From NCBI GenBank assembly GCA_023053545.1, contig JAKZAN010000005.1, positions 13,082,001 through 13,146,000 on the forward strand: 64,000 bases of DNA, written 5' to 3'. This DNA is from Lepidurus packardi. Taxonomy: Eukaryota; Arthropoda; Branchiopoda; Notostraca; Triopsidae. The notes under the pieces are model-generated. The model worked only from the letters and a program-made list of their open reading frames with translations, did no database searches and had not been told where the DNA came from. Below, in pieces: positions 1 through 64,000 of the stretch. The position numbers and the translations under genes were made by a program. Every line of letters starts with the position of its first letter. Positions within the stretch are counted from its first letter, which is position 1.

Positions 1-1227
1 ACCAGTCCAGGATCCATTGCTGGTTTTCATTCCAATCCTTTCGGGAGCCTGGATTACCAGTTCATACCTGCAGATCATAGAACTTTTTGCTAAAATAATA
101 GTAATAGAAATGTAAGAAAACTATTCCGTTCTAAAGTACAGTAATTCTATGACATGAATTACAGTAAATTATAGTTATGTTCTGTTATAAATTTCATGAA
201 TTACTTGACAGTAATTGTTTGATTCTTACGTGAAATTAAGGGTCTCTGCCAAAATATTGACGTGGTCAAAGAAAAGACCAACTGATTTCAACGATTTAGG
301 ATTGCTAAAGTCTCCATAAATCAGTGAAAGTGAGGTCTAGTATAATTGGTTTGTTAACATCAATACAGTGATTTGTAGAGTTCCGAGCTTGTTTACCGAG
401 TTCATGGCTCCCAAGCGAATCGTTCGGCCATTGAGGATGTTTCGCCGGTACTTGAATTGATAAGCGTCCATGATATGAGTAGCAATTCTGTGACGAAAAG
501 GACATGGCAGGTTAGGGTTAACGGGACTATACATTCGTAAAGTTGAAGATTGTAGTTCAACGATCAGGTTTTGTACCCAGCTTTGGAATGCGTACATAAA
601 ACATGGCCAATCCACCTGAAACATATTTTTAGTATTTTCAACCAAGACAAACTCGATTTATCGGGAAATATAATAACTAATCAATTAGAATGAACAAGTA
701 CTCACTTCGAGCCAAGTTAAAAGGAGTGCCTGAGGGTCGTGGCAATACTCCGTGTTAATACGCAAAATAGGTACTTGGGGGTACCATTTCCTAGCCACGG
801 CTTCCAAAGTATTGCCTCTCGCGCATCTCGCCAGTACTATCACTCCCTTTAAGTTTCTTCGCTTTCCCGTTTGTGGTGTTTTAACTACATCAAGTTCAAT
901 TTCCATCAACGACAAGTGAGATGTTTCAGAGACGTAGTTAATACTAGACCGCAAAGATGGCGTGCCGAACACTTTTAAGGCGGGAAATCGAAATGCCAGG
1001 TCAGTGAACACCATGTTAAGCTTTTCAGGCCATTCGCGAGCTGGATCAAATTGATCAACGGTGCCATCGTGTAGGAGCACTACGATTTTGTTATTTTATT
1101 TTTGTTATTTTCGATTTTACTAGCATTGATAAAAAAGTAAAGTTAAAAAATTACCTATTTTAAGATCAGGAACTAAAGTGATGGCTATAATTCCTGGCCA
1201 AAGGAGGGCCAGCAATACGACTTTCAT
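1..1227 (-). CDS. Ionotropic glutamate receptor-like protein, N-terminal part (runs off the left edge)
   Basis: Five exons can be joined on the minus strand: 1155-1227, 706-1079, 397-615, 230-336 and 1-67 (open at the edge), giving 280 codons. Exon 1 (73 nt) encodes a signal peptide beginning MKVVLLALLWPG. Exons 2-3 encode an extracellular N-terminal region. Exons 3-5 enter the first half of the ligand-binding domain: NGRTIRLG, then VGLFFDHVNILAETLNFTYE, then SNGSWTG, matching the NGxWxGM-type motif of arthropod ionotropic receptors. Junction phases are consistent throughout. The next gene upstream on the same strand has the same layout, with exon 1 also 73 nt long, so the two are tandem paralogues. 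The transmembrane segments lie outside the window. Likely a chemosensory-type ligand-gated channel subunit of the plasma membrane; the ligand is unknown. Confidence 0.8.
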
Positions 1228-2154
1228 TGCTGTAGCAACACACCAGCCTCAATACTGAGATGTTTGTTGGAATTTCCCAAGAGGCTTATATAGCCTTTCT
1301 ACGTTGTATTCCAATAATCCCTTATCAAGTATTCATTACTGGCCAACATTTCCCAAGACTCAAGTGACAGTTTGAGGCAGTTTTACGAGGGTGCATATAT
1401 TGGGAGTCAAAGGAAAATCTGTGCAATAAACATGTAAATCTTCGTCCAAAGACGTTTTTAAATTATGTCATATTGCCCTTTTCATGATTATTTTTATTTT
1501 CTAGACAACTACTACGCGTATGACAGCATAGCGGTTGTTTGGCGCTCATGTCAACAAAATGTGTCGTGTAATGTAAATTTAAAACATGAAAGCTTTCAGG
1601 CAGTGTGGTTTAAAGCTTGGAGATACCATTGACGGAACTTTTGGACGCCAGAACATGACAGTTATTAAAATGGTTTAGGCAAGAGATGGTAACCAAACGT
1701 AGGTTTGGATTTAGTCCTATTGTCAAATCACGTCCGCTTATTGTACATTTCCCGTGATGCACTTGTATAGAGATTTCTGTACAAGATCTGTTGTCAGTCG
1801 CGTATTCTACACCTTCTGAATTTATGACGACTTGCTTCTTTTCCAGACCAACTATGTCGAAGAAAGACTGTTCGTCTGCCGCTCAAAGTTAAGCTATGTT
1901 CTCACGCGTGAAGGTCAAAGGGTGACTTGAAGGTCGACGTGCGTTAGTACTGATTCTAACGAAAGTTTACGTTAAGCTAACGCAGCTCTAGTTGTCTAAC
2001 CTAGATTTGGGGCATGATAGGTCCATTCTAGCTAGTTATCTTTCAGTTACTTTGAAGTCAGCCAACAAGAACATGACAACAAGTGGCCTGATTGGAACAC
2101 AGAATAGCATAGACAATAATAAGCTAATGCGACTAAGATCTTAAGCTTGCTTCC
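1228..2154. other. Gap between the two receptor genes
   Basis: 927 bp between the start of the left receptor gene and the stop of the next one. I see no coding exon, RNA gene or repeat. It should contain the promoter of the left gene and the 3' UTR of the right one. Confidence 0.5.
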
Positions 2155-5100
2155 TTAACGAACATTAATCAACCGCTCGCCTAAAAAAGCCAGAAAAGCA
2201 GCCGTAAAGCCGATGCCCAGTATTGCAAAAGCAGACTCAAGTTGACTCAAGTTCAATACAACCGTGGCGGGGATATCCTTTACGGGTACTTTGCAAAAAT
2301 CTTGAAACTGCAGCATTCCCTTGCCACTGTGCGCCATTATATAACCCGTAATTCCGCTGTCAATAAGTTGTTGAAGCCTGTGTAACATATGCAGTATTAT
2401 AGAGAGGATTTTTGTCATTATTTGAAGGTTACATTAATTACTTTTACAAGAAGTTGTACTTTAGATTTGTAGCTAAATTTATTGCAAGTACTTTAGGTCT
2501 AATAACAAAATTTTATTTATAGAAGCATATGATTGAGTCTCAAGTTCTAGGTCTTAGTTTAGATTATAGATAAAACGTAGACTTATGTAAATAAACGTAG
2601 ATAAAATATAGACTTGTTAACATTTTGAGTTGAGATCAACAGCAGAACAATGGATCTTGTCATGCCAATTGTTCATCATAGATGGCAGGAGTGTTTCTTT
2701 ACTTGGCACTGATGATGGGCACGTACGGACTATTCTTTTGCAAAAGAAAATGTGAGTATATGTAACTCCCAGGCTGTTTAACAAACAGCACACTACATTT
2801 GCGTGTCCTTTGAAATAATGAGTTTGCATAATAGGTTCCAGTATATTCGTTCTGCAGAATTCAATTGCATAATTATACCTTTTTTAATATTATATTTGTA
2901 TGGCACAAAATGGCAGTTTGACGAGGAATATTATCAAAGCAACTTACAATAATAAACCCGTACTTGCCAGTAGTCGCCACTTTTTCTACAGCACCTTCGT
3001 AGCTTGTGGAGAGGGACTTGTTGCCATTACTGCGAAGGCGCTCACCCAGAGCTCTATAGTATCCTGATGATTGGCTCTAGTTAAGATTATTAAAAGATGA
3101 TAACTGTGAATTTCTTGCTCTACTTACTAAAAAGTCTGTGACTATGCTATTCGCACTCATTATGAGCGGATCAAGCTTGTTGGTATAAGCCAAGTCGGGC
3201 AAAGAGTCCACCAGTGGGTACAGTTGGGTTACGGTTAAGTAAGAAGTCAGTTGAGAATTGTACGTGTAGACGAAAATGAGGGTAGCTAGACCCCACACCC
3301 CAGCGATGATACGTATTCCAAGGGTTCTACCAGGGCAATCCGTTCCTAACGGGATGATGACTCTTTTAGTCAATACTTTTTCCAAAGCGTTATATATAGT
3401 TAACTTTTGACGTGACTTGACTTAACGAGCTTGATTGATTGATCTTAATCTTGGTGCTTGGATGATACAGAAGATCTCAACACCCTAAAGAGCCAGTTCT
3501 AAAGGGCTTACCTTGGCAAGTAAGGAGTCGGCAGGTGAAGAGCGCACATTCAGGAATTATATGTATCAGTGTGCTATTAGTACTTGTTAAGGCTACAGCT
3601 ACGGCTAATCCCAGCGTTACACCTAGGACGGCAGTCACAATACATAACCACACCTAAGTAGACATGGTTAATTAACCTTCTTTTCCATAGTATACACCAA
3701 GTTTTCTACACTATAAGTGAACTACGCAATACAAAGTATGACATGCGTTTAAACACGCACGTACAGTGAGAGTGAAGGGCCAGGTACTCGCCAGCAAGCT
3801 ACGGACTTCTGTCGGGTATGGTATCATGACGGTAGATGGCGCGCAAGCTATAAAGCTGGTAAAGGCTAGGTTTCTGAAACGATTCAAGTCTGAACCAACA
3901 GGCTGTAAGCTGATATCAATTTCCTGCGAAAAAAGTCGCGTTTAACGACATCTAAATTGATAGGTGTACAGGTGCTGGTACCTTCCTATGGAGCATTCCA
4001 ATCCCTCCCCTCCAAGTACCGTTAACATAGATCGAGTTCTCTAATGCTGGTACAACAGTGTAACTGTTACCCATTCAAATGAAGTGAAGCATTCCTTTAT
4101 AGTGGGAATTCGTAATATATGAACTTGACTCACTTGAACCCAACATTCTCTTTAATATGATCAAATATCTCAATGCAATCCCCTCGAATGTCGGTCACTT
4201 GTTTGCTCTTCTTGTCCAATGTCACAAAAACTGACGGTCTCATTTCGAAAGCCGACGTCACCAACGTTTTACCTTGAATGAAAGCTTTACTTTTGGGTAC
4301 TGCCTTCTTTCTTTCCAGATCGTCCAGGAAAGGCTGAACGTAGTGGTACTCACGCGCCGTTACTTGCCTCCAAAAGTGCTTTCATTTGAATTAAATTGAA
4401 GTTTCAATCGTCAAAATGAACTAGCGAGGGTTAAACTTACGTCACGTTGTGGTACAGGCAAGGAGGCAATACCAGCCTGGTAATACTGCAATACAAAGTC
4501 TAGCATAATGTTATTCTTATTCCGTTCAGCTAATTTCTTTAATCTTTTCAAAATTTCTTTGCATGTCAAATTAGGAGTTGGTTCACGCCAGTTGACAGGG
4601 TTTCGAAAGCCATTGGATAGTGCTACATCTCGCAGAATCAGAACGTGGACACTAGTTAGTGTTTCCGCTAATTTAGATCGCACGTTCTTATCTAACCAAA
4701 TATAAATAAGACATCAATGGATCAATTGTAGGTTAGGTCAGTTCTTTAAGGCGTCCACACCCCTTAGTTGGGTATAGGAAGATAGCATGGGGAATGCTAG
4801 AACAACTTTTCGACAAAACCAGCACATTTCATGCAAAAATTCTTTGACAGTAAGCTGCTCCTACTTTCAGGTAGTGCACAACCAATCCACTTTTTTAAAA
4901 ATGAATAATAAATGAGAACTATGGAAAAGACCTTCGCAGAACAATAACAAACATCAGCGCCATCTATGATTGTTTCGCATCAGTGAACTAAGGGGTAACT
5001 GTTTGTTTCCCAAGAAAATGTGTATTCAAGTCGCAACGACAAAATTAGCGACTTAACTATGATTGAGTTGAGGAGTTTAGTTCACTTACCACAAGTTAAA

Positions 5101-5162
5101 GAACCTGCCACGCCTTCACTGCAAGAAACCAGCCAAACGAATAGAAAGCCGGCCAAGTTCAT
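2155..5162 (-). CDS. Ionotropic glutamate receptor-like channel (IR family), complete
   Basis: Ten exons on the minus strand: 5090-5162, 4441-4691, 4134-4378, 3982-4063, 3765-3923, 3512-3653, 3128-3375, 2948-3076, 2703-2851, 2155-2377. Together they give 1701 nt and 566 residues with every phase matching. Signal peptide MNLAGFLFVWLVSC at the start. Ligand-binding half S1 covers about residues 130-270 (NGTWRGGIGMLHRK, then EIDISLQPVG). TM1 is in exon 6 (271-317). The pore and M3 helix are in exon 7 with YTYNSQLTSYLTV, the counterpart of the SYTANLAAFLTV gate of glutamate receptors. S2 is in exons 8-9 (YEGAVEKVATTGKYGFI). The last TM is FAILGIGFTAAFLAFLGERL. The N-terminal region is short, as in divergent arthropod IRs rather than classical iGluRs. 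It probably acts as a ligand-gated cation channel subunit; ligand and tissue cannot be read from sequence. Introns are 51-416 nt. Confidence 0.9.
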
Positions 5163-5998
5163 GTTAGTACAGAGCATAAGCCTTAAGTGCATTGGTTTCC
5201 GGGGAAAATCTCTCCTTTTATACCACACGTTGCAAGCCTAGTCTACTTTAATGGTCATGGAACATTCGGTTCGATTTTTAAACTATTTAAGAGACGCTGA
5301 GCCCCTGTAAGCGGATAATACAGTAAAAGCGGCGCAAAAACCGCCGTTTTTCAATCTATTAGTCATTACCACATGACCTTTCAGCCATCTTTTTGCTATT
5401 CCTTAAGCTGCGGAGGCTGTTGAAGAAATTGAAAGCCTTTTTTAAGAACCAAATTGCCTTTCGTGAACTAGTTGAAGATGCATTTTTAAAATCCGCTTAT
5501 TTGATGGCTGATCATTTAAGAAGAAGCTCTAAACTTTGATTGCCAAACTACTGTGGCTGTTTTTCTATACGATCAGGTATCGTGCATTCCAACCTTTTAA
5601 CCTTTTTTCATGTTGACCTTTGAGTTCAAAGTTGTCCACTCGATAATGCACTGTACTAAAAGGCTTGGCGGGTTGTCATGTTCGGTATGACATATGTATT
5701 GTCATGGAGCTAAAGCTTATTGAAACTCCCAAAGCATTTCCCTACTTCCAGTTTTCCAATACCGTTGGAAAAGTGGAAGTAGGGAAATGGCCGAGTATCC
5801 CTTGGCTACTGCTATTTCTACACCCATAATGGCCATGTAGCAGATGCAAAAACAAGCCAAATGCCACGCATGACAGTCCTCGATTCCATTCTGCTCCAAT
5901 CCACAATACTAGAACTGCAACACCAGAATGAGAAATGACCCTTACGCAGGTGGGATAGACATTCTCTTCAGTCAAGTGTCACGGACAAGACCGGGAGA
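5163..5998. other. Gene-free stretch between receptor and secreted-family clusters
   Basis: 836 bp with no supported gene. It holds a strong hairpin (listed separately). A TCAGT initiator-like site at 5968-5972 lies 27 bp before the ATG of the first secreted-family gene. Short ORFs here show no family similarity. Confidence 0.5.
5736..5788. repeat. 24-bp near-perfect inverted repeat (hairpin)
   Basis: Left arm 5736-5759 and right arm 5765-5788 are reverse complements at 23 of 24 positions, separated by a 5-base loop (TACCG). No flanking duplication is obvious. It could be a palindromic MITE remnant or a transcribed hairpin. Confidence 0.85.
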
Positions 5999-7256
5999 AT
6001 GAACGTGGTACTTTTACATGCGGCTCTCTTAGTTTTGGGCTGTGGAGAGCTTCTTAGCGACTATGGGGTTGAGGCTTTGTGGAACGCCTTCGTTACGAGT
6101 CGGAATTACCAGGATGTCCGACTGACGACAGAGGACGCTTATATTGCTTCGCGACAGGTTTTGAAAGGTAAACTTAGCCTATTAAGTTACTTCAGCCATG
6201 ACTGCATGGGGCGTTCGTTGTCCCCAAGCGAAAGGGTTTAGCTTTCTATGAGGTAAGTAACGAACAAATGTTTTGTAGGGATGACTGTTCAGACGGCCAC
6301 ACTAGCTTGCGTTCGGTCATGTGCCTTAGTTCGAACTTGTGAGGCCTTCAGTCTCTACCAAACCAAAGATACTTACGTCTGCGAGATGCTCTCGGATAAC
6401 TATTGCCTGGACAGAGGCACCAAAGTCATCGTGAGCCAGAAAGGGAGTTACGTCTGGGACAAGATAAGGAACGTTCCGATCCAGTCGTGCTTTGACCAAA
6501 AATTTAAGAACGTGACAAATATCCCTTGCGAAAGCATGCGCCCAGGCTGTCTGGGTAACTGGCCGAATTGTACTAGTTGTACCCGTACTTGTGTAGACTG
6601 CTCCAAGCGCTACTATCCCTATACAGGTAAAAACGCTGACTTGAAATTGAATGATTTGCTTGATGCCGATTACTTTGTCGTGCGACACGTACCCAGGCTA
6701 TAAAAATTGCACACTGTGGCCTGACGGTGATGGTCCGAGTTCGGTACCCATTAATGGCCGATGCCTGGACGACCTGACTGTTATCATGAAACGGAAACTC
6801 AGTCCGACTACGGGTCAACTGACGCTAGACTACTGGATGCCCTTCCAGGACATCAATCGTCTCTGCAACTTGAAGATCTACTCGATTGTGTGGTTTAGTT
6901 TCTTCACTGCAGCTGAGGTGGGCTATTATGCCGAGTACAAAAACATTCACATTGACAGCAATGGGTCCTTCGTGGACATGAGCTTGACTTCGGTGTATTA
7001 TATACCCCACGGGGACTTTTTCAAGCTCACGAGTTTGACTCCCAAGGATCTCAAGTTTGTCACGGTGACGGATGACATTTACGGGTGTGGGTCGTTTTGG
7101 CTCGTAGATGCGAAGAATGCTACGTACTGCCCAGGTGGTAATATTAAAATGTTTGGTACTCCTAAGGTGAACGGCAGCAAAGTTTTACAAACGGGTATGA
7201 AATACAATGGAGTAGAATACTATGGAGTAGAAATAGCCCTAAGTACACACTGGTGA
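5999..7256 (+). CDS. Secreted PAN-like cysteine-rich family protein, copy A
   Basis: Exons 5999-6167, 6279-6626 and 6697-7256; both introns are phase 1; 358 residues. This copy serves as the family reference. Exon 1 gives a signal peptide plus a short conserved segment (LWNAFVTSRNY). Exon 2 is a cysteine module beginning CxxxCxxxxxCxAFxxY and continuing to VCEML.DNxC, which resembles a PAN/Apple fold, followed by RPGCLGNWPNCTSCTRTC. Exon 3 starts near NCTLWPDGDG, has LDYWMPFQDINR in the middle and ends with DDIYGCGSFWL and NATYCPGG. Several N-x-S/T sites suggest glycosylation. There is no transmembrane segment after the signal, so the product is probably extracellular. I do not recognise the C-terminal domain and assign no function. 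A possible AATAAA signal sits at 7295-7300. Confidence 0.85.
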
Positions 7257-8489
7257 ACTCTAGCGTGCACTGCTTAAATTTCTCCATCGTTGGAAATAAA
7301 AAAATGCTTTAACTGTATTTGCAGTGAGTTTGGAATGCCTTGGAGTCTCTAGCATTGTAAATATTCTTGCGTACTTAAAACACCCTGATGGCGTGTACAA
7401 TAGGAAAGTTTATGGTACTGATGAAGGACGAGTTTGTAACAACAAGTGAAATATGAAATCTATGAAATAAAAGAAATTGAGTGAATATGGAACAAGAATT
7501 ACTTGCAAGTACTGAGTTGAATTTAATACAATTTAACTTCCGAATCAAGACTTGAACTGTTTACTTTTAAAGGGGTTTGCAAAGTTACTTCAAACTTTTT
7601 TCCAAATAAGCAAAGTTTACAATAGTTTACTATAATATATATAAACTAAATAACTATAGTTTAAATAAATTAAAATAAAACAATATCCGCACTCACATAA
7701 CGCTCCTTTCCCAAATCGTAAATTTGATCTTTGGGATTAAGTTATTTGAAATTAAGTTATTGACTGTCATTGTAAAGCATGTAACTTACTGGGTACTTGC
7801 TGCTGAAGCAGTTGCAATGGAACTTTTTGTACAGTTGTCTAGCTCTATTCTCCTTTTTGCCAACTTGACCTCCATACAAGAAACACGTCATGTTTTTCAA
7901 TATACCTATGAACTGCAACAATAACTTTTTGGTAATACCAGTGGGGCAAACTTTGCGACCAGGAACGCTATCGACCTCACGGACAATAAGTAAAAGGGAA
8001 TTTCAGCATAAGTTATAAAATTATAAAGTTATAACTTTAAGCAGGACACCTAATATTCTAAAAATTCAAGTCGTATGTACTTACCATCGTTCCGTACTGT
8101 ACTGTCTTGTGTTTTATTTAAGCTCCTTACTCCTGTTTTTGTTACATTTATGTCTCTTATAACCCATTTCCAAAATTCGCGTTTTTAAACGTTAGCGTTT
8201 GAAGCTTTGAACGTAGCAATAGAGCAATGGTATTGATTCCAGCTTGAAGGTGACACTAATGTTAATACCGACAATGAGAAATGCCATGCTGGCGAGGAGA
8301 TCTTTTTGGTTTCTCTGAATGGAGTACCAAGAGCGAGAGAGTTGAAACCTGAGGTTCTTGAACAAAAGCAATATCGTTCCAAAAACGGGGTGTCCCTGGA
8401 TACAGCTAAATCATTGATTTTGCAAAATTTACATTATTGCTACTTGGACTAAGTTTCCGCAGTGTGGTACCGGAAATTTAGCTGGGAAC
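7257..8489. other. Gap between family copies A and B
   Basis: About 1.2 kb, AT-rich between 7600 and 7700. Apart from the polyadenylation signal of copy A I see no supported gene; the short ORFs on both strands match nothing in the family. Confidence 0.5.
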
Positions 8490-9754
8490 ATGAATGTGCT
8501 GTTCCGGTCAAGCCTATTCTGCTGGTATTTGATAAGCATTAGCCATTATGATGTTTGGGGTGAGAAAGCTGGCTGGAGCAGTTTTGTTACTAGTAAATAT
8601 TATGCCAATTCGCGACTGGTGACCGAGAACGGCAGTATATTCACTCCAAGCTATACCTCAAAAGGTAACAAATCTTTCCTATCAAGGGAATTTACAATTA
8701 AAACGGATTTTATTAACCATTTTTATAGTCATGTCCCATATTTCGGCAAGGATGAACTGTGGTGTGTCTTGTGCTTTAAACGAAAGCTGTCGGGCATTCA
8801 ATTTGTATGAGATTGATGACTCATACGTCTGCGAGCTACTGCCCGACAACTTATGCTCAAACGAAACCGTTAGAGCGCTGGTGAGACAAACAGGAAGCTT
8901 CCTATGGGATAAAGTAAACCAAGGAACGCAACAGTCTTGTTTTGAGAGCCACATACTGGGTGGTGGGAGCTCGAACGGAAATGGGAGCAGCAGTGGCGCC
9001 ACTTCAGCCAGTACAAGCACTACAGCGCCATTGATACCTTGCCAGAGTTTACAGCCAGGATGCTTGGGAAACTGGCCCAATTGTTCCAGCTGTATCCAAA
9101 CTTGTATGGACTGCTATAATCGATACAATTACTCTGGTACCTTCGCAAACTCCCAATGTTAAGACGTAATAGCAATCTTATTTAGGGCTAAAAGCATGCA
9201 TGTTGTGGCCGGATGGTTTCGGCCCAACTTCCAAACCAATGGCCGCCTACTGTATTGACAACGTACACCTTCTTGTGAGGCGAAGAGTTACCGGTAGTGA
9301 CGGCGTATATTACCTGCTAGATTACAGAATGCCCTTTGGAGATCTAAATCGCATTTCGCGGCTCAAGCAATACCCACGACTCAACTTCTCTTTCACAGCG
9401 GCATCTATGGGTGGTACCAACTATTCTGCTATATATAAACACTCGCTTATTACAGCCAACGGGACGCTGATGAACCTAACCTTGTCTTCGGCACCGCTCT
9501 TGGATTTTTTGACCGTTGGCGATGCATCGACACGGGCAGATTTTCCTTTCGTGACGGTTAGCAGTGACCTCTATTACTGCGGCTCATTCTGGCTTCTTGA
9601 TTCTGCCAACGCCACCTATTGTCCAGGGGGAAGTATCGGAGCGTTTGGGACCCTCGCATATAATAGGAAAAAACTATTACGTACCGGTATTCGCTATTCT
9701 AACCAATTTGATCTAGATTATTTCAGTACTTTTGAATTAACTTTAGTCCCATAG
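8490..9754 (+). CDS. Secreted PAN-like family protein, copy B (with Ser/Gly/Thr linker)
   Basis: Exons 8490-8664, 8729-9136 and 9186-9754; 383 residues; both introns phase 1. The signal peptide starts MNVLFRSSLFCWYL. The cysteine module has the full cysteine set (NESCRAFNLY, CELLPDNLC, QQSCFE, GCLGNWPNCSSC, CMDC). Exon 2 is about 60 nt longer than in most copies because a low-complexity Ser/Gly/Thr/Asn stretch (around 8960-9030) is inserted between the Cys of SCFE and the Cys of IPCQ. This could be a flexible, O-glycosylated linker. The C-terminal domain ends YYCGSFWL then NATYCPGG. A remnant of a very similar 3' end lies near 11.6 kb. Possible AATAAA at 9877-9882. Confidence 0.85.
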
Positions 9755-10234
9755 CAGTTCCTTTAGTCCCTTGATTCAATTATACCGCGATAAGCTTTCT
9801 GATAAACGTTGCTATGCTTTTAATTCATATATCCTCTTGTGCTGTGAATAACTCAAAGTACTGGAACTGTACCTCTAATAAAAATATGGAACATCAGGTA
9901 TAATATCCCATCCTCGCTCAGGGTTCAGGCGAAATTGAAAACTTTCGTTCAAACGACAATAACGAGTCCGATCTTCGTTTCGTGACAGGAAGTACAACGT
10001 TTCCCAATACAGTGAGCGAGCGTATAAGCTTGTCGAGTTTAATGGAACGAAAAAGCACTTGACACTCACAGGATCAATTAATAGCAGGGGAGGTGGATCA
10101 CGCAAGGCAGGGGAGCTTCGGTATCGCTAAAGACGATTCGTCGAGGACATCAATACGGGTATACAGATAGTACTTCTGAGTTCTTGCCTCATATTACTGC
10201 AGTGGAGTCGAGAGGGTACCCTCGGTCAGCGAAC
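9755..10234. other. Gap between copies B and C
   Basis: About 480 bp holding the 3' UTR of copy B and the upstream region of copy C. The last 230 bp align by eye with the region upstream of copy D (for example the shared ATCACGCAAGGCAGGGGA), so the promoter was duplicated with the gene. Confidence 0.55.
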
Positions 10235-11459
10235 ATGCTACATTGTCTCTCTCCAATCATTTGGTGGTACGGAGTGTTGGCCCTAAGTGTCAACCATTAC
10301 GTTACACCTGCTTCATGGATTTCTTTCGCAGCCAGCAGTAATTACACAGGGCTAAGAACAGTAATCGACCCGAATGACTACTACTTTAGTCCACGCAATA
10401 TTTCTCAAGGTGAGTTTCCTTTCCTTAACATTTCCTTGCTGAGGATTTCTTCCAAAAGATCTGAATCGTGTTCAATAGAAATGTCCCTGACTGCGGCCAG
10501 AATGGATTGCAGCCAGTCTTGTGCAGTGGAAGAGGCTTGCCATGCGTTCAACTTCTACCAAACTGAAGGTTACTACGTCTGCGAGATGCTACCAGACAAT
10601 TTATGCAGAAATAAAGTCAACAAAAGCGTTGTCAACCTTAGCGGCAGTAACACATGGGATAAGTTAAAGAATGGACCAAAGGTAGCTTGCCTGGACCAGA
10701 TTTTCAGCAACCGGACCGCTATCGCTTGCGAAACCTTGCGGCCAGGATGTTTGGGAACCTGGCCGAACTGTTCCAAGTGCATCAAGACCTGCATCGAGTG
10801 CTACCAGCGGTACGCCTACACCGGTAAAAGAAATAGTACTTGGAAATTACGGCACATATAGATAGACCTTGACTAAAGGTATACCGTTCCATTTTATTCC
10901 GCATTAAGGCTACAGAAACTGTACGCTCTGGCTCGATGGTGATGACCCATCCTTGTTGCCCATCTTCAGCTTGTGCTATAGTAACACGCACACTTTGATC
11001 AAAAGACAATTCAGCCTGACCCTCAACAAATTTACGCAAAATTATAGATTGTCCTTTCAAAATATTCATCGTGTTTTTAGCCTGAAGAAATACTCGCAAC
11101 TGAAATTTACCTTTGTGGGCCGTTATGGTTACGTGTACAACGCTTTATATAAGATCTCGTCCATCGACGCTGATGGGACGTTGAGGAATTTGACGTACTC
11201 TTCAGGACTCTTGGACATTTTCAAAATGAAAGGCTTGACGCTAAAATCGATACCTTTTGTTACAGTCGTCAGTGATGTCTACGGCTGCGGCTCGTTCTGG
11301 CTCATCGCAACTAGCAATGCTACGTACTGTCCTGGCGGGTACACTAAGATCTTCGGTACGCTTGATCTTAAACATAATCCTATTGTCACGGGACTCCACT
11401 TCTCGGCCGGGTATTCTACTATTATTTTTGTTAGCGCCGAAATAAGCCTAGTTCCTTAA
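10235..11459 (+). CDS. Secreted PAN-like family protein, copy C
   Basis: Exons 10235-10409, 10479-10823 and 10909-11459; 356 residues. I chose the ATG at 10235 (MLHCLSPIIWWYG), not the in-frame upstream codon at 10184, because it aligns with the start of copy D and leaves a proper signal peptide. Exon 2 is exactly 345 nt, the commonest length in the family. The aromatic VCEMLPDNLC block and GCLGTWPNC are intact. In the C-terminal domain the usual WPDGD reads WLDGD. The end has DVYGCGSFWL and NATYCPGG. It is most similar to copy D, with which it forms a duplicated pair. Confidence 0.85.
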
Positions 11460-11564
11460 CGTAAAGCTTGACATTGTCCTGTTTTCGATCCATGCATTAT
11501 TGCTTTGGTATATCATTTTTCCGTAATTTTGTTATTGCTGTTTTGGTATTCTAACAAAATAACA

Positions 11565-11757
11565 CGTACTGGTATCCGCTATTCTCGGTACTTGTCTCGT
11601 TTTGCTCCAAATCGTTTGAGTACTCCTGAGTTAACTTTAACCCCATAAGATAAGTTATTGGTTCAATTAGATGTGCTTTGCGATGTATAAGGTGGCTAGG
11701 CTTTCAATTCATATATGCTCTTGTGTTGCGAATATAACTCAAAGTATTGGAAGACTT
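11565..11757 (+). pseudogene. Relic of the 3' end of a copy-B-like family gene
   Basis: Reading from 11565 gives RTGIRYS, then STPELTLTP and a stop at 11646-11648. This parallels the end of copy B (RTGIRYS, then STFELTLVP and stop). The similarity continues past the stop into the 3' UTR (TTCAATTCATATAT, CTCTTGTG, ACTCAAAGTA) to about 11757. Everything upstream of the last 27 or so codons is missing. This is the scar of a deleted tandem copy. Confidence 0.75.
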
Positions 11758-12931
11758 GTTCAGCACTACAAAGGATTGTTAACTGCTCATCAATACTTAA
11801 CGCGACAAGATAAAAACGAAATAATCGAATCCTTGGAAATACAGTATTGTGATGCCAAGGATTTGTTAACATTGACTTACTTTCACGTACATTCAGCATT
11901 CACGTACTAAAGGATTGCAAGAATATTTCTTCTACAATGTTTTATCAGTATGCACTGGATGTGCGACTTTGATTTAGTTTCTAAATGAAGCTAAGCCGGA
12001 ATTGCACGTCATACGAAAAACTACTAATAGCAATTTCAACATCAAATCCATGTTCCGAATCGATGGCCCCGTGCTGACATCGAGTGATTCTGTCCACAGA
12101 CCAATTTGAAACCTAGAAGGGGTGACTTAAATTATGAACTTGTGGGCGTCATACTAGTTTGACCTCAATTTCTCCAGCAGAAAGTACGTAAAGTAGTGTA
12201 CAAATTCCTCTAAACCACCTTTAGACAGTTTTCCAATGCTCGTAAAAGTTTTCCGATCCAAACCCAGCGTGGCGCTACACAGGTGCACAAGCTTGTAGCA
12301 ATATGTCAGGTTATTATTATGTATTATTATTAATATGCCAGGGGATTATATATATTAGCTAGTATTATTGGATTTGAGTTTTATGGGTTTGACCACAGAA
12401 GTAGTCTTACGAAAACCATTCCAAGTAATAGTGGGCAATATTGTGAAATAGCGTAGTGTTTACCGTCAATACTGCCCTACAAGGAAGTCTCCAAACGAAG
12501 TAATGAGCCAACCAACTAACCCCTTTCAAAGCTGAAGGTTAGTTACGAACAGATGGTGAATTTGAATACTCAAATGACACTTGGTCTACTTTCCTGGTCC
12601 TGGAAAAGCCTGGAAGAAACTTTCAGCTTTCGAGAACTGAACTACTTCTATGCAAAGTTTAGTTCGTGTATCGCTTGTGTGAGGTATTTACTTTTATCTT
12701 TCTATAACCCACTACACTACAGACGTAAACAGGAAGTGGCCCCAACACACGAGCTAAAGGTTACCTCTAGAGCCCTCGACGGTTTAGCTAAAGGATACTT
12801 CTAGCGCCCGTAACGCTTGAATGAAAAGCTCTCAAAGCTGGTCTCAAAGTACTCACAGGACCAGTTTGTAGCAGAGTTGATCACGCAAGGCAGGGGAACT
12901 TTTGGTGTTTGTTAAGGGGTCGTTCGTCGAG

Positions 12932-12937
12932 TATATA
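12932..12937 (+). promoter_or_regulatory. Candidate TATA box of copy D
   Basis: TATATA within GAGTATATAAACAGG, about 80 bp before the copy D ATG. Position and sequence suit a core promoter; the start site is not determined. Confidence 0.4.
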
Positions 12938-13018
12938 AACAGGGCTGGGGAGACTCTACTTCTGAGTGCTGGACTCGTATTACCACAGTGCGGTAGCGGG
13001 TAAGCTCGCTCAGCGAAT

Positions 13019-14257
13019 ATGATACGTTGTCTATCAACCATGATTTGGTGGTACGGAGTATTGGCCATAAGTATCAACCATTACGTTACGTCCGCTGCAT
13101 GGACTTATTTTGCAGCCAGCAGTAATTACACAGATTTAAGAACAATAACAGACCCGAACCACTTTACTCCACGATACATTCCTAAAGGTGAGTTGTCATT
13201 CCTTACATTTCTTTGCGGTATTTCTACGTGTTCCCTGAGGCATTTCTTCGAAAGATCTTGACTAAGATTCGTGTTCGAAAGATATGTCTCATATTGCGGC
13301 CAGAATGGGTTGTAGCCAGTCTTGTGTTGTGGACGAAGCTTGCCAAGCGTTCAATTTCTACGAAACTGAAGGTTACTACGTCTGCGAGATGCTACCAGAC
13401 AATTTCTGCCGAAACAAAGTCAACAAGAGCATTGTCAACCTTAGCGGCAGTAACACATGGGATAAGTTCAAGAACAGAACACGGGAAGCTTGCCTGGACC
13501 AGATATTCAGCAACGGGACCACTATCGCTTGCCAAACGGTGCGACCAGGCTGTTTGGGGAACTGGCCGAACTGTTTCAACTGCACAAAAACGTGTATCGA
13601 GTGGAGCCAGCGGTACGGCTACGCAGGTAAAAGAAATCGTACTGGGAACTTACGGCAAATATAGATCCTAAAACTTACGCATACCGTACTATTTTATTTC
13701 ATAAAGGCTTCACAAACTGTACTCTCTGGCCAGACGGTGATGACCCAACATCGGTGCCAATCTTAAGCTTGTGCTTTAACCAGATGCATACTGTGCTCAA
13801 AAGACAATTCGACCTGACCCTCAAGAAATTTACGCAAGATTACAGAATGTCGTTTCCAAACATAAATCGTGTTTTTAGCCTTAAGCAATACCCGCAAATT
13901 CAATTCATCTTTATCGACTCCTATGGTACATTGGAGTACGCCTTATACAGTCTCTCGTCCATCGAAGCTGATGGGACGTTGAGGAATTTGAGCTTCATTG
14001 CGGGACGCAATGATATATTCAAAACGTATCCTTTAAAGCTAGCCTCGGCACCTTTTATAACAGTCTCCAATGATGTCTACGGCTGCGGCTCATTCTGGCT
14101 CATTGATCCTAACAATGCTACGTACTGTCCTGGCGGGTCCACTCAGATGTTTGGTACGCCCAATGTAACCCTTGATCCCATAGTTACGGGAATACGCCAA
14201 CCGGGCGTGAGTTCCACACTGATTACTGTTAGTGCCGAAATAAGACTCTATGTTTAA
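13019..14257 (+). CDS. Secreted PAN-like family protein, copy D (Cys to Trp in the last PAN cysteine)
   Basis: Exons 13019-13187, 13282-13626 and 13707-14257; 354 residues; phases 1 and 1. Signal peptide MIRCLSTMIWWYGVLAI. The PAN-like exon is 345 nt. At its end the conserved TCxxC reads TCIEW: the last cysteine of the module is Trp, unlike the other copies, so one disulfide may be missing or rearranged. The C-terminal domain is standard: NCTLWPDGDDP, DYRMSFPNINR, DVYGCGSFWL, NATYCPGG. The closest relative is copy C. Confidence 0.85.
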
Positions 14258-15377
14258 AGTGAAGCCTATCCTATCCATGATTCATGTTTTCATCTCTCCT
14301 TGCAAATACATTTAGTCAGGTTTGAAGTGAACTACTAGCCTTCTTAGGTAATAGTGTGTTTAAATTCAGGGTTGACTTAACGTGCTTCAAGTATGGGAAT
14401 TATTCTCTTCAGTTATACGACTTGATAAGGGAAGCTAGCTAATTAATTATGAAGTTAACTAAGAAAAAAACTTGAAAGTAAGAGGGTCACTTCAAACCAG
14501 GGGTCCACATACCCCAGTCATAACGCAAGGCTCGTAAGAAACTTGGAGGAGAGTTTTACGACCTAAGAGTAACGCCCTACAAGTGGGTTCACCTTCGATT
14601 ACGAGCAACTGGTAGGGGAACGTCGCTACAGACGGATTTGCAGCCATATTACTGCACAGAAATCATTAGCAACGAGACCCATATCGACTATTGGGGAGAG
14701 AAGACACTTAAGATAGACGCCTTGAATTGATTCTAGTTAAGGACATCAACAAGACACAGAAATTCAAAGAAATATGACAGAATTGTCGCAGATTATTGCT
14801 AGGAATTACTCGGATTTTTCCGAGACCACAACTTCACTAACTATTACAAAGACAGAAGGTTTCGTAAATGAAATAAATTAGATGTTGACTTTCTTTTGGC
14901 TCAAATCAAGTCAATTTGAAATCCTAGGCTGGATATAAAATAAGCGCATGTGGAGGGGTTGCAAAGAGGATTGGTTGAATACCATACAGCCCTTCCAAAG
15001 CTTAGACAGTAGATGCATAATCACACGAACGGAGCATAACTACCAATTTGCACAGACTGCACAGTTTAGATTAACAGAATAAGACTAGGAACTTAAGTAA
15101 GAGAAATTCGCCTTAAATTACTTACATTTCTGCTATATAGCAGATAGTAAATACGTTCTGTTGCAAGGAACGCAAAATTTGTAGACAGTAAACAAAGTAG
15201 AGAACTTATTGTTCTCGGGTAGAACAATGGCCTGTATAAAAAGCAAAGCGAGCAGTAATCGATATAGAAGAAAACGTGCAAAGTTCTATCGCCGCAGTTC
15301 TAAACCCCACGAACAAGTATTAGAATGGCCGCTTCGAGACTAATCCACAGTGTTGTACACGATTTAGAACAAGGAAC
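14258..15377. other. Gap between copies D and E
   Basis: About 1.1 kb. A TATAAA at 15235-15240 lies about 140 bp before the copy E ATG and may be its core promoter. I see no other supported feature. Confidence 0.45.
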
Positions 15378-16626
15378 ATGAATGTGTTCTCCATAACAAC
15401 TCTGCTTTTCCTGTACTCAAAAGACATTCAAAATGGTGTGTACGGTGCGAAAGCTGTATGGACCGCCCTAGCTACCAGTAATCTCTACGCGAACTACCGG
15501 CTGGCGACAGAGGATGACACTTACTTTGAACAGCGCTACATTTCCAAAAGTAATACCTCTTCCAAGCTTCTCAGATTCAAAAGTAAGACTGTCTGCGTAG
15601 CAATGCCCCAGATTTGGGCCAGGATGGGTTGTGCTCAGCCGTGCGTTGCCGATCCAAACTGCCGTGCCTTCAGCTTTTACGAAACTGACGCGTTCTACGT
15701 CTGCGACTTGGTATCCGACAATTACTGCTCGGACCAAATGGGCAAAGTGCTGATAAAGCAGCCAGGCAGCTTTGTGTGGGACAAAATGGCTAAAGGTTCC
15801 ACCCTGACTTGCTTTGAAGCACTCGTCAAGAAAGGGTTACCGATACCTTGCGAAAGTATTCGGCCGCGATGTTTGGGGAACTGGCCCAATTGCACCCAAT
15901 GCGTTCGAACTTGCTATGAATGCTACCTCCGCTACCCAAAGCCTGGTAAAGCATACAAAATGTCGCATGCTTAAGCTACCCCCATATGGCATTCCAATTA
16001 TCCTCACGTTTTGTGTCATATTGTTTATATTACATCCCAGTTATCCTGACTTTTCCTGTTCAGGTCGGTCGGTTTGTACGGTATGGCCGGACGGAGACGA
16101 CGCTTCGACTTCAATACCGCTTATTAGCAAATGCTACTACTACACCCAGACTGTGATGAACCGGAAAGTCAATGCGACTTCCGGCCAAGTATTGCTGGAT
16201 TACCGAATGTCCTTCCTGGATATAAACCGGATAGAACGCCTGAACCAATATATCTATTTTAAGTTAACTTTCTGGCATATCACTAATGTTCCATATTATG
16301 CTACGTATAAGATAGGTGCTATCGAACTCAATGGTACCTTGACGAATACGACCTTTTATGCTGGTATTGATGTCTTGAAAACAGGATATTTAGTCCCCAA
16401 ACAGGTCCCTTTCGTTACGGTTACGGATGATATCTATGGATGCGGCTCTTTCTGGCTGGTAAACCCTCAGAATGCTACTTACTGTCCAGGTGGGAGTGTT
16501 CGAATGTTCGGCACTCCCATTGTGAATGGTACCCGGGTTATAAGTACGGGTATGCGTTATGACGATGTTTACTCTGCATATATTTACGCTGAAGTGGAAG
16601 TATCGCTCTCTAATATTCCAGCTTAA
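15378..16626 (+). CDS. Secreted PAN-like family protein, copy E
   Basis: Exons 15378-15549, 15601-15945 and 16064-16626; 359 residues. The first intron is only 51 nt (15550-15600), contains no stop and keeps the frame, so an unspliced form would add 17 residues. I treat it as an intron because GT, AG, phase 1 and position match the other copies. Signal peptide MNVFSITTLLFLYS. PAN-like block with CRAFSFYETDAFYVCDL, DNYC, LTCFE, CLGNWPNC. C-terminal domain with VCTVWPDGDD, DDIYGCGSFWL, NATYCPGG. In the RPGC motif the glycine is Arg (RPRC). Copies E and F are a close pair. Confidence 0.85.
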
Positions 16627-18488
16627 ACTTAAAATCAGCGTTTTCCGATTCAGTTCTCCTAAGAGCAAGCTTCACATTGTATCTTGAAAAGAGGACATAG
16701 TCCCAAGGACGATTCGACATGTATTCTCTGAATAGGATCCGTTTCCAGCCGATACTCTTTTCGAGGACTTGACTTGAAGTTCTTAATTTGCTAAGTGTAT
16801 TACTCTTGTGTGCTGTTACGAATACATAAGTAAGCTTCAAAACCTAGTATTTGTGTTAGTATTGGAAGGACTACCGGTAATAACTATATTAAAACGCATT
16901 TATCTCTATAGGGCCGTGGTCAGTTGGTCTGTTGACCGCTATAGAAGGTTCCCGAATACGTTATCGAGTACGTTATCAAGTACAAACACAACAACAGAAG
17001 GTTATGGAGTACGACACTTGTCATGCAAAATCAATGGGAGAGTACTAAAAAAAGAGGTCCTAAAATAATAGCGTTTACAAACGCTTTTAGGTACAATTTC
17101 GCACACCATTGTTGCTCCATATACATATCTGCAATGCAGTATGAAAATATTCGACACGAAAGGTTCTTTTTACGAAAAATTTGGCCAACTACGAAACATA
17201 TATCGTTTCTCTTTGGTGAGAGTGAAATTCTAATGGAAGGTATGAAATATCCCGTACTAGAACGCGAACAGTTTCTACGAAATAAGGAAAATAAAAAAAA
17301 AACGAATTGTTGAGAGGGAAAACTTGAATAAAAGCAACTATGGAAATAACTTGTGGAAAACCAACACTTGAACGTAAGCAAAAACCACTTATGCCACGGG
17401 TACGTTTCATGTTTTTAGAACATAAACTCACCAATCGTTAAATGCCTTTTCATGCCCCCCTTCCAAACTCAGAAACTATATAAATATCGCACACAAAAAC
17501 AGTTCCGTCAGCTCTTTCGTATATAGTATATAGTGACATTTTATGGATCCATTCATGTCTTAAAAGAATTACCCTTTACTGAAATGTTTAAAAGCGACGA
17601 TGTGCGAAATGACGATTTCAAATGTGGCTACTTTTAGTATTTCTGTTCAAATAAGTGACATATCTAATAAATACATCTAAAAGGAGGGTTGGAAATGGTC
17701 TTCAGACTCCCTTCCCCCAAACTATAACTAATGTTCTTCTCATAGGATATTCTTGCCAACTGAATCATGTACTTGTAATTGTACGAATGATAATTTAAAC
17801 AGTTATATGAAATCTAGTGAAAACATGTACAGAAACGACAACGAGCATTAGCTCACGCCTGAGCTTTTAATAAAACAAATAAAAAATAAAAAAAATAAAA
17901 ATGGTCTTCAGCTGGCCCACTTTTGGAGTATCATACAAAAGACAATCAACTTTTCAAGCGCATGGGATGTTCTCTGTTCTTCCAACTATGGCTAGTATTT
18001 CTTCGCTGAATAGCTGACTTTCGCAAAACCTGACTCTTCGTTGAATAGCAACGTTCGCAACTTATAGCTGACACTATTCAACCAAGTTGGATAGGGTCAG
18101 CTTTAAGTGAATAGTGCGATGGTGAACGGAATTTTCCGTTGAATTATGAAGAAATGATAGCGAACATTCGTTGAATAGTGTCAGCTATAAGTTGCGAAAG
18201 AACAGATCGTTCCCAGGGGTGCCCAATGGAAGTATTTTACCTTCCGAGGACACTATTCTAACCAAAAATTACTACAGAAATCAACAAAAACTCTTCTACA
18301 GAGGAAGGGAAATGGAATTTCGGTTCATGGTGGAGTACAATTACACGTGAAACAAAACAGCCGGATAGATCAATACGAAAAGAAAGAAAAAACGTACAAA
18401 GCCACAGCAGTTCGATTACTCGAGTGCCTTATTATGGCTATTTCGAGTAGAAATCCTTCAGTGCTGTACAAGAATTTCAAGGAGGAAC
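16627..18488. other. Gap between copies E and F
   Basis: About 1.9 kb, AT-rich. It holds a long inverted repeat at 18056-18196 (separate entry) and the copy F upstream region. The 3' flank of E resembles that of F (TCGA..CTTGACTTGAA, TTACTCTT). No further gene is supported. Confidence 0.5.
18056..18196. mobile_element. Inverted-repeat element, possible MITE
   Basis: The 27 bases 18056-18082 are an exact reverse complement of 18170-18196, flanking an 87-bp centre. Inside it a smaller palindrome (AACGGAA/TTCCGTT) occurs near 18125-18140, and the segment GTTGAATAG recurs in direct orientation nearby. No coding capacity. A clear target-site duplication was not found, so the MITE label is tentative. 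Confidence 0.6.
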
Positions 18489-19685
18489 ATGAACATTTAC
18501 TTCATAACGACTCTGCTTTGCTTGTACTCAAAAGACATTCAAAATGGTGTGTACGGTGCCAAAGCTGCATGGACCGCCCTAGCTACCAGTAATCTCTACG
18601 CGAACCAACGGATGGCGACAGAGGATGATACCTACTTTGAACCGCGCTACATTTCCAAAAGTAATACCTCTTCAAAGCTTGTCAGATTCAAAAGTAAGAC
18701 TGTCTGCGTAGCAATGCCTCAGATTTGGGCCAGGATGGGTTGTGCTGAGTCGTGCGTAGTCGACCCAAACTGCCGTGCTTTCAGCTTTTACGAAACTGAC
18801 GCGTTCTACGTCTGCGACTTGGCGTCCACCAATTACTGCTCGGATCAAACGGGCAAAGTGCTGATAAAGCAGCCAGGCAGCTTTGTGTGGGACAAAATGG
18901 CTAACGGTTCGACTCTGGCTTGCTTTGAAGCTAAAATCGCTAACGTTAAAGTGGTGCCGATACCTTGCCAGGGTATTCGACCAGGATGTTTGGGAAACTG
19001 GCCGAACTGCACCACATGCGTTCGCACTTGCCGAGAATGCTACTACCGCTTTCCCGCTGGTAAAGTAGATACATGGTTAATCTAACCCAATATTGCATTC
19101 CGATTATCCTCACGTTTTTGTTAAGTACGGCGGACTTGTACGTTATGGCCGGACGGAGACGACGAGTCGACTTCAATACCGCTGATTACTAAATGCTACG
19201 TAGACTACCACGTTATGATGAGCCGGATAGTCAACGTAACAACCGGCCAAGTGTTGTTGGATTACCGGATGCCTTTCGAGGATATCAATCGGATAGAAAA
19301 ACTCTACCTCTATAACTGTATTAGGTTCAGTTTCAAAGATCATTTCGGTGGTTACTATTTTTCTTATTATAAGACAAGTTATATCGAAAGCAATGGGACT
19401 TTGAGGAACGTTACCTTACTGGGAGGAACAGATGTCTTGAACACATCAGTTATTCCACCTAAACAGGTCCCTTTTATTACGGTTACCAACGACACCTATG
19501 GATGCGGTTCCTTTTGGCTGGCCAACCCTAGCAATGCCACGTACTGCCCAGGTGGAATCTCTAGGATGTTCGGCACTCCCATTGTGAATGGTTCCCGTCT
19601 AATAAGCACGGGTATTCGCTACAATGATTACCTCCCTGCATCGATTTTCATTGAAGCGGAGATAACTCGTTATCCTACTTGTTGA
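18489..19685 (+). CDS. Secreted PAN-like family protein, copy F
   Basis: Exons 18489-18660, 18712-19059 and 19126-19685; 359 residues. As in copy E, intron 1 is 51 nt (18661-18711), stop-free and frame-preserving. Signal peptide MNIYFITTLLCLYS. The PAN-like part has SCVVDPNCRAFSFYETDAFY, NYC, LACFE and GCLGNWPNCTTCVRTC. The C-terminal domain runs from TCTLWPDGDDE through LDYRMPFEDINR to DTYGCGSFWL and NATYCPGG. The end reads EAEITRYPTC, leaving an extra cysteine as the last residue. Confidence 0.85.
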
Positions 19686-20554
19686 ACATGCTAAAACACA
19701 CCACGAGCCTTTTAAACTTTAAATACGAGCATCGGACTTTGTATAAGCGCACTTTCGTATGGAATCTTAAATGGATTCCGGATTTAAAAATTAATCTATA
19801 TCACAGGTACTTTGATACATTCTTTTATACTTGGAATGATTCGACTTGAACTTTTTTCCAACTTGTTTTACTCTTATATGTTGTCACAAGCTTTCAAAGA
19901 GTCAGAAATACAAAGATCTTGCCTAACTATTCCACTACCATGAATATCGACTTTCATTTCCAGATTTACTACTAGAACCGAGACGACGCGGTACTAATAA
20001 CTCAGTTCAGACTACGCCTCATTGTTTTATGTAAAGAAAAAATAGCAAAAAAAAAATCGGGTTGAAATAGGAGGGCAATTTGAATTCATGGGTGGAGTAT
20101 TATGAGTTTGAACATAAACAGCTGTAGATCAATACAGCAGAACTTGCAAAAACATGCAAAGCCAGTGGTTCCATTGACTAGGTACCAAAGGTTATATTTA
20201 CCTTGTTTCCCGGAAGAAGTGGAAGTACCTTTAAATAAAAAAAACTGTGAATATGTAGTATTTTGCGTTTTATTGTGCCTTTTAGTTTCTGAATTGTGCC
20301 GGTTAAGTTTCACCCACGTAACAAGTTTCAACTGGATAACAATATCTAAGGTTCACTAAGAGTACCGAGTTTAACTGTAAACCAGGCATACTTGTTCACC
20401 TAATGTTTAATTAACATAACGAAATATGAGCACAGCAGTTCGTGGTTCCCAACACGCTTTCTACTAAGTTGATAACAGCATAAATTAGGGGTCGTTCGGT
20501 TCATCAATTAGAACTATGGAGGGCTTCAAGTAGACTGGTGAATACAGATTCAAT
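19686..20554. other. Gap with a probable promoter-only relic of the E/F type
   Basis: Roughly 20045-20180 resembles the region just upstream of copy F (18300-18410): TTCATG.GTGGAGTA, AACA.AACAGC, TAGATCAATAC, CAAAGCCA occur in the same order. No family coding exon follows. The rest holds nothing I can support. Confidence 0.45.
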
Positions 20555-21877
20555 TTACGATGGATACAGAGTAGTTTCCCCCCTACTCGCCAAGTCTAGA
20601 ACAGATCGCGTCGGTTCGATAGGCAGGAAATTGAGGACTCGAGCAGTAGCGAAAGCAGCGATGTTAGGCAGAGATACTTCCCTTCTTGGTAGAATGTCTG
20701 TTATTATATTTGAGATAGTGTTTGAATTGGTGTTTGATTTAGTGTTTGAGTTGGTGTTTGACTTGGTGTTTGAATTGGTGTTTGTGTTGGTGTTTGAATT
20801 GGTGTTTGTGTTGGTGTTTGAATTGGTGTTTGTGTTGGTGTTTGAATTGGTGTTTGTGTTAGTGTTTGAGTTGCTGTTTGTGTTGGTGTTTGTGTTTGAG
20901 TTGCTGTTAGTGTTGGTGTTCGTGTTAGTGTTTGAGTTGGTATTTGTGTTGGTGTTGGAGTTGGTGTTTGAATTGGTGTTTGAGTTGGTATTTGAATTGG
21001 TGTTTGAATTGGTGCATGACGTTACTACAGTGGACGGGGTGATGGACGTTGTGGAAATTGAGGTTGTCGTTGTAGTTGAAGTTGAAGTGACGGTGAGAGT
21101 AACTGAAATAGGGCTCAAAGTAGCAGTAGAGGTTACAGTAAAGATTGAGACCGGTCCCGTAGTTACGGTGACAGTATTGGTGCACGAAAAAACAGGATAG
21201 GACGAGTAGGATGTCGTGGTAGAGGTAGATGTTATAGTGAGAGTGCTGGTTATGGGTGTAAGGCATGTCGTCAATGTAGAAGTAGAGGTGGCAGTAGTAG
21301 TCGAAACCGAGCTAGTAGTTGAGGTAACTACGCTGGTGGAGGTAGAGACGGAAGTCGTAATGCTCGTCAAGGTCGAGGTACTGACTAAGGTGAGGGTAGT
21401 GGTTGAAACCGAACTAGCCGTTGAGGTGACTACGCTGGTGACGGTCGAAGGGCTCGTCGATCCAATAACAATGGGCACGTAAATGTAGGAGGTAGTCGTA
21501 ACCTCCTCGGGATTATCTTCGGTGACGGTTACTGTCGTTACGGACTGGCCATTATTAAAGAAGCAATCTTCATTAGCTTCATTTCTTGCGAAATCGGCTC
21601 TATCGCGCTGGATCTTTAGGGGATAGATCACACTGGAGCGAAGGGCTGCTACAGAGGGATCTTGATTCCGTTGATCCTGCAAAGTCAGCTGGTCAGGAAC
21701 ACCGGTGCCCTGGTGTAGTTGCTCTGTGCGTTCGTGAACATCTTCAAACCTTTCCGGGAGCGTAAATGAAGGTTCCAGATCCCCAATGTTCGGTAGTACC
21801 AAACTTGTGACGGCTGCTACGCAACAAAGACCCACGACCATCCCCAGACAGGACTGTCCTAGCAGAAGCTTCGCCAT
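20555..21877 (-). CDS. Mucin-like secreted protein with Thr/Ser-rich region and Asn-Thr/Asn-Ser repeat
   Basis: Single open frame of 440 residues starting MAKLLLGQSCLGMVVGLCC, a signal peptide. After an N-terminal non-repetitive part of about 80 residues (charged, with a lone Cys in EDCFFNNG) comes a long Thr/Ser/Val region (STSTTT-type, with isolated cysteines), then about 100 residues of NTNSNTNT-type dipeptide repeat, then a normal-composition tail of about 45 residues ending ETTLYPS. The repeat is encoded by a 12- to 18-bp periodic array at about 20,700-21,020. Dense Ser/Thr suggests O-glycosylation, perhaps in a peritrophic, cuticular or mucus layer; that is inference. The upstream in-frame codon at 21914-21916 is not ATG. 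No splice site is needed to explain the frame. Confidence 0.75.
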   Translation of the reverse strand: MAKLLLGQSCLGMVVGLCCVAAVTSLVLPNIGDLEPSFTLPERFEDVHERTEQLHQGTGVPDQLTLQDQRNQDPSVAALRSSVIYPLKIQRDRADFARNEANEDCFFNNGQSVTTVTVTEDNPEEVTTTSYIYVPIVIGSTSPSTVTSVVTSTASSVSTTTLTLVSTSTLTSITTSVSTSTSVVTSTTSSVSTTTATSTSTLTTCLTPITSTLTITSTSTTTSYSSYPVFSCTNTVTVTTGPVSIFTVTSTATLSPISVTLTVTSTSTTTTTSISTTSITPSTVVTSCTNSNTNSNTNSNTNSNTNSNTNTNTNSNTNTNTNTNSNSNTNTNTNSNSNTNTNTNSNTNTNTNSNTNTNTNSNTNTNTNSNTKSNTNSNTKSNTNSNTISNIITDILPRREVSLPNIAAFATARVLNFLPIEPTRSVLDLASRGETTLYPS

Positions 21878-21985
21878 AGTATAGTTGGCTTGACTTGTCA
21901 GATTAACTTTGAACAATATTTTTTGCTAGACTTGGTCCAGTTAACCTCTCTTTGGTATGCTAGACAGTACAGCAGCTGTCCGGTG

Positions 21986-22020
21986 ACTGAAGTGAGAAGG
22001 TTTCTGTGCTGCTATTTATT
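21986..22020 (-). promoter_or_regulatory. Candidate core promoter of the mucin-like gene (TATA-like plus TCAGT initiator)
   Basis: On the minus strand AATAAATAGC (near 22011-22020) is followed about 28 nt later by TTCAGTC (initiator TCAGT at 21986-21990), about 110 nt before the ATG. The spacing fits an arthropod TATA-Inr promoter. Confidence 0.4.
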
Positions 22021-22768
22021 CAACTTTGAACCCAGCATAAAAACTGAACCAGCCAATAATCTTTCCTTACTCATCTCTGTCCTTCCTAACAGTAAACCAA
22101 CGATGTTTTTGTAACCTCGCGAACTTATTTATTTGTGAACTCGTACGCCCTTAAGGTCAGGTCAACCTCAAAGGTGTTCTCCTCTCTTTGTACCACGAAA
22201 CGTACTTTAGGATAGACCTCCGCCCCTATTACTGTAAACGCAATTTATTTTTAGATAAACTCGTACCGAAAGGTTCCGGGTATTTTTCAGGTACTCAGAG
22301 GTCACGGGAGTTCACCAGAACGTAACGGATTTCACGAAAACAGGTAGTGTTTTTTAAGCAGCATACAGGTAAACCTCTATACTGTTGAACCAACTACAAC
22401 CTGTACACCTACAAACCTATAAACTGTGGTGCGGTGTAGGAGAATTTGCAATCTAATCCCTCACTGGAAATACCTTTTTGATTAACGAACTTTAGTTGAC
22501 ACAACATTGCTAGCTCACACGATTTTCTATCAATTTACCTAAACACTACTAATGGCATTACTATGACCAAAATTGCATTAACAAAAGAAACGGAACTTGT
22601 TCTTCAAAATCCGCACTTCATTGGACTTGGAAGATTTCATGTGGAGGAGACCACAGCCTTATCAATTGCACTAACAAAATTTGACAAGCAGTTTGACAAT
22701 CATAATAGTAATGAGTAATAATACTAACAAAGTGTGTCAAACCTAGGCAAGGATACGTTTCTTGATTA

Positions 22769-22846
22769 GCTAAAAATGAATTTCGCTAAAAATGAAATTC
22801 GCTAAAAACTAAATTAGCTAAAAATGAAATTCGCTCTTAATAACTG
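22769..22846. repeat. Short tandem repeat, unit about 17 bp (GCTAAAAATGAAATTC)
   Basis: Four to five imperfect copies of GCTAAAAATGAAATTC with small substitutions (ACTAAATTA, GAATTTC). Confidence 0.7.
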
Positions 22847-23123
22847 AAACACTTTAATAATTTTCACGCGATGCCAACTTATTCTATAAACTTACGATGT
22901 AATGTATGTATACTTCACTACGCAAAGAAATTAAATGCAATCTTCTGTGCAGTTCTTTATGTGGATTTTCTTGAATTAGAGAACGCAAACGAACTCTTAT
23001 TCAACGCCAATACATTCCTCAACGAATTTCATAACTTGCTTTATGGTCCAACTCAGGACTTGCTTTTATTGTTTCGTTATCGCATTATTCTGTTCTTCTC
23101 TACCTTTTTCACTGTTTTGTTAT

Positions 23124-23240
23124 ATTTATGTTTTTGTTATGTTTTGTTATTGTATTTATATAGTTTTGTCGTATTTATGTTTTTGTTATGTTTTGTTATT
23201 TTATTTATATAGTTTTGTCGTATTTACATATTTGTTTTAT
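23124..23240. repeat. 49-bp tandem repeat, about 2.3 copies
   Basis: ATTTATGTTTTTGTTATG begins at 23124 and again at 23173 with nearly identical following sequence up to TAGTTTTGTCGT; a third partial copy follows. Confidence 0.8.
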
Positions 23241-24140
23241 TTTAGTATTGTATTAGAAGACCGTCATCTGCATCCCCCCAAAACACTAAGAATGCTAAGA
23301 ATGGCTCCAAAGGTGTGCAGCCTGTTTTGGTTCAAGTTTTTAAAAAATACTGACGTGTAGTAGTAATCTTTTACAACTCGTCGTAAATTTGAAGCCATAC
23401 GAATATTTATCCTCCTATTTCTCCCTCGTATAATGCTCCACTCGCTCCTGTTACAGTTGATCCAATTAACACGACACAGACGTTATGTTGCATTGTTCAA
23501 TATTTCCGGCTAAACAAGTAACGTAAGCCAATTTACTCTCCTCCTCCGCAATGTGATTTTCTCTCCGTCTCCCTAAACCTTCTCAAAAAGCCAAGTCACT
23601 ACAGTACTTTCCCACCTTCCGGGCTACGCTCCAGACAAGTGTTTTCAGGGATCTTTTCCTTTAACATTCAACAAAATTCCATGACATTCAAGAAGACGTG
23701 GAGCCCCAGAAAAGCCCAAAACAAGTGATACCTCCTCGACCAAAGTGGCTGACCATTGTCCCTTTTCCTTGGTTCCCAGCACGTGTGTTCAACGTTTTCT
23801 TTGATCACAAAGTTCGCTCAAAACAATTTCCAATCTTTCTACTCCAAACTCCCTACAAAACCCAGGTACAGTACGTCATCGAAACTAACCATCTTACTGT
23901 CGAGACATTCGATTCTTCCCAAACTGTCCAGAAATGCGAGAATTCTTGATATATTAAGTTATTTAATCCCAAATCGCTTGAATGCAGTGTTATTTCACCT
24001 TGTGAATACGGAACAGAGGGCTAAAAACTGGTTTGAGTCCGTTTTCCACCAACCCCAAGTGTCTTTACTATCCAGGTTGTTGGAACTAACTATTTATTAT
24101 TGGTATAGGGGCTTCAAGAGGGGGGGAAAGGGGGCGAACC

Positions 24141-26436
24141 ATGCGAAGGACCTCTTCAAAAGCTGTCGTCATCTGGCTCTGGGGTAAATAGATTGTTCAG
24201 TGTGGTCAATAGTCCGTTTCCTTACAGTTTTCCTTTCCTTACGTTTTCCGTCTTGGAAGAGTTTCAGTGACACGTTTGGCCAATTATTTTCAATCTTCTT
24301 AGTTTTGGCGAATTGCGCGAACCTGACGCAATGCGCCTACCTCACCATCGAAGACCATGACCAAAACTTGATGGTGCCAGACACCCTTAACATTACGCTG
24401 CACATCAGGTAAAGATATTAACCAAGCTTAACATTCTTTTGGGCATAAGTTAAGTTATTACTAAGAGGATAAGTTAAGTGATTACATTCCTTAAAAAAAT
24501 ACAACAAAAGTCTTTTTACTTTTATTTTGAAATAAGAAAGGATTATTTAGAAAGGAGTTTGCATTATTTGCATTAGAAAAGAGTTTGGATTATTAAGAAA
24601 GGAGTTTGCATTTGACCGGTCTTTCTCTTGTTTAGAGGAACTCTGTGGGCAAAGGTCGTCCTCAGTGCTGCTTACGACCCTCCCCAGTCCGGGGAACTAC
24701 TCGAACCCATCCCTGATATAGTAATCGGTCCCGAGGATAGCAATTCCCAAATAGTTATTCCCATTCTTGGACAAAAAGCGGGTCACGTGACCCTTCTTTG
24801 GAATGCTTCACAACCCGCTTTTAGGTAATATCTCCTACTTAAATTAGACCAATCCATTGACAAGGAGCTGAGTTGCATAACCTCTTATCTGCAAAAGAAG
24901 CAACTTCCGCTTTACCACAAAGTGTTTTCGTTTTTTTGCAACCTGAGCACGTTGGTTTCTGTTTACAGTACTTCAGACGCGTTTGTGCGAATCGATATTG
25001 GGAAATCCTCGTTTGTGAACGCGGTATGTGTAACGGTGGGTTGGATCTACTTCGCTGCATGGTCTTTGTCATTCTGGCCCCAAGTGCTGGAAAATCACAC
25101 TCGAAAAAGGTTCGATACAATCAACTAATTCCGGGAAATTTTCATTGTAACGTATTTTTTCTTAGTGTTGTTGGATTGAACTTTGATTTTATGGCCATTA
25201 ACCTCCTGGGCCATGCCTTGTATGGTTTCTTCAACTATGGGTTGTACTGGAGTCCAAGCGTTCAAGTAAATAATTTGGTCCTAAACAATCTAAAAAAGAA
25301 AACAGTTATTTAAAAATGTAGAGTTGAAATTTGGTTTGGTTGTTGATAGATCATAACTAGATTAACGGTGTCAATTCTGTAGGAGGAGTACTTCCAAGCG
25401 CATCCCATGGGAATTTTGCCAGTGCAAGCCAACGATGTGGGCTTTTCCATACATGCGACAATTTTAACTCTCGTTACTGTCATTCAATGCTGTTTCTATG
25501 AAGTACGATCAAATCTGAAATGGAACAATCATGAGAAAGTGACTAATTTTGAGGTGGTATAGCGTGGGGACCAAACCGTAACATGGCCTGGAATGAGCTT
25601 TATCGGCGTTTCGTGCTTATTCTTGCTGAGCTCAACCATCGCAGCATTGGCGTCAGCTTTAACATGGTTGGAAGTATTAAATTACTGCGCGTACGTCAAA
25701 CTGACAGCTACGGTTATTAAATATGCCCCACAGGTACGCGACTTTATTATTTGAAATCACGTACTTTGAATGGCCAAGTATAAGGCTGATTTGAAGCCTT
25801 TTCATTCCAGTACCATTTTTTTGACACTTTTACCTATACTTACCGAAAACTTGAAAATTAGTTTTAGACTTTTGTTTCCATTTTTCGTTTTTAATTTTTC
25901 AGTTTCTGAAGTATAGTTTAGCGGGAAATTTTATTATTTCATGGAAGTTCCGTAGAAAAACTAAAGGGAAAACTAGTTTGAAGTGAATTGAAATTTGGCA
26001 ATATTTTAAGTATTTAGAAAAATGTAACCGTACTTTCTACTTTTAGGCGTATATGAATTACAAGCGCCAAAGTACTGAAGGATGGTCAATAGGCAATATT
26101 CTGCTGGATTTTACGGGAGGCGTTTGCAGTATTGTGCAGATGTTTTTATTGGCATACAACTACGGTACTTAATCTAGAAAAAAGAATGAAATCTGAGTAT
26201 AATTTGGATCGTGGATGATTTTTTAAAATTGTTTTAGAGGACTGGGGCTCGATTTTTGGGGATTTTACCAAATTCGGCCTGGGAGTCGTGTCTATTTTGT
26301 ACGACATACTGTTTATCGTTCAACACTACGTTCTATATCGGTAAGCATAATTAGCGTCACTCACTTTGATATAAAAAAAGTGAAATTAATGTTTTGAATA
26401 CGCAGGGTGTCTCCAAAAGCAGGATTCCAAGAGTAA
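24141..26436 (+). CDS. CTNS: Cystinosin, lysosomal cystine/H+ exporter
   Basis: Ten exons: 24141-24183 (tentative), 24228-24408, 24636-24824, 24969-25109, 25166-25265, 25383-25502, 25563-25733, 26047-26164, 26238-26340, 26406-26436; 398 residues. Seven-helix PQ-loop transporter of the lysosomal membrane. The first PQ motif is in [18 protein letters not shown], the second in [20 protein letters not shown] followed by [21 protein letters not shown] and QHYVLYR near the end match cystinosin closely. The first two exons are the weakest part: the proposed intron is only 44 nt, but the phases agree and no in-frame ATG occurs in exon 2 before Met at VPDT. The luminal N-terminal region carries N-glycosylation sites. 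The C-terminus is VSPKAGFQE, without the GYDQL lysosomal sorting signal of the human protein. Confidence 0.9.
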
Positions 26437-27756
26437 TAATACACTTTATCACATTAATTTCCTTTCCTATTAAGGTTTTTATTATTATTATTATTATTAT
26501 AAACATAGGGTGCAGCAACACGCTTAAGTTAAGCGAAGCCAACGATTTTGAATGCGTTTTGTTATAATTCCTTGATTTACGCCACTCCATCTTGAGAACA
26601 AACTTGAAACTTAGCATCATCGAACGAATCTGGGACTAATTACGATTAAGTATGAAATTTGCGTAGGAAATGATTGGTGTTTACTAGAATGGACCTGCTA
26701 ATAAGAAGACTTAAATGGCAAATACATTAAAAGAAGAAATATTAAAACCAAAATTAATCTTTTAATTAACTCATCCTTCTAATAAAAAGAACTAATTGTT
26801 ACTTTAATTTGTCTTTGCTGGCGGAACTTGCGCTTGTTGGCGACGTTATAGGACATTCGCATGAGTAGATAACTAATTAACATTGTTCAGCACTTGAATA
26901 AAACGCGAAGTTGGAATAGGAGAAAACTACATGACTTGCATAAACGTCCCTTTGTCCTTGATCAAGTAAATAAACGGAAGGGGTTTTGAACGGGCGGCCT
27001 ATGTTACGTTACTGGTTCCGGTTACATAAGAATTTGGCGGTGGCGCCACCTAATAGTGAGCTGCACAAACTAACGGTGAGTCGTTTTAAAGAACTTTAAA
27101 CGCTGGAAAACTCTGGCTTCCCTTCAACAAGTGGATAAATCTTTCGCCTTTAAACGCTGGAAAGCGCGAAATTTGTAAAATGAGTACAAATGTAAAAGAT
27201 AAATCAGAAATACACAAGGTAAATCATAAATACACAAGACGATACAGTTAAATACTAGCGTCCTTTATGTTATACCTAAAAGCGAAATGAGTTATTATTT
27301 AATGCAATGAAACGTAAAGACTCATTTAAACAATGGAAGCGGGAAATTTGTAGACCTGGATTATTAGAAATATAAAAAATAATAAATAAATACGCAAGAC
27401 AATTGGGAGCAGAACAGGCAATACTAGCGTACTTTCTGTTGTACCCAAAACCGAAACAAATTATTAGCGTACGCAATTAAACCTGAAGATTAATAAACCA
27501 GGAAGGACACCTATTATCACTCAAGAGAAACTGAAGCAACCTGTACCGTTTTGGATTAGTAACCGCAGGGACTCCACGTACCAACGTAGTTATTTCCATT
27601 CAAACGTTTTCTCACTCGTACCTCCTCTCTCTTCGGTTGCCGGCAGTACCTTTCTAGCTCTGCCAGTAATTGGTATACCCCCAACTTGCCTCTAAACAAA
27701 CTCCTCCGTTTGAAACTCAAAATTGGTCCAACTTTTTAATAAAACTTTTTACCGAG
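26437..27756. other. AT-rich gap after cystinosin with a diverged duplication
   Basis: About 1.3 kb with no supported gene. A (TTA)n microsatellite is at about 26480-26500. Two diverged copies of a block of about 130 bp occur (separate entry). Confidence 0.5.
27160..27475. repeat. Two diverged copies of a block of about 130-150 bp
   Basis: GCGCGAAATTTGTA near 27163 and GCGGGAAATTTGTA near 27340 start blocks that share, in order, AAATACRCAAGAC, ATACTAGCGT, TGTT.TACC.AAA.CGAAA. Divergence is considerable, with indels. Confidence 0.6.
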
Positions 27757-28194
27757 ATGTCAAACATCGGAGGTATTCCAGGATTTCAATTGCTGGGTGA
27801 CCGAAAAGATTTACAAGGTAAACTATCTAAATATTATAATTTCATAGATCTCCGCCCTGTGTTTTGATTGAGCAACACTGCAAGGTTACAAAGAAGCCCT
27901 GTCTTGACGTAATGATTATTTAAAGGTGCTGATGAGGGTGCCGGCAAAGCTGCAGCCGGGGGGATGACCGAAAAGGCTAATGTGAGTGCAGGTGGCATTG
28001 GCAAAGGTGCTTACGACGGTCCCGAAGGACGTCCAGCCAACGACAAACCAGGCACTGGTGCTGGAGGGAAACACATTGGTGCCGGAAATAAGGAAGTCGT
28101 TGAAGAAGGTCTTCATCATCGAGATGTAGGACTCTCGTACCCGGAACATGGTTATGGCTTTCCCCACAAGGAACAGCGTCAGGATCGTGCTTAG
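27757..28194 (+). CDS. Small glycine-rich hydrophilic protein (hydrophilin-like)
   Basis: Exons 27757-27817 and 27926-28194 (phase 1 junction); 109 residues. Starts MSNIGGIPGFQLLGDRKDLQ. Glycine makes up about a fifth of the residues, with many Asp, Glu, Lys and Asn, no cysteine, no transmembrane segment and no signal peptide. It contains short GAGGK, GTGAGG and GIGKGAYDGPEG stretches and ends HKEQRQDRA. The composition fits the hydrophilin/LEA-like class of intrinsically disordered proteins, but I see no recognised LEA motif. I do not recognise the gene. It is followed in the same orientation by two other disordered-protein genes that share a first-intron phase of 1. Confidence 0.65.
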
Positions 28195-28627
28195 TTTTTA
28201 AATAATTGTTCTTTGAAAATACATAAATACAGCTTCAATTGCATACTTCAGTCTTTGAATACTCTCCATTTCCTTTGTATAGTACACACAACTCGACAGT
28301 CCTTTTTGTAAGAAACTATTTGCTATTCTAACCTTAGACGCCACTAGTTGCTTGGCAACTCTGATGCAACTCTGATTCCAGTCAACCAAAAGCTATAGAA
28401 GTGTTCTAAAACTGCAGTGCTAAAAGTACTGCAACAAAATAACTATTTAGGGAAAAGAATGGCGAGGTTCGGAATACGTTTTTTCAGGAACAAGAGTTCG
28501 ATTTTTGGGAAACCCAGTTCTCGGAAGGAAGTCACCAACGTCGGCTCTTTACCTGTAGGACTTTGTTTCTTGGTCGAAAAAATGTTGTGCCATTGATCAT
28601 AGACCTTTTAACAGTCGAGTCCTAGAA
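28195..28627. other. Gap before the C-x-C protein gene
   Basis: About 430 bp; I see no gene or clear element. Confidence 0.4.
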
Positions 28628-29045
28628 ATGGAAGACCCAAGCAACCAGCGAGAAGCTCCAGGAATCAGTGAAGCGGACTGTAAATGTGGAGGTAATGTAT
28701 ACCGCATCCGATAGTTAGATAGTACCGATAGTTTCGATAGTACAGATAGTTTATGATAGTTCGAGATAGTTTATGCCCTTTGTATTTACTGTAGTTGAAT
28801 GTCGTTGCCAAGGCAAATGTCCGTGTGGGCCTAAATGCGCATGCAACCCTCAAGTGAAGCAAGACATGGCGGCTTTTCAGTCGGTATTGCCGCCAGGCGT
28901 CCAGGCTGATTTACCACTATCGGGAGGCGCCTTGGAAGGCACTTGTACCATTACGTCAACTTACAGCGAACCGGGTGATACCAAGCCGGTGACGGTACCA
29001 GCGCCTCGCATTGGAGGCAGCCAGTTGAGCACGGATGTGCAGTGA
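28628..29045 (+). CDS. Small protein with four C-x-C motifs (metallothionein-like module)
   Basis: Exons 28628-28691 and 28795-29045; 104 residues; phase 1 junction. Residues about 18-38 read CKCGVECRCQGKCPCGPK followed by CAC: a strict six-residue period, CxCxxx four times, crossing the splice junction. Eight clustered cysteines in C-x-C pairs are the hallmark of metallothioneins that bind Zn, Cd or Cu. Unlike typical animal metallothioneins of 40-75 residues made mostly of such clusters, the module is followed by about 60 residues of low-complexity sequence (LPLSGGALEGTCTITSTYSE and onward) with only one more Cys. No signal peptide, so probably cytosolic. The metal-binding role is inference. 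The intron contains GATAGT-type repeats. Confidence 0.65.
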
Positions 29046-29951
29046 AAGCGACGCGTACACATAGTTCTAAAATATGCGGGGCCTTGAGAAAAACCTTCTA
29101 AATTTTACACCTTTCTATTGGAACATTGAGAGATAATACATTTGCTACTTCAGAGGCACTCGGACTTACTATCACACTTTTGAGACAGGATTTCTGTTAC
29201 GCAAACTATGCTATAGTTAATTTCGCTTCGTTTATTGGGTAATAGCTCATCTTTCTCTAGTTATGCTTGTCCAGTAGTTTGTAAGTTGACACACTATTTG
29301 TCAATATGGTATTTAGAACGAGTAATAAAATACAAGTGAAACCGTAAACAGGCACACGTACATCCTCGGTACCGTTAATTCGAAATTCTTAGAAATTTTA
29401 CAATCTGTTCATCAGGTTGATGTTCGAATTAATACTTGACCGATGTGCAGTACTGTTATACCTTCATAAGCATAGATGTAGGAAATCTACAATTAGAAGT
29501 ACATGGAAAGTACAGGAAACAGAAAAGCTTCCTGGCTAGCCTTCTTAGCTCGAGAAAACGTTGGAAAGGTTTCTTGAAACGCATTCCTGGCATGGGCCAA
29601 GTTCAGCTGAAGTGGGTTCCAACAGAAACGACCTTCCCGGAACAGTCAACGTTGGTGCGGATGCCCAACTTGACCTCTTCCCTTCTTCGCACATGGAACT
29701 TTGAATTCATCCTCACCTCATTCATGGCTGATCAACCTAACCCTGAAGATCGCTGTGAACAACCCTGCTTGCAAGTGTAAAGGTAAACGTGTTTCAAGTC
29801 TGTAGTTAACCCTGTCCTTTGTATACTTTGTATGCTTTGTATACTTTGTATGCTTTGTACAAGTGTACTTTCCTTGTACAAAGTTGACTTCAAGAATAGT
29901 TCATTTCTTGTGGTGTGATTGTATAAACTGTGGTTGTTGCGATAAGTTTAG
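29046..29951. other. Gap with a possible small or decayed gene
   Basis: About 900 bp. From 29560 a frame preceded by an acceptor-like CTTCTTAG stays open for about 50 codons, ending SSHMEL before a stop. From 29723 an ATG gives MADQPNPEDRCEQPCLQ before a possible GT donor. The overlapping frame contains PACKCK. I cannot tell an unrecognised exon from a relic. A 10-bp tandem repeat lies at 29817-29860. Confidence 0.35.
29817..29881. repeat. 10-bp tandem repeat (CTTTGTATAC/G) next to a 9-bp inverted repeat
   Basis: Alternating CTTTGTATA and CTTTGTATG units, about four copies, followed by TTGTACAAG (29855-29863) and its exact inverse CTTGTACAA (29873-29881). Confidence 0.75.
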
Positions 29952-30089
29952 CGCGGCCGACCTCTACGAAAGTGCAAGCGACCCCGTAACGGTGGCGCAG
30001 CGGAAGGATCGGTTACGAGTAGCACCGTAACACTCGGGAGCACCCTCATTAGGACCGTGGATCATACGGTTCATTGCTGCTGGCACGCG

Positions 30090-31563
30090 ATGGACACTGG
30101 CGGGATTGGGAACATGGCAGGTAGAGGAGACCTTCTCAGTAAGTTCATGCGCTGTGTTTAACCCTTGATGCTGAGTGTCCGCAATTCCGCTTAGGTGGAC
30201 GCGTGGCGGCAGGATCGGGAGATCAGAAGTATCGAGGAAGTGCCGGTGGCGTAAATACTACAGGGTTGGAAGATTCAGGGGAAAAACTAGAGGCGGGACG
30301 TGGGGTCCCGCCTCCTCCCACTGAGGCCTCGGTAGATACAGGTTTGTGTTACATTATTGTGAGTTGCGATGTATTTACGCAAGTCATTGACTGTAGGTGA
30401 AGTTGGCGGGTATGAAGATGAAGATGAAGAAGTGCCGGGAGACGATGAGGACCTTGAGGACGAGGAAGACAATGAACCCGAAGGAGACGGCGAGCCGGGG
30501 GCAATGGATCTAACTGGCGGCCCTGTGATCATCCGTCGCGTTATTCGGCGTCGAAGACGCGTCGTACGGCGTATTATCGTACCAGCGGGTGGCGTTGGCG
30601 ATATTGGGAACCAAGGAATCATCGAAGGGGGGGACGAAGGTGGCAAATGGGGTGGCTTTAGAGAAGAGCCGACTGCGACCGTAGGTAGTTCTACCGACTA
30701 CCCGACCCCGGACGATTCTTCCGCGTTCGGGAGCAACGTCTCGATGGTTGGCAGCGAGTTCGGATCTGCCGACACCTCAGGGTTTGAAAGTGCTGGCACG
30801 ACGCCTCTGGCAGGCACGGACTTTGGCTACAATGAGACGCCAGAAGCCGGTTCAGTATCTTCCGGCTTGGGAGGTTATCAGCCTGACCGTATGGAAACCG
30901 AAGCTGGTCGAGGAATGCGTGGAGACATTGGCTTCCAAGGAGTACAGCAAGGTAAGTTCTCGAAATCCTGCCTCTTGTTTTAAAGCCCCTAGGTCTGATC
31001 ATTTTTCTCGTAGCGTCTGCAGGGTATGGAACCAATACAGGTCCTGGACAAGTAATGCAGCAAACGGCTCCAGGGCAAGAGATGCAGCAAACGGCTACTG
31101 CTCCTTGGCAAGGGATGCAGCAAACGAGCACTACCACCGGTAGGATCAATTTATCAAGTGATTGGATACGAGAGTAAGCAATAACCAAGTTCCTGCAGGT
31201 GGCGTGGGGGAGGTAGGGCAAGCGGCTCCCAGCGCCGGTGGTGTCCCTCTACATTCCACAGTCGCAGCGACGGCGACCCAGAACCTGATCGACCCTGTCC
31301 TGAACGTTCTGGATAACGCCCACGCCAAGGGAACCCATATTATTCACGCCGAAGCGGTGATTTACCGGGTCGACGACTTGCCCGGCTCCGGTCCTATCGA
31401 GGGTCGCATCGAACGCATTACACACGTCGACCAATCCAACCCAGATGCCGAGCCTATGGTCACCGCCTCGTACTACACCTCCCCTGCTGTCGGTAATGTC
31501 AACACAGGAGTTGGACCCGGGACACAAGGCATAGGTTCAGTGGGAACAGCGGCCCCCCTCTGA
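30090..31563 (+). CDS. Disordered protein with acidic block, arginine block and MQQT repeats (unknown)
   Basis: Exons 30090-30138, 30195-30341, 30397-30951, 31014-31139 and 31199-31563; 413 residues; all junctions phase 1. Exon 3 starts with a strongly acidic stretch (YEDEDEEVPGDDEDLEDEE), followed within 30 residues by a basic-hydrophobic one (IIRRVIRRRRRVVRRIIVPA), then Ser/Gly-rich sequence. Exon 4 has three copies of MQQT. Exon 5 carries the only globular-looking part, about residues 300-390 (NLIDPVLNVLDNAHAKGTHI then EAVIYRVDD). No signal peptide. The arginine block could bind membrane or nucleic acid, shielded by the acidic block; this is speculation. The frame is open upstream to an acceptor at 29950-29951, so the true first exon may be longer, possibly linked to an ATG at 29723. 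I recognise no homologue. Confidence 0.6.
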
Positions 31564-32310
31564 GTTGTTATAAAACCCCCGACACGTTTCGCGGAAGCCT
31601 ATCTGTATCACGTTGGAATTATGCTTTTCCCCACATAATCAAGTTCTCTTTATACTGTACTGCTTGTCTGAACCAGAGATGCAAAACTCGGACCTTGTTT
31701 TACCAATGTTTGCATTCAGTCAATACACGGATTCTTACTAAAAGATAATCAAAACAGTCCTGATATCTAGCAAGGCAAAAAGTCCCGATGCCCTGGCCGC
31801 TGATTACATCAATCCTCCGAGTTATTATGGCAACTAGGTGTTCAGATAATAATTCAAGTACCCAGAACCATTCGCAGAAATCGTTCGCAAAGCGTCCAGT
31901 CTTTGATAAGAAATGCGGGACTTTTTGGCTTGAACGATTCCAAGAAAACTCGGTGGAGTTTGGCAACGTCTTACGCAAGCGCATATACCTGCTACGGAGG
32001 TTCGGGAGCGCAGGCTCGCGATGACCATGCGTCTTCCCTCTCCGAAGCGCGCTGCTAAAAAAGGAGGGGGGTTTCGCTACGGCCATTACTTCGGTTGCAG
32101 AAAGGTTTCCAACGCAGGCCCGGGGCTATTTACCCTTGTCGGCTCTACTTTTTTTTGTTACCTGACGTTCTTTTTGTTCCGTGTTACTTTCCACTGTTAC
32201 TTTGTTAAAACTTGTTGGCTGTTGAAAACAACCACGTGTTAAGTTTGTTATTTAACTAGTGCTTCTTTTCTACGTTTCAACTGTCGGAAACTTGCATTCC
32301 GCCAGCCAAG
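31564..32310. other. Gap before the BTB gene
   Basis: About 750 bp. It should hold the BTB promoter and 5' UTR. Short ORFs near 31.7-32.1 kb on both strands look accidental. Confidence 0.45.
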
Positions 32311-35300
32311 ATGGGTAACAAATCTGCCACTCAAGTAAGTCCTCATGCCGTTTCTATACCTTGACCTGATTTGGTTCCGAGCTGTGGACCCTTTCCCCAC
32401 AATCCTCTTCTACATCCCGAAGGAAAAACGATCGATAAAACCAACGAGCCGCACGTAGCATACGCGTGAGGGGGAAGTATTGATCTCCCAGTACCCAAAA
32501 CAAGCTCCACGGAAATCCTGGTCACTAGACAAGAAAAACGATAGATATCGACGGAATCCAAGGTTGTAACCTAAATCCTTTTTCTGTATTCCCCTACGGC
32601 AGCATACGGGTAAACCGGGTCTAGGTTAGCCCCGGGGGTAAATATATAACTGGCTAACTTGTTTATTGCCGAACCGTCGTCGAACCTCCGCCTCGGAAGT
32701 GTTTTTCCGCAAAACTTTTGGCTACTCTCGGCGGTCTCGCAACACTTGCCTCTACTTTCGCCTTGATCTCATTTCTAAAGATAGATCCTTGGCAGCAATA
32801 TGCTAGGACACTAGCTTCAACGCCAACCACGTAACAGATACCTGATATCTGACGAAACGCATTTGCAATGAAAATGATCTTTCCAAACTTACAACGCATT
32901 GGACTTTCCGAGAAAATTCTGACTGTATTACTGTTATCACTTTGTCATTACAGTAATGCAGGCCAAATTTCAATTCCGATGAAAAAGAGTAATTAGCCAT
33001 GAAAATCTTTCAAAAAATCCTTACAAACTTTCCGAATTAAATGATTGGTTTGCTCGTTTCGTTCTATTGCGAGCCAGTTCAAGTAATCTAGACTATTCCC
33101 GGCCAGGAACATTCCGACATTCTGATTCATCCAACACATTGCCCCTCGCTAACAAGAAAAGGTGGTGCGTGCCAATCACTTGTCTAAAAAAGAATCTCAA
33201 AAAACCAAGACATTGCCCTGTCGGGGCCGTTTTAGTCATTGCTTATTTTTAGCGTGAAGGCGTTGCAGGCTCGTATAGGCAACGTTATCTAGTCCAGAAG
33301 AATACCTAAACAAATTCCCCGTTTCCCGAGAAACTAAACATCGGCCGCTTACTTTCCTTTCATTTTTTGTTGTGGCTATCTAAAAGAGGGGATTTTTATT
33401 GATTCAACCAAACGCCACATCCCCTTTTGGACTACTTTATGCTACGTTCTTAAAACTTTTGTTTCCCCACACACCGTTCCAATACTAACCTCCAGTAGCC
33501 AGAGAGCTTAGCGAGAATTAAAATGAAATGCGTTAGGAAAAGCTTTGCATACGAAATTAGGCCTTCCCGAAACACTTGTGTCAATAAGGTTAGCATTATA
33601 GCTGTATCTGTATAAGCCACAGTTTGACGTTGTTTACTTACATATATGTTACTCCTTCTTTGCATTTTGTACTTTGAAAAAACGAATTCACAAGTGGCCT
33701 AACCAACGACTTTATTTTGAGAAGAGATAGTGTTCTTGGAGTAATCCTTAATCAAGTACTCAAGCAAAGATACAGATACAAAGATACACGTTCGCCAATT
33801 CCTTCTTTTTATTATTATTGACATCTTGATGTCATTTTCTAGGCCATGGCAAAGAGATTGTTCGCCTTAAAGTTTTATTAAGGAAAATACTGATGTTCGC
33901 AATTTTTGGTGAAATTCTTAAGACAATCGCACTTCATTTTTGCGATGTTTTAGTAGTCACAATCTAAACGTTCTGTGTATGAAGATTGGCTTATAAAGCG
34001 AGCTTATCAAACTAAAGGCAGCTGCCTGCAGTCTCCCTAAGGCAGCATTTGATTTACGGTCACTGTCCCGTGAACGAAAACAGAACAGATGCCATTTTAA
34101 TCTCAAAGAAGTTAAGCTTCTAAATTTTCCAGTTTTTCTTCATAGCATCCACTGATTTCCGCTAGGTGTGCTCTTAACACAAAACATCCAAAAACTATCC
34201 GCAAATCACGAACTATTCCATGAAGCTTTTCTTTGACTAGGAAAGTCTCCTTACGAAAACTACTTTCTTTCCCATGCTTCATGTTACATTATTCTATTAA
34301 GATTTTGGGAGATACGCTTAACAGCAAAATACTAAAAATAGCCTCAAGAATACTATTCGAGTATGTAGCCAAAAGCTTTCAAGGTGAAATTTAAAAGCCA
34401 AAATGTCTTCTTTGAGGAAGATAAACCCATATTTTGGAAGAAACTAGCTATTCTAAATCAGCTTTAGGTATGCATAAGTGCTTGATAACCCTCTAACCTC
34501 TTACAGAGGTAAAATTTAAATTGGAAAGAACATCTTATCATCAAGAACTGAAGCGGTGAAGCGAGGCAGGAGGCCCAAGTCAGACTATACAGACTAGAAA
34601 TTGTACTTTTGATCAAAGGACGCTTGAATCCATTATGATCGTGTATACAATATAGGCTTCTTCCTATTTTAAGAATGAAGAACGATGCGGGAGAGTAGCC
34701 CTTGGCTTTCCGAAGGTCTCTTCGGGCCGCATTTCCCTAATACAGGTTCTCAAATACGCGTCTACCACTCACAACTACTCGTTCTACGCATATGGGGAAG
34801 TGTAACACTACCCTGATACTTTCTCTCTCGCTCTCCGTGTGTCCTTTTCATATAGACACATAACACACAACACAACCTTAAGAGCCCTTGAAAAGGCGGT
34901 GGACATGGACTTGGTCCTGTCAGTACACCACACAGCTATTATCAGAACACTTCTCAAGTGTCGTGAGGCTCCGTAACAAAAGCGCCTGCACATTTCTTCG
35001 AATTAGTGGCAGTATCTGACTGGGAGTTTTGTTGCTGCGATTAGGATTCAATGGTCATCCAAAAAGACAGCGAATTTCTTTCGAACTCGCCGGTCGTTTG
35101 AATGATCTGATCAGTTTTGTTCCCGCGACATTTTCAGTGATTAGTTTGAGCACAAACTCCAATTAAAAGTTGTGTGACGGTAGTCTATATATAATATTTA
35201 TATAGAACTGGGACATTGTGTTGATAAAAGAACAAAAACGTATGGCAGATTGATATCAAAACTCAAGTGCTTCTATATGATTCACCAATTCAGCAGAACT

Positions 35301-38300
35301 CTTCCAAGGTATGCGATTTGGGAAACACTTGGCCCGTGTTTCTTGTTGTACGTTATTGGACAGAATCATTCAGTCAATCAATTTGTAAACTTGTAAACAA
35401 TCAAATTGTAAACTTCAAATTGTAAACTTGGACGTTTTTAGTTCGATTACTTGGAACTATTCTTATAATTTAGTTTATATTAATAATTAATTCTATAAGT
35501 CTTAAGAAAGCAGATAACTTTTATTCGAATGTTTTAGATCTAATTAAATTCATTGTTTTGGGTGAGTTAGATCGAAACGATAATGTAAATAACATAATTG
35601 GCCTAAACGTTGTGTTAATTTTTAAGCCATGAACTTAAACTAAGCGAAATTCAAATGAAATTTTAAAATAATAATATTGACAATTTTCTAAGATTTGGAA
35701 TTTGGATTTGCAGTTTCGAGTTTTCATTTCGACTTTAACTTCAATTTCCACTTGAATTAATACTCATTAAATACTTGAATTAATACTTGAATTAAATTCA
35801 CTGCGAGTACCCCATTCAGTTTTGACTTAACTAGAATTCAGAATTTTTTGGCAATTTTTTAAACAGCTGAGCGGGTTTCAAGTGCTCGGGAGGGTTTTTC
35901 TTTGTCTTGAGCTTCTTTTTATCGAGTTGGGGAAAATAAATAGTGGGGCTGATACGTGTCGTAAACGTTCAAACATGTCAAAGGTCGTCACTTTTAAGTT
36001 GTGAAGGGCCGCGAGGCAAATAAAGACAAGTATAAAACGGGCCAAAACGAAAAAAAAATTGTCAAGACAGATTGTTGGGCGGAAACGGAAACTGGGCAAG
36101 GGCAGGGCGTTGAAACCAAAAAGTTCCCCAACTCACTGATTAGGCAGGCATAAAGCTTTGACAAGGGACACACACACACAAAAAAAATCCAGGATTTCGT
36201 TTTTTTCTGTGGTTTTCCCCCTAACCCAAGAACTTGATACGCCACATCAAAGTTGACAAACGTATCTAAATGTTGTATTTTTATTCTTTGTCGTTTCTTC
36301 GTGCGTATAGGGAAACATGAGTCCGCAGATGAAGACTGGAACGCGGTCGTACAATCGGTAAGTTTTCTCCGTCATGGATATTGAATTAACGTCATTGAGA
36401 ATGCGTGAACGGGACCGCGTTTTTTTAATTTTTCAAATTTTTACATCTATTCCTGCGTTTTAAAGGCTGACATGAGTGTTAAAACTGGAGTGAAGTGGAA
36501 TGTTTTCGAACCATTATAAAAAAAAAAAAAACTTTCGAAATAATACTTTGAAAAGCGTGGCATATTTTGGAGCACGCGATGAGAACGTGGGCCAAATGAC
36601 AAATGTTGTCGAGTCCGAACTAATCTGTCTAAGGTCACTGCGGTCACGAAATGATTTCAACGGGGACTTTTAAGCCTTATAAGGTTGCTTTGAAGGTTGC
36701 CGGTAAGCAACAACCGTGTATCCCGGCCTGACTGGGGTAATACCTCTGTAGATCGAACGTATTATAAAAAGGCCCAGCTAAAAATCCTCATTTAGTTAGT
36801 TATTACTGTAGGTGAGAATATGTAATTTGAAGTAAAAGGCTTTTGATACACTGCAAGGCTAGTCTTGAATCTAGTGTTTAGGAACGTTAGCGTTAACTTT
36901 CTTTTTCCAAACTGGCAACGTCGATTTGGGTTTCGAAATTTAACCACGCCGAAAGCGGGCGCGAAATTCAAATCCGTAATTTGAAAACCGCGTATCATTC
37001 CTTTAAGAAATTCGTCAATAATTCAGCAATTGTAGTTTTTACCTTAATTTGGCTCTAGCTTTTAGACTAATCGTAACTCCTTCAATGAGGCTGACTACTT
37101 TGTTTTTTTTTTGAGAATTACTACTTCTTGAAGGTTGTTGACAGTTCTTGATTGCGCACGTACGTACTTGTCTGTGGTTTTGCATCACGCGTACGAAGCA
37201 AGTCGGAATTCGGTCATAACCCACTTCCTTTACATTTCCTTTCATATCCCAGTCATTCAATTTAAAAAATAATACTAATAAATAACAATAATAATACAAA
37301 AATAAATAAATAAAAAATGCTAAGAAACAGTATTTCCGTAGCACAAGGCGTCACAAAATCGAAGACTCATTCAGACCTTTTTTTTTTTTTTTTTTTTTTA
37401 TTTATACTACCAGCGTGAGCGTTTGCTCTTTGCTGGCTTAAAGTTCTAAGTACATACATATTTTGGTATAGGACTTATTACATTGTTTTTTTAGGACTTA
37501 TTACATTGGTCATTCAGACCTTGATCAGGAAGCTTTAAACCACAAACGGGGAGAATAGCAGCAAAAAAAGTCAAATATTTATGTATGCTCACTAAAATGG
37601 CTTCCTTTTCAAACAATAAAAACCACGGCGACTTCCTTTTCAAGCAAGCAAACTCTAATAAATAAAAAAGGAAAATGATAAAGAATCCCTTTCCTCTCGA
37701 TGTAGAATATTTATTTATATACAATCCATCTACAGTTCGGGTTTCAATAACGATTTTAGCTGTTTACAACAACATAGAAAGCGTTTAATTTTTTTCCGCC
37801 AATAATAAGCTTTAGTGCGTTGGTGTAATCTTAGACGCATTTCTCAGACCAACGTTCTAAACTTGTAGAATCCTGTAGAACTTTAGAACAACTTACTATA
37901 AGAGGATGTTATGTTACATGAATATGTTATTGTCACGCGAGCTCTACAACAGATTCTCTTTTTCTTTTACTATGCAGCCAAAACTGCTTCTGGTGAAAAA
38001 TTTCATTCAAGGCATTCCACAGACGCGTCTTTGGTTACCAGCCAACTGGCTGCGTATGGCTCTACCTTACAACTTCTGTCCTCTGACTCATCCTTTATGC
38101 ATGACTGTGTTTATTTTTCAAACGTTATGGCAATGACTTACTAAAAGGTTTCCTTCCTCTCTTGCCTTCCCGTTACTGTAGGTCGCTCTCAGCGCCGTGC
38201 GTGGTGAAACGTTCGATTTCCAAAGCTGACATTACCTTCCACGTGGGCGAGGAACCGGACACGTGGCGGATTCCCGCCGAAAAGTCCGTTTTGGCTCAAG

Positions 38301-39588
38301 CTAATCCGGTTTTCTACGCCATGTTTGTTGGGCCTTTAGCGGAAGCTCAGGCCACCACCGTCCAAGTACCCGACGTGGACGGGCGAGGCTTCGAACATTT
38401 AATCAAGTAAATTATGATTCTTGTTTCTTGCGGTATTTCGCGATAAGCTTAACTTTATCTTGGTTGGCGTCCATTTTGATTGCTACGCAGCTATTAACCT
38501 AGATATAATATTTCCCTTTCTTTTGCGCATCTTCCAGTTTTTTGTATGACGAGCCAGTCAAGTTCCGGTCGGTTATAACAGCTTTAGCGACGTTGCACGC
38601 GGCGCAAAAGTACCTCTGCTCCAACTTGACCGAAGTCTGTGTCCAGTACTTGAGTCAGAACCTGACGGTCCAAAACGCACTAATGATCTTGCAACACGTC
38701 ATGATTTACGCTTCCAATGCGGATTGTATCACAAAAGAGGTCACGTCCTACTCCCTTCCAACCTTACCCTTAGACGAGAAGCCTTTGCCGTCAGCGCCAC
38801 CCATGGATGATTCAGAAAGTGACCTTGACCACGTGGCCGTCGCCAAACAGCCGTTGCATCAGCCAACCCCGTCCCATTTCCGGAAGCGTGGCTTATCGGA
38901 CAGTTGCGAGAACCTACTCCACCCGCACCCGGCTCTTCATCAGCCCGAGACCAACGGTACAAACTGGTGCGCCCTGCTGGCGCGCCAGACCTTCGAGTTT
39001 ATCGACTCGCATGGGACCGCCATCTTGGTGTCGGAGGAATTTGAAGATTTGCCTCAACATATCTTGGAAAGCATCGTGGCACGTGACAATCTCGACGTGC
39101 GTGAGATCGACGTCCTGGACGCGTTGATCCGTTGGGCGAGTTGCGAGTGCAAACGGCGGAAACTGGAAGAAACGATCGCGAATCGAAGACTCGTGCTAGG
39201 CGACTTGATCTGGCGAGTGCGGTTTCTGACCATGAATGCCGAGCAATTCCTCGTCGGACCGGTGGCATCTGGCCTGTTGACTGTTGATGAGCACCTACCG
39301 CTCATTAACTACCTACAGGGCCACTTGGACCAGTCCCAGTTATCGGACGAATTGCAGCAACAGATGCCCCAACTGGCCAGCAAACGCTGTCTCAAAGCCG
39401 AGTCTTCGATTCCTAGTCTTCCGGCCAGTTCACCCTCCCTCAAATCGGCCGACCCCTCCCGAAGTATTCACTTCCAGTCCACGTTGCCTGACTCGTTGAA
39501 TCTAGACGATTCAATTCCCCGGAGTCGGGCGAAGAACCCGCGGATGATGGAGAAGTTCTTTGTTTGTTTAGCCTGTATATTTGAGTGA
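32311..39588 (+). CDS. BTB-BACK domain protein (BTBD1/2/3/6-like)
   Basis: Exons 32311-32334, 36311-36357, 38182-38406 and 38538-39588; 448 residues; phases agree (0, 2, 2). The two small 5' exons give MGNKSATQ and GNMSPQMKTGTRSYNR; the start MGNKSA resembles an N-myristoylation site. The BTB domain (about residues 25-155) has DITFHVGEEPDTWRIPAEKS, VLAQANPVFYAMFVGPLAE and HLINFLYDE. An insertion of about 85 residues rich in Pro, Ser and Asp follows before the BACK domain (FEFIDSHGTAILVSEEFEDL, LDALIRWASCECKRR). Family members are mostly substrate adaptors for Cullin-3 ubiquitin ligases. The C-terminal PHR-type domain of BTBD1/2/3/6 is not found. Introns of 4.0 and 1.8 kb are exceptional here, so the far 5' exons are less certain than the rest. 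Confidence 0.8.
32335..36310 (+). other. Large first intron of the BTB gene
   Basis: About 4.0 kb with no coding exon, RNA gene or mobile element that I can support. Its size against the 50-200 bp norm suggests regulatory content, but I see no specific motif. Confidence 0.5.
37368..37522 (-). mobile_element. Poly(A)-tailed retroposon in BTB intron 2 with 12-bp target-site duplication
   Basis: CATTCAGACCTT occurs exactly at 37368-37379 and again at 37511-37522. Between them lies a run of about 20 T and a body of about 110 bp. Read on the minus strand the body ends in a hairpin (CCAGC.AAGAGCAAACGCTCAC.GCTGG, 37410-37436), then TATAAATAAA and a poly(A) tail. Duplicated flanks plus a tail are the signature of LINE-mediated insertion; a 3' hairpin is typical of several LINE/SINE tails. 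The element is short, so either a SINE or a 5'-truncated LINE. Confidence 0.8.
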
Positions 39589-40418
39589 AAAAAGTTGAGG
39601 CTTTCTTAGTTATCAAGCTGCTGTTGAAACATTTAGAGACTCAATCCGGTGCAATGATTCGGTCGTGTTTTTTTCCGATCCTGGTTGTTTTGATACTCAT
39701 CTCTTTCCACTGTTTTTCGCCCCAAATTGTGACAAAAGCGAAGATTCGAATTAACCGGTGCTTCTTGTGTTGTTGTTCTTCTAAACACAATGTTTGTTTT
39801 TCTCTTTCAATTGCATGTGATGAATAACCAAGTGCAATCAGAAATTAAGGTTATTATATAACGTTATTATTGGCGGAGCATAGAGCGTTGGCAAAACTAG
39901 TCGATTATCTGCCAGGGTGACATGAAAGGAACCTGGCGAAACAAATTCTATTTCCTTGTTGTAATTTCGAGAAAATATATCTCTTAATCTCGTATTATAT
40001 ACCAGCCCAGTTTATTTTATCTCAAACTACTAGCCCTCTTTGAAAAAGATACTTCTTTAATATTTTTTAACATATTTGAGTAATAATTTAAGTATAATGA
40101 AAAATGTATTAATTTATAGCGCTAATAGGAAATAAAGTCTATAAATTCCCAAAAAATACTTCGTGTAAACATCATCAAGTTGAACTTAATCCAAGTTTAT
40201 ATCAATATTTGGCATTTCATCATTCATTCGTAGCATTTTTTCGTAATTTTTTAACTAAAGGTTTTCTTCAATTTAACCGTCTGAGTTAATTTAACTTGTT
40301 TACTACAGTTAAACTTGCTAGCAAAAGACCAGTCTACCCATGTCTTACATCACTTTTACCGTAGACAAACGATAGGACTCTTAATTGTCCAATTATTAGG
40401 AAATTAATTCATTTCAAC
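39589..40418. other. Gene-free stretch after the BTB gene
   Basis: About 830 bp, AT-rich towards the minisatellite. I see only the probable BTB 3' UTR. Confidence 0.45.
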
Positions 40419-41272
40419 TTATCCTTTCCTAGTTTAATTCATTAATTAATTCATTTCAAATTATCCTTTCCTAGTTTAATTCATTAATTAATTCATTTCA
40501 ACTTATCCTTTCCTAGTTTAATTCATTAATTAATTCATTTCAACTTATCCTTTCCTAGTTTAATTCATTAATTCATTCATTTCAAATTATCCTTTCCTAG
40601 TTTAATTCATTAATTAATTCATTTCAACTTATCCTTTCCTAGTTTAATTCATTAATTAATTCATTTCAAATTATCCTTTCCTAGTTTAATTCATTAATTC
40701 ATTCATTTCAACTTATCCCTTCCTAGTTTAATTCATTAATTAATTCATTTCAACTTATCCTTTCCTAGTTTAATTCATTAATTAATTCATTTCAACTTAT
40801 CCTTTCCTAGTTTAATTCATTAATTAATTCATTTCAAATTATCCTTTCCTAGTTTAATTCATTAATTAATTCATTTCAACTTATCCTTTCCTAGTTTAAT
40901 TCATTAATTAATTCATTTCAACTTATCCTTTCCTAGTTTAATTCATTAATTCATTCATTTCAAATTATCCTTTCCTAGTTTAATTCATTAATTAATTCAT
41001 TTCAACTTATCCTTTCCTAGTTTAATTCATTAATTAATTCATTTCAAATTATCCTTTCCTAGTTTAATTCATTAATTCATTCATTTCAACTTATCCCTTC
41101 CTAGTTTAATTCATTAATTAATTCATTTCAACTTATCCTTTCCTAGTTTAATTCATTAATTAATTCATTTCAACTTATCCTTTCCTAGTTTAATTCATTA
41201 ATTAATTCATTTCAAATTATCCTTTCCTAGTTTAATTCATTAATTCATTCATTTCAAATTATCCTTTCCTAG
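40419..41272. repeat. 42-bp minisatellite, 20 full copies, with 9-unit higher-order repeat
   Basis: The unit TTATCCTTTCCTAGTTTAAT, followed by TCATTAATTAATTCATTTCA and AC or AA, is 42 bp and is repeated from 40419, with a partial copy at the end. Three variant positions (last base A or C; ATTC for ATTA; CCC for CTT) form the same order in copies 2-10 (40461-40838) and 11-19 (40839-41216), so the array contains an exact 378-bp duplication. There are no spacers between units, which excludes CRISPR. Confidence 0.95.
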
Positions 41273-41899
41273 GGCAATAGACAAAAGTTCAATAGGCTGC
41301 AGCTTTATAGCGTTCTTTAGGTTTTTCTCTAATACTTTGATAAATTGAACTCTGATAGTGTCTAGTTAAAAGCGGATCGTCTTTCAAGATCTGCTAACAG
41401 ATTGACATATCAACAGGAGCACCCTTTTCAAGTTTCCCCAAAGAACGGGCTAAACCATTCAACCTACTTAATAAGTGCCATTAAGGAATCGCCAAAAACG
41501 CACATGCTGATACCAGCACGATTGACTAGGCGACAGGACTTTAATCACGTATTAAGATATAAGCTGTCTACGGGAAAATCACATTTTTGGCGTGGTCTAG
41601 GAATTCCTAAGGGTTTTGCCTATTAACGTTTTCCTTACGGAGGTAATTTGCTACCATTCAAAAGGAAGTCCTACCTTCTCATTGGCAGTTAATTCGATTT
41701 TGTCCCTTGGACGAAAAGCACGAGCAACTGCAAGTAAAACTTGCGAGTGCCGAAGAACAACATTGGGAGTTTGTTTGTCCACTGGTTGTTACTTTGAACC
41801 ATGGTTTCGGATAGCCTCGTCTGTGCCCCGAGGAAGAACCTGGGCAGACGTGTCTGCTTCCGCTGCATGTGCGTGCAGTTCTATGCTACCGTCTTGAAA
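41273..41899. other. Region between minisatellite and UMPS
   Basis: About 630 bp, probably the UMPS promoter and 5' UTR. An in-frame upstream ATG lies at 41801. Confidence 0.45.
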
Positions 41900-43734
41900 A
41901 TGGACGCCCTGGCCACCAAACTGTTCGAAATTAACGCGGTTAAATTCGGCGAATACAAGCTCAAAAGTGGCCTCCTTTCTCCCATTTACTTTGATCTCCG
42001 AGTCATCGTCTCTTTCCCAGATCAACTGGTAAGCAAACACCTTATATTAGCCTATTTTCCCTGTACTAATCATGCCAAAGCCCTTAGTAAGGGACTGTTT
42101 CACTGTTGGTTCCATTTTCCCTAGGCGACAGTGAGTCAATTCTTATGGGAAGCCCGTGAAGACGCTAGCTGTGACTTGGTTTGTGGTGTGCCTTATACTG
42201 CGTTACCCTTAGCCACGTTGATCTCAGCCAAGAATGGCATCCCCATGCTTTTGAGGCGAAAAGAAGCCAAAGATTACGGCACCAAGAAGCTCATAGAAGG
42301 CAATTATCGCCAAGGACAAACGTGCCTCATTATAGAAGATGTGGTGACCAGTGGCTCCAGTATTCTTGAAACTGCTAGAGTAAAAAGATAATCATAGACA
42401 CCTCAAACCTGTCATACAGAGTTAATCATCCTGCTTTTGGTCTAGGAATTGCAAGCTGTTGGCCTTAACGTCACTGATGCTGTAGTTCTCCTTGACAGAG
42501 AACAAGGCGGAAAAGCCAATCTAGCGCAGAATGGCATTCGAATGCATAGCGTTTTCACTATCCATAAAGTACCTAGAACCATTTCCTATAGCGTAATCTC
42601 GTCTACATTTCATACTTTGGTGCGTTTGTTAGTTCATGAAAGCGTTGGAACAGGCGGGGAAGGTGGATCACGTGACCGTCCAAAGCGTCTTCAAGTTCGT
42701 TAAGGAACATACAGAGCTCTTAGCCACTTCAAAGCCGGTTGCAAATGAACGATTGACTTTGTCGCTTGAAGAACGCAAAGAGAAGGCGCAGAGTCCTTTG
42801 GCCAAGAAACTGTTTCAGATCATGATGGATAAAAAGAGCAATTTAAGTGTGGCTGTGGATGTTCGGACTGGACAAGAGATGTTAGCTTTAGCTGAGCAAG
42901 TGGGGCCGTCTATTTGCTTGCTCAAGACCCATATTGACATCATTGACAACTTTACCTTTGAATACTTGATGGAACTGCAGCAAATCGCGGAGAAGCATAA
43001 TTTCCTCATCATGGAAGACAGGCAAGTTTCCTTTTCTGCCTTTAAAACTCGGTCATTTAAATCATTGTGGCTACGGGTCTTTGTTCGTTTTGTCCTGGTT
43101 TGAATTTGAGATTGTTTTCATTACTCATAGGAAGTTTGCTGACATTGGGAACACAACTTACCTGCAATATGGCGGAGGCGTTCATCGGATTTCACACTGG
43201 GCTCATTTAGTTACAGCTCACGGATTACCTGGGCCTGGTTTATTAGCTGGAATTTCACAAGAGATTCAAGAACTGGAGAAAGAACGGCCAGGACTGGCGG
43301 GCTTGCGTGGCGCTGTTCTCGTAGCGGACATGAGTAGCGCGGGAAATTTGACTACTCCATCTTACGCAGAAAGTAATAACACATTTCTCCCGCTATAAAA
43401 GTTTTGAATCTAACGGTTTTGTGTACTTGCTTTTCTATTTTCAGGTACATTGAAACTGGCTGAAGAGCATAAGGATTTAGTACTGGGTTATGTCTCCCAA
43501 AGTAGCTTTAGTGACGACGCTGGCTTGATTCAGATGACTCCGGGAGTTAAGTTAGAAGTTGGCAGTGATACTTTGGGTCAAAACTATTCCACACCGGAAG
43601 TAGCTGTCGTACAAAAGGGCGCGGACTTGATCATTGCTGGTAGAGGTGTCATTGCTGCCCCAGACCCTGCAAAACAAGCTCAGGAATACCAGAAATGTGG
43701 CTGGGAGGCGTTGATGAAAAGAATCTCCAAGTGA
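41900..43734 (+). CDS. UMPS: Bifunctional UMP synthase (orotate phosphoribosyltransferase + OMP decarboxylase)
   Basis: Exons 41900-42028, 42125-42379, 42446-42568, 42633-43021, 43131-43372 and 43445-43734; 475 residues, close to the usual 480. It catalyses the last two steps of de novo pyrimidine synthesis: orotate + PRPP to OMP, then decarboxylation to UMP. The OPRT half has the PRPP-binding loop [11 protein letters not shown] (about residues 112-122). The OMPDC half has [19 protein letters not shown] and the catalytic [11 protein letters not shown] (about 297-307), where Asp, Lys and Asp form the charged network. Intron 4 (43022-43130) starts GCAAGT, a GC-AG intron: only this choice gives DRKFADIG. 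I chose the ATG at 41900; an in-frame ATG at 41801 would add 33 residues of unconserved type. AATAAA at 43826-43831. Cytosolic. Confidence 0.97.
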
Positions 43735-44252
43735 AATTCTATCCTAGAATGTCCTTAAACCCTTAGTTCCTCACAAGTGGACTTGTCCAAGTTCTTCCAT
43801 TTTTAAATTCACTTTTTACGTCTGAAATAAATTAGTTGAGTGTTCCAACACTTGACGAGTAAACCAATGAACTTCTATTTATTAATCCAATCCAGTCAAG
43901 ATTGAAAAACAATTGAGCTTGAAAAACGTCAAACAACTTTATAGAAGACAACTTGTATTTGACTTGAAAAGATGGGGGAAAATGGATTATATTGCGAGGG
44001 GGAAGGGGTTATTGTTTTATCTTTTTTAAAAAGGGACACATCAGGAATTACACAAGCGTTTTCGTGAAGCAAAATTACGTGGGCACCAGTACGATACCGC
44101 AGTGCTTACAACATTCAAACATAATGGTCAAAAAGGAATGAACATGAAGCCACAATTCTTGACACAGCACCCAAACCCCATATTCTCTTGAAATGTTTGC
44201 ATTCGCTTATTACGACTTTCATTTTGTTGCATTTTTGTTGCGTTGTATCCTT
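43735..44252. other. Convergent 3' region of UMPS and DBNL
   Basis: About 520 bp of 3' UTR sequence between two stops on opposite strands; no further gene. Confidence 0.5.
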
Positions 44253-46537
44253 TTATTCCTCAGCCAATTCGACGTAATTGGCAGGGAAAAGGCCATAACG
44301 ACCATCAGGAGCAAAGCCTTGCCACCAGCCCTCATCAATCTGGTCTATGTGCGTAATCAAGTCCCCCGGATCAAAAGAAATTTCCGTTTCATCAGCTAAA
44401 ACAAAAGACAAAACTCATCAACAACTTCTTGGTCGCCTTTTGAACCCCAGAAATTAAACAAGAAATCTGTCTTACCAGCTTGGTAGTCATACAACGCTCT
44501 GGCACACAATCCTGTTCCATTAGTTGTCTGTTTCTCTTCCTCGGCCAGAACAACTGGTACTCCCTGACCTTGCTCGCGTAAAACAGCACCAATCGGATCC
44601 TTAATTTCTGGTCCAGCCTCCAAGGGCGGGGCTAAAATTCAAGAATATTATAAATGAGTCCCTCTTCTACTTCTTCTTCCTCTAAAAGAAATGATACTAT
44701 AGCTTTAAACCTAAACCTAAAAATAAGAAATATATAAAAAAAAAAATGGAAATAAAACTCACATTCCCAATCCTGATCTTCTTCCTTTTCCTCGTCACTT
44801 TCTTCTCGGGGCGGCAATCCCGTTTGCAACGCTTGCTGTATGGGCGATACGGTCGTAGCAGGCAAAGGAGGAGCTTCAACTGGTAAAGGAGGCGGAGCTT
44901 GGTGTTCAATTTCTTGGATTTCCTCCGGCAGCGCTACTGGTGGAATTTCTGGTGGAACTTCCGCTCGTGGACTCACAATAGGCTCCGGCAAGACTACTTT
45001 CTCTGTGGGAGACGTTGGTGGGAAGCTTTGGCTACTCGAGCGAACATTGAGTTGCCCTGCCGCGGAATTCTGTTCGAAAACCGCCCGTGCGTCAACTGAG
45101 CGTTGACGGATCAATGACTGCGCTTCTTGACTGCGCTGCCGGCGCATGGCTTCACTGCGCAGGCGTCGTTCTTCCTCGTCGCGCTGATCTTCCGCGACTT
45201 GTTGCTCCCAGCGTTTCTTTTGCTGGCTGACGGACGTCGTTTCGCGTTCTGCCACGACGCGTTCAGCTTCACGTTGTTCGTCGATGCCGCGCATGCGTTG
45301 AGCTACTTGTTCGTTGCGTACCTGGGTCGCTTGCAATTCTCGGGCTTTTAATTCTTCATCCATTTGCTTCCTTTCAGATAAACGGCGTTGCCGCTCGGAA
45401 GCTTGGCGAGCCTTTTCTTCTTTTTCTTCCCTTTCCCAAAAACTATCGCGTTCTTTAGCGTTAATTTCTTGCGTTGGAACTACGCGTTTATACACTGTGC
45501 CCTGGAAATAATATAACATTATTATACCTGTACTGGTTCTTTATTAAACCATAAATTGGGAAAGGTTGGAAAAAATTGGATAATTGGATAAATTGGAAAA
45601 TGGTCTAAATAAACTGGAAAATGGTTTAAATAAATGGGAAAATTTCAATAAAAATAAGTTTGAAGTAACAAGAAGTTACCACGGGTGCAGAATCAGCTCC
45701 AGGATCGGAACGTTCCTTAAAACTGTAAGCGGAGCCCGTAGCTCTGGAAACTCGCTCAACAATGACTTCGGGGTCCACATCGTCTTCGGTGCGAGCGTTA
45801 ATTGTGACGTGGTGACCTCTGAAAAATTTTTCCACTTCGTGGACGTGATTGGCACATGTTCCTTTACGGACAACTGGGGCTCCTTCACCTTGCTATAAAA
45901 AAAAAAAAGAAAAGAAATATTAGTATAATGGTGCATTGTGAATTGCTGAATGCCACGGTGTGTTGAATGCTTTTAAAGTGCTTTTAAAAGCATCAACTAT
46001 CGTATCAAGCAACTGCTTAGGAACTTTTCGACATGAACACTTGACAAGTACCGGAAATGTCAAGGTTTATGATACTTGATCTAACTGATAGAAAGAAAGA
46101 TAACGGTTATCATTGAGGCGAAAAGGAAAACGGATGAAGAGGATTTTATACACTATTATACAGACCCAGTTGATGAAGACGAACTTGGGAAGACTGGTTT
46201 TGGGATCTAGGACTCTGCAGAAAGCATACATGATTTTGCCGCTACTTAAATCCTCGGCCATCTCAACCAATCCACCATCTGAACGAATAAAAGCGTATAA
46301 AATGAATATAGGGGGCAATTGGAAAGGTTTACCTCCTTTGCTGACTAATTTTAGATCGTAAGTTTGTCCTTCGTAACTAAACAAGGCCCTAATAAAATAC
46401 ACATGATAAGTTTGGAAACGTTTATACTACAGATGAAGGTTTAGATAGACTTACCAGTCGGTGGGGCTCTTTTCATCAACGACTTCAGACCAAGCCGCGA
46501 GCATGGCATCGCGATGCTTGGTCAAATTTATAGCCAT
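44253..46537 (-). CDS. DBNL: Drebrin-like protein / actin-binding protein 1 (ADF-H + SH3)
   Basis: Seven exons on the minus strand: 46455-46537, 46333-46388, 46166-46278, 45680-45892, 44763-45501, 44476-44631, 44253-44395; 500 residues. The N-terminal ADF-homology domain (about 1-135) starts [20 protein letters not shown], with EKSPTDWALFSYEG and [15 protein letters not shown] long charged coiled-coil-like segment rich in Arg, Glu and Gln follows (about 165-290), then a Pro-rich acidic linker ([30 protein letters not shown]). The C-terminal SH3 domain reads [37 protein letters not shown]. The family links F-actin to dynamin and endocytosis. All junctions are consistent with GT-AG and phase. 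The start lies 446 bp from that of divergently transcribed RIOK2. Intron 4 holds imperfect TTGGAAAATGG repeats. Confidence 0.95.
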
Positions 46538-46983
46538 GGTATGTACTTTAGAAAACGTATAAAATATGCTGGGTTGGTAACGTATTTCACGCGAAAATTT
46601 GCATACTATTTCGCCGGAACAAGGAGAATTTTTCAAGTTGACACCGTCATCGTAAACCACTGAACCGCAATTCCGGATCGGCGACGAATGAACTGCGATT
46701 TTGTCGGTTCGCTCATCTATGTGCACAAATGTCTCAAAAGACTAAATTTTCATCCCTTATTTAGCTAAAAAGTACCTTTAATCAATTAACTTTTAGCAGT
46801 AAAATCTCTACAAGAGAGTCTGTAAAATTATGAAGTATTAAAAATAACAGTTTTCACACATTAAAACTTACAAAAAGGATATAATTTCGAGAGCTGGAGT
46901 TGATCAGTTATCACGTGTTTGTGTTTTGCTTTGCACTTGCAGATCCTTGCATACAGTTAAGCCTCGCATAGCGTCTTGCAAAG
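46538..46983. other. Divergent promoter region DBNL / RIOK2
   Basis: 446 bp between two start codons on opposite strands; likely shared regulatory region. I see no clear TATA box. Confidence 0.5.
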
Positions 46984-48980
<1,997 letters not shown>

Positions 48981-49004
48981 ATATGGCAAAATTTCTTTAT
49001 AACC

Positions 49005-50280
49005 TTAAAATCTATGTTCTAACCCTAAACTTTCGCACGCGTACACAAAATGGGAAGGAAGAGGGGCCATTATGATTAGGTCATCCCCCAATACTTTAAC
49101 ATTGGGGAGATTTTCCAGATCTGAGGTAATAGAGGCCAGTTTAGGCAATTTGAGTGAAAATCGATGAAGAAAAGTGGGTAAAATCGTTCTTGAGCGCACA
49201 TTCAAGGATTTTAGAACAGACTCGGGCACTTGCTGGAATCCGGTCGCTCCTGAATTGAAGGGACCAATGTTCAAGGGCACGTTGAGGATGGACTGGACGC
49301 GGTTTCCATACAAATGGTCACCCAAGATGGGAGAAACGGATTTTGTCATCAAAATTCGCAACGTATGATGTTTCTCGGTGGAAGACGTTATTTCGACTAA
49401 CGAAACGGCTTCGAAGGGGTTCTGTCTAGGAGCCAGGGGCGTTGTAGACAGAGTTGAATGCCTCGCACGAACTAGTTTGACTAAACCTTTCTTGATTTGG
49501 TTGATCGAGAAATTTGTTTCTAAAATCGGCTAAAAATGCAAACAAAATGAGTAGAATTTGGGATTCGGGGACGGAATCTTACCTGTTTGCCTTCAAAGCC
49601 TTCAGCAGCGGCCAGAGTAAGTCCAAATTCTCGTGTTCCACTAGAATAAGGTTTAGGGGTTCCTAACGTGATGGCCAAGTACGAAAATAGTTCCATTTTG
49701 GAAGATTTGGCTTGCAAAAAGCAATTTTTAATGGTTTCCGTGGCTCTATCTGTTGTGGTTAGAATAACTGGGCCGCTCATATACCTGAAATAATGAAAAT
49801 ATACAAGTTTAAGCGAATAATTTTACAGTTACGTTTACCTCTCAGCAGATTTGGTAAGATTCAGATGTGGGACTGAGAGTTTTTCAGCTAAAAGAGGCAA
49901 GCTTTCTTCTAGGCAGTATGGGCTAGCACCAGCGCCGCCTAAAGTGCGTTTCTGGAGCTCTTTTAGACCTAGGCCCTTGCTAGGAACTCCGTAAGGTTTA
50001 TTGATTACGATTATTTCGCCTAAGAATGGGAAATTTAATACGAATCAGAGAAAGAGTATGGTTTGTAACCTGCGTTCATGAGTATAGAATTTGCTAGCGA
50101 GTCCACAAATTTTTCTTTGCTTTTCCAGGGATATAGAGCATTAAAAGGATGAATTTCCTTCTTTCTTGGAGCATTATTTGTAAGGATGTTGTCAAAGCCG
50201 AGTAATGGAAGGGCTCTTGCATGTGTCCCAAATGCCACTTTTTGTAGAAAAACTGGTTTAAGCAACTTTAGAGAACTCAT
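49005..50280 (-). CDS. RPUSD3: Mitochondrial RNA pseudouridine synthase-like protein (RPUSD3-like)
   Basis: Exons 50070-50280, 49839-50019, 49583-49784 and 49005-49529 on the minus strand; 372 residues. The N-terminus MSSLKLLKPVFLQKVAFGTH is basic and amphipathic, as expected for mitochondrial import. The core has IIVINKPYGVPSKG (RluA-type start of the fold), GPVILTTTDRATETI, PILGDHLYGNRV and MAPLPSHFVYACESLGL near the end. The last two closely recall human RPUSD3, which acts on mitochondrial rRNA/mRNA. In RluA enzymes the catalytic motif is HRLD; here the aligned stretch is KSAERYMSG (about 127-135), so the catalytic Asp is Glu. RPUSD3 of vertebrates also departs from HRLD. Enzymatic activity is therefore in doubt; a structural role in mitoribosome assembly is possible. 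Confidence 0.8.
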
Positions 50281-50785
50281 CTTAATAGCAGATGTATTAA
50301 AAAGGAATAATTTATAGTTCTAATATTTCTTTTTTGTCCAAAATCGAATAGCTGCTGCAACTTTTTTCGGTTCCACGCTTGTTTGTTTATTTGACTAAAG
50401 TCTGAAATCGATATCGCGCTTTGAGGCTCATCGTTTGCATGTATCGAGTTATCTTTCTAATCGTCCTCGATAACATTCTTCGTCGTGAACTAAACCATCC
50501 TGTGGCATTGATAAACGTAAGTTTCCTAAAATATCTTACAAATCCGGCGTGTAAACCATCAAAACTCTAGCTCATAAAATGTATCGGTTAATGTCAAGTG
50601 AATCGCCTTTCAAGATTCCCTTTTTGTGACCGGATGTTGAAGATATTCGACGATAAAATAGAAATCTTTTTTGACCCATGAGCGGTCTTGCCTTGTTTAC
50701 GTCGGTTGGTGAAAAAAGTCTCCAAAATTAAAATGTGCTTGCGATATTAGGTTGGGTTTCGTCGCACCCTCATCTCAACGTCAAG
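50281..50785. other. Divergent region RPUSD3-like / RPSA
   Basis: 505 bp between start codons. Probably contains the RPSA promoter and a non-coding first exon; an acceptor-like TATTAG at about 50746-50751 precedes GTTGGGTTTCGTCGC. Not resolved further. Confidence 0.4.
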
Positions 50786-52070
50786 ATGTCTGGAGGTACC
50801 GATAGATTCGCTCTGAAGGAAGAGGATATTACCAAGATGCTTGCCGCAAAAACCCACATTGGGGCTGAAAACACCGATTTCCAGATGGAACAGTACATCT
50901 TCAAGCGTCGTTCCGATGGTAAAGCTTATTCATAGCATTCACTTGACGACTTGTAATTATAATCTCTTGAATTAAGGTGTGCACATCCTCAACTTGCGCC
51001 GTACCTGGGAAAAGCTGTTGCTCGCCGCCCGTGCCATCGTGGCCATCGAGAACCCCGCTGACGTTTTCGTCATCTCCTCCCGCCCCCAAGGCCAACGTGC
51101 TGTCCTTAAGTACGGTCACTACACTGGAGCCACGCCCATTGCTGGCCGTTTCACTCCTGGTGCGTTCACCAATCAGGTCCAAGCCGCTTTCCGCGAGCCC
51201 CGCCTCCTTTTGATCATGGATCCCCGTGCTGATCATCAACCCATCGTTGAAGCTTCCTACGTCAACATCCCCGTAATTGCCTTGTGCAATACCGATTCGC
51301 CTCTGCGTTACGTCGACGTTGCCATTCCCTGCAACACCAAGGTAAACAATCTCCCACGTAGTAAATCCTAATTTTCTCCCACGTAGCAAATACTCGGAAT
51401 GTTTTTGAATTTGTAATGATGATTGGCTAAACTGAAATTCTATGCTGAATTCCTACCTTTAATCGCTTTACCGGATTCTGAACCAAATTCAAACAAATAT
51501 TCAGCGAGAAATTCGAAGGCTTGAAAGTTTGAAGTTTTTAATGTAAGATTTTGTACCTAGTCGGCTCACTCCATCGGTCTCATGTTCTACTTGCTGGCCC
51601 GTGAAGTCCTGCGTCTGCGCGGAACCATTTCTCGCGACCTCGAATGGAACGTCATGGTTGACATGTTCTTTTACCGCGATCCCGAGGAGATCGAGAAGGA
51701 AGAACAAGCCAAGGAAGCCGCTGCTGCTCCCGTTAAGGCCGTCACCGAGCCCGACTACGTCCAACCCGCTTCTACTGAAGATTGGGGTGCAGATGCTGCT
51801 CCCGGGGCCGTTTCTTCCTGGGCTGATGATGCGCCAGCATTGCCAGCTGCTCCCGCAACAACAGCAGCGGCTGCTGCTGCTGCACCAGCTTTTGCTCCCG
51901 CGACCGAAGATTGGTCCGCTGAAGTGGTACGTATTGATTATAATTGAATTATTATGAATCTTCGGTATATTAACTCATCGATTTTCATATTTTATTTTCA
52001 GCGTACTGATGATTGGACAGCACCAACCCCCGCTGGCGAATGGGGCGGTAACGCCAACAACTGGAGCTAG
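50786..52070 (+). CDS. RPSA: 40S ribosomal protein SA (uS2 / laminin receptor)
   Basis: Exons 50786-50918, 50977-51341, 51561-51926 and 52002-52070; 310 residues. Structural component of the small ribosomal subunit. The core is highly conserved: [89 protein letters not shown]. The C-terminal tail is acidic and Ala/Pro-rich with repeated DW motifs ([25 protein letters not shown]), ending [11 protein letters not shown], typical of the eukaryote-specific extension. Codon use is clearly GC-richer than in neighbours, as expected for a highly expressed gene. In vertebrates RPSA introns host snoRNAs; intron 2 here (219 nt) is the only one long enough, but I see no box motif I would defend. Confidence 0.98.
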
Positions 52071-52351
52071 ATTAAAGTGGCTTGTCACTTTTAACCAGCC
52101 GTGGGGTCAATACAGCCTCGTGGATTAAAATCTTAACTGCGTTTTCACTTGCGAAAACTGTGGGAATTTGACTTGACGAGTTGAGTCGTCTTAGCTAGTT
52201 TCCACATTTGTTTTTGGGGGGGAGACTTGTATTGACAGTTTCTTACTGGAGGTACCGAGTCTTGTGAAGTTGGCCGATAATGAATCGGGTTACTAAGCAA
52301 GATTCTTTTTTTTTTTTCTTTTTAAAGGACTATGAGAGTTTGAAGCATTTT

Positions 52352-55300
52352 TTATTTGATTTTAGCATGCGAATGGGATTTCGCACCTAGAGCTAAATGT
52401 TGTACTAAAGCCTCGGCGCAAGGATCCCTACCCCGGAACAGCCTAAAAGACTCGCTAGCGTGACAACTTCCTCCTTGGGATAACCACGTTTCACGGAATC
52501 TGCGAGAAATTCAAGAAAATTTAAACCAAATCAATGAGTTATTAAAACTCAGAAAAAATGTTTAAAAAACAGTAGCCTACATAGTATAAGTGAATCTTTC
52601 GTATTTTAAAAGACAAACTAAGAGCATTTTCGACATTTACCGTTGTCCAATTTTGGACACAGACGACCGGTCTTGAATATCAGCTTCTTGGAAGGCGCCA
52701 AAAACGTCTGTGGCAATTAAATGGGACCAGAAATGAGCATAGTACGACGCACCCCATTCGCCGCTCATTATATCGGCAAAACTGCAAGGATGAGCGTCTG
52801 TTTTGCTTAACGGAAAGGGGAAGAACCGTGGCCATAGTCGCTTCATCAGGTCCACCCAGAATTCCTTACTATTAAAATGAAAAGGCAAAAATTATAATTA
52901 AATTACTACTAAAACGAAAAGGCAAAAATTACACTTAAAAGGCCTAAAAAACTAGTTAATTATGATTACCCTGCGTGGATTTCGAGATCGAGAGAAGACA
53001 GATACAGTTGTTGGACTAAATCGTAGCCGGCCAGGTGTACGGAAGCTTGGGTTAAGTGATCGAACGTTTCTTGGGGCAACGAATGTCCGTTTTCGAAATG
53101 CGAGCTCACTTTCTGGACCGTTTCCCAATCTGTGAGCCAGCATTGCAGGAAATGGGAAGACACGCCTACCGCATCCCATTCCAGGTTGTTTAAACCTGCG
53201 ATTTCGCTGTAAGGCGCTTCAGACAACAAATGTTGAAGGGCGTGGCCAAACTAAAGAAGAAGGAATGAAACAAAGTTAATTTATATGAATTTTTAAATAA
53301 ATTCTTAACACAAGTTAAGAATTTGTTTAATAATAATTAGTTCTTACTTTGCCAAACAGCAATTTGACGTCATCAAAAGATAAAAGGGCCGGGATTCCGT
53401 GTAACGGTTGGGGAAAATTAAACGCTAGCGTAGCCAATGGCAGTACGCCTTGCTTATGTGAGCGGTTTCGGCAGCCAACCATCCAAGCCGATGTCTCTTT
53501 TTCGTACATTTTCTCGCCAGGTCTGCAAATTACAAGAAAATTGAAAAGAATGTTCATTGAAAAGAATAAGAAGAATTTGAAAAACTCTTATTACCGTAAA
53601 TAAGGGTCTAGGTAGAAATGAGCTAAAACGCGACCAGATTGATCGCTAATCCGGTATAACTGTACATTTGCGGCCCAAACTGAACCCTCGATTTCCTCGA
53701 TGACAATACCGAATAGTTCATTGGCCAAGTTAAAAAGGCCTTCCAAGACTTTGGGAAAGGGAAAATATTCCCTTAATTCGCCTTCTTCATAACTAGAAAT
53801 TCAACATAAATATGAACATGTAAATATTACTTGAATAATTTTGCAAACTCACTTGAAGACGGTTTTCTTTTGCTTCCTACGCCAATAAGGAACGTCCCAG
53901 GCTTGTAAAGTCCCCTCGAATCCTCTTTCCTGGGCGAAACTCTGCAACGATGCCAATTCGCGATCTTGCGCACCTTTGGCCGTCTCTAAAAGCGCGTCAA
54001 TCATACTCCTCACGTTTTCCACACTGCCTGCCATTTTCGTTTCCATCGACATGTGCGCGTAGGATTGATAGCCTAGCAATTTCGCTTGATCTCGGCGCTG
54101 GTACCGGATTTCCTCCATATGAAGACTGTTGTTTATCTCCTTTTCTAAAGCGGATGACGCTCGGATGCGATTGGCCATCCACGCATTCCAGCGCAGATCC
54201 GAGTCGGGGCAATACTCGAGGAACCTTGGCAGGATACTTGGATGTAGGCTTACTTTCCAAGGTCCACGACTCGGATGGGAACTATCGACCGCCATTGCTC
54301 TGAGCAAATCGGACGGAAAATCGCGCATAATTAGCGGATCGGTTATAATATGCCCAAACCGCTTGGTAGACTCCTAGAAACGATCGACAATCATTCTAGT
54401 TAGTCTAAATTTGCTGGAAATGAATTCAATGATACAGAGTCGAAACTCGAATGAAAGAATTTGGGGTTTAAAAATGAAAAATAATGGCAAATTACGTCAA
54501 TTTTGGCCCGGAAGGTTTTGCGTTCTTCATTCATCTTTTTCAGACACTTTTGGTAGTGATTTAGGGCGCTTTCGGGTAGCTCCAAACCATTGAGACGCCC
54601 TTCCAATACGAATTTCTTGACTAAACGTGTCTCGGTTTGCTTCAGCTTGGAATCTGGGCTTAACCAGCTCTAATGAATAGGTTTGAATTACCCTAAAGAA
54701 TGAAATTTGGCCTTCTGGATAAGGAAGAGTTACTTTGCAAGCTTCGTAGATGGGTTTGCTCTGGAATTTCTGCGAACGAGATTTGCGAGCGCGGTTGTGG
54801 ATGAGTTGGTAAGTTTTAGGAGGCATTTTGCTGGATTGGACGACGTATAAGGTCTTGGCGGTGCCCCAGGCGCAGTCCAAAGGGACAGAAACTTGCTCCA
54901 ATCGATCCATAACTGTTTCAAACCCCAGTTTATGGTCAGGGCCTAAGCAAAAATAGGAAAAGCGTTAACGTTGGATTTTATTAAAGATTTTTTAGGGTGT
55001 TACTCACTGGATAAATTCTCTTCGAGTTTCCACACGCAAGTTTCGTGTTCTAATGATAGTTTTCCTACACCACTGAAACATTGTTCGGGAGTTAATGTGT
55101 CAAATTCGGGGAGTTTTTCAGTTTGAAGGATTTGGTTTGTGGCTGCAGTGTCTGTTGGCACTTCTGGAATCCTGATAAGAGATTATAAAGTAATTTAAGT
55201 TTCATAAAAATATCGATTTGTCATTAATTATACGAGAACTCGGTGATGAATATCGTATTACACGAACGACAAATTAAAGTTAAAATACAATAATGAACCA

Positions 55301-55390
55301 TACTTACAAAACTATGTACGAAGTTCGGATGGCTGTGTTAAACCATGGGTTTCGGCTTAAAGTTAAGGGTGTTCTGAAAAGGGCAGCCAT
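52352..55390 (-). CDS. M3-family oligopeptidase A-like protein, predicted inactive (pseudoenzyme), mitochondrial-type N-terminus
   Basis: Ten exons on the minus strand: 55308-55390, 55008-55171, 54734-54942, 54496-54669, 53853-54373, 53595-53792, 53348-53522, 52970-53250, 52641-52868, 52352-52499; 726 residues, all phases consistent. The N-terminus MAALFRTPLTLSRNPWF resembles a mitochondrial presequence. The M3 fold is clear and closest to bacterial oligopeptidase A (PrlC): LGYQSYAHMSMETKMA, LQAWDVPYWRRKQKK, HFYLDPYLRPGEK, FNFPQPLHGIPAL, AGLNNLEWDAV, SFADIMSGEWGASYYAHFWS, RLFRGRDP. The zinc site is not intact. Where family enzymes have LFHEFGH, this gene has LFGKFGH (residues 505-511): the first His and catalytic Glu are Gly and Lys. 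The third ligand, 26 residues after the remaining His, is Gly537 (WDAVG instead of WDAVE). The frame and splice sites are otherwise undamaged. Confidence 0.85.
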
Positions 55391-56503
55391 AATTATGGAT
55401 TTTATAATAATAAGAACCAGAGCACAGATAACCCCAACCACGCTGGGGTTTGTTTATCTGTAACAGTCGCCCGCTAGATGTCTCACGTAGTTGTATCCTG
55501 GTTAGATCCATTTTTAAATACTTATTTGAAAGAAATGGGTTTCCAGTAATTTTCAAGATTATAATACATAAGGGAGCTTAACCTCTAGTCAAATATTCAT
55601 TTAAACATTATATTTAATTATTATTAAAATTAATCTGGGAAAATCGCGGTTCGCCGTGGGTGAACCGGGATAAGAAGGGTATGGTAAAAAGTAAACGGCG
55701 AACCAATTCAGACGGATGAACGGGATAAACCAATATGATCATGACTCGATTGTTCCAAAACTATTTAAAAAGTAAATCCAATAAAGGACAACCGTTGGCA
55801 TTAGATAACCTGTTTATAACTAAAATTCTACAATTATACGATACTTATCTTTAACATTATATTGACGAATATATATGCATTTATACATTATATGCATTTG
55901 TACATATTATATACATTATATGCATTTGACGAACAGTAAAACAGTACCTAGACCTGAAGTACTGTACGTACTCAAACGTATTCCAATTTGTTGCTCGTAG
56001 ATTTCGTTTAAGAAAATGGAAAAAATCATTCAAGAAAAGTGAAAAAATGGAAAATTGAAAAAATCAACGATCTATTAAGAATAAAGCTTAATTCCTTATA
56101 ACAATGGCGGCCGAACTTGGATGTTAAGGGAATAATGTACGACTTAATTGCTAATAAAACGTAAAGGGAAAATAAATTGATAATTGATGAATCATGATAG
56201 CTTCAATTGTGGTAAACGCCGATACTAAGAATTTAGGTTAAGTGACAGCGGGGATAAGGAAAGCTTTTCTAGTGACGCTGTTTAATGCGCACTCAGGAAA
56301 GTTTTCAAAGAATAGGATTGTATAAAATTGAACGACACTAAATAATAGCCTGAATAGTGGTGCGCTTAACGACTGGCTGTTGGGTGGGCGTGGGCATGGG
56401 GGCTGGCATATAGTGCGACTGTATATATCGAATACCATCACTACAGCTAAATAGTTTTGAAGGAAAATAGCTTCAGTTTCGTATGAACTTAGAGACAGGG
56501 AAC
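55391..56503. other. Gap between peptidase-like gene and second secreted-family cluster
   Basis: About 1.1 kb, AT-rich, with short ATTATATGCATTT-type repeats at 55865-55930 and an ACCCCAACCACGCTGGGGT hairpin near 55428-55450. No supported gene. Confidence 0.45.
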
Positions 56504-57708
56504 ATGAAGTTCATCTTTTGGGTGACAGTACCGTTGTATTGGCTATGGGCGGGTACCCAAGAGTGTGAGGCTGACACTCTGTGGACCCCCTTTGCTAGCA
56601 GTTCGCATTACTTCAACTTTCGAGTGATGTTCGATCCAAAAGACATAACATTCCCTCCAAAATACATTTCTAAAGGTACAATAATGCAGTAATACACAAA
56701 ATAGCACCTTAATGATAAGTTAATGTGGTTAGAAGTATCTGCGCTTGTCGCCAGGATGGATTGTAGCAATTCCTGTGCGTCAAACCAGTCTTGCCAAGCC
56801 TTTAATTTCTACGAACAGGAAAATTCTTATGTCTGCGAATTACTGCCCGAGAATTTCTGCGCAAATCAAACAAGAAAAGCATTGATAGTCTCCCAAGGAA
56901 GTTCCATATGGGATAAACTAAGCCCTGGAAGGCAGACATCTTGCTTTGAGTCAACACTACGATCACTGACAGTTATTCCATGTGAATTTCTGCGACCTGG
57001 ATGCCTCGGAACGTGGCCTGATTGCTTTAATTGCACCAAAACGTGCCTAGATTGTTCGGCTCGTGCAGCTACAAGTAAATCCTATACTTATTTCATTACA
57101 ATTAGCACAGTATTTTTAATTTTATTATGTTACCAATTGGATCAGTTTGTACCTTGTGGCCAGATGGAGATTTACGAGATTCGGTTCCTATTTTTGGTCA
57201 GTGCAGTGGTTTGTCCACTTTCTTATTTCGGCGACGACTCAATTACACTACCGGGAACATTACCCTGGATTATCGAATGTCTTTTGGGGATATTAACCGC
57301 TTGTACTCGTTGGGAGTGTATTCCATGCTCCGGTTTCTCTTCAAAAATCAAGCTAGCCATGATTTCTACTCCAATTACGATAATTGGTTCATCGATGCAA
57401 ACGGAACTTTGTCAAATATAACGTTTCATAGTTCATTAGCAACTCTCTTAAGCTATAGTCGCCCTGGTGATATTTTTCATCTTAATGGACATGCGTTAGG
57501 TCCTACTCCTTTTATTACTGTCATGGAGGATATTTACGGATGCGGGTCATTTTGGCTGTTGGAACCTAATAACGCCACCTATTGTCCGGGCGGGGAGTTT
57601 AGAATGTTGGGCACTTTTAGACCGCAAGTCAACAGCACAGGCATACGCTATCCTGGTGCTCCAGCTACTGAAATTTACGTTGTCGCGAGTTTGCTACTTG
57701 TCAATTGA
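56504..57708 (+). CDS. Secreted PAN-like family protein, copy L
   Basis: Exons 56504-56675, 56733-57074 and 57146-57708; 358 residues; phases 1 and 1. I chose the ATG at 56504 (MKFIFWVTVPLYWLWAG) over the in-frame one at 56483 because other family starts follow the same GGAACATGAA context and the signal peptide begins there. PAN-like part complete (SCQAFNFYEQENSYVCELL, NFC, TSCFE, GCLGTWPDCFNC, CLDC), but the usual RYxYxG after it reads ARAATS. C-terminal domain with CTLWPDGDL, LDYRMSFGDINR, DIYGCGSFWL and NATYCPGG. Exon 2 happens to be open past its donor for over 100 codons; splicing there is required to reach the conserved C-terminal frame. Confidence 0.83.
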
Positions 57709-58496
57709 ATCCAATACGACTCTTAATCAATATATCATAATCTTTAGATACGAATACATCAAAGCTTGCAAAGAGTTTTTGTATGCTTTTCCTTTTGCAC
57801 CGTATAGATACACGCTTGTATGGATAATATGGATAATACAGAAAATAGAAGAAAAAGTTAACTTTCTGTGTTTTACTGTTCTAAAAGAAAAACCTTATGT
57901 TCTAAAAGAAATCTCTTCACAAAATGTAATTTCTAGTAATTGTATAATTTTAACTGGGTAAACTGGATAAGTGTAAAGATTCCGCAACTGGAGCAAGGTT
58001 GGAATGCGAATTAACATTTGAATTCAATGAACCAGGAAGTTATTTAAAGCGTGGTTTGAACTTGCACGTAGTTCACTACACGTGTGTCGTAGTACTCGCA
58101 TGGTAGTTCACGCACTGGTTAATGGCGGATTGTAGAAGCTATAAACAACAAAGCTGATTCTGTCCGAAGCAATTCGCTTGTATAGCCTGTGCAAAGTGCA
58201 GGTACTAGCGTTCATAGTCGACCATTAACATAACAATACCTCCCATCAACCCAGGATGTTTATATTATATTTACTATAGTTTAAAAAAAGCCTTTTATAA
58301 GCTAAGCTGCACACACAAAAGCCGGGTTAAGAACAGGATTAAGTGCTTCCCTAATGATATACGGTATGGTACTACGATCTACGCCTTTGCCCTCCGTTGA
58401 CCTCCACTGATCAAAAAGGTTCTTGTCCTTTAGTTTTTCTTTCATGTTTCGTACAGCCAGAAAAGTCAGTACTCCAATAGACCCGGAAGCAGAAAC
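57709..58496. other. Gap between copies L and M; left part of the tandem duplication
   Basis: From about 57984 the sequence recurs at about 61198 (GCAACTGGAGCAAGGTTGG and onward), marking the left end of a 3.2-kb duplication. A TTTATAA lies at 58293-58299. No gene. Confidence 0.55.
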
Positions 58497-59857
58497 ATGG
58501 ATTTCTTTCGAGGGATGGGAGTTTTAGTACTGTTCTTTCGTATTGGTTTAGTCACTGGACACGGTTACTGGAGTATCTTAGTGTCAGGTCAATTTTACAA
58601 AGATTTTAAGCTCGCCGTTCTGGGTAATCCTTTCCCTTCTTTACGCATTTCTACAGGTAAGACGCTTTCTATACAACTTAATTGTAAAGTTAGAAAAATT
58701 CCTTTTTTTAATGAACATCAGATTTTAATTAATTACTGCGAGTGAATCTTTGAAGGATTCGGAGATTTCCAAATTTTATTCATTATTTGTGTCTTCATTT
58801 CTATTTATTTCTTTATTGTTGATTACGGTAAGTTTTCGGGATTGTAGCAAGGTTGGAATGCGGGAGAGTCTGCGGCAGTAATGCGGCTTGCCAGGGCTTC
58901 AACGTATACTATAATGTCACCTCTTTTGTCTGCGAACGGTTATCCACCAATCTGCGGTTAAATCAAAGTCAAATTGCGTTCGTATCCCAGCCAGGAGGCT
59001 TCGTTTGGGAGAAATTAGCCGGAGGCGCGGCTCTTCCGTTCATTGACCAAACCCTGAATGGTCTAGCCTCCCGTAATTACTGCGAAACCATCCGGCCTGG
59101 ATGTACCGGCCTTTGGCCTGGCTGTAGTAACTGCGTGCAAAGCTGTATTGACTGCCAGAATCGTTACAAGTACACTGGTAAGTATTCTCTAGCGAGAAGT
59201 GCCTATTTAAAGAAGAAATATCTTATCTGACCGGCCGAAATTCAAATATTTAGAATTAATACTTCCCAATTTGAAGGTCTTTTCACGTGTACCATGTGGC
59301 CGGGACCAGCTGGACCGGGCAATACTCCTATTGTCACCACTTGCTACGATCAATTAACCCATTTGATACGAAGAAATGTAAAATTGTCCAACGGACAAGT
59401 TACGGATCATCACATCTTGCCTTTCCGCGACATGAACCGTTTGTGCCGTCTGAACGTGTACAAACTAATGCAGTTCGCCTTTTTCACTATGAGTGCTCAC
59501 GGGTGGTACCAAGCTCTCTACTCAAACCCGTACATTGAAGAGAACGGTACTCTGACTGGTTTGACCTTCTTATCAGCTAATGACTGGCCAGGAGGCGATG
59601 GATTAGCCTTGGGTACCAATGCACTCACTCCCGCCCCTTTTGTTGTGGTCCACGACGATCGGTACCACTGCGGGTCACTTTGGTTGTTCAAAAAGGGAAA
59701 CGCCACCTACTGCCCCGGAGGAGGCGTTAGCTTCTTCGGTACCCCCCAATTTAATACCACGACTGGTCAAATGGTTGATACAGGTATTCACTGGCCATTA
59801 GCCACTACGAATAAACACGTTCTCTATCGCATGTACCTGTCTTTACTCAACAAGTGA
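58497..59857 (+). CDS. Secreted PAN-like family protein, copy M (divergent subfamily)
   Basis: Exons 58497-58656, 58833-59177 and 59277-59857; 361 residues. Signal peptide MDFFRGMGVLVLFFRIGLV. I placed the exon 2 acceptor at 58831-58832, which gives the family-standard 345-nt exon and VARLECGRVC; an acceptor 15 nt downstream is also in frame. This subfamily lacks two cysteines found elsewhere: DNxC is TNLR and the Cys before FE/LD is Pro-Phe (LPFIDQ). The last domain is also divergent: TCTMWPGPAG, HHILPFRDMNRL, DRYHCGSLWLF, NATYCPGG. It is nearly identical to copy N. Confidence 0.83.
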
Positions 59858-60373
59858 ATACTCCCGTTCGCACTTACCCAGCACTTCTGATTTTGGGTTG
59901 GAATATAATTATCCCAAACTTATCTAAGTAGTAAACACCTCGATGTATGGCAAGGAACTCAACTTACACGTACTTTACTTAAATTGCGGATTTTTCTTAG
60001 GTTATTAGAATTATAAAGAGTTACAATTTCCTTGTATCAGTACCTGTAACAAGGAATAGACTGTGATTGGTGATTCAAAACTTTCCTACACTACACAATC
60101 CCGCATTCCAAATCAATTTTGGTTCAGTGACCGGTATCGATCATCAAATATACCTCCTAAAGTCACGGTTCTAGACAAAAGTGGCAATAAATCGTGAAGC
60201 TTACTATCCGATACATTCAATATTCCCCGGTGCACCCCGTGACGTGGACTACAGAGGTCGAAAGCCAAGCCCAGAAATTGACATTTATTTAGGGTGTCCA
60301 GCTTATAGTAGCATTTAGCAAACCGATTGGGAAAACGCTTTTCCAGTGTTACTGGGAAGACCCTAACGGAAAC
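59858..60373. other. Gap between copies M and O
   Basis: About 515 bp, matched almost base for base by 63052-63521 in the second duplication unit apart from a 40-bp indel near 59960. No gene. Confidence 0.5.
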
Positions 60374-60988
60374 ATGAACTTCAATGCTTTACTAGTACTT
60401 TTGTGCTGGATTTCCGAAAGAGGGAGAGAGTGTGAGGCTGGTGCTTCATGGACCAGCTTTGCAACCACTCAACTTTACTCCGGATTGAGAATGATGACCG
60501 CCCCGAATGGTATTGCTCTCCCCGTGCGGTTGATTAGCAAAGGTATGACTAATGTATACCTCCTTAAATTTCTTTCGTGCGGTTGATTAGTAAAGTATCA
60601 ATAATTAATACCTCCTTAAATTTCTTAAAAAAAGTATAACATTGTGACTTTGTTGTGACCGTGTGACCCTGTGATTGTGACCCTGTCAAACATGATCGTC
60701 AATAGGTCCTATGCAAATGCAGGGGAATTGAAACCTAATGACTTTTTCAAACTCAATGGCCAGGCGTTAGGATCAATTCCTTTTATAACTGTCACGGAAG
60801 ATATCTATGGATGCGGATCATTTTGGCTGCTCGATCCCAGTAACCAAAAGTATTGCCCGGGAGGGATAATGAGGATGTTGGGTACTCTGAACGTTTCTAC
60901 CGAAGTACCATCAGGAATCGGATACCCCGGAAATCTGCCAGTCAACGAGGTTTTCAAGGTCGCCAGTATTTGGCTTCAGAATCAGTGA
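60374..60988 (+). pseudogene. Family copy O lacking the whole PAN-like exon
   Basis: Exon 1 is intact (60374-60542: MNFNALLVLLCWISERGREC to LISKG). The PAN-like exon and the first half of the C-terminal exon are absent; an imperfect TGTGACCCTG run (60640-60690) sits at the deletion point. The remaining tail has DIYGCGSFWL, but NATYCPGG is NQKYCPGG. An acceptor-like AG at 60721-60722 would join exon 1 in frame to 60723-60988, giving a 144-residue protein (LISKG then ELKPNDFFKLNGQALG), so a short product cannot be excluded. The sister copy P still has its PAN exon. Confidence 0.65.
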
Positions 60989-61693
60989 AACCCTTAAGGT
61001 AACCCAAAAAATTTACTGTAAGCAGTGCACTGGAGTCTCGTGTTCCCACAATTGTAGCAACGTTGGCTTGATCACTAACAAACACATCATTTAACAAAAA
61101 CATGTTATTCGCAAAAGTGATTATGGTCCCTATAGATTTTAAATCCTAATCCCTCACCCTCTCTAGAAACCTGACGTTTATTAACCTGAAGCAAGGAGCA
61201 ACTGGAGCAAGGTTGGAATGCGAATTAACATTTCAATTAAATGAAGCAGGAAGTTATTTAAAGCGTGGTTTGAACTTGCACGTAGTTCAATACACGTGTG
61301 TCGTAGTACTCGCACTGTAGTTCACGCTGGTTAGAGGCGGATTGTAGAAGCTATAAACAACAAAGCTGTCAGGAGCAATTCGCTTATACAGACTGCAAAG
61401 TGCAGCTACTAGCGTTCATAGTCGACCATTAACATACCAATACCTCCCATCAACCCAGGATATTATATTTACTATAGTTAAAAAAAGCCTTTTATAAGCT
61501 AAGCTGTACATACAAAAGGCGAGTTAGGAACAGGATTAAGTGCTTCCCTCATGATATACGTTATGGTACTACGATCTACGCCTTTGCCCTCCATTGGCCT
61601 CCACTGGTCAAAAAGGTTCTTGTCCTTCAGTTTTGCTTTCGTGTTTCGTACAGCCACAAAAAGCAGTACTCCAATAGACTCGGAAGCAGAAAC
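60989..61693. other. Gap between O and N; second unit boundary
   Basis: About 700 bp. From about 61198 it repeats the region upstream of copy M. No gene. Confidence 0.5.
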
Positions 61694-63051
61694 ATGGATT
61701 TCTTTCGAGGAATGGGAGTTTTACTACTGTTCTTTCGTATTGGTTTGGTCACTGGAAACGGTTACTGGAGCATCGTAGTGTCAGGTCAATTTTATAAAGA
61801 TTTTAAGCTCGCCGTTCTGGGTAATCCTTTCCCTTCTTTACGCATTTCTACAGGTAAGACGCTTTCTATACAACTTAATCGTAAAGTTAGAAAAATTCCT
61901 CTTTTAACGAACATCTGAATTTAATTAATTACTGCGAGGGAATTTTTGAAGGATTCGGAGATTTCCAACTTATTAATTATTTGTATCTTCATTTCTATTT
62001 ATTTCTTTGTTGTTGCGTACGGAAAGTTTCCGAGGTTGTAGCAAGGTTGGAATGCGGGAGAGTCTGCGGTAGTAATGCGGCTTGCCAGGGCTTCAACGTA
62101 TACTATAAGGTCACCTCTTTTGTCTGCGAACGGTTACCCACCAATCTGCGGTTAAATCAAAGTCAAATTGCGTTCGTATCCCAGCCAGGAGGCTTCGTTT
62201 GGGAGAAATTAGCCGGAGGCGTGGCTCTTCCGTTCATTGACCAAACCCTGAAGGGCCTAGCTTCCGGTAATTACTGCGAAACCATCCGGCCTGGATGTAC
62301 CGGCCATTGGCCTGACTGTACTAACTGCGTGCAAAGCTGTATTGACTGCCAGAATCGTTACAAGTACACTGGTAAGTATTCGCTAGCGAGAAGTGCCTAT
62401 TTAAAGAAGATATATCTTATCTAACCGGCCGAAATTCAAATATTTAGAATTAAAACTTCCCAACTTGCAGGTCTTTTCACGTGTACCCTGTGGCCGGGAC
62501 CAGCTGGACCGGGCAATACTCCTATTGTCACCACTTGCTACGATCAATTAACCCATTTGATACGAAGAACGGTAAGCTTGTCCAACGGACAAGTTACGGA
62601 TCATCACATCTTGCCTTTCCGCGACATGAACCGTTTATGCCGGCTGAACGTGTACAAACTAATGCAGTTCGCCTTTTTCACTACGAGTCTTCACGGGTGG
62701 TACCAATCCCTCTACTCAAACCCGTACATTGAAGAGAACGGTACTCTGACTGGTCTGACCTTCTTATCAGCTAATGATGGGCCAGGAGGCGATGGGTTAG
62801 CCTTGGGTACCAATGCACTCACTCCCGCCCCTTTTGTTGTGGTCCATGACGATCGGTACCACTGCGGGTCACTTTGGTTGTTCAAAAATGGAAACGCCAC
62901 CTACTGCCCCGGAGGAGGCATTAGCTTCTTCGGTACCCCCCAATTTAATACCACGACTGGTCAAATGGTTGATACAGGTATTCACTGGCCTTTAGCCACT
63001 ACGAATAAAGACGTTCTCTATCGCATGGATCTGGCTTTACTCAACCAGTGA
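61694..63051 (+). CDS. Secreted PAN-like family protein, copy N (twin of M)
   Basis: Exons 61694-61853, 62027-62371 and 62471-63051; 361 residues, the three exon lengths identical to those of copy M. The exon 2 acceptor at 62025-62026 gives VSEVVARLECGRVC, matching copy L (EVSALVARMDC), which supports the acceptor choice in both twins. Differences from M are a few substitutions (for example NVTSF to KVTSF, which removes an N-glycosylation site, and GHWPDC for GLWPGC). The same two cysteines are missing as in M. Confidence 0.85.
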
Positions 63052-63521
63052 ATACAACTTCTACTCCCGCAGCACTTCTGATTTTGGGTTGGAATATAAT
63101 TATCCCAAACTTATCTAAGTAGTAAACACCTCGATGTATTTGCGGATTTTTCTTAGGTTATTAGAATTATAAAGAGTTACAATTTCCTTGTATCAGTAGC
63201 TGTAACAAGAAATAGACTGTGATTGGTCATTCAAAACTTTCCTACCCTACACATTCCAAATCAATGTTGTTTCAGTGACCGGTATTGATCATCAAATAAA
63301 CCTCCTAAAGCCACGGTACTAGATATAAGTGGCATTAAATAGTGAGGTTTACTATCCGATATATTCAATAGTCCCCGGTGCACCCCGTGACGTGGACTAC
63401 AGAGGTCCGAAGCCAAGCCCAGAAATTGACATTTATTTAGGGTGTCCAGCTTTTACTAGCATTTAACAAACCGATTGGGAAAACCCTTTTCCAGTGTTAC
63501 CGAGAAATTCCTAACGGAAAC
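63052..63521. other. Gap between copies N and P
   Basis: 470 bp, the duplicate of the M-O spacer. No gene. Confidence 0.5.
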
Positions 63522-64000
63522 ATGAACTTCAATGCTTTAATAGTTCTTTTGTGCTGGATTTCCGAAGGAGGGAGAGCGTGTGCGGCTGATGCATCATGGA
63601 CCAGCTTTGCAACCACTCAACTTTACTCAGGATTGAGAATGATGACCGACCCGAATGATAGTGCTCTCCCCGTGCGGTTGATTAGCAAAGGTATCACTAA
63701 TGTATACCTCCTTAAATTTCTTAAAAAAGTATAACATTGTGACTTTTTTTATAATATCTTTGAAAATTTTGCTAGAGGTAAATCTTATTTGGGCAAGACT
63801 GGAATGTATGTATTCCTGTGAGCACAATCAATCGTGTCAAGCTTTTAATTTCTACGAGAACACTACTGCGTATGTCTGCGAAATGTTGGCCGATAACTTG
63901 TGCGGCAATCAGATCAGGAAAGCGTTCGTAGCCTGGCCAGGTAGTTCGGTGTGGGATAGGATAAGTACTGGCGCGCAGAAATCTTGTTTGGAAACAAGAT
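63522..64000 (+). CDS. Secreted PAN-like family protein, copy P (cut by the right edge)
   Basis: Exon 1 63522-63690 (MNFNALIVLLCWISEGGRAC, signal peptide; LISKG at the junction) and exon 2 from 63776, open at the window end. Exon 2 starts EVNLIWARLECMYSC and keeps the full cysteine set so far (SCQAFNFYENTTAYVCEMLA, DNLC, KSCLE). Exon 1 is almost the same as that of copy O, so P shows what O has lost. The C-terminal domain lies outside the window. Confidence 0.8.

Follow-up and report, generated by a model that had tools for sequence, protein, structure and literature searches.

A large tandem array of genes for secreted PAN-domain proteins with a possibly fibrinogen-related C-terminal domain in Lepidurus packardi

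Gene copies in the window

The window analyzed here, a 64-kb stretch (64,000 nucleotides) of the Lepidurus packardi genome, contains nine complete three-exon genes of a single family, together with a deleted copy and another truncated by the window edge.

5999..7256, plus strand: gene 1 (exons 5999-6167, 6279-6626, 6697-7256; 358 aa)
8490..9754, plus strand: gene 2 (exons 8490-8664, 8729-9136, 9186-9754; additional Gly/Ser/Thr-rich insert in exon 2)
10235..11459, plus strand: gene 3 (exons 10235-10409, 10479-10823, 10909-11459; 356 aa)
13019..14257, plus strand: gene 4 (exons 13019-13187, 13282-13626, 13707-14257; 354 aa)
15378..16626, plus strand: gene 5 (exons 15378-15549, 15601-15945, 16064-16626; 359 aa)
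18489..19685, plus strand: gene 6 (exons 18489-18660, 18712-19059, 19126-19685; 359 aa)
56504..57708, plus strand: gene 7 (exons 56504-56675, 56733-57074, 57146-57708)
58497..59857, plus strand: gene 8 (exons 58497-58656, 58848-59177, 59277-59857)
60374..60988, plus strand: deleted copy (retains exon 1 and, from exon 3, only the C-terminal portion, profile positions 78-162)
61694..63051, plus strand: gene 9 (exons 61694-61853, 62042-62371, 62471-63051)
63522..64000, plus strand: edge copy (exon 1 63522-63690, exon 2 from 63776)

Profiles of the three exons recovered all of these copies (E 1e-9 to 8e-59), confirming the inventory given in the initial annotation. Beyond the family copies, the profiles gave three window matches at E ≤ 1, all with E between 0.4 and 0.62, which we took as chance. 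The DNA pattern for the WPDGD motif matched the window nine times; 100 shuffles averaged 1.8 matches and never reached nine. Of the nine, the one at 2084 does not belong to a family copy, and that at 59585 lies inside copy 8 but off the motif. All introns read directly have GT-AG borders and the proposed phase 1, and a script restricted to phase-1 introns could model intron 2 in 56 of 59 exon-2/exon-3 pairs. A start codon in exon 1 is not found in every model (5/53). The first intron of gene 5 is 51 bp long and stop-free, and the reading frame is kept if it is retained. Genes 8 and 9 are sisters with 93% protein identity. The deleted copy lacks exon 2 and exon-3 profile positions 1-77, and the edge copy is completed beyond the window, forming a 359-aa gene at C4:13145522.

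The encoded proteins, predicted to be disulfide-rich secreted glycoproteins, are ordered as a signal peptide (exon 1), a PAN module and Cys-rich linker (exon 2), and a C-terminal domain of 165-190 aa (exon 3). Matches to PAN_1 (PF00024) in 28 and to PAN_4 (PF14295) in 15 of 53 exon-2 sequences (E ≤ 0.05) bear out the earlier description of a PAN/Apple-like cysteine module, and the signal peptide described there is also seen. Unlike PAN/Apple proteins, most family members fall under the curated cut-off, and the module runs into a Cys-rich linker foreign to the Pfam model. Gene 7 exceeds the PAN_1 cut-off (22.5 bits versus 21.4); among the usable spliced window proteins, one of eight is above this cut-off and six of eight have any PAN_1 match. 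A profile of the window PAN exons found no PDB relatives at E ≤ 5. Sixteen cysteine columns are conserved in 48-53 of 53 proteins. Columns C100 and C128 (gene 5 numbering) are lost jointly in all three cases, and gene 8 is without the corresponding pair. C165 and C177 are lost together in three proteins (single-column losses, 5 and 4), so that this pair would link the linker to the C-terminal domain.

The left and right groups of copies are separated by 36.8 kb (19686-56503) of unrelated genes, consistent with the initial estimate of about 36 kb. Pfam identified five genes between the two groups.

38509-39588, plus strand: BACK domain
42633-43103, plus strand: OMP decarboxylase
47294-47698, plus strand: RIO2-type kinase
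50976-51371, plus strand: ribosomal protein S2/SA
53849-54373, minus strand: M3 peptidase

An ORF for a secreted mucin-like protein (20555-21925) adjoins the left group. We found no tRNA or Rfam matches in the 64-kb window.

Size and growth of the array

A genome-wide search (108.6 Mb) with one query identified 94 exon-3 matches, clustered on five contigs; 79 are near-full and stop-free, and 15 are partial or stop-bearing. Two further queries added six near-full C-terminal domains, giving at least 85 in the genome. The window is part of a large array of duplicated genes for secreted proteins with a PAN module and the C-terminal domain; this single array spans 157 kb and holds 39 of the 79 near-full copies, so the initial count of at least 11 members in two clusters was far too small. 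One pseudogene is present in three copies at C4 11.43-11.455 Mb.

At the right side of the window, a two-gene block was recently duplicated in tandem.

57984..60574, plus strand: tandem duplication unit 1 (two-gene block; pieces 57984-59948 and 59984-60574)
61198..63722, plus strand: tandem duplication unit 2 (two-gene block; pieces 61198-63139 and 63140-63722)

The first pieces of the two units (57984-59948 and 61198-63139) are 93.6% identical and the second pieces (59984-60574 and 63140-63722) 91.7% identical. Across the array, the next neighbour is the closest relative for 11 of 35 copies (mean 2.0 and maximum 9 in 1000 shuffled orders). Together with the deleted copy, these duplications and the neighbour test support the proposal of rapid duplication, loss and divergence in a tandem secreted family. 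The exon dS within one neighbour pair falls from 1.0 in exon 1 to 0.05 in exon 3, and such patchwork divergence among copies suggests gene conversion. The six left-group genes form one clade (support 99/88), and the right group consists of two separate lineages, both with their nearest relatives outside the window. Each side thus grew locally, which does not support the suggestion that one family was split by insertion.

Pooled pN/pS values from 11 hand-chosen pairs are 0.50 (exon 1), 0.35 (exon 2) and 0.54 (exon 3), a range that argues for real genes. TATA-like boxes 60-260 bp upstream were found in 11 of 45 copies versus 11% of random stretches, a weak difference that we set aside.

Relationships of the C-terminal domain

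According to the initial annotation, the C-terminal domain could not be assigned to any known family. This holds for Pfam, which assigned no family to the domain in 53 members and gave no Fibrinogen_C (PF00147) match at E ≤ 1; it is qualified by a weak but repeatable link to fibrinogen-related domains (FReDs). HMM searches gave no clear match to a characterised family, and a PDB profile search with the domain returned no FReD chains at E ≤ 5. The FReD candidate was picked by eye beforehand; over all families, a P of 0.001 would not reach significance.

Alignment of 55 exon-3 sequences to 10-13 FReDs by hhalign gave P values of 0.00023-0.011 depending on trimming. The score was reached by no shuffles in two sets of tests (0/250 + 0/250 and 0/200 + 0/200), and under harsher trimming by 1 of 300 and 2 of 200. 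Another profile-profile run of the family against FReDs gave P 0.0013, vertebrate FReDs alone gave P 0.13, and the PAN-exon control gave P 0.33-0.37. The signal is uneven across four subsets of the family (P 0.00032-0.14; window subset, 0.14; middle subset, 0.11). One subset of 13 aligns nearly end to end with the FReDs and above all shuffles, with Cys on Cys and GIRW on GIIW. With a HMMER FReD profile, 14 of 55 members exceed the 99th percentile of 3300 shuffles, the highest at 14.4 bits where the shuffles peaked at 8.1, and the reciprocal search of the family profile against FReDs gave 3 of 13. The HMMER means of real and reversed members are close (-0.34 versus -1.10), and the top members alone stand out.

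The HMMER register places EFWLGNxxIHxLT on DYRMSFxDMNRL, and the start of the domain coincides with the start of exon 3. Four cysteines occur in FReD order. The third and fourth are 12-17 residues apart (13 residues in 36 and 12 in 4 of 55 members; 12 in all 11 FReDs holding both), and the first pair is spaced by 15-21 residues versus 23-30 in FReDs. We do not count a regular-expression test around the last cysteines, whose design was poor: one pattern matched 50 of 55 members, the other 1 of 13 FReDs. All 19 PF00147 matches of the genome lie outside the arrays. Searching directly with the most similar FReD in the genome failed to recover the arrays; a single match, at E 3.2, fell close to a C6 cluster.

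We consider it roughly an even chance (about 0.5) that the C-terminal domain is a compact, strongly divergent FReD in a secreted PAN-bearing family acting in recognition. Such a domain would have retained both FReD cysteine pairs and the G-I-x-W strand, with shortening of a segment ahead of the EFWLGN strand and of a large part of the ligand-binding P region. It is possible, with a clearly lower probability, that the domain is instead a lineage-specific novelty unrelated to FReDs, in a family that would still be secreted, PAN-bearing and active in recognition or at surfaces. The silence of Pfam, the weakness and unevenness of the FReD link and, FUT1 aside, the lack of PDB sequence relatives agree with a new domain, as does the lack of confirmed family relatives among viral contigs (one peptide pattern, 33 stretches) and prokaryote genomes (30 stretches), where none would be expected. 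A new domain is harder to reconcile with a colinear FReD signal that repeatedly exceeds shuffles, the shared cysteine order, the matching strand motifs and the domain start at an exon start. Descent from the middle of a GT37-type fucosyltransferase is highly improbable, even though Arabidopsis FUT1 came first in the PDB profile search (E 0.0064) and its segment, presumably an inner piece of a GT-B enzyme, scored better than FReD in hhalign (P 1e-6, 0 of 150 shuffles; 5e-6 to 3e-5 in three of four subsets). This segment is the best of 177,635 PDB sequences, so that P 1e-6 translates into about 0.2 expected hits. The segment spans columns 44-136 alone, with neither cysteine pair, one subset gives P 0.04, and the Pfam matches of 53 members include no fucosyltransferase family. 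The weak similarity to this plant alpha-1,2-fucosyltransferase (PDB 5kx6, 5koe, 5kop) shares no domain ends with the family. As it involves some 90 columns of one enzyme, we rejected it as chance.

Possible function of the family

Many invertebrates recognise microbes with fibrinogen-like domains. Invertebrate fibrinogen-related proteins (FREPs), including the mosquito FBN family, tachylectin 5A and ficolins, are likewise secreted and carry two identically ordered cysteine pairs, with a spacing of about 12-13 residues in the last pair. Mosquito FREPs also form tandem gene clusters: the available text of PMC1242226 gives 53 FREP genes in such clusters in A. gambiae, and that of PMC4833078 describes FREPs as multigene in Daphnia pulex, with 36 by the standard fibrinogen model. 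FREP domains are about 200-240 aa long compared to about 165-190 aa here, where the region before EFWLGN and the P region are shorter and Pfam does not recognise the family. In molluscs, a PAN/Apple and a fibrinogen domain have already been reported in one secreted protein (PMC7588048, available part), as in B. glabrata FREP1/Bg179, four Crassostrea genes and some Lottia FReDs. Mollusc genes of this type are few, with a canonical fibrinogen domain and, in the snail, an IgSF loop, whereas the dozens found here show no IgSF and carry a C-terminal domain that has diverged. Our literature search found nothing on tandem PAN-domain genes in Daphnia or on PAN domains with fibrinogen in crustaceans. 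Kato et al. are said to have described, in 2004, a Daphnia magna vitellogenin with a superoxide-dismutase-like domain. The accessible portions of PMC2685406 and PMC10329263 hold nothing on the PAN plus C-terminal-domain family.

By analogy with other invertebrate FREPs, we infer that secreted recognition lectins are the likeliest function. The proteins would be germline-encoded recognition molecules, lectin-like or protein-binding, predicted to be secreted into haemolymph, gut or onto surfaces. Their PAN and FReD modules would bind partners or foreign glycans, and the array would provide diversity. The tachylectin-5A funnel consists of Tyr-210, Tyr-236, Tyr-248 and His-220 (PMC1242226, available text). 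By alignment register only, the Tyr-210 equivalent is Trp and the His-220 equivalent Pro in 55 of 55 members; one of these two placeable positions is thus aromatic, and the remaining two lie where divergence precludes alignment. As this acetyl-group pocket is mostly not kept, the ligand is probably something other than acetyl groups.

PAN and FReD modules serve many extracellular roles. The same proteins could act in feeding, reproduction (egg or sperm coat) or the cuticle rather than in defence, with divergence reflecting mates, food or habitat. We regard this as somewhat unlikely. In its favour, no sequence feature ties the proteins to one site of action, and the ORF for a secreted mucin-like protein is a neighbour of the left group. 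Nothing direct speaks against such roles, but invertebrate FReD expansions are mostly treated as defence in the available parts of PMC4833078, PMC1242226 and PMC2935394. That the copies are mostly decaying and functionless is very improbable. The partial or stop-bearing matches, the deleted copy and the triplicated pseudogene record some decay, set against 79 of 94 near-full, stop-free matches, the conserved cysteines and the pooled pN/pS.

On the preferred reading of the domain as a FReD, counts of FREPs by the fibrinogen model (36 in D. pulex) would overlook most of the repertoire of this genome, which has about eight classic FReD genes (19 PF00147 exon matches) versus at least 85 family C-terminal domains. 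If it is not a FReD, the arrays hold an unnamed extracellular domain in dozens of copies. More tentatively, and with considerable doubt, the family may be a FReD branch hidden from Pfam and fused to PAN, which would rank among the largest branchiopod recognition families, diversifying its germline copies through tandem duplications and gene conversion. Studies of parasite coevolution use water fleas as model hosts. The array is large, diversifying, secreted and on one chromosome, and hence directly testable by association and by expression. Should the hidden FReD branch prove true, the family would be a leading candidate for the molecules deciding who recognises which parasite in water fleas.

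Family copies in the window and across the genome

Sequence reading and exon profiles bear out the content given in the initial annotation for this family of secreted PAN-module proteins, namely nine complete genes plus a deleted copy and an edge copy, all on the + strand:

5999-19685, +, left group of six genes (gene 1, 5999-7256; gene 5, 15378-16626)
56504-57708, +, gene 7, from which the remaining copies follow
58497-59857, +, gene 8
60374-60988, +, deleted copy
61694-63051, +, gene 9
63522-64000, +, edge copy, running on past the window end

In the complete genes, exon 1 encodes the signal peptide and the start of the PAN module, exon 2 the PAN core and a Cys-rich linker, and exon 3 the C-terminal domain (165-190 aa). 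The introns read directly are GT-AG and, as first described, phase 1. Intron 2 is absent, with exons 2 and 3 in one open frame, from three copies on C4 (the contig bearing the window, at 13082001-13146000) and from the members on contig C2 (stretches L043, L044, L047, L050), and C3 members likewise match as single frames; intron 2 has therefore been lost or gained within the family. The window also holds a 456-aa open frame (20555-21925, -) with a signal-peptide-like start and a Thr/Ser/Val-rich composition, including a 12-bp repeat (26 copies, 20709-21014) coding Asn/Thr/Ser; a Pfam search of this frame gave no match, and its product looks like a secreted mucin. A 42-bp satellite occupies 40402-41272 (20.7 copies, 96% matches).

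The domain encoded by exon 3 of gene 1, searched against the genome (108.6 Mb, 344 contigs), gave at least 94 matches, of which 79 are near-full (≥120 of 180 positions covered, no stop; C4, 55; C6, 14; C3, 6; C2, 3; C1, 1) and 15 are partial or contain stops. One array, C4:13074978-13231700, holds 39 of the 79 (38 on +), nine of them inside the window. A more distant member as query added three full-length stop-free places (C3:9077137, 1542071 and 2038415) and a third query, also a family member, contributed a further three (C5:5038782, C3:8381108, C3:8387142), so that the three exon-3 queries give a family of at least 85. From 59 exon-2/exon-3 pairs in the sequence examined we obtained 53 distinct full models; the pairs left out comprise three that yielded no model, one that is frameshifted, one counted twice where stretches overlap and one whose exon 1 falls outside its stretch. 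The exon-1 model lacks a start codon in 5 of the 53, and the stop-free state of the models is partly by construction.

Truncated exon-3 pieces recur between complete genes at C4 13.17-13.21 Mb (e.g. 13177582, 13191459, 13205407), their starts falling within profile positions 93-96. One defective copy occurs three times in 6-7 kb units, 95-98% identical (L034-L036, C4:11428000-11457999), reflecting either recent duplication of the segment or an assembly artefact. A lone copy at C4:9368664 (-; stretch L007) carries a heptad-rich, coiled-coil-like N-terminal extension of ~130 aa, possibly an oligomerising coiled coil.

Elsewhere in the genome, Cu/Zn-SOD pieces are followed closely, on their own strand, by Vitellogenin_N pieces (C4:11.903-11.908 Mb, C1:0.706-0.715 Mb); a Daphnia magna paper reportedly deals, by its title, with a vitellogenin that carries a SOD-like domain. 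Among 13 globin matches, ten fall into five close pairs, and water fleas have two-domain globins. COX1-like pieces look arthropod by eye when TGA is translated as Trp. Together with the vitellogenin and globin arrangements, this suggests a cladoceran-type branchiopod. Many COX1 pieces contain in-frame TGA and several contain other stops (C1, C2, C4, C5, C6, C21, C38); these are nuclear copies of mitochondrial DNA. Intact, stop-free bacterial-type cox1 frames lie on C43, C52 and C214, which are therefore bacterial contigs within the assembly.

Growth and divergence of the family

In the tree of 53 proteins, the six left-group genes form one clade (support 99/88), genes 8 and 9 group with C4:12964617 (100/100), and gene 7 groups with the edge copy (100/99). 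The proposal that one group was split by insertion is thus not supported, since the right-hand genes join other lineages. A two-gene unit of 3.2 kb is present twice (gene 8 plus deleted copy, gene 9 plus edge copy; 92-94% identical), and 11 of 35 array copies have their neighbour as closest relative, where 1000 shuffled orders gave 2.0 on average and never more than 9. In one neighbour pair dS falls from 1.00 in exon 1 to 0.49 and 0.05 in exons 2 and 3, a pattern that gene conversion would produce. Pairs of family proteins share a median identity of 36%. Pooled over 11 hand-picked pairs, pN/pS is 0.50, 0.35 and 0.54 for exons 1, 2 and 3, with no sign of an overall value above 1; the family appears to be constrained, least so in exons 1 and 3.

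Probable relation of the C-terminal domain to fibrinogen-related domains

The C-terminal domain is probably a fibrinogen-related domain (FReD; probability about 0.65). FReDs were chosen by eye from FReD-like motifs and then tested. With hhalign, 55 exon-3 sequences compared with FReDs from this genome and the PDB gave a local P of 0.00041 (0.00041-0.011 across trimmings); a more complete set of FReDs gave 0.00023-0.0053. None of 250 shuffled-column and none of 250 block-shuffled profiles reached the FReD score (0/200 and 0/200 with the fuller set; 1/300 and 2/200 under harsher trimming), and reversed controls scored 17.7-19.9 against 27.9-31.7. Four disjoint family subsets gave P of 0.14, 0.00032, 0.11 and 0.013 on nearly the same diagonal, the best aligning over positions 7-165 (of 184), with cysteines superposed and GIRW placed over GIIW. 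A separate profile-profile comparison gave P 0.0013 and a probability of 18%, against P 0.33 for the PAN exon as control.

A Pfam scan of the domain in 53 members hit 12 families, each in a single member and none of them fibrinogen (lowest E 0.013), and a PDB profile search at E≤5 returned no FReD, only FUT1, an Arabidopsis alpha-1,2-fucosyltransferase (E 0.0064), and one dehalogenase (1.6). With HMMER, 14 of 55 members scored above the 99th percentile of shuffles, up to 14.4 bits (3 of 13 in the reciprocal search), and mean scores of real and reversed members were close (-0.34 vs -1.10). The top HMMER alignments place DYRMSFxDMNRL over EFWLGNxxIHxLT ungapped, where hhalign has an 11-residue gap and a different register. 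The third and fourth cysteines are 12-17 residues apart (mode 13, 36/55), against 12 in all 11 FReDs having both, and the first pair 15-21 against 23-30. The strongest counter-evidence is the FUT1 segment, whose hhalign P of 1e-6 is better than every FReD comparison. We take this similarity as chance because the segment is the best of 177,635 PDB sequences, is similar only over columns 44-136 and takes in neither of the cysteine pairs; it shows how far chance similarity can reach.

PAN module and putative function

PAN_1 matches 28 and PAN_4 15 of 53 exon-2 sequences (E≤0.05), gene 7 lying above the PAN_1 cut-off. Sixteen cysteine columns are conserved in 48-53 of the 53 proteins. In gene 5 numbering, C100-C128 was lost jointly in 3 of 3 cases; C165-C177, with three joint losses against 5 and 4 single-column losses, would bridge the linker to the C-terminal domain. 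Each protein has 3-13 N-glycosylation sequons (mean 7.6).

By analogy, the family proteins may be recognition molecules: PMC1242226 describes mosquito fibrinogen-related proteins (FREPs) as recognition proteins, and PMC2935394 a complex that snail FREP2 forms with a TEP and mucins of the parasite. The whole explanation, FReD and recognition function together, stands at roughly even odds. The tachylectin-5A funnel is mostly not conserved in the C-terminal domain, so the ligand is not readable from sequence. Binding of protein or carbohydrate is ascribed to PAN modules in PMC7588048, which also places the PAN and FReD combination in molluscs. The combination itself is therefore not new; what is new here, and sets this family apart from the molluscan proteins, is its scale and the divergence of its C-terminal domain.
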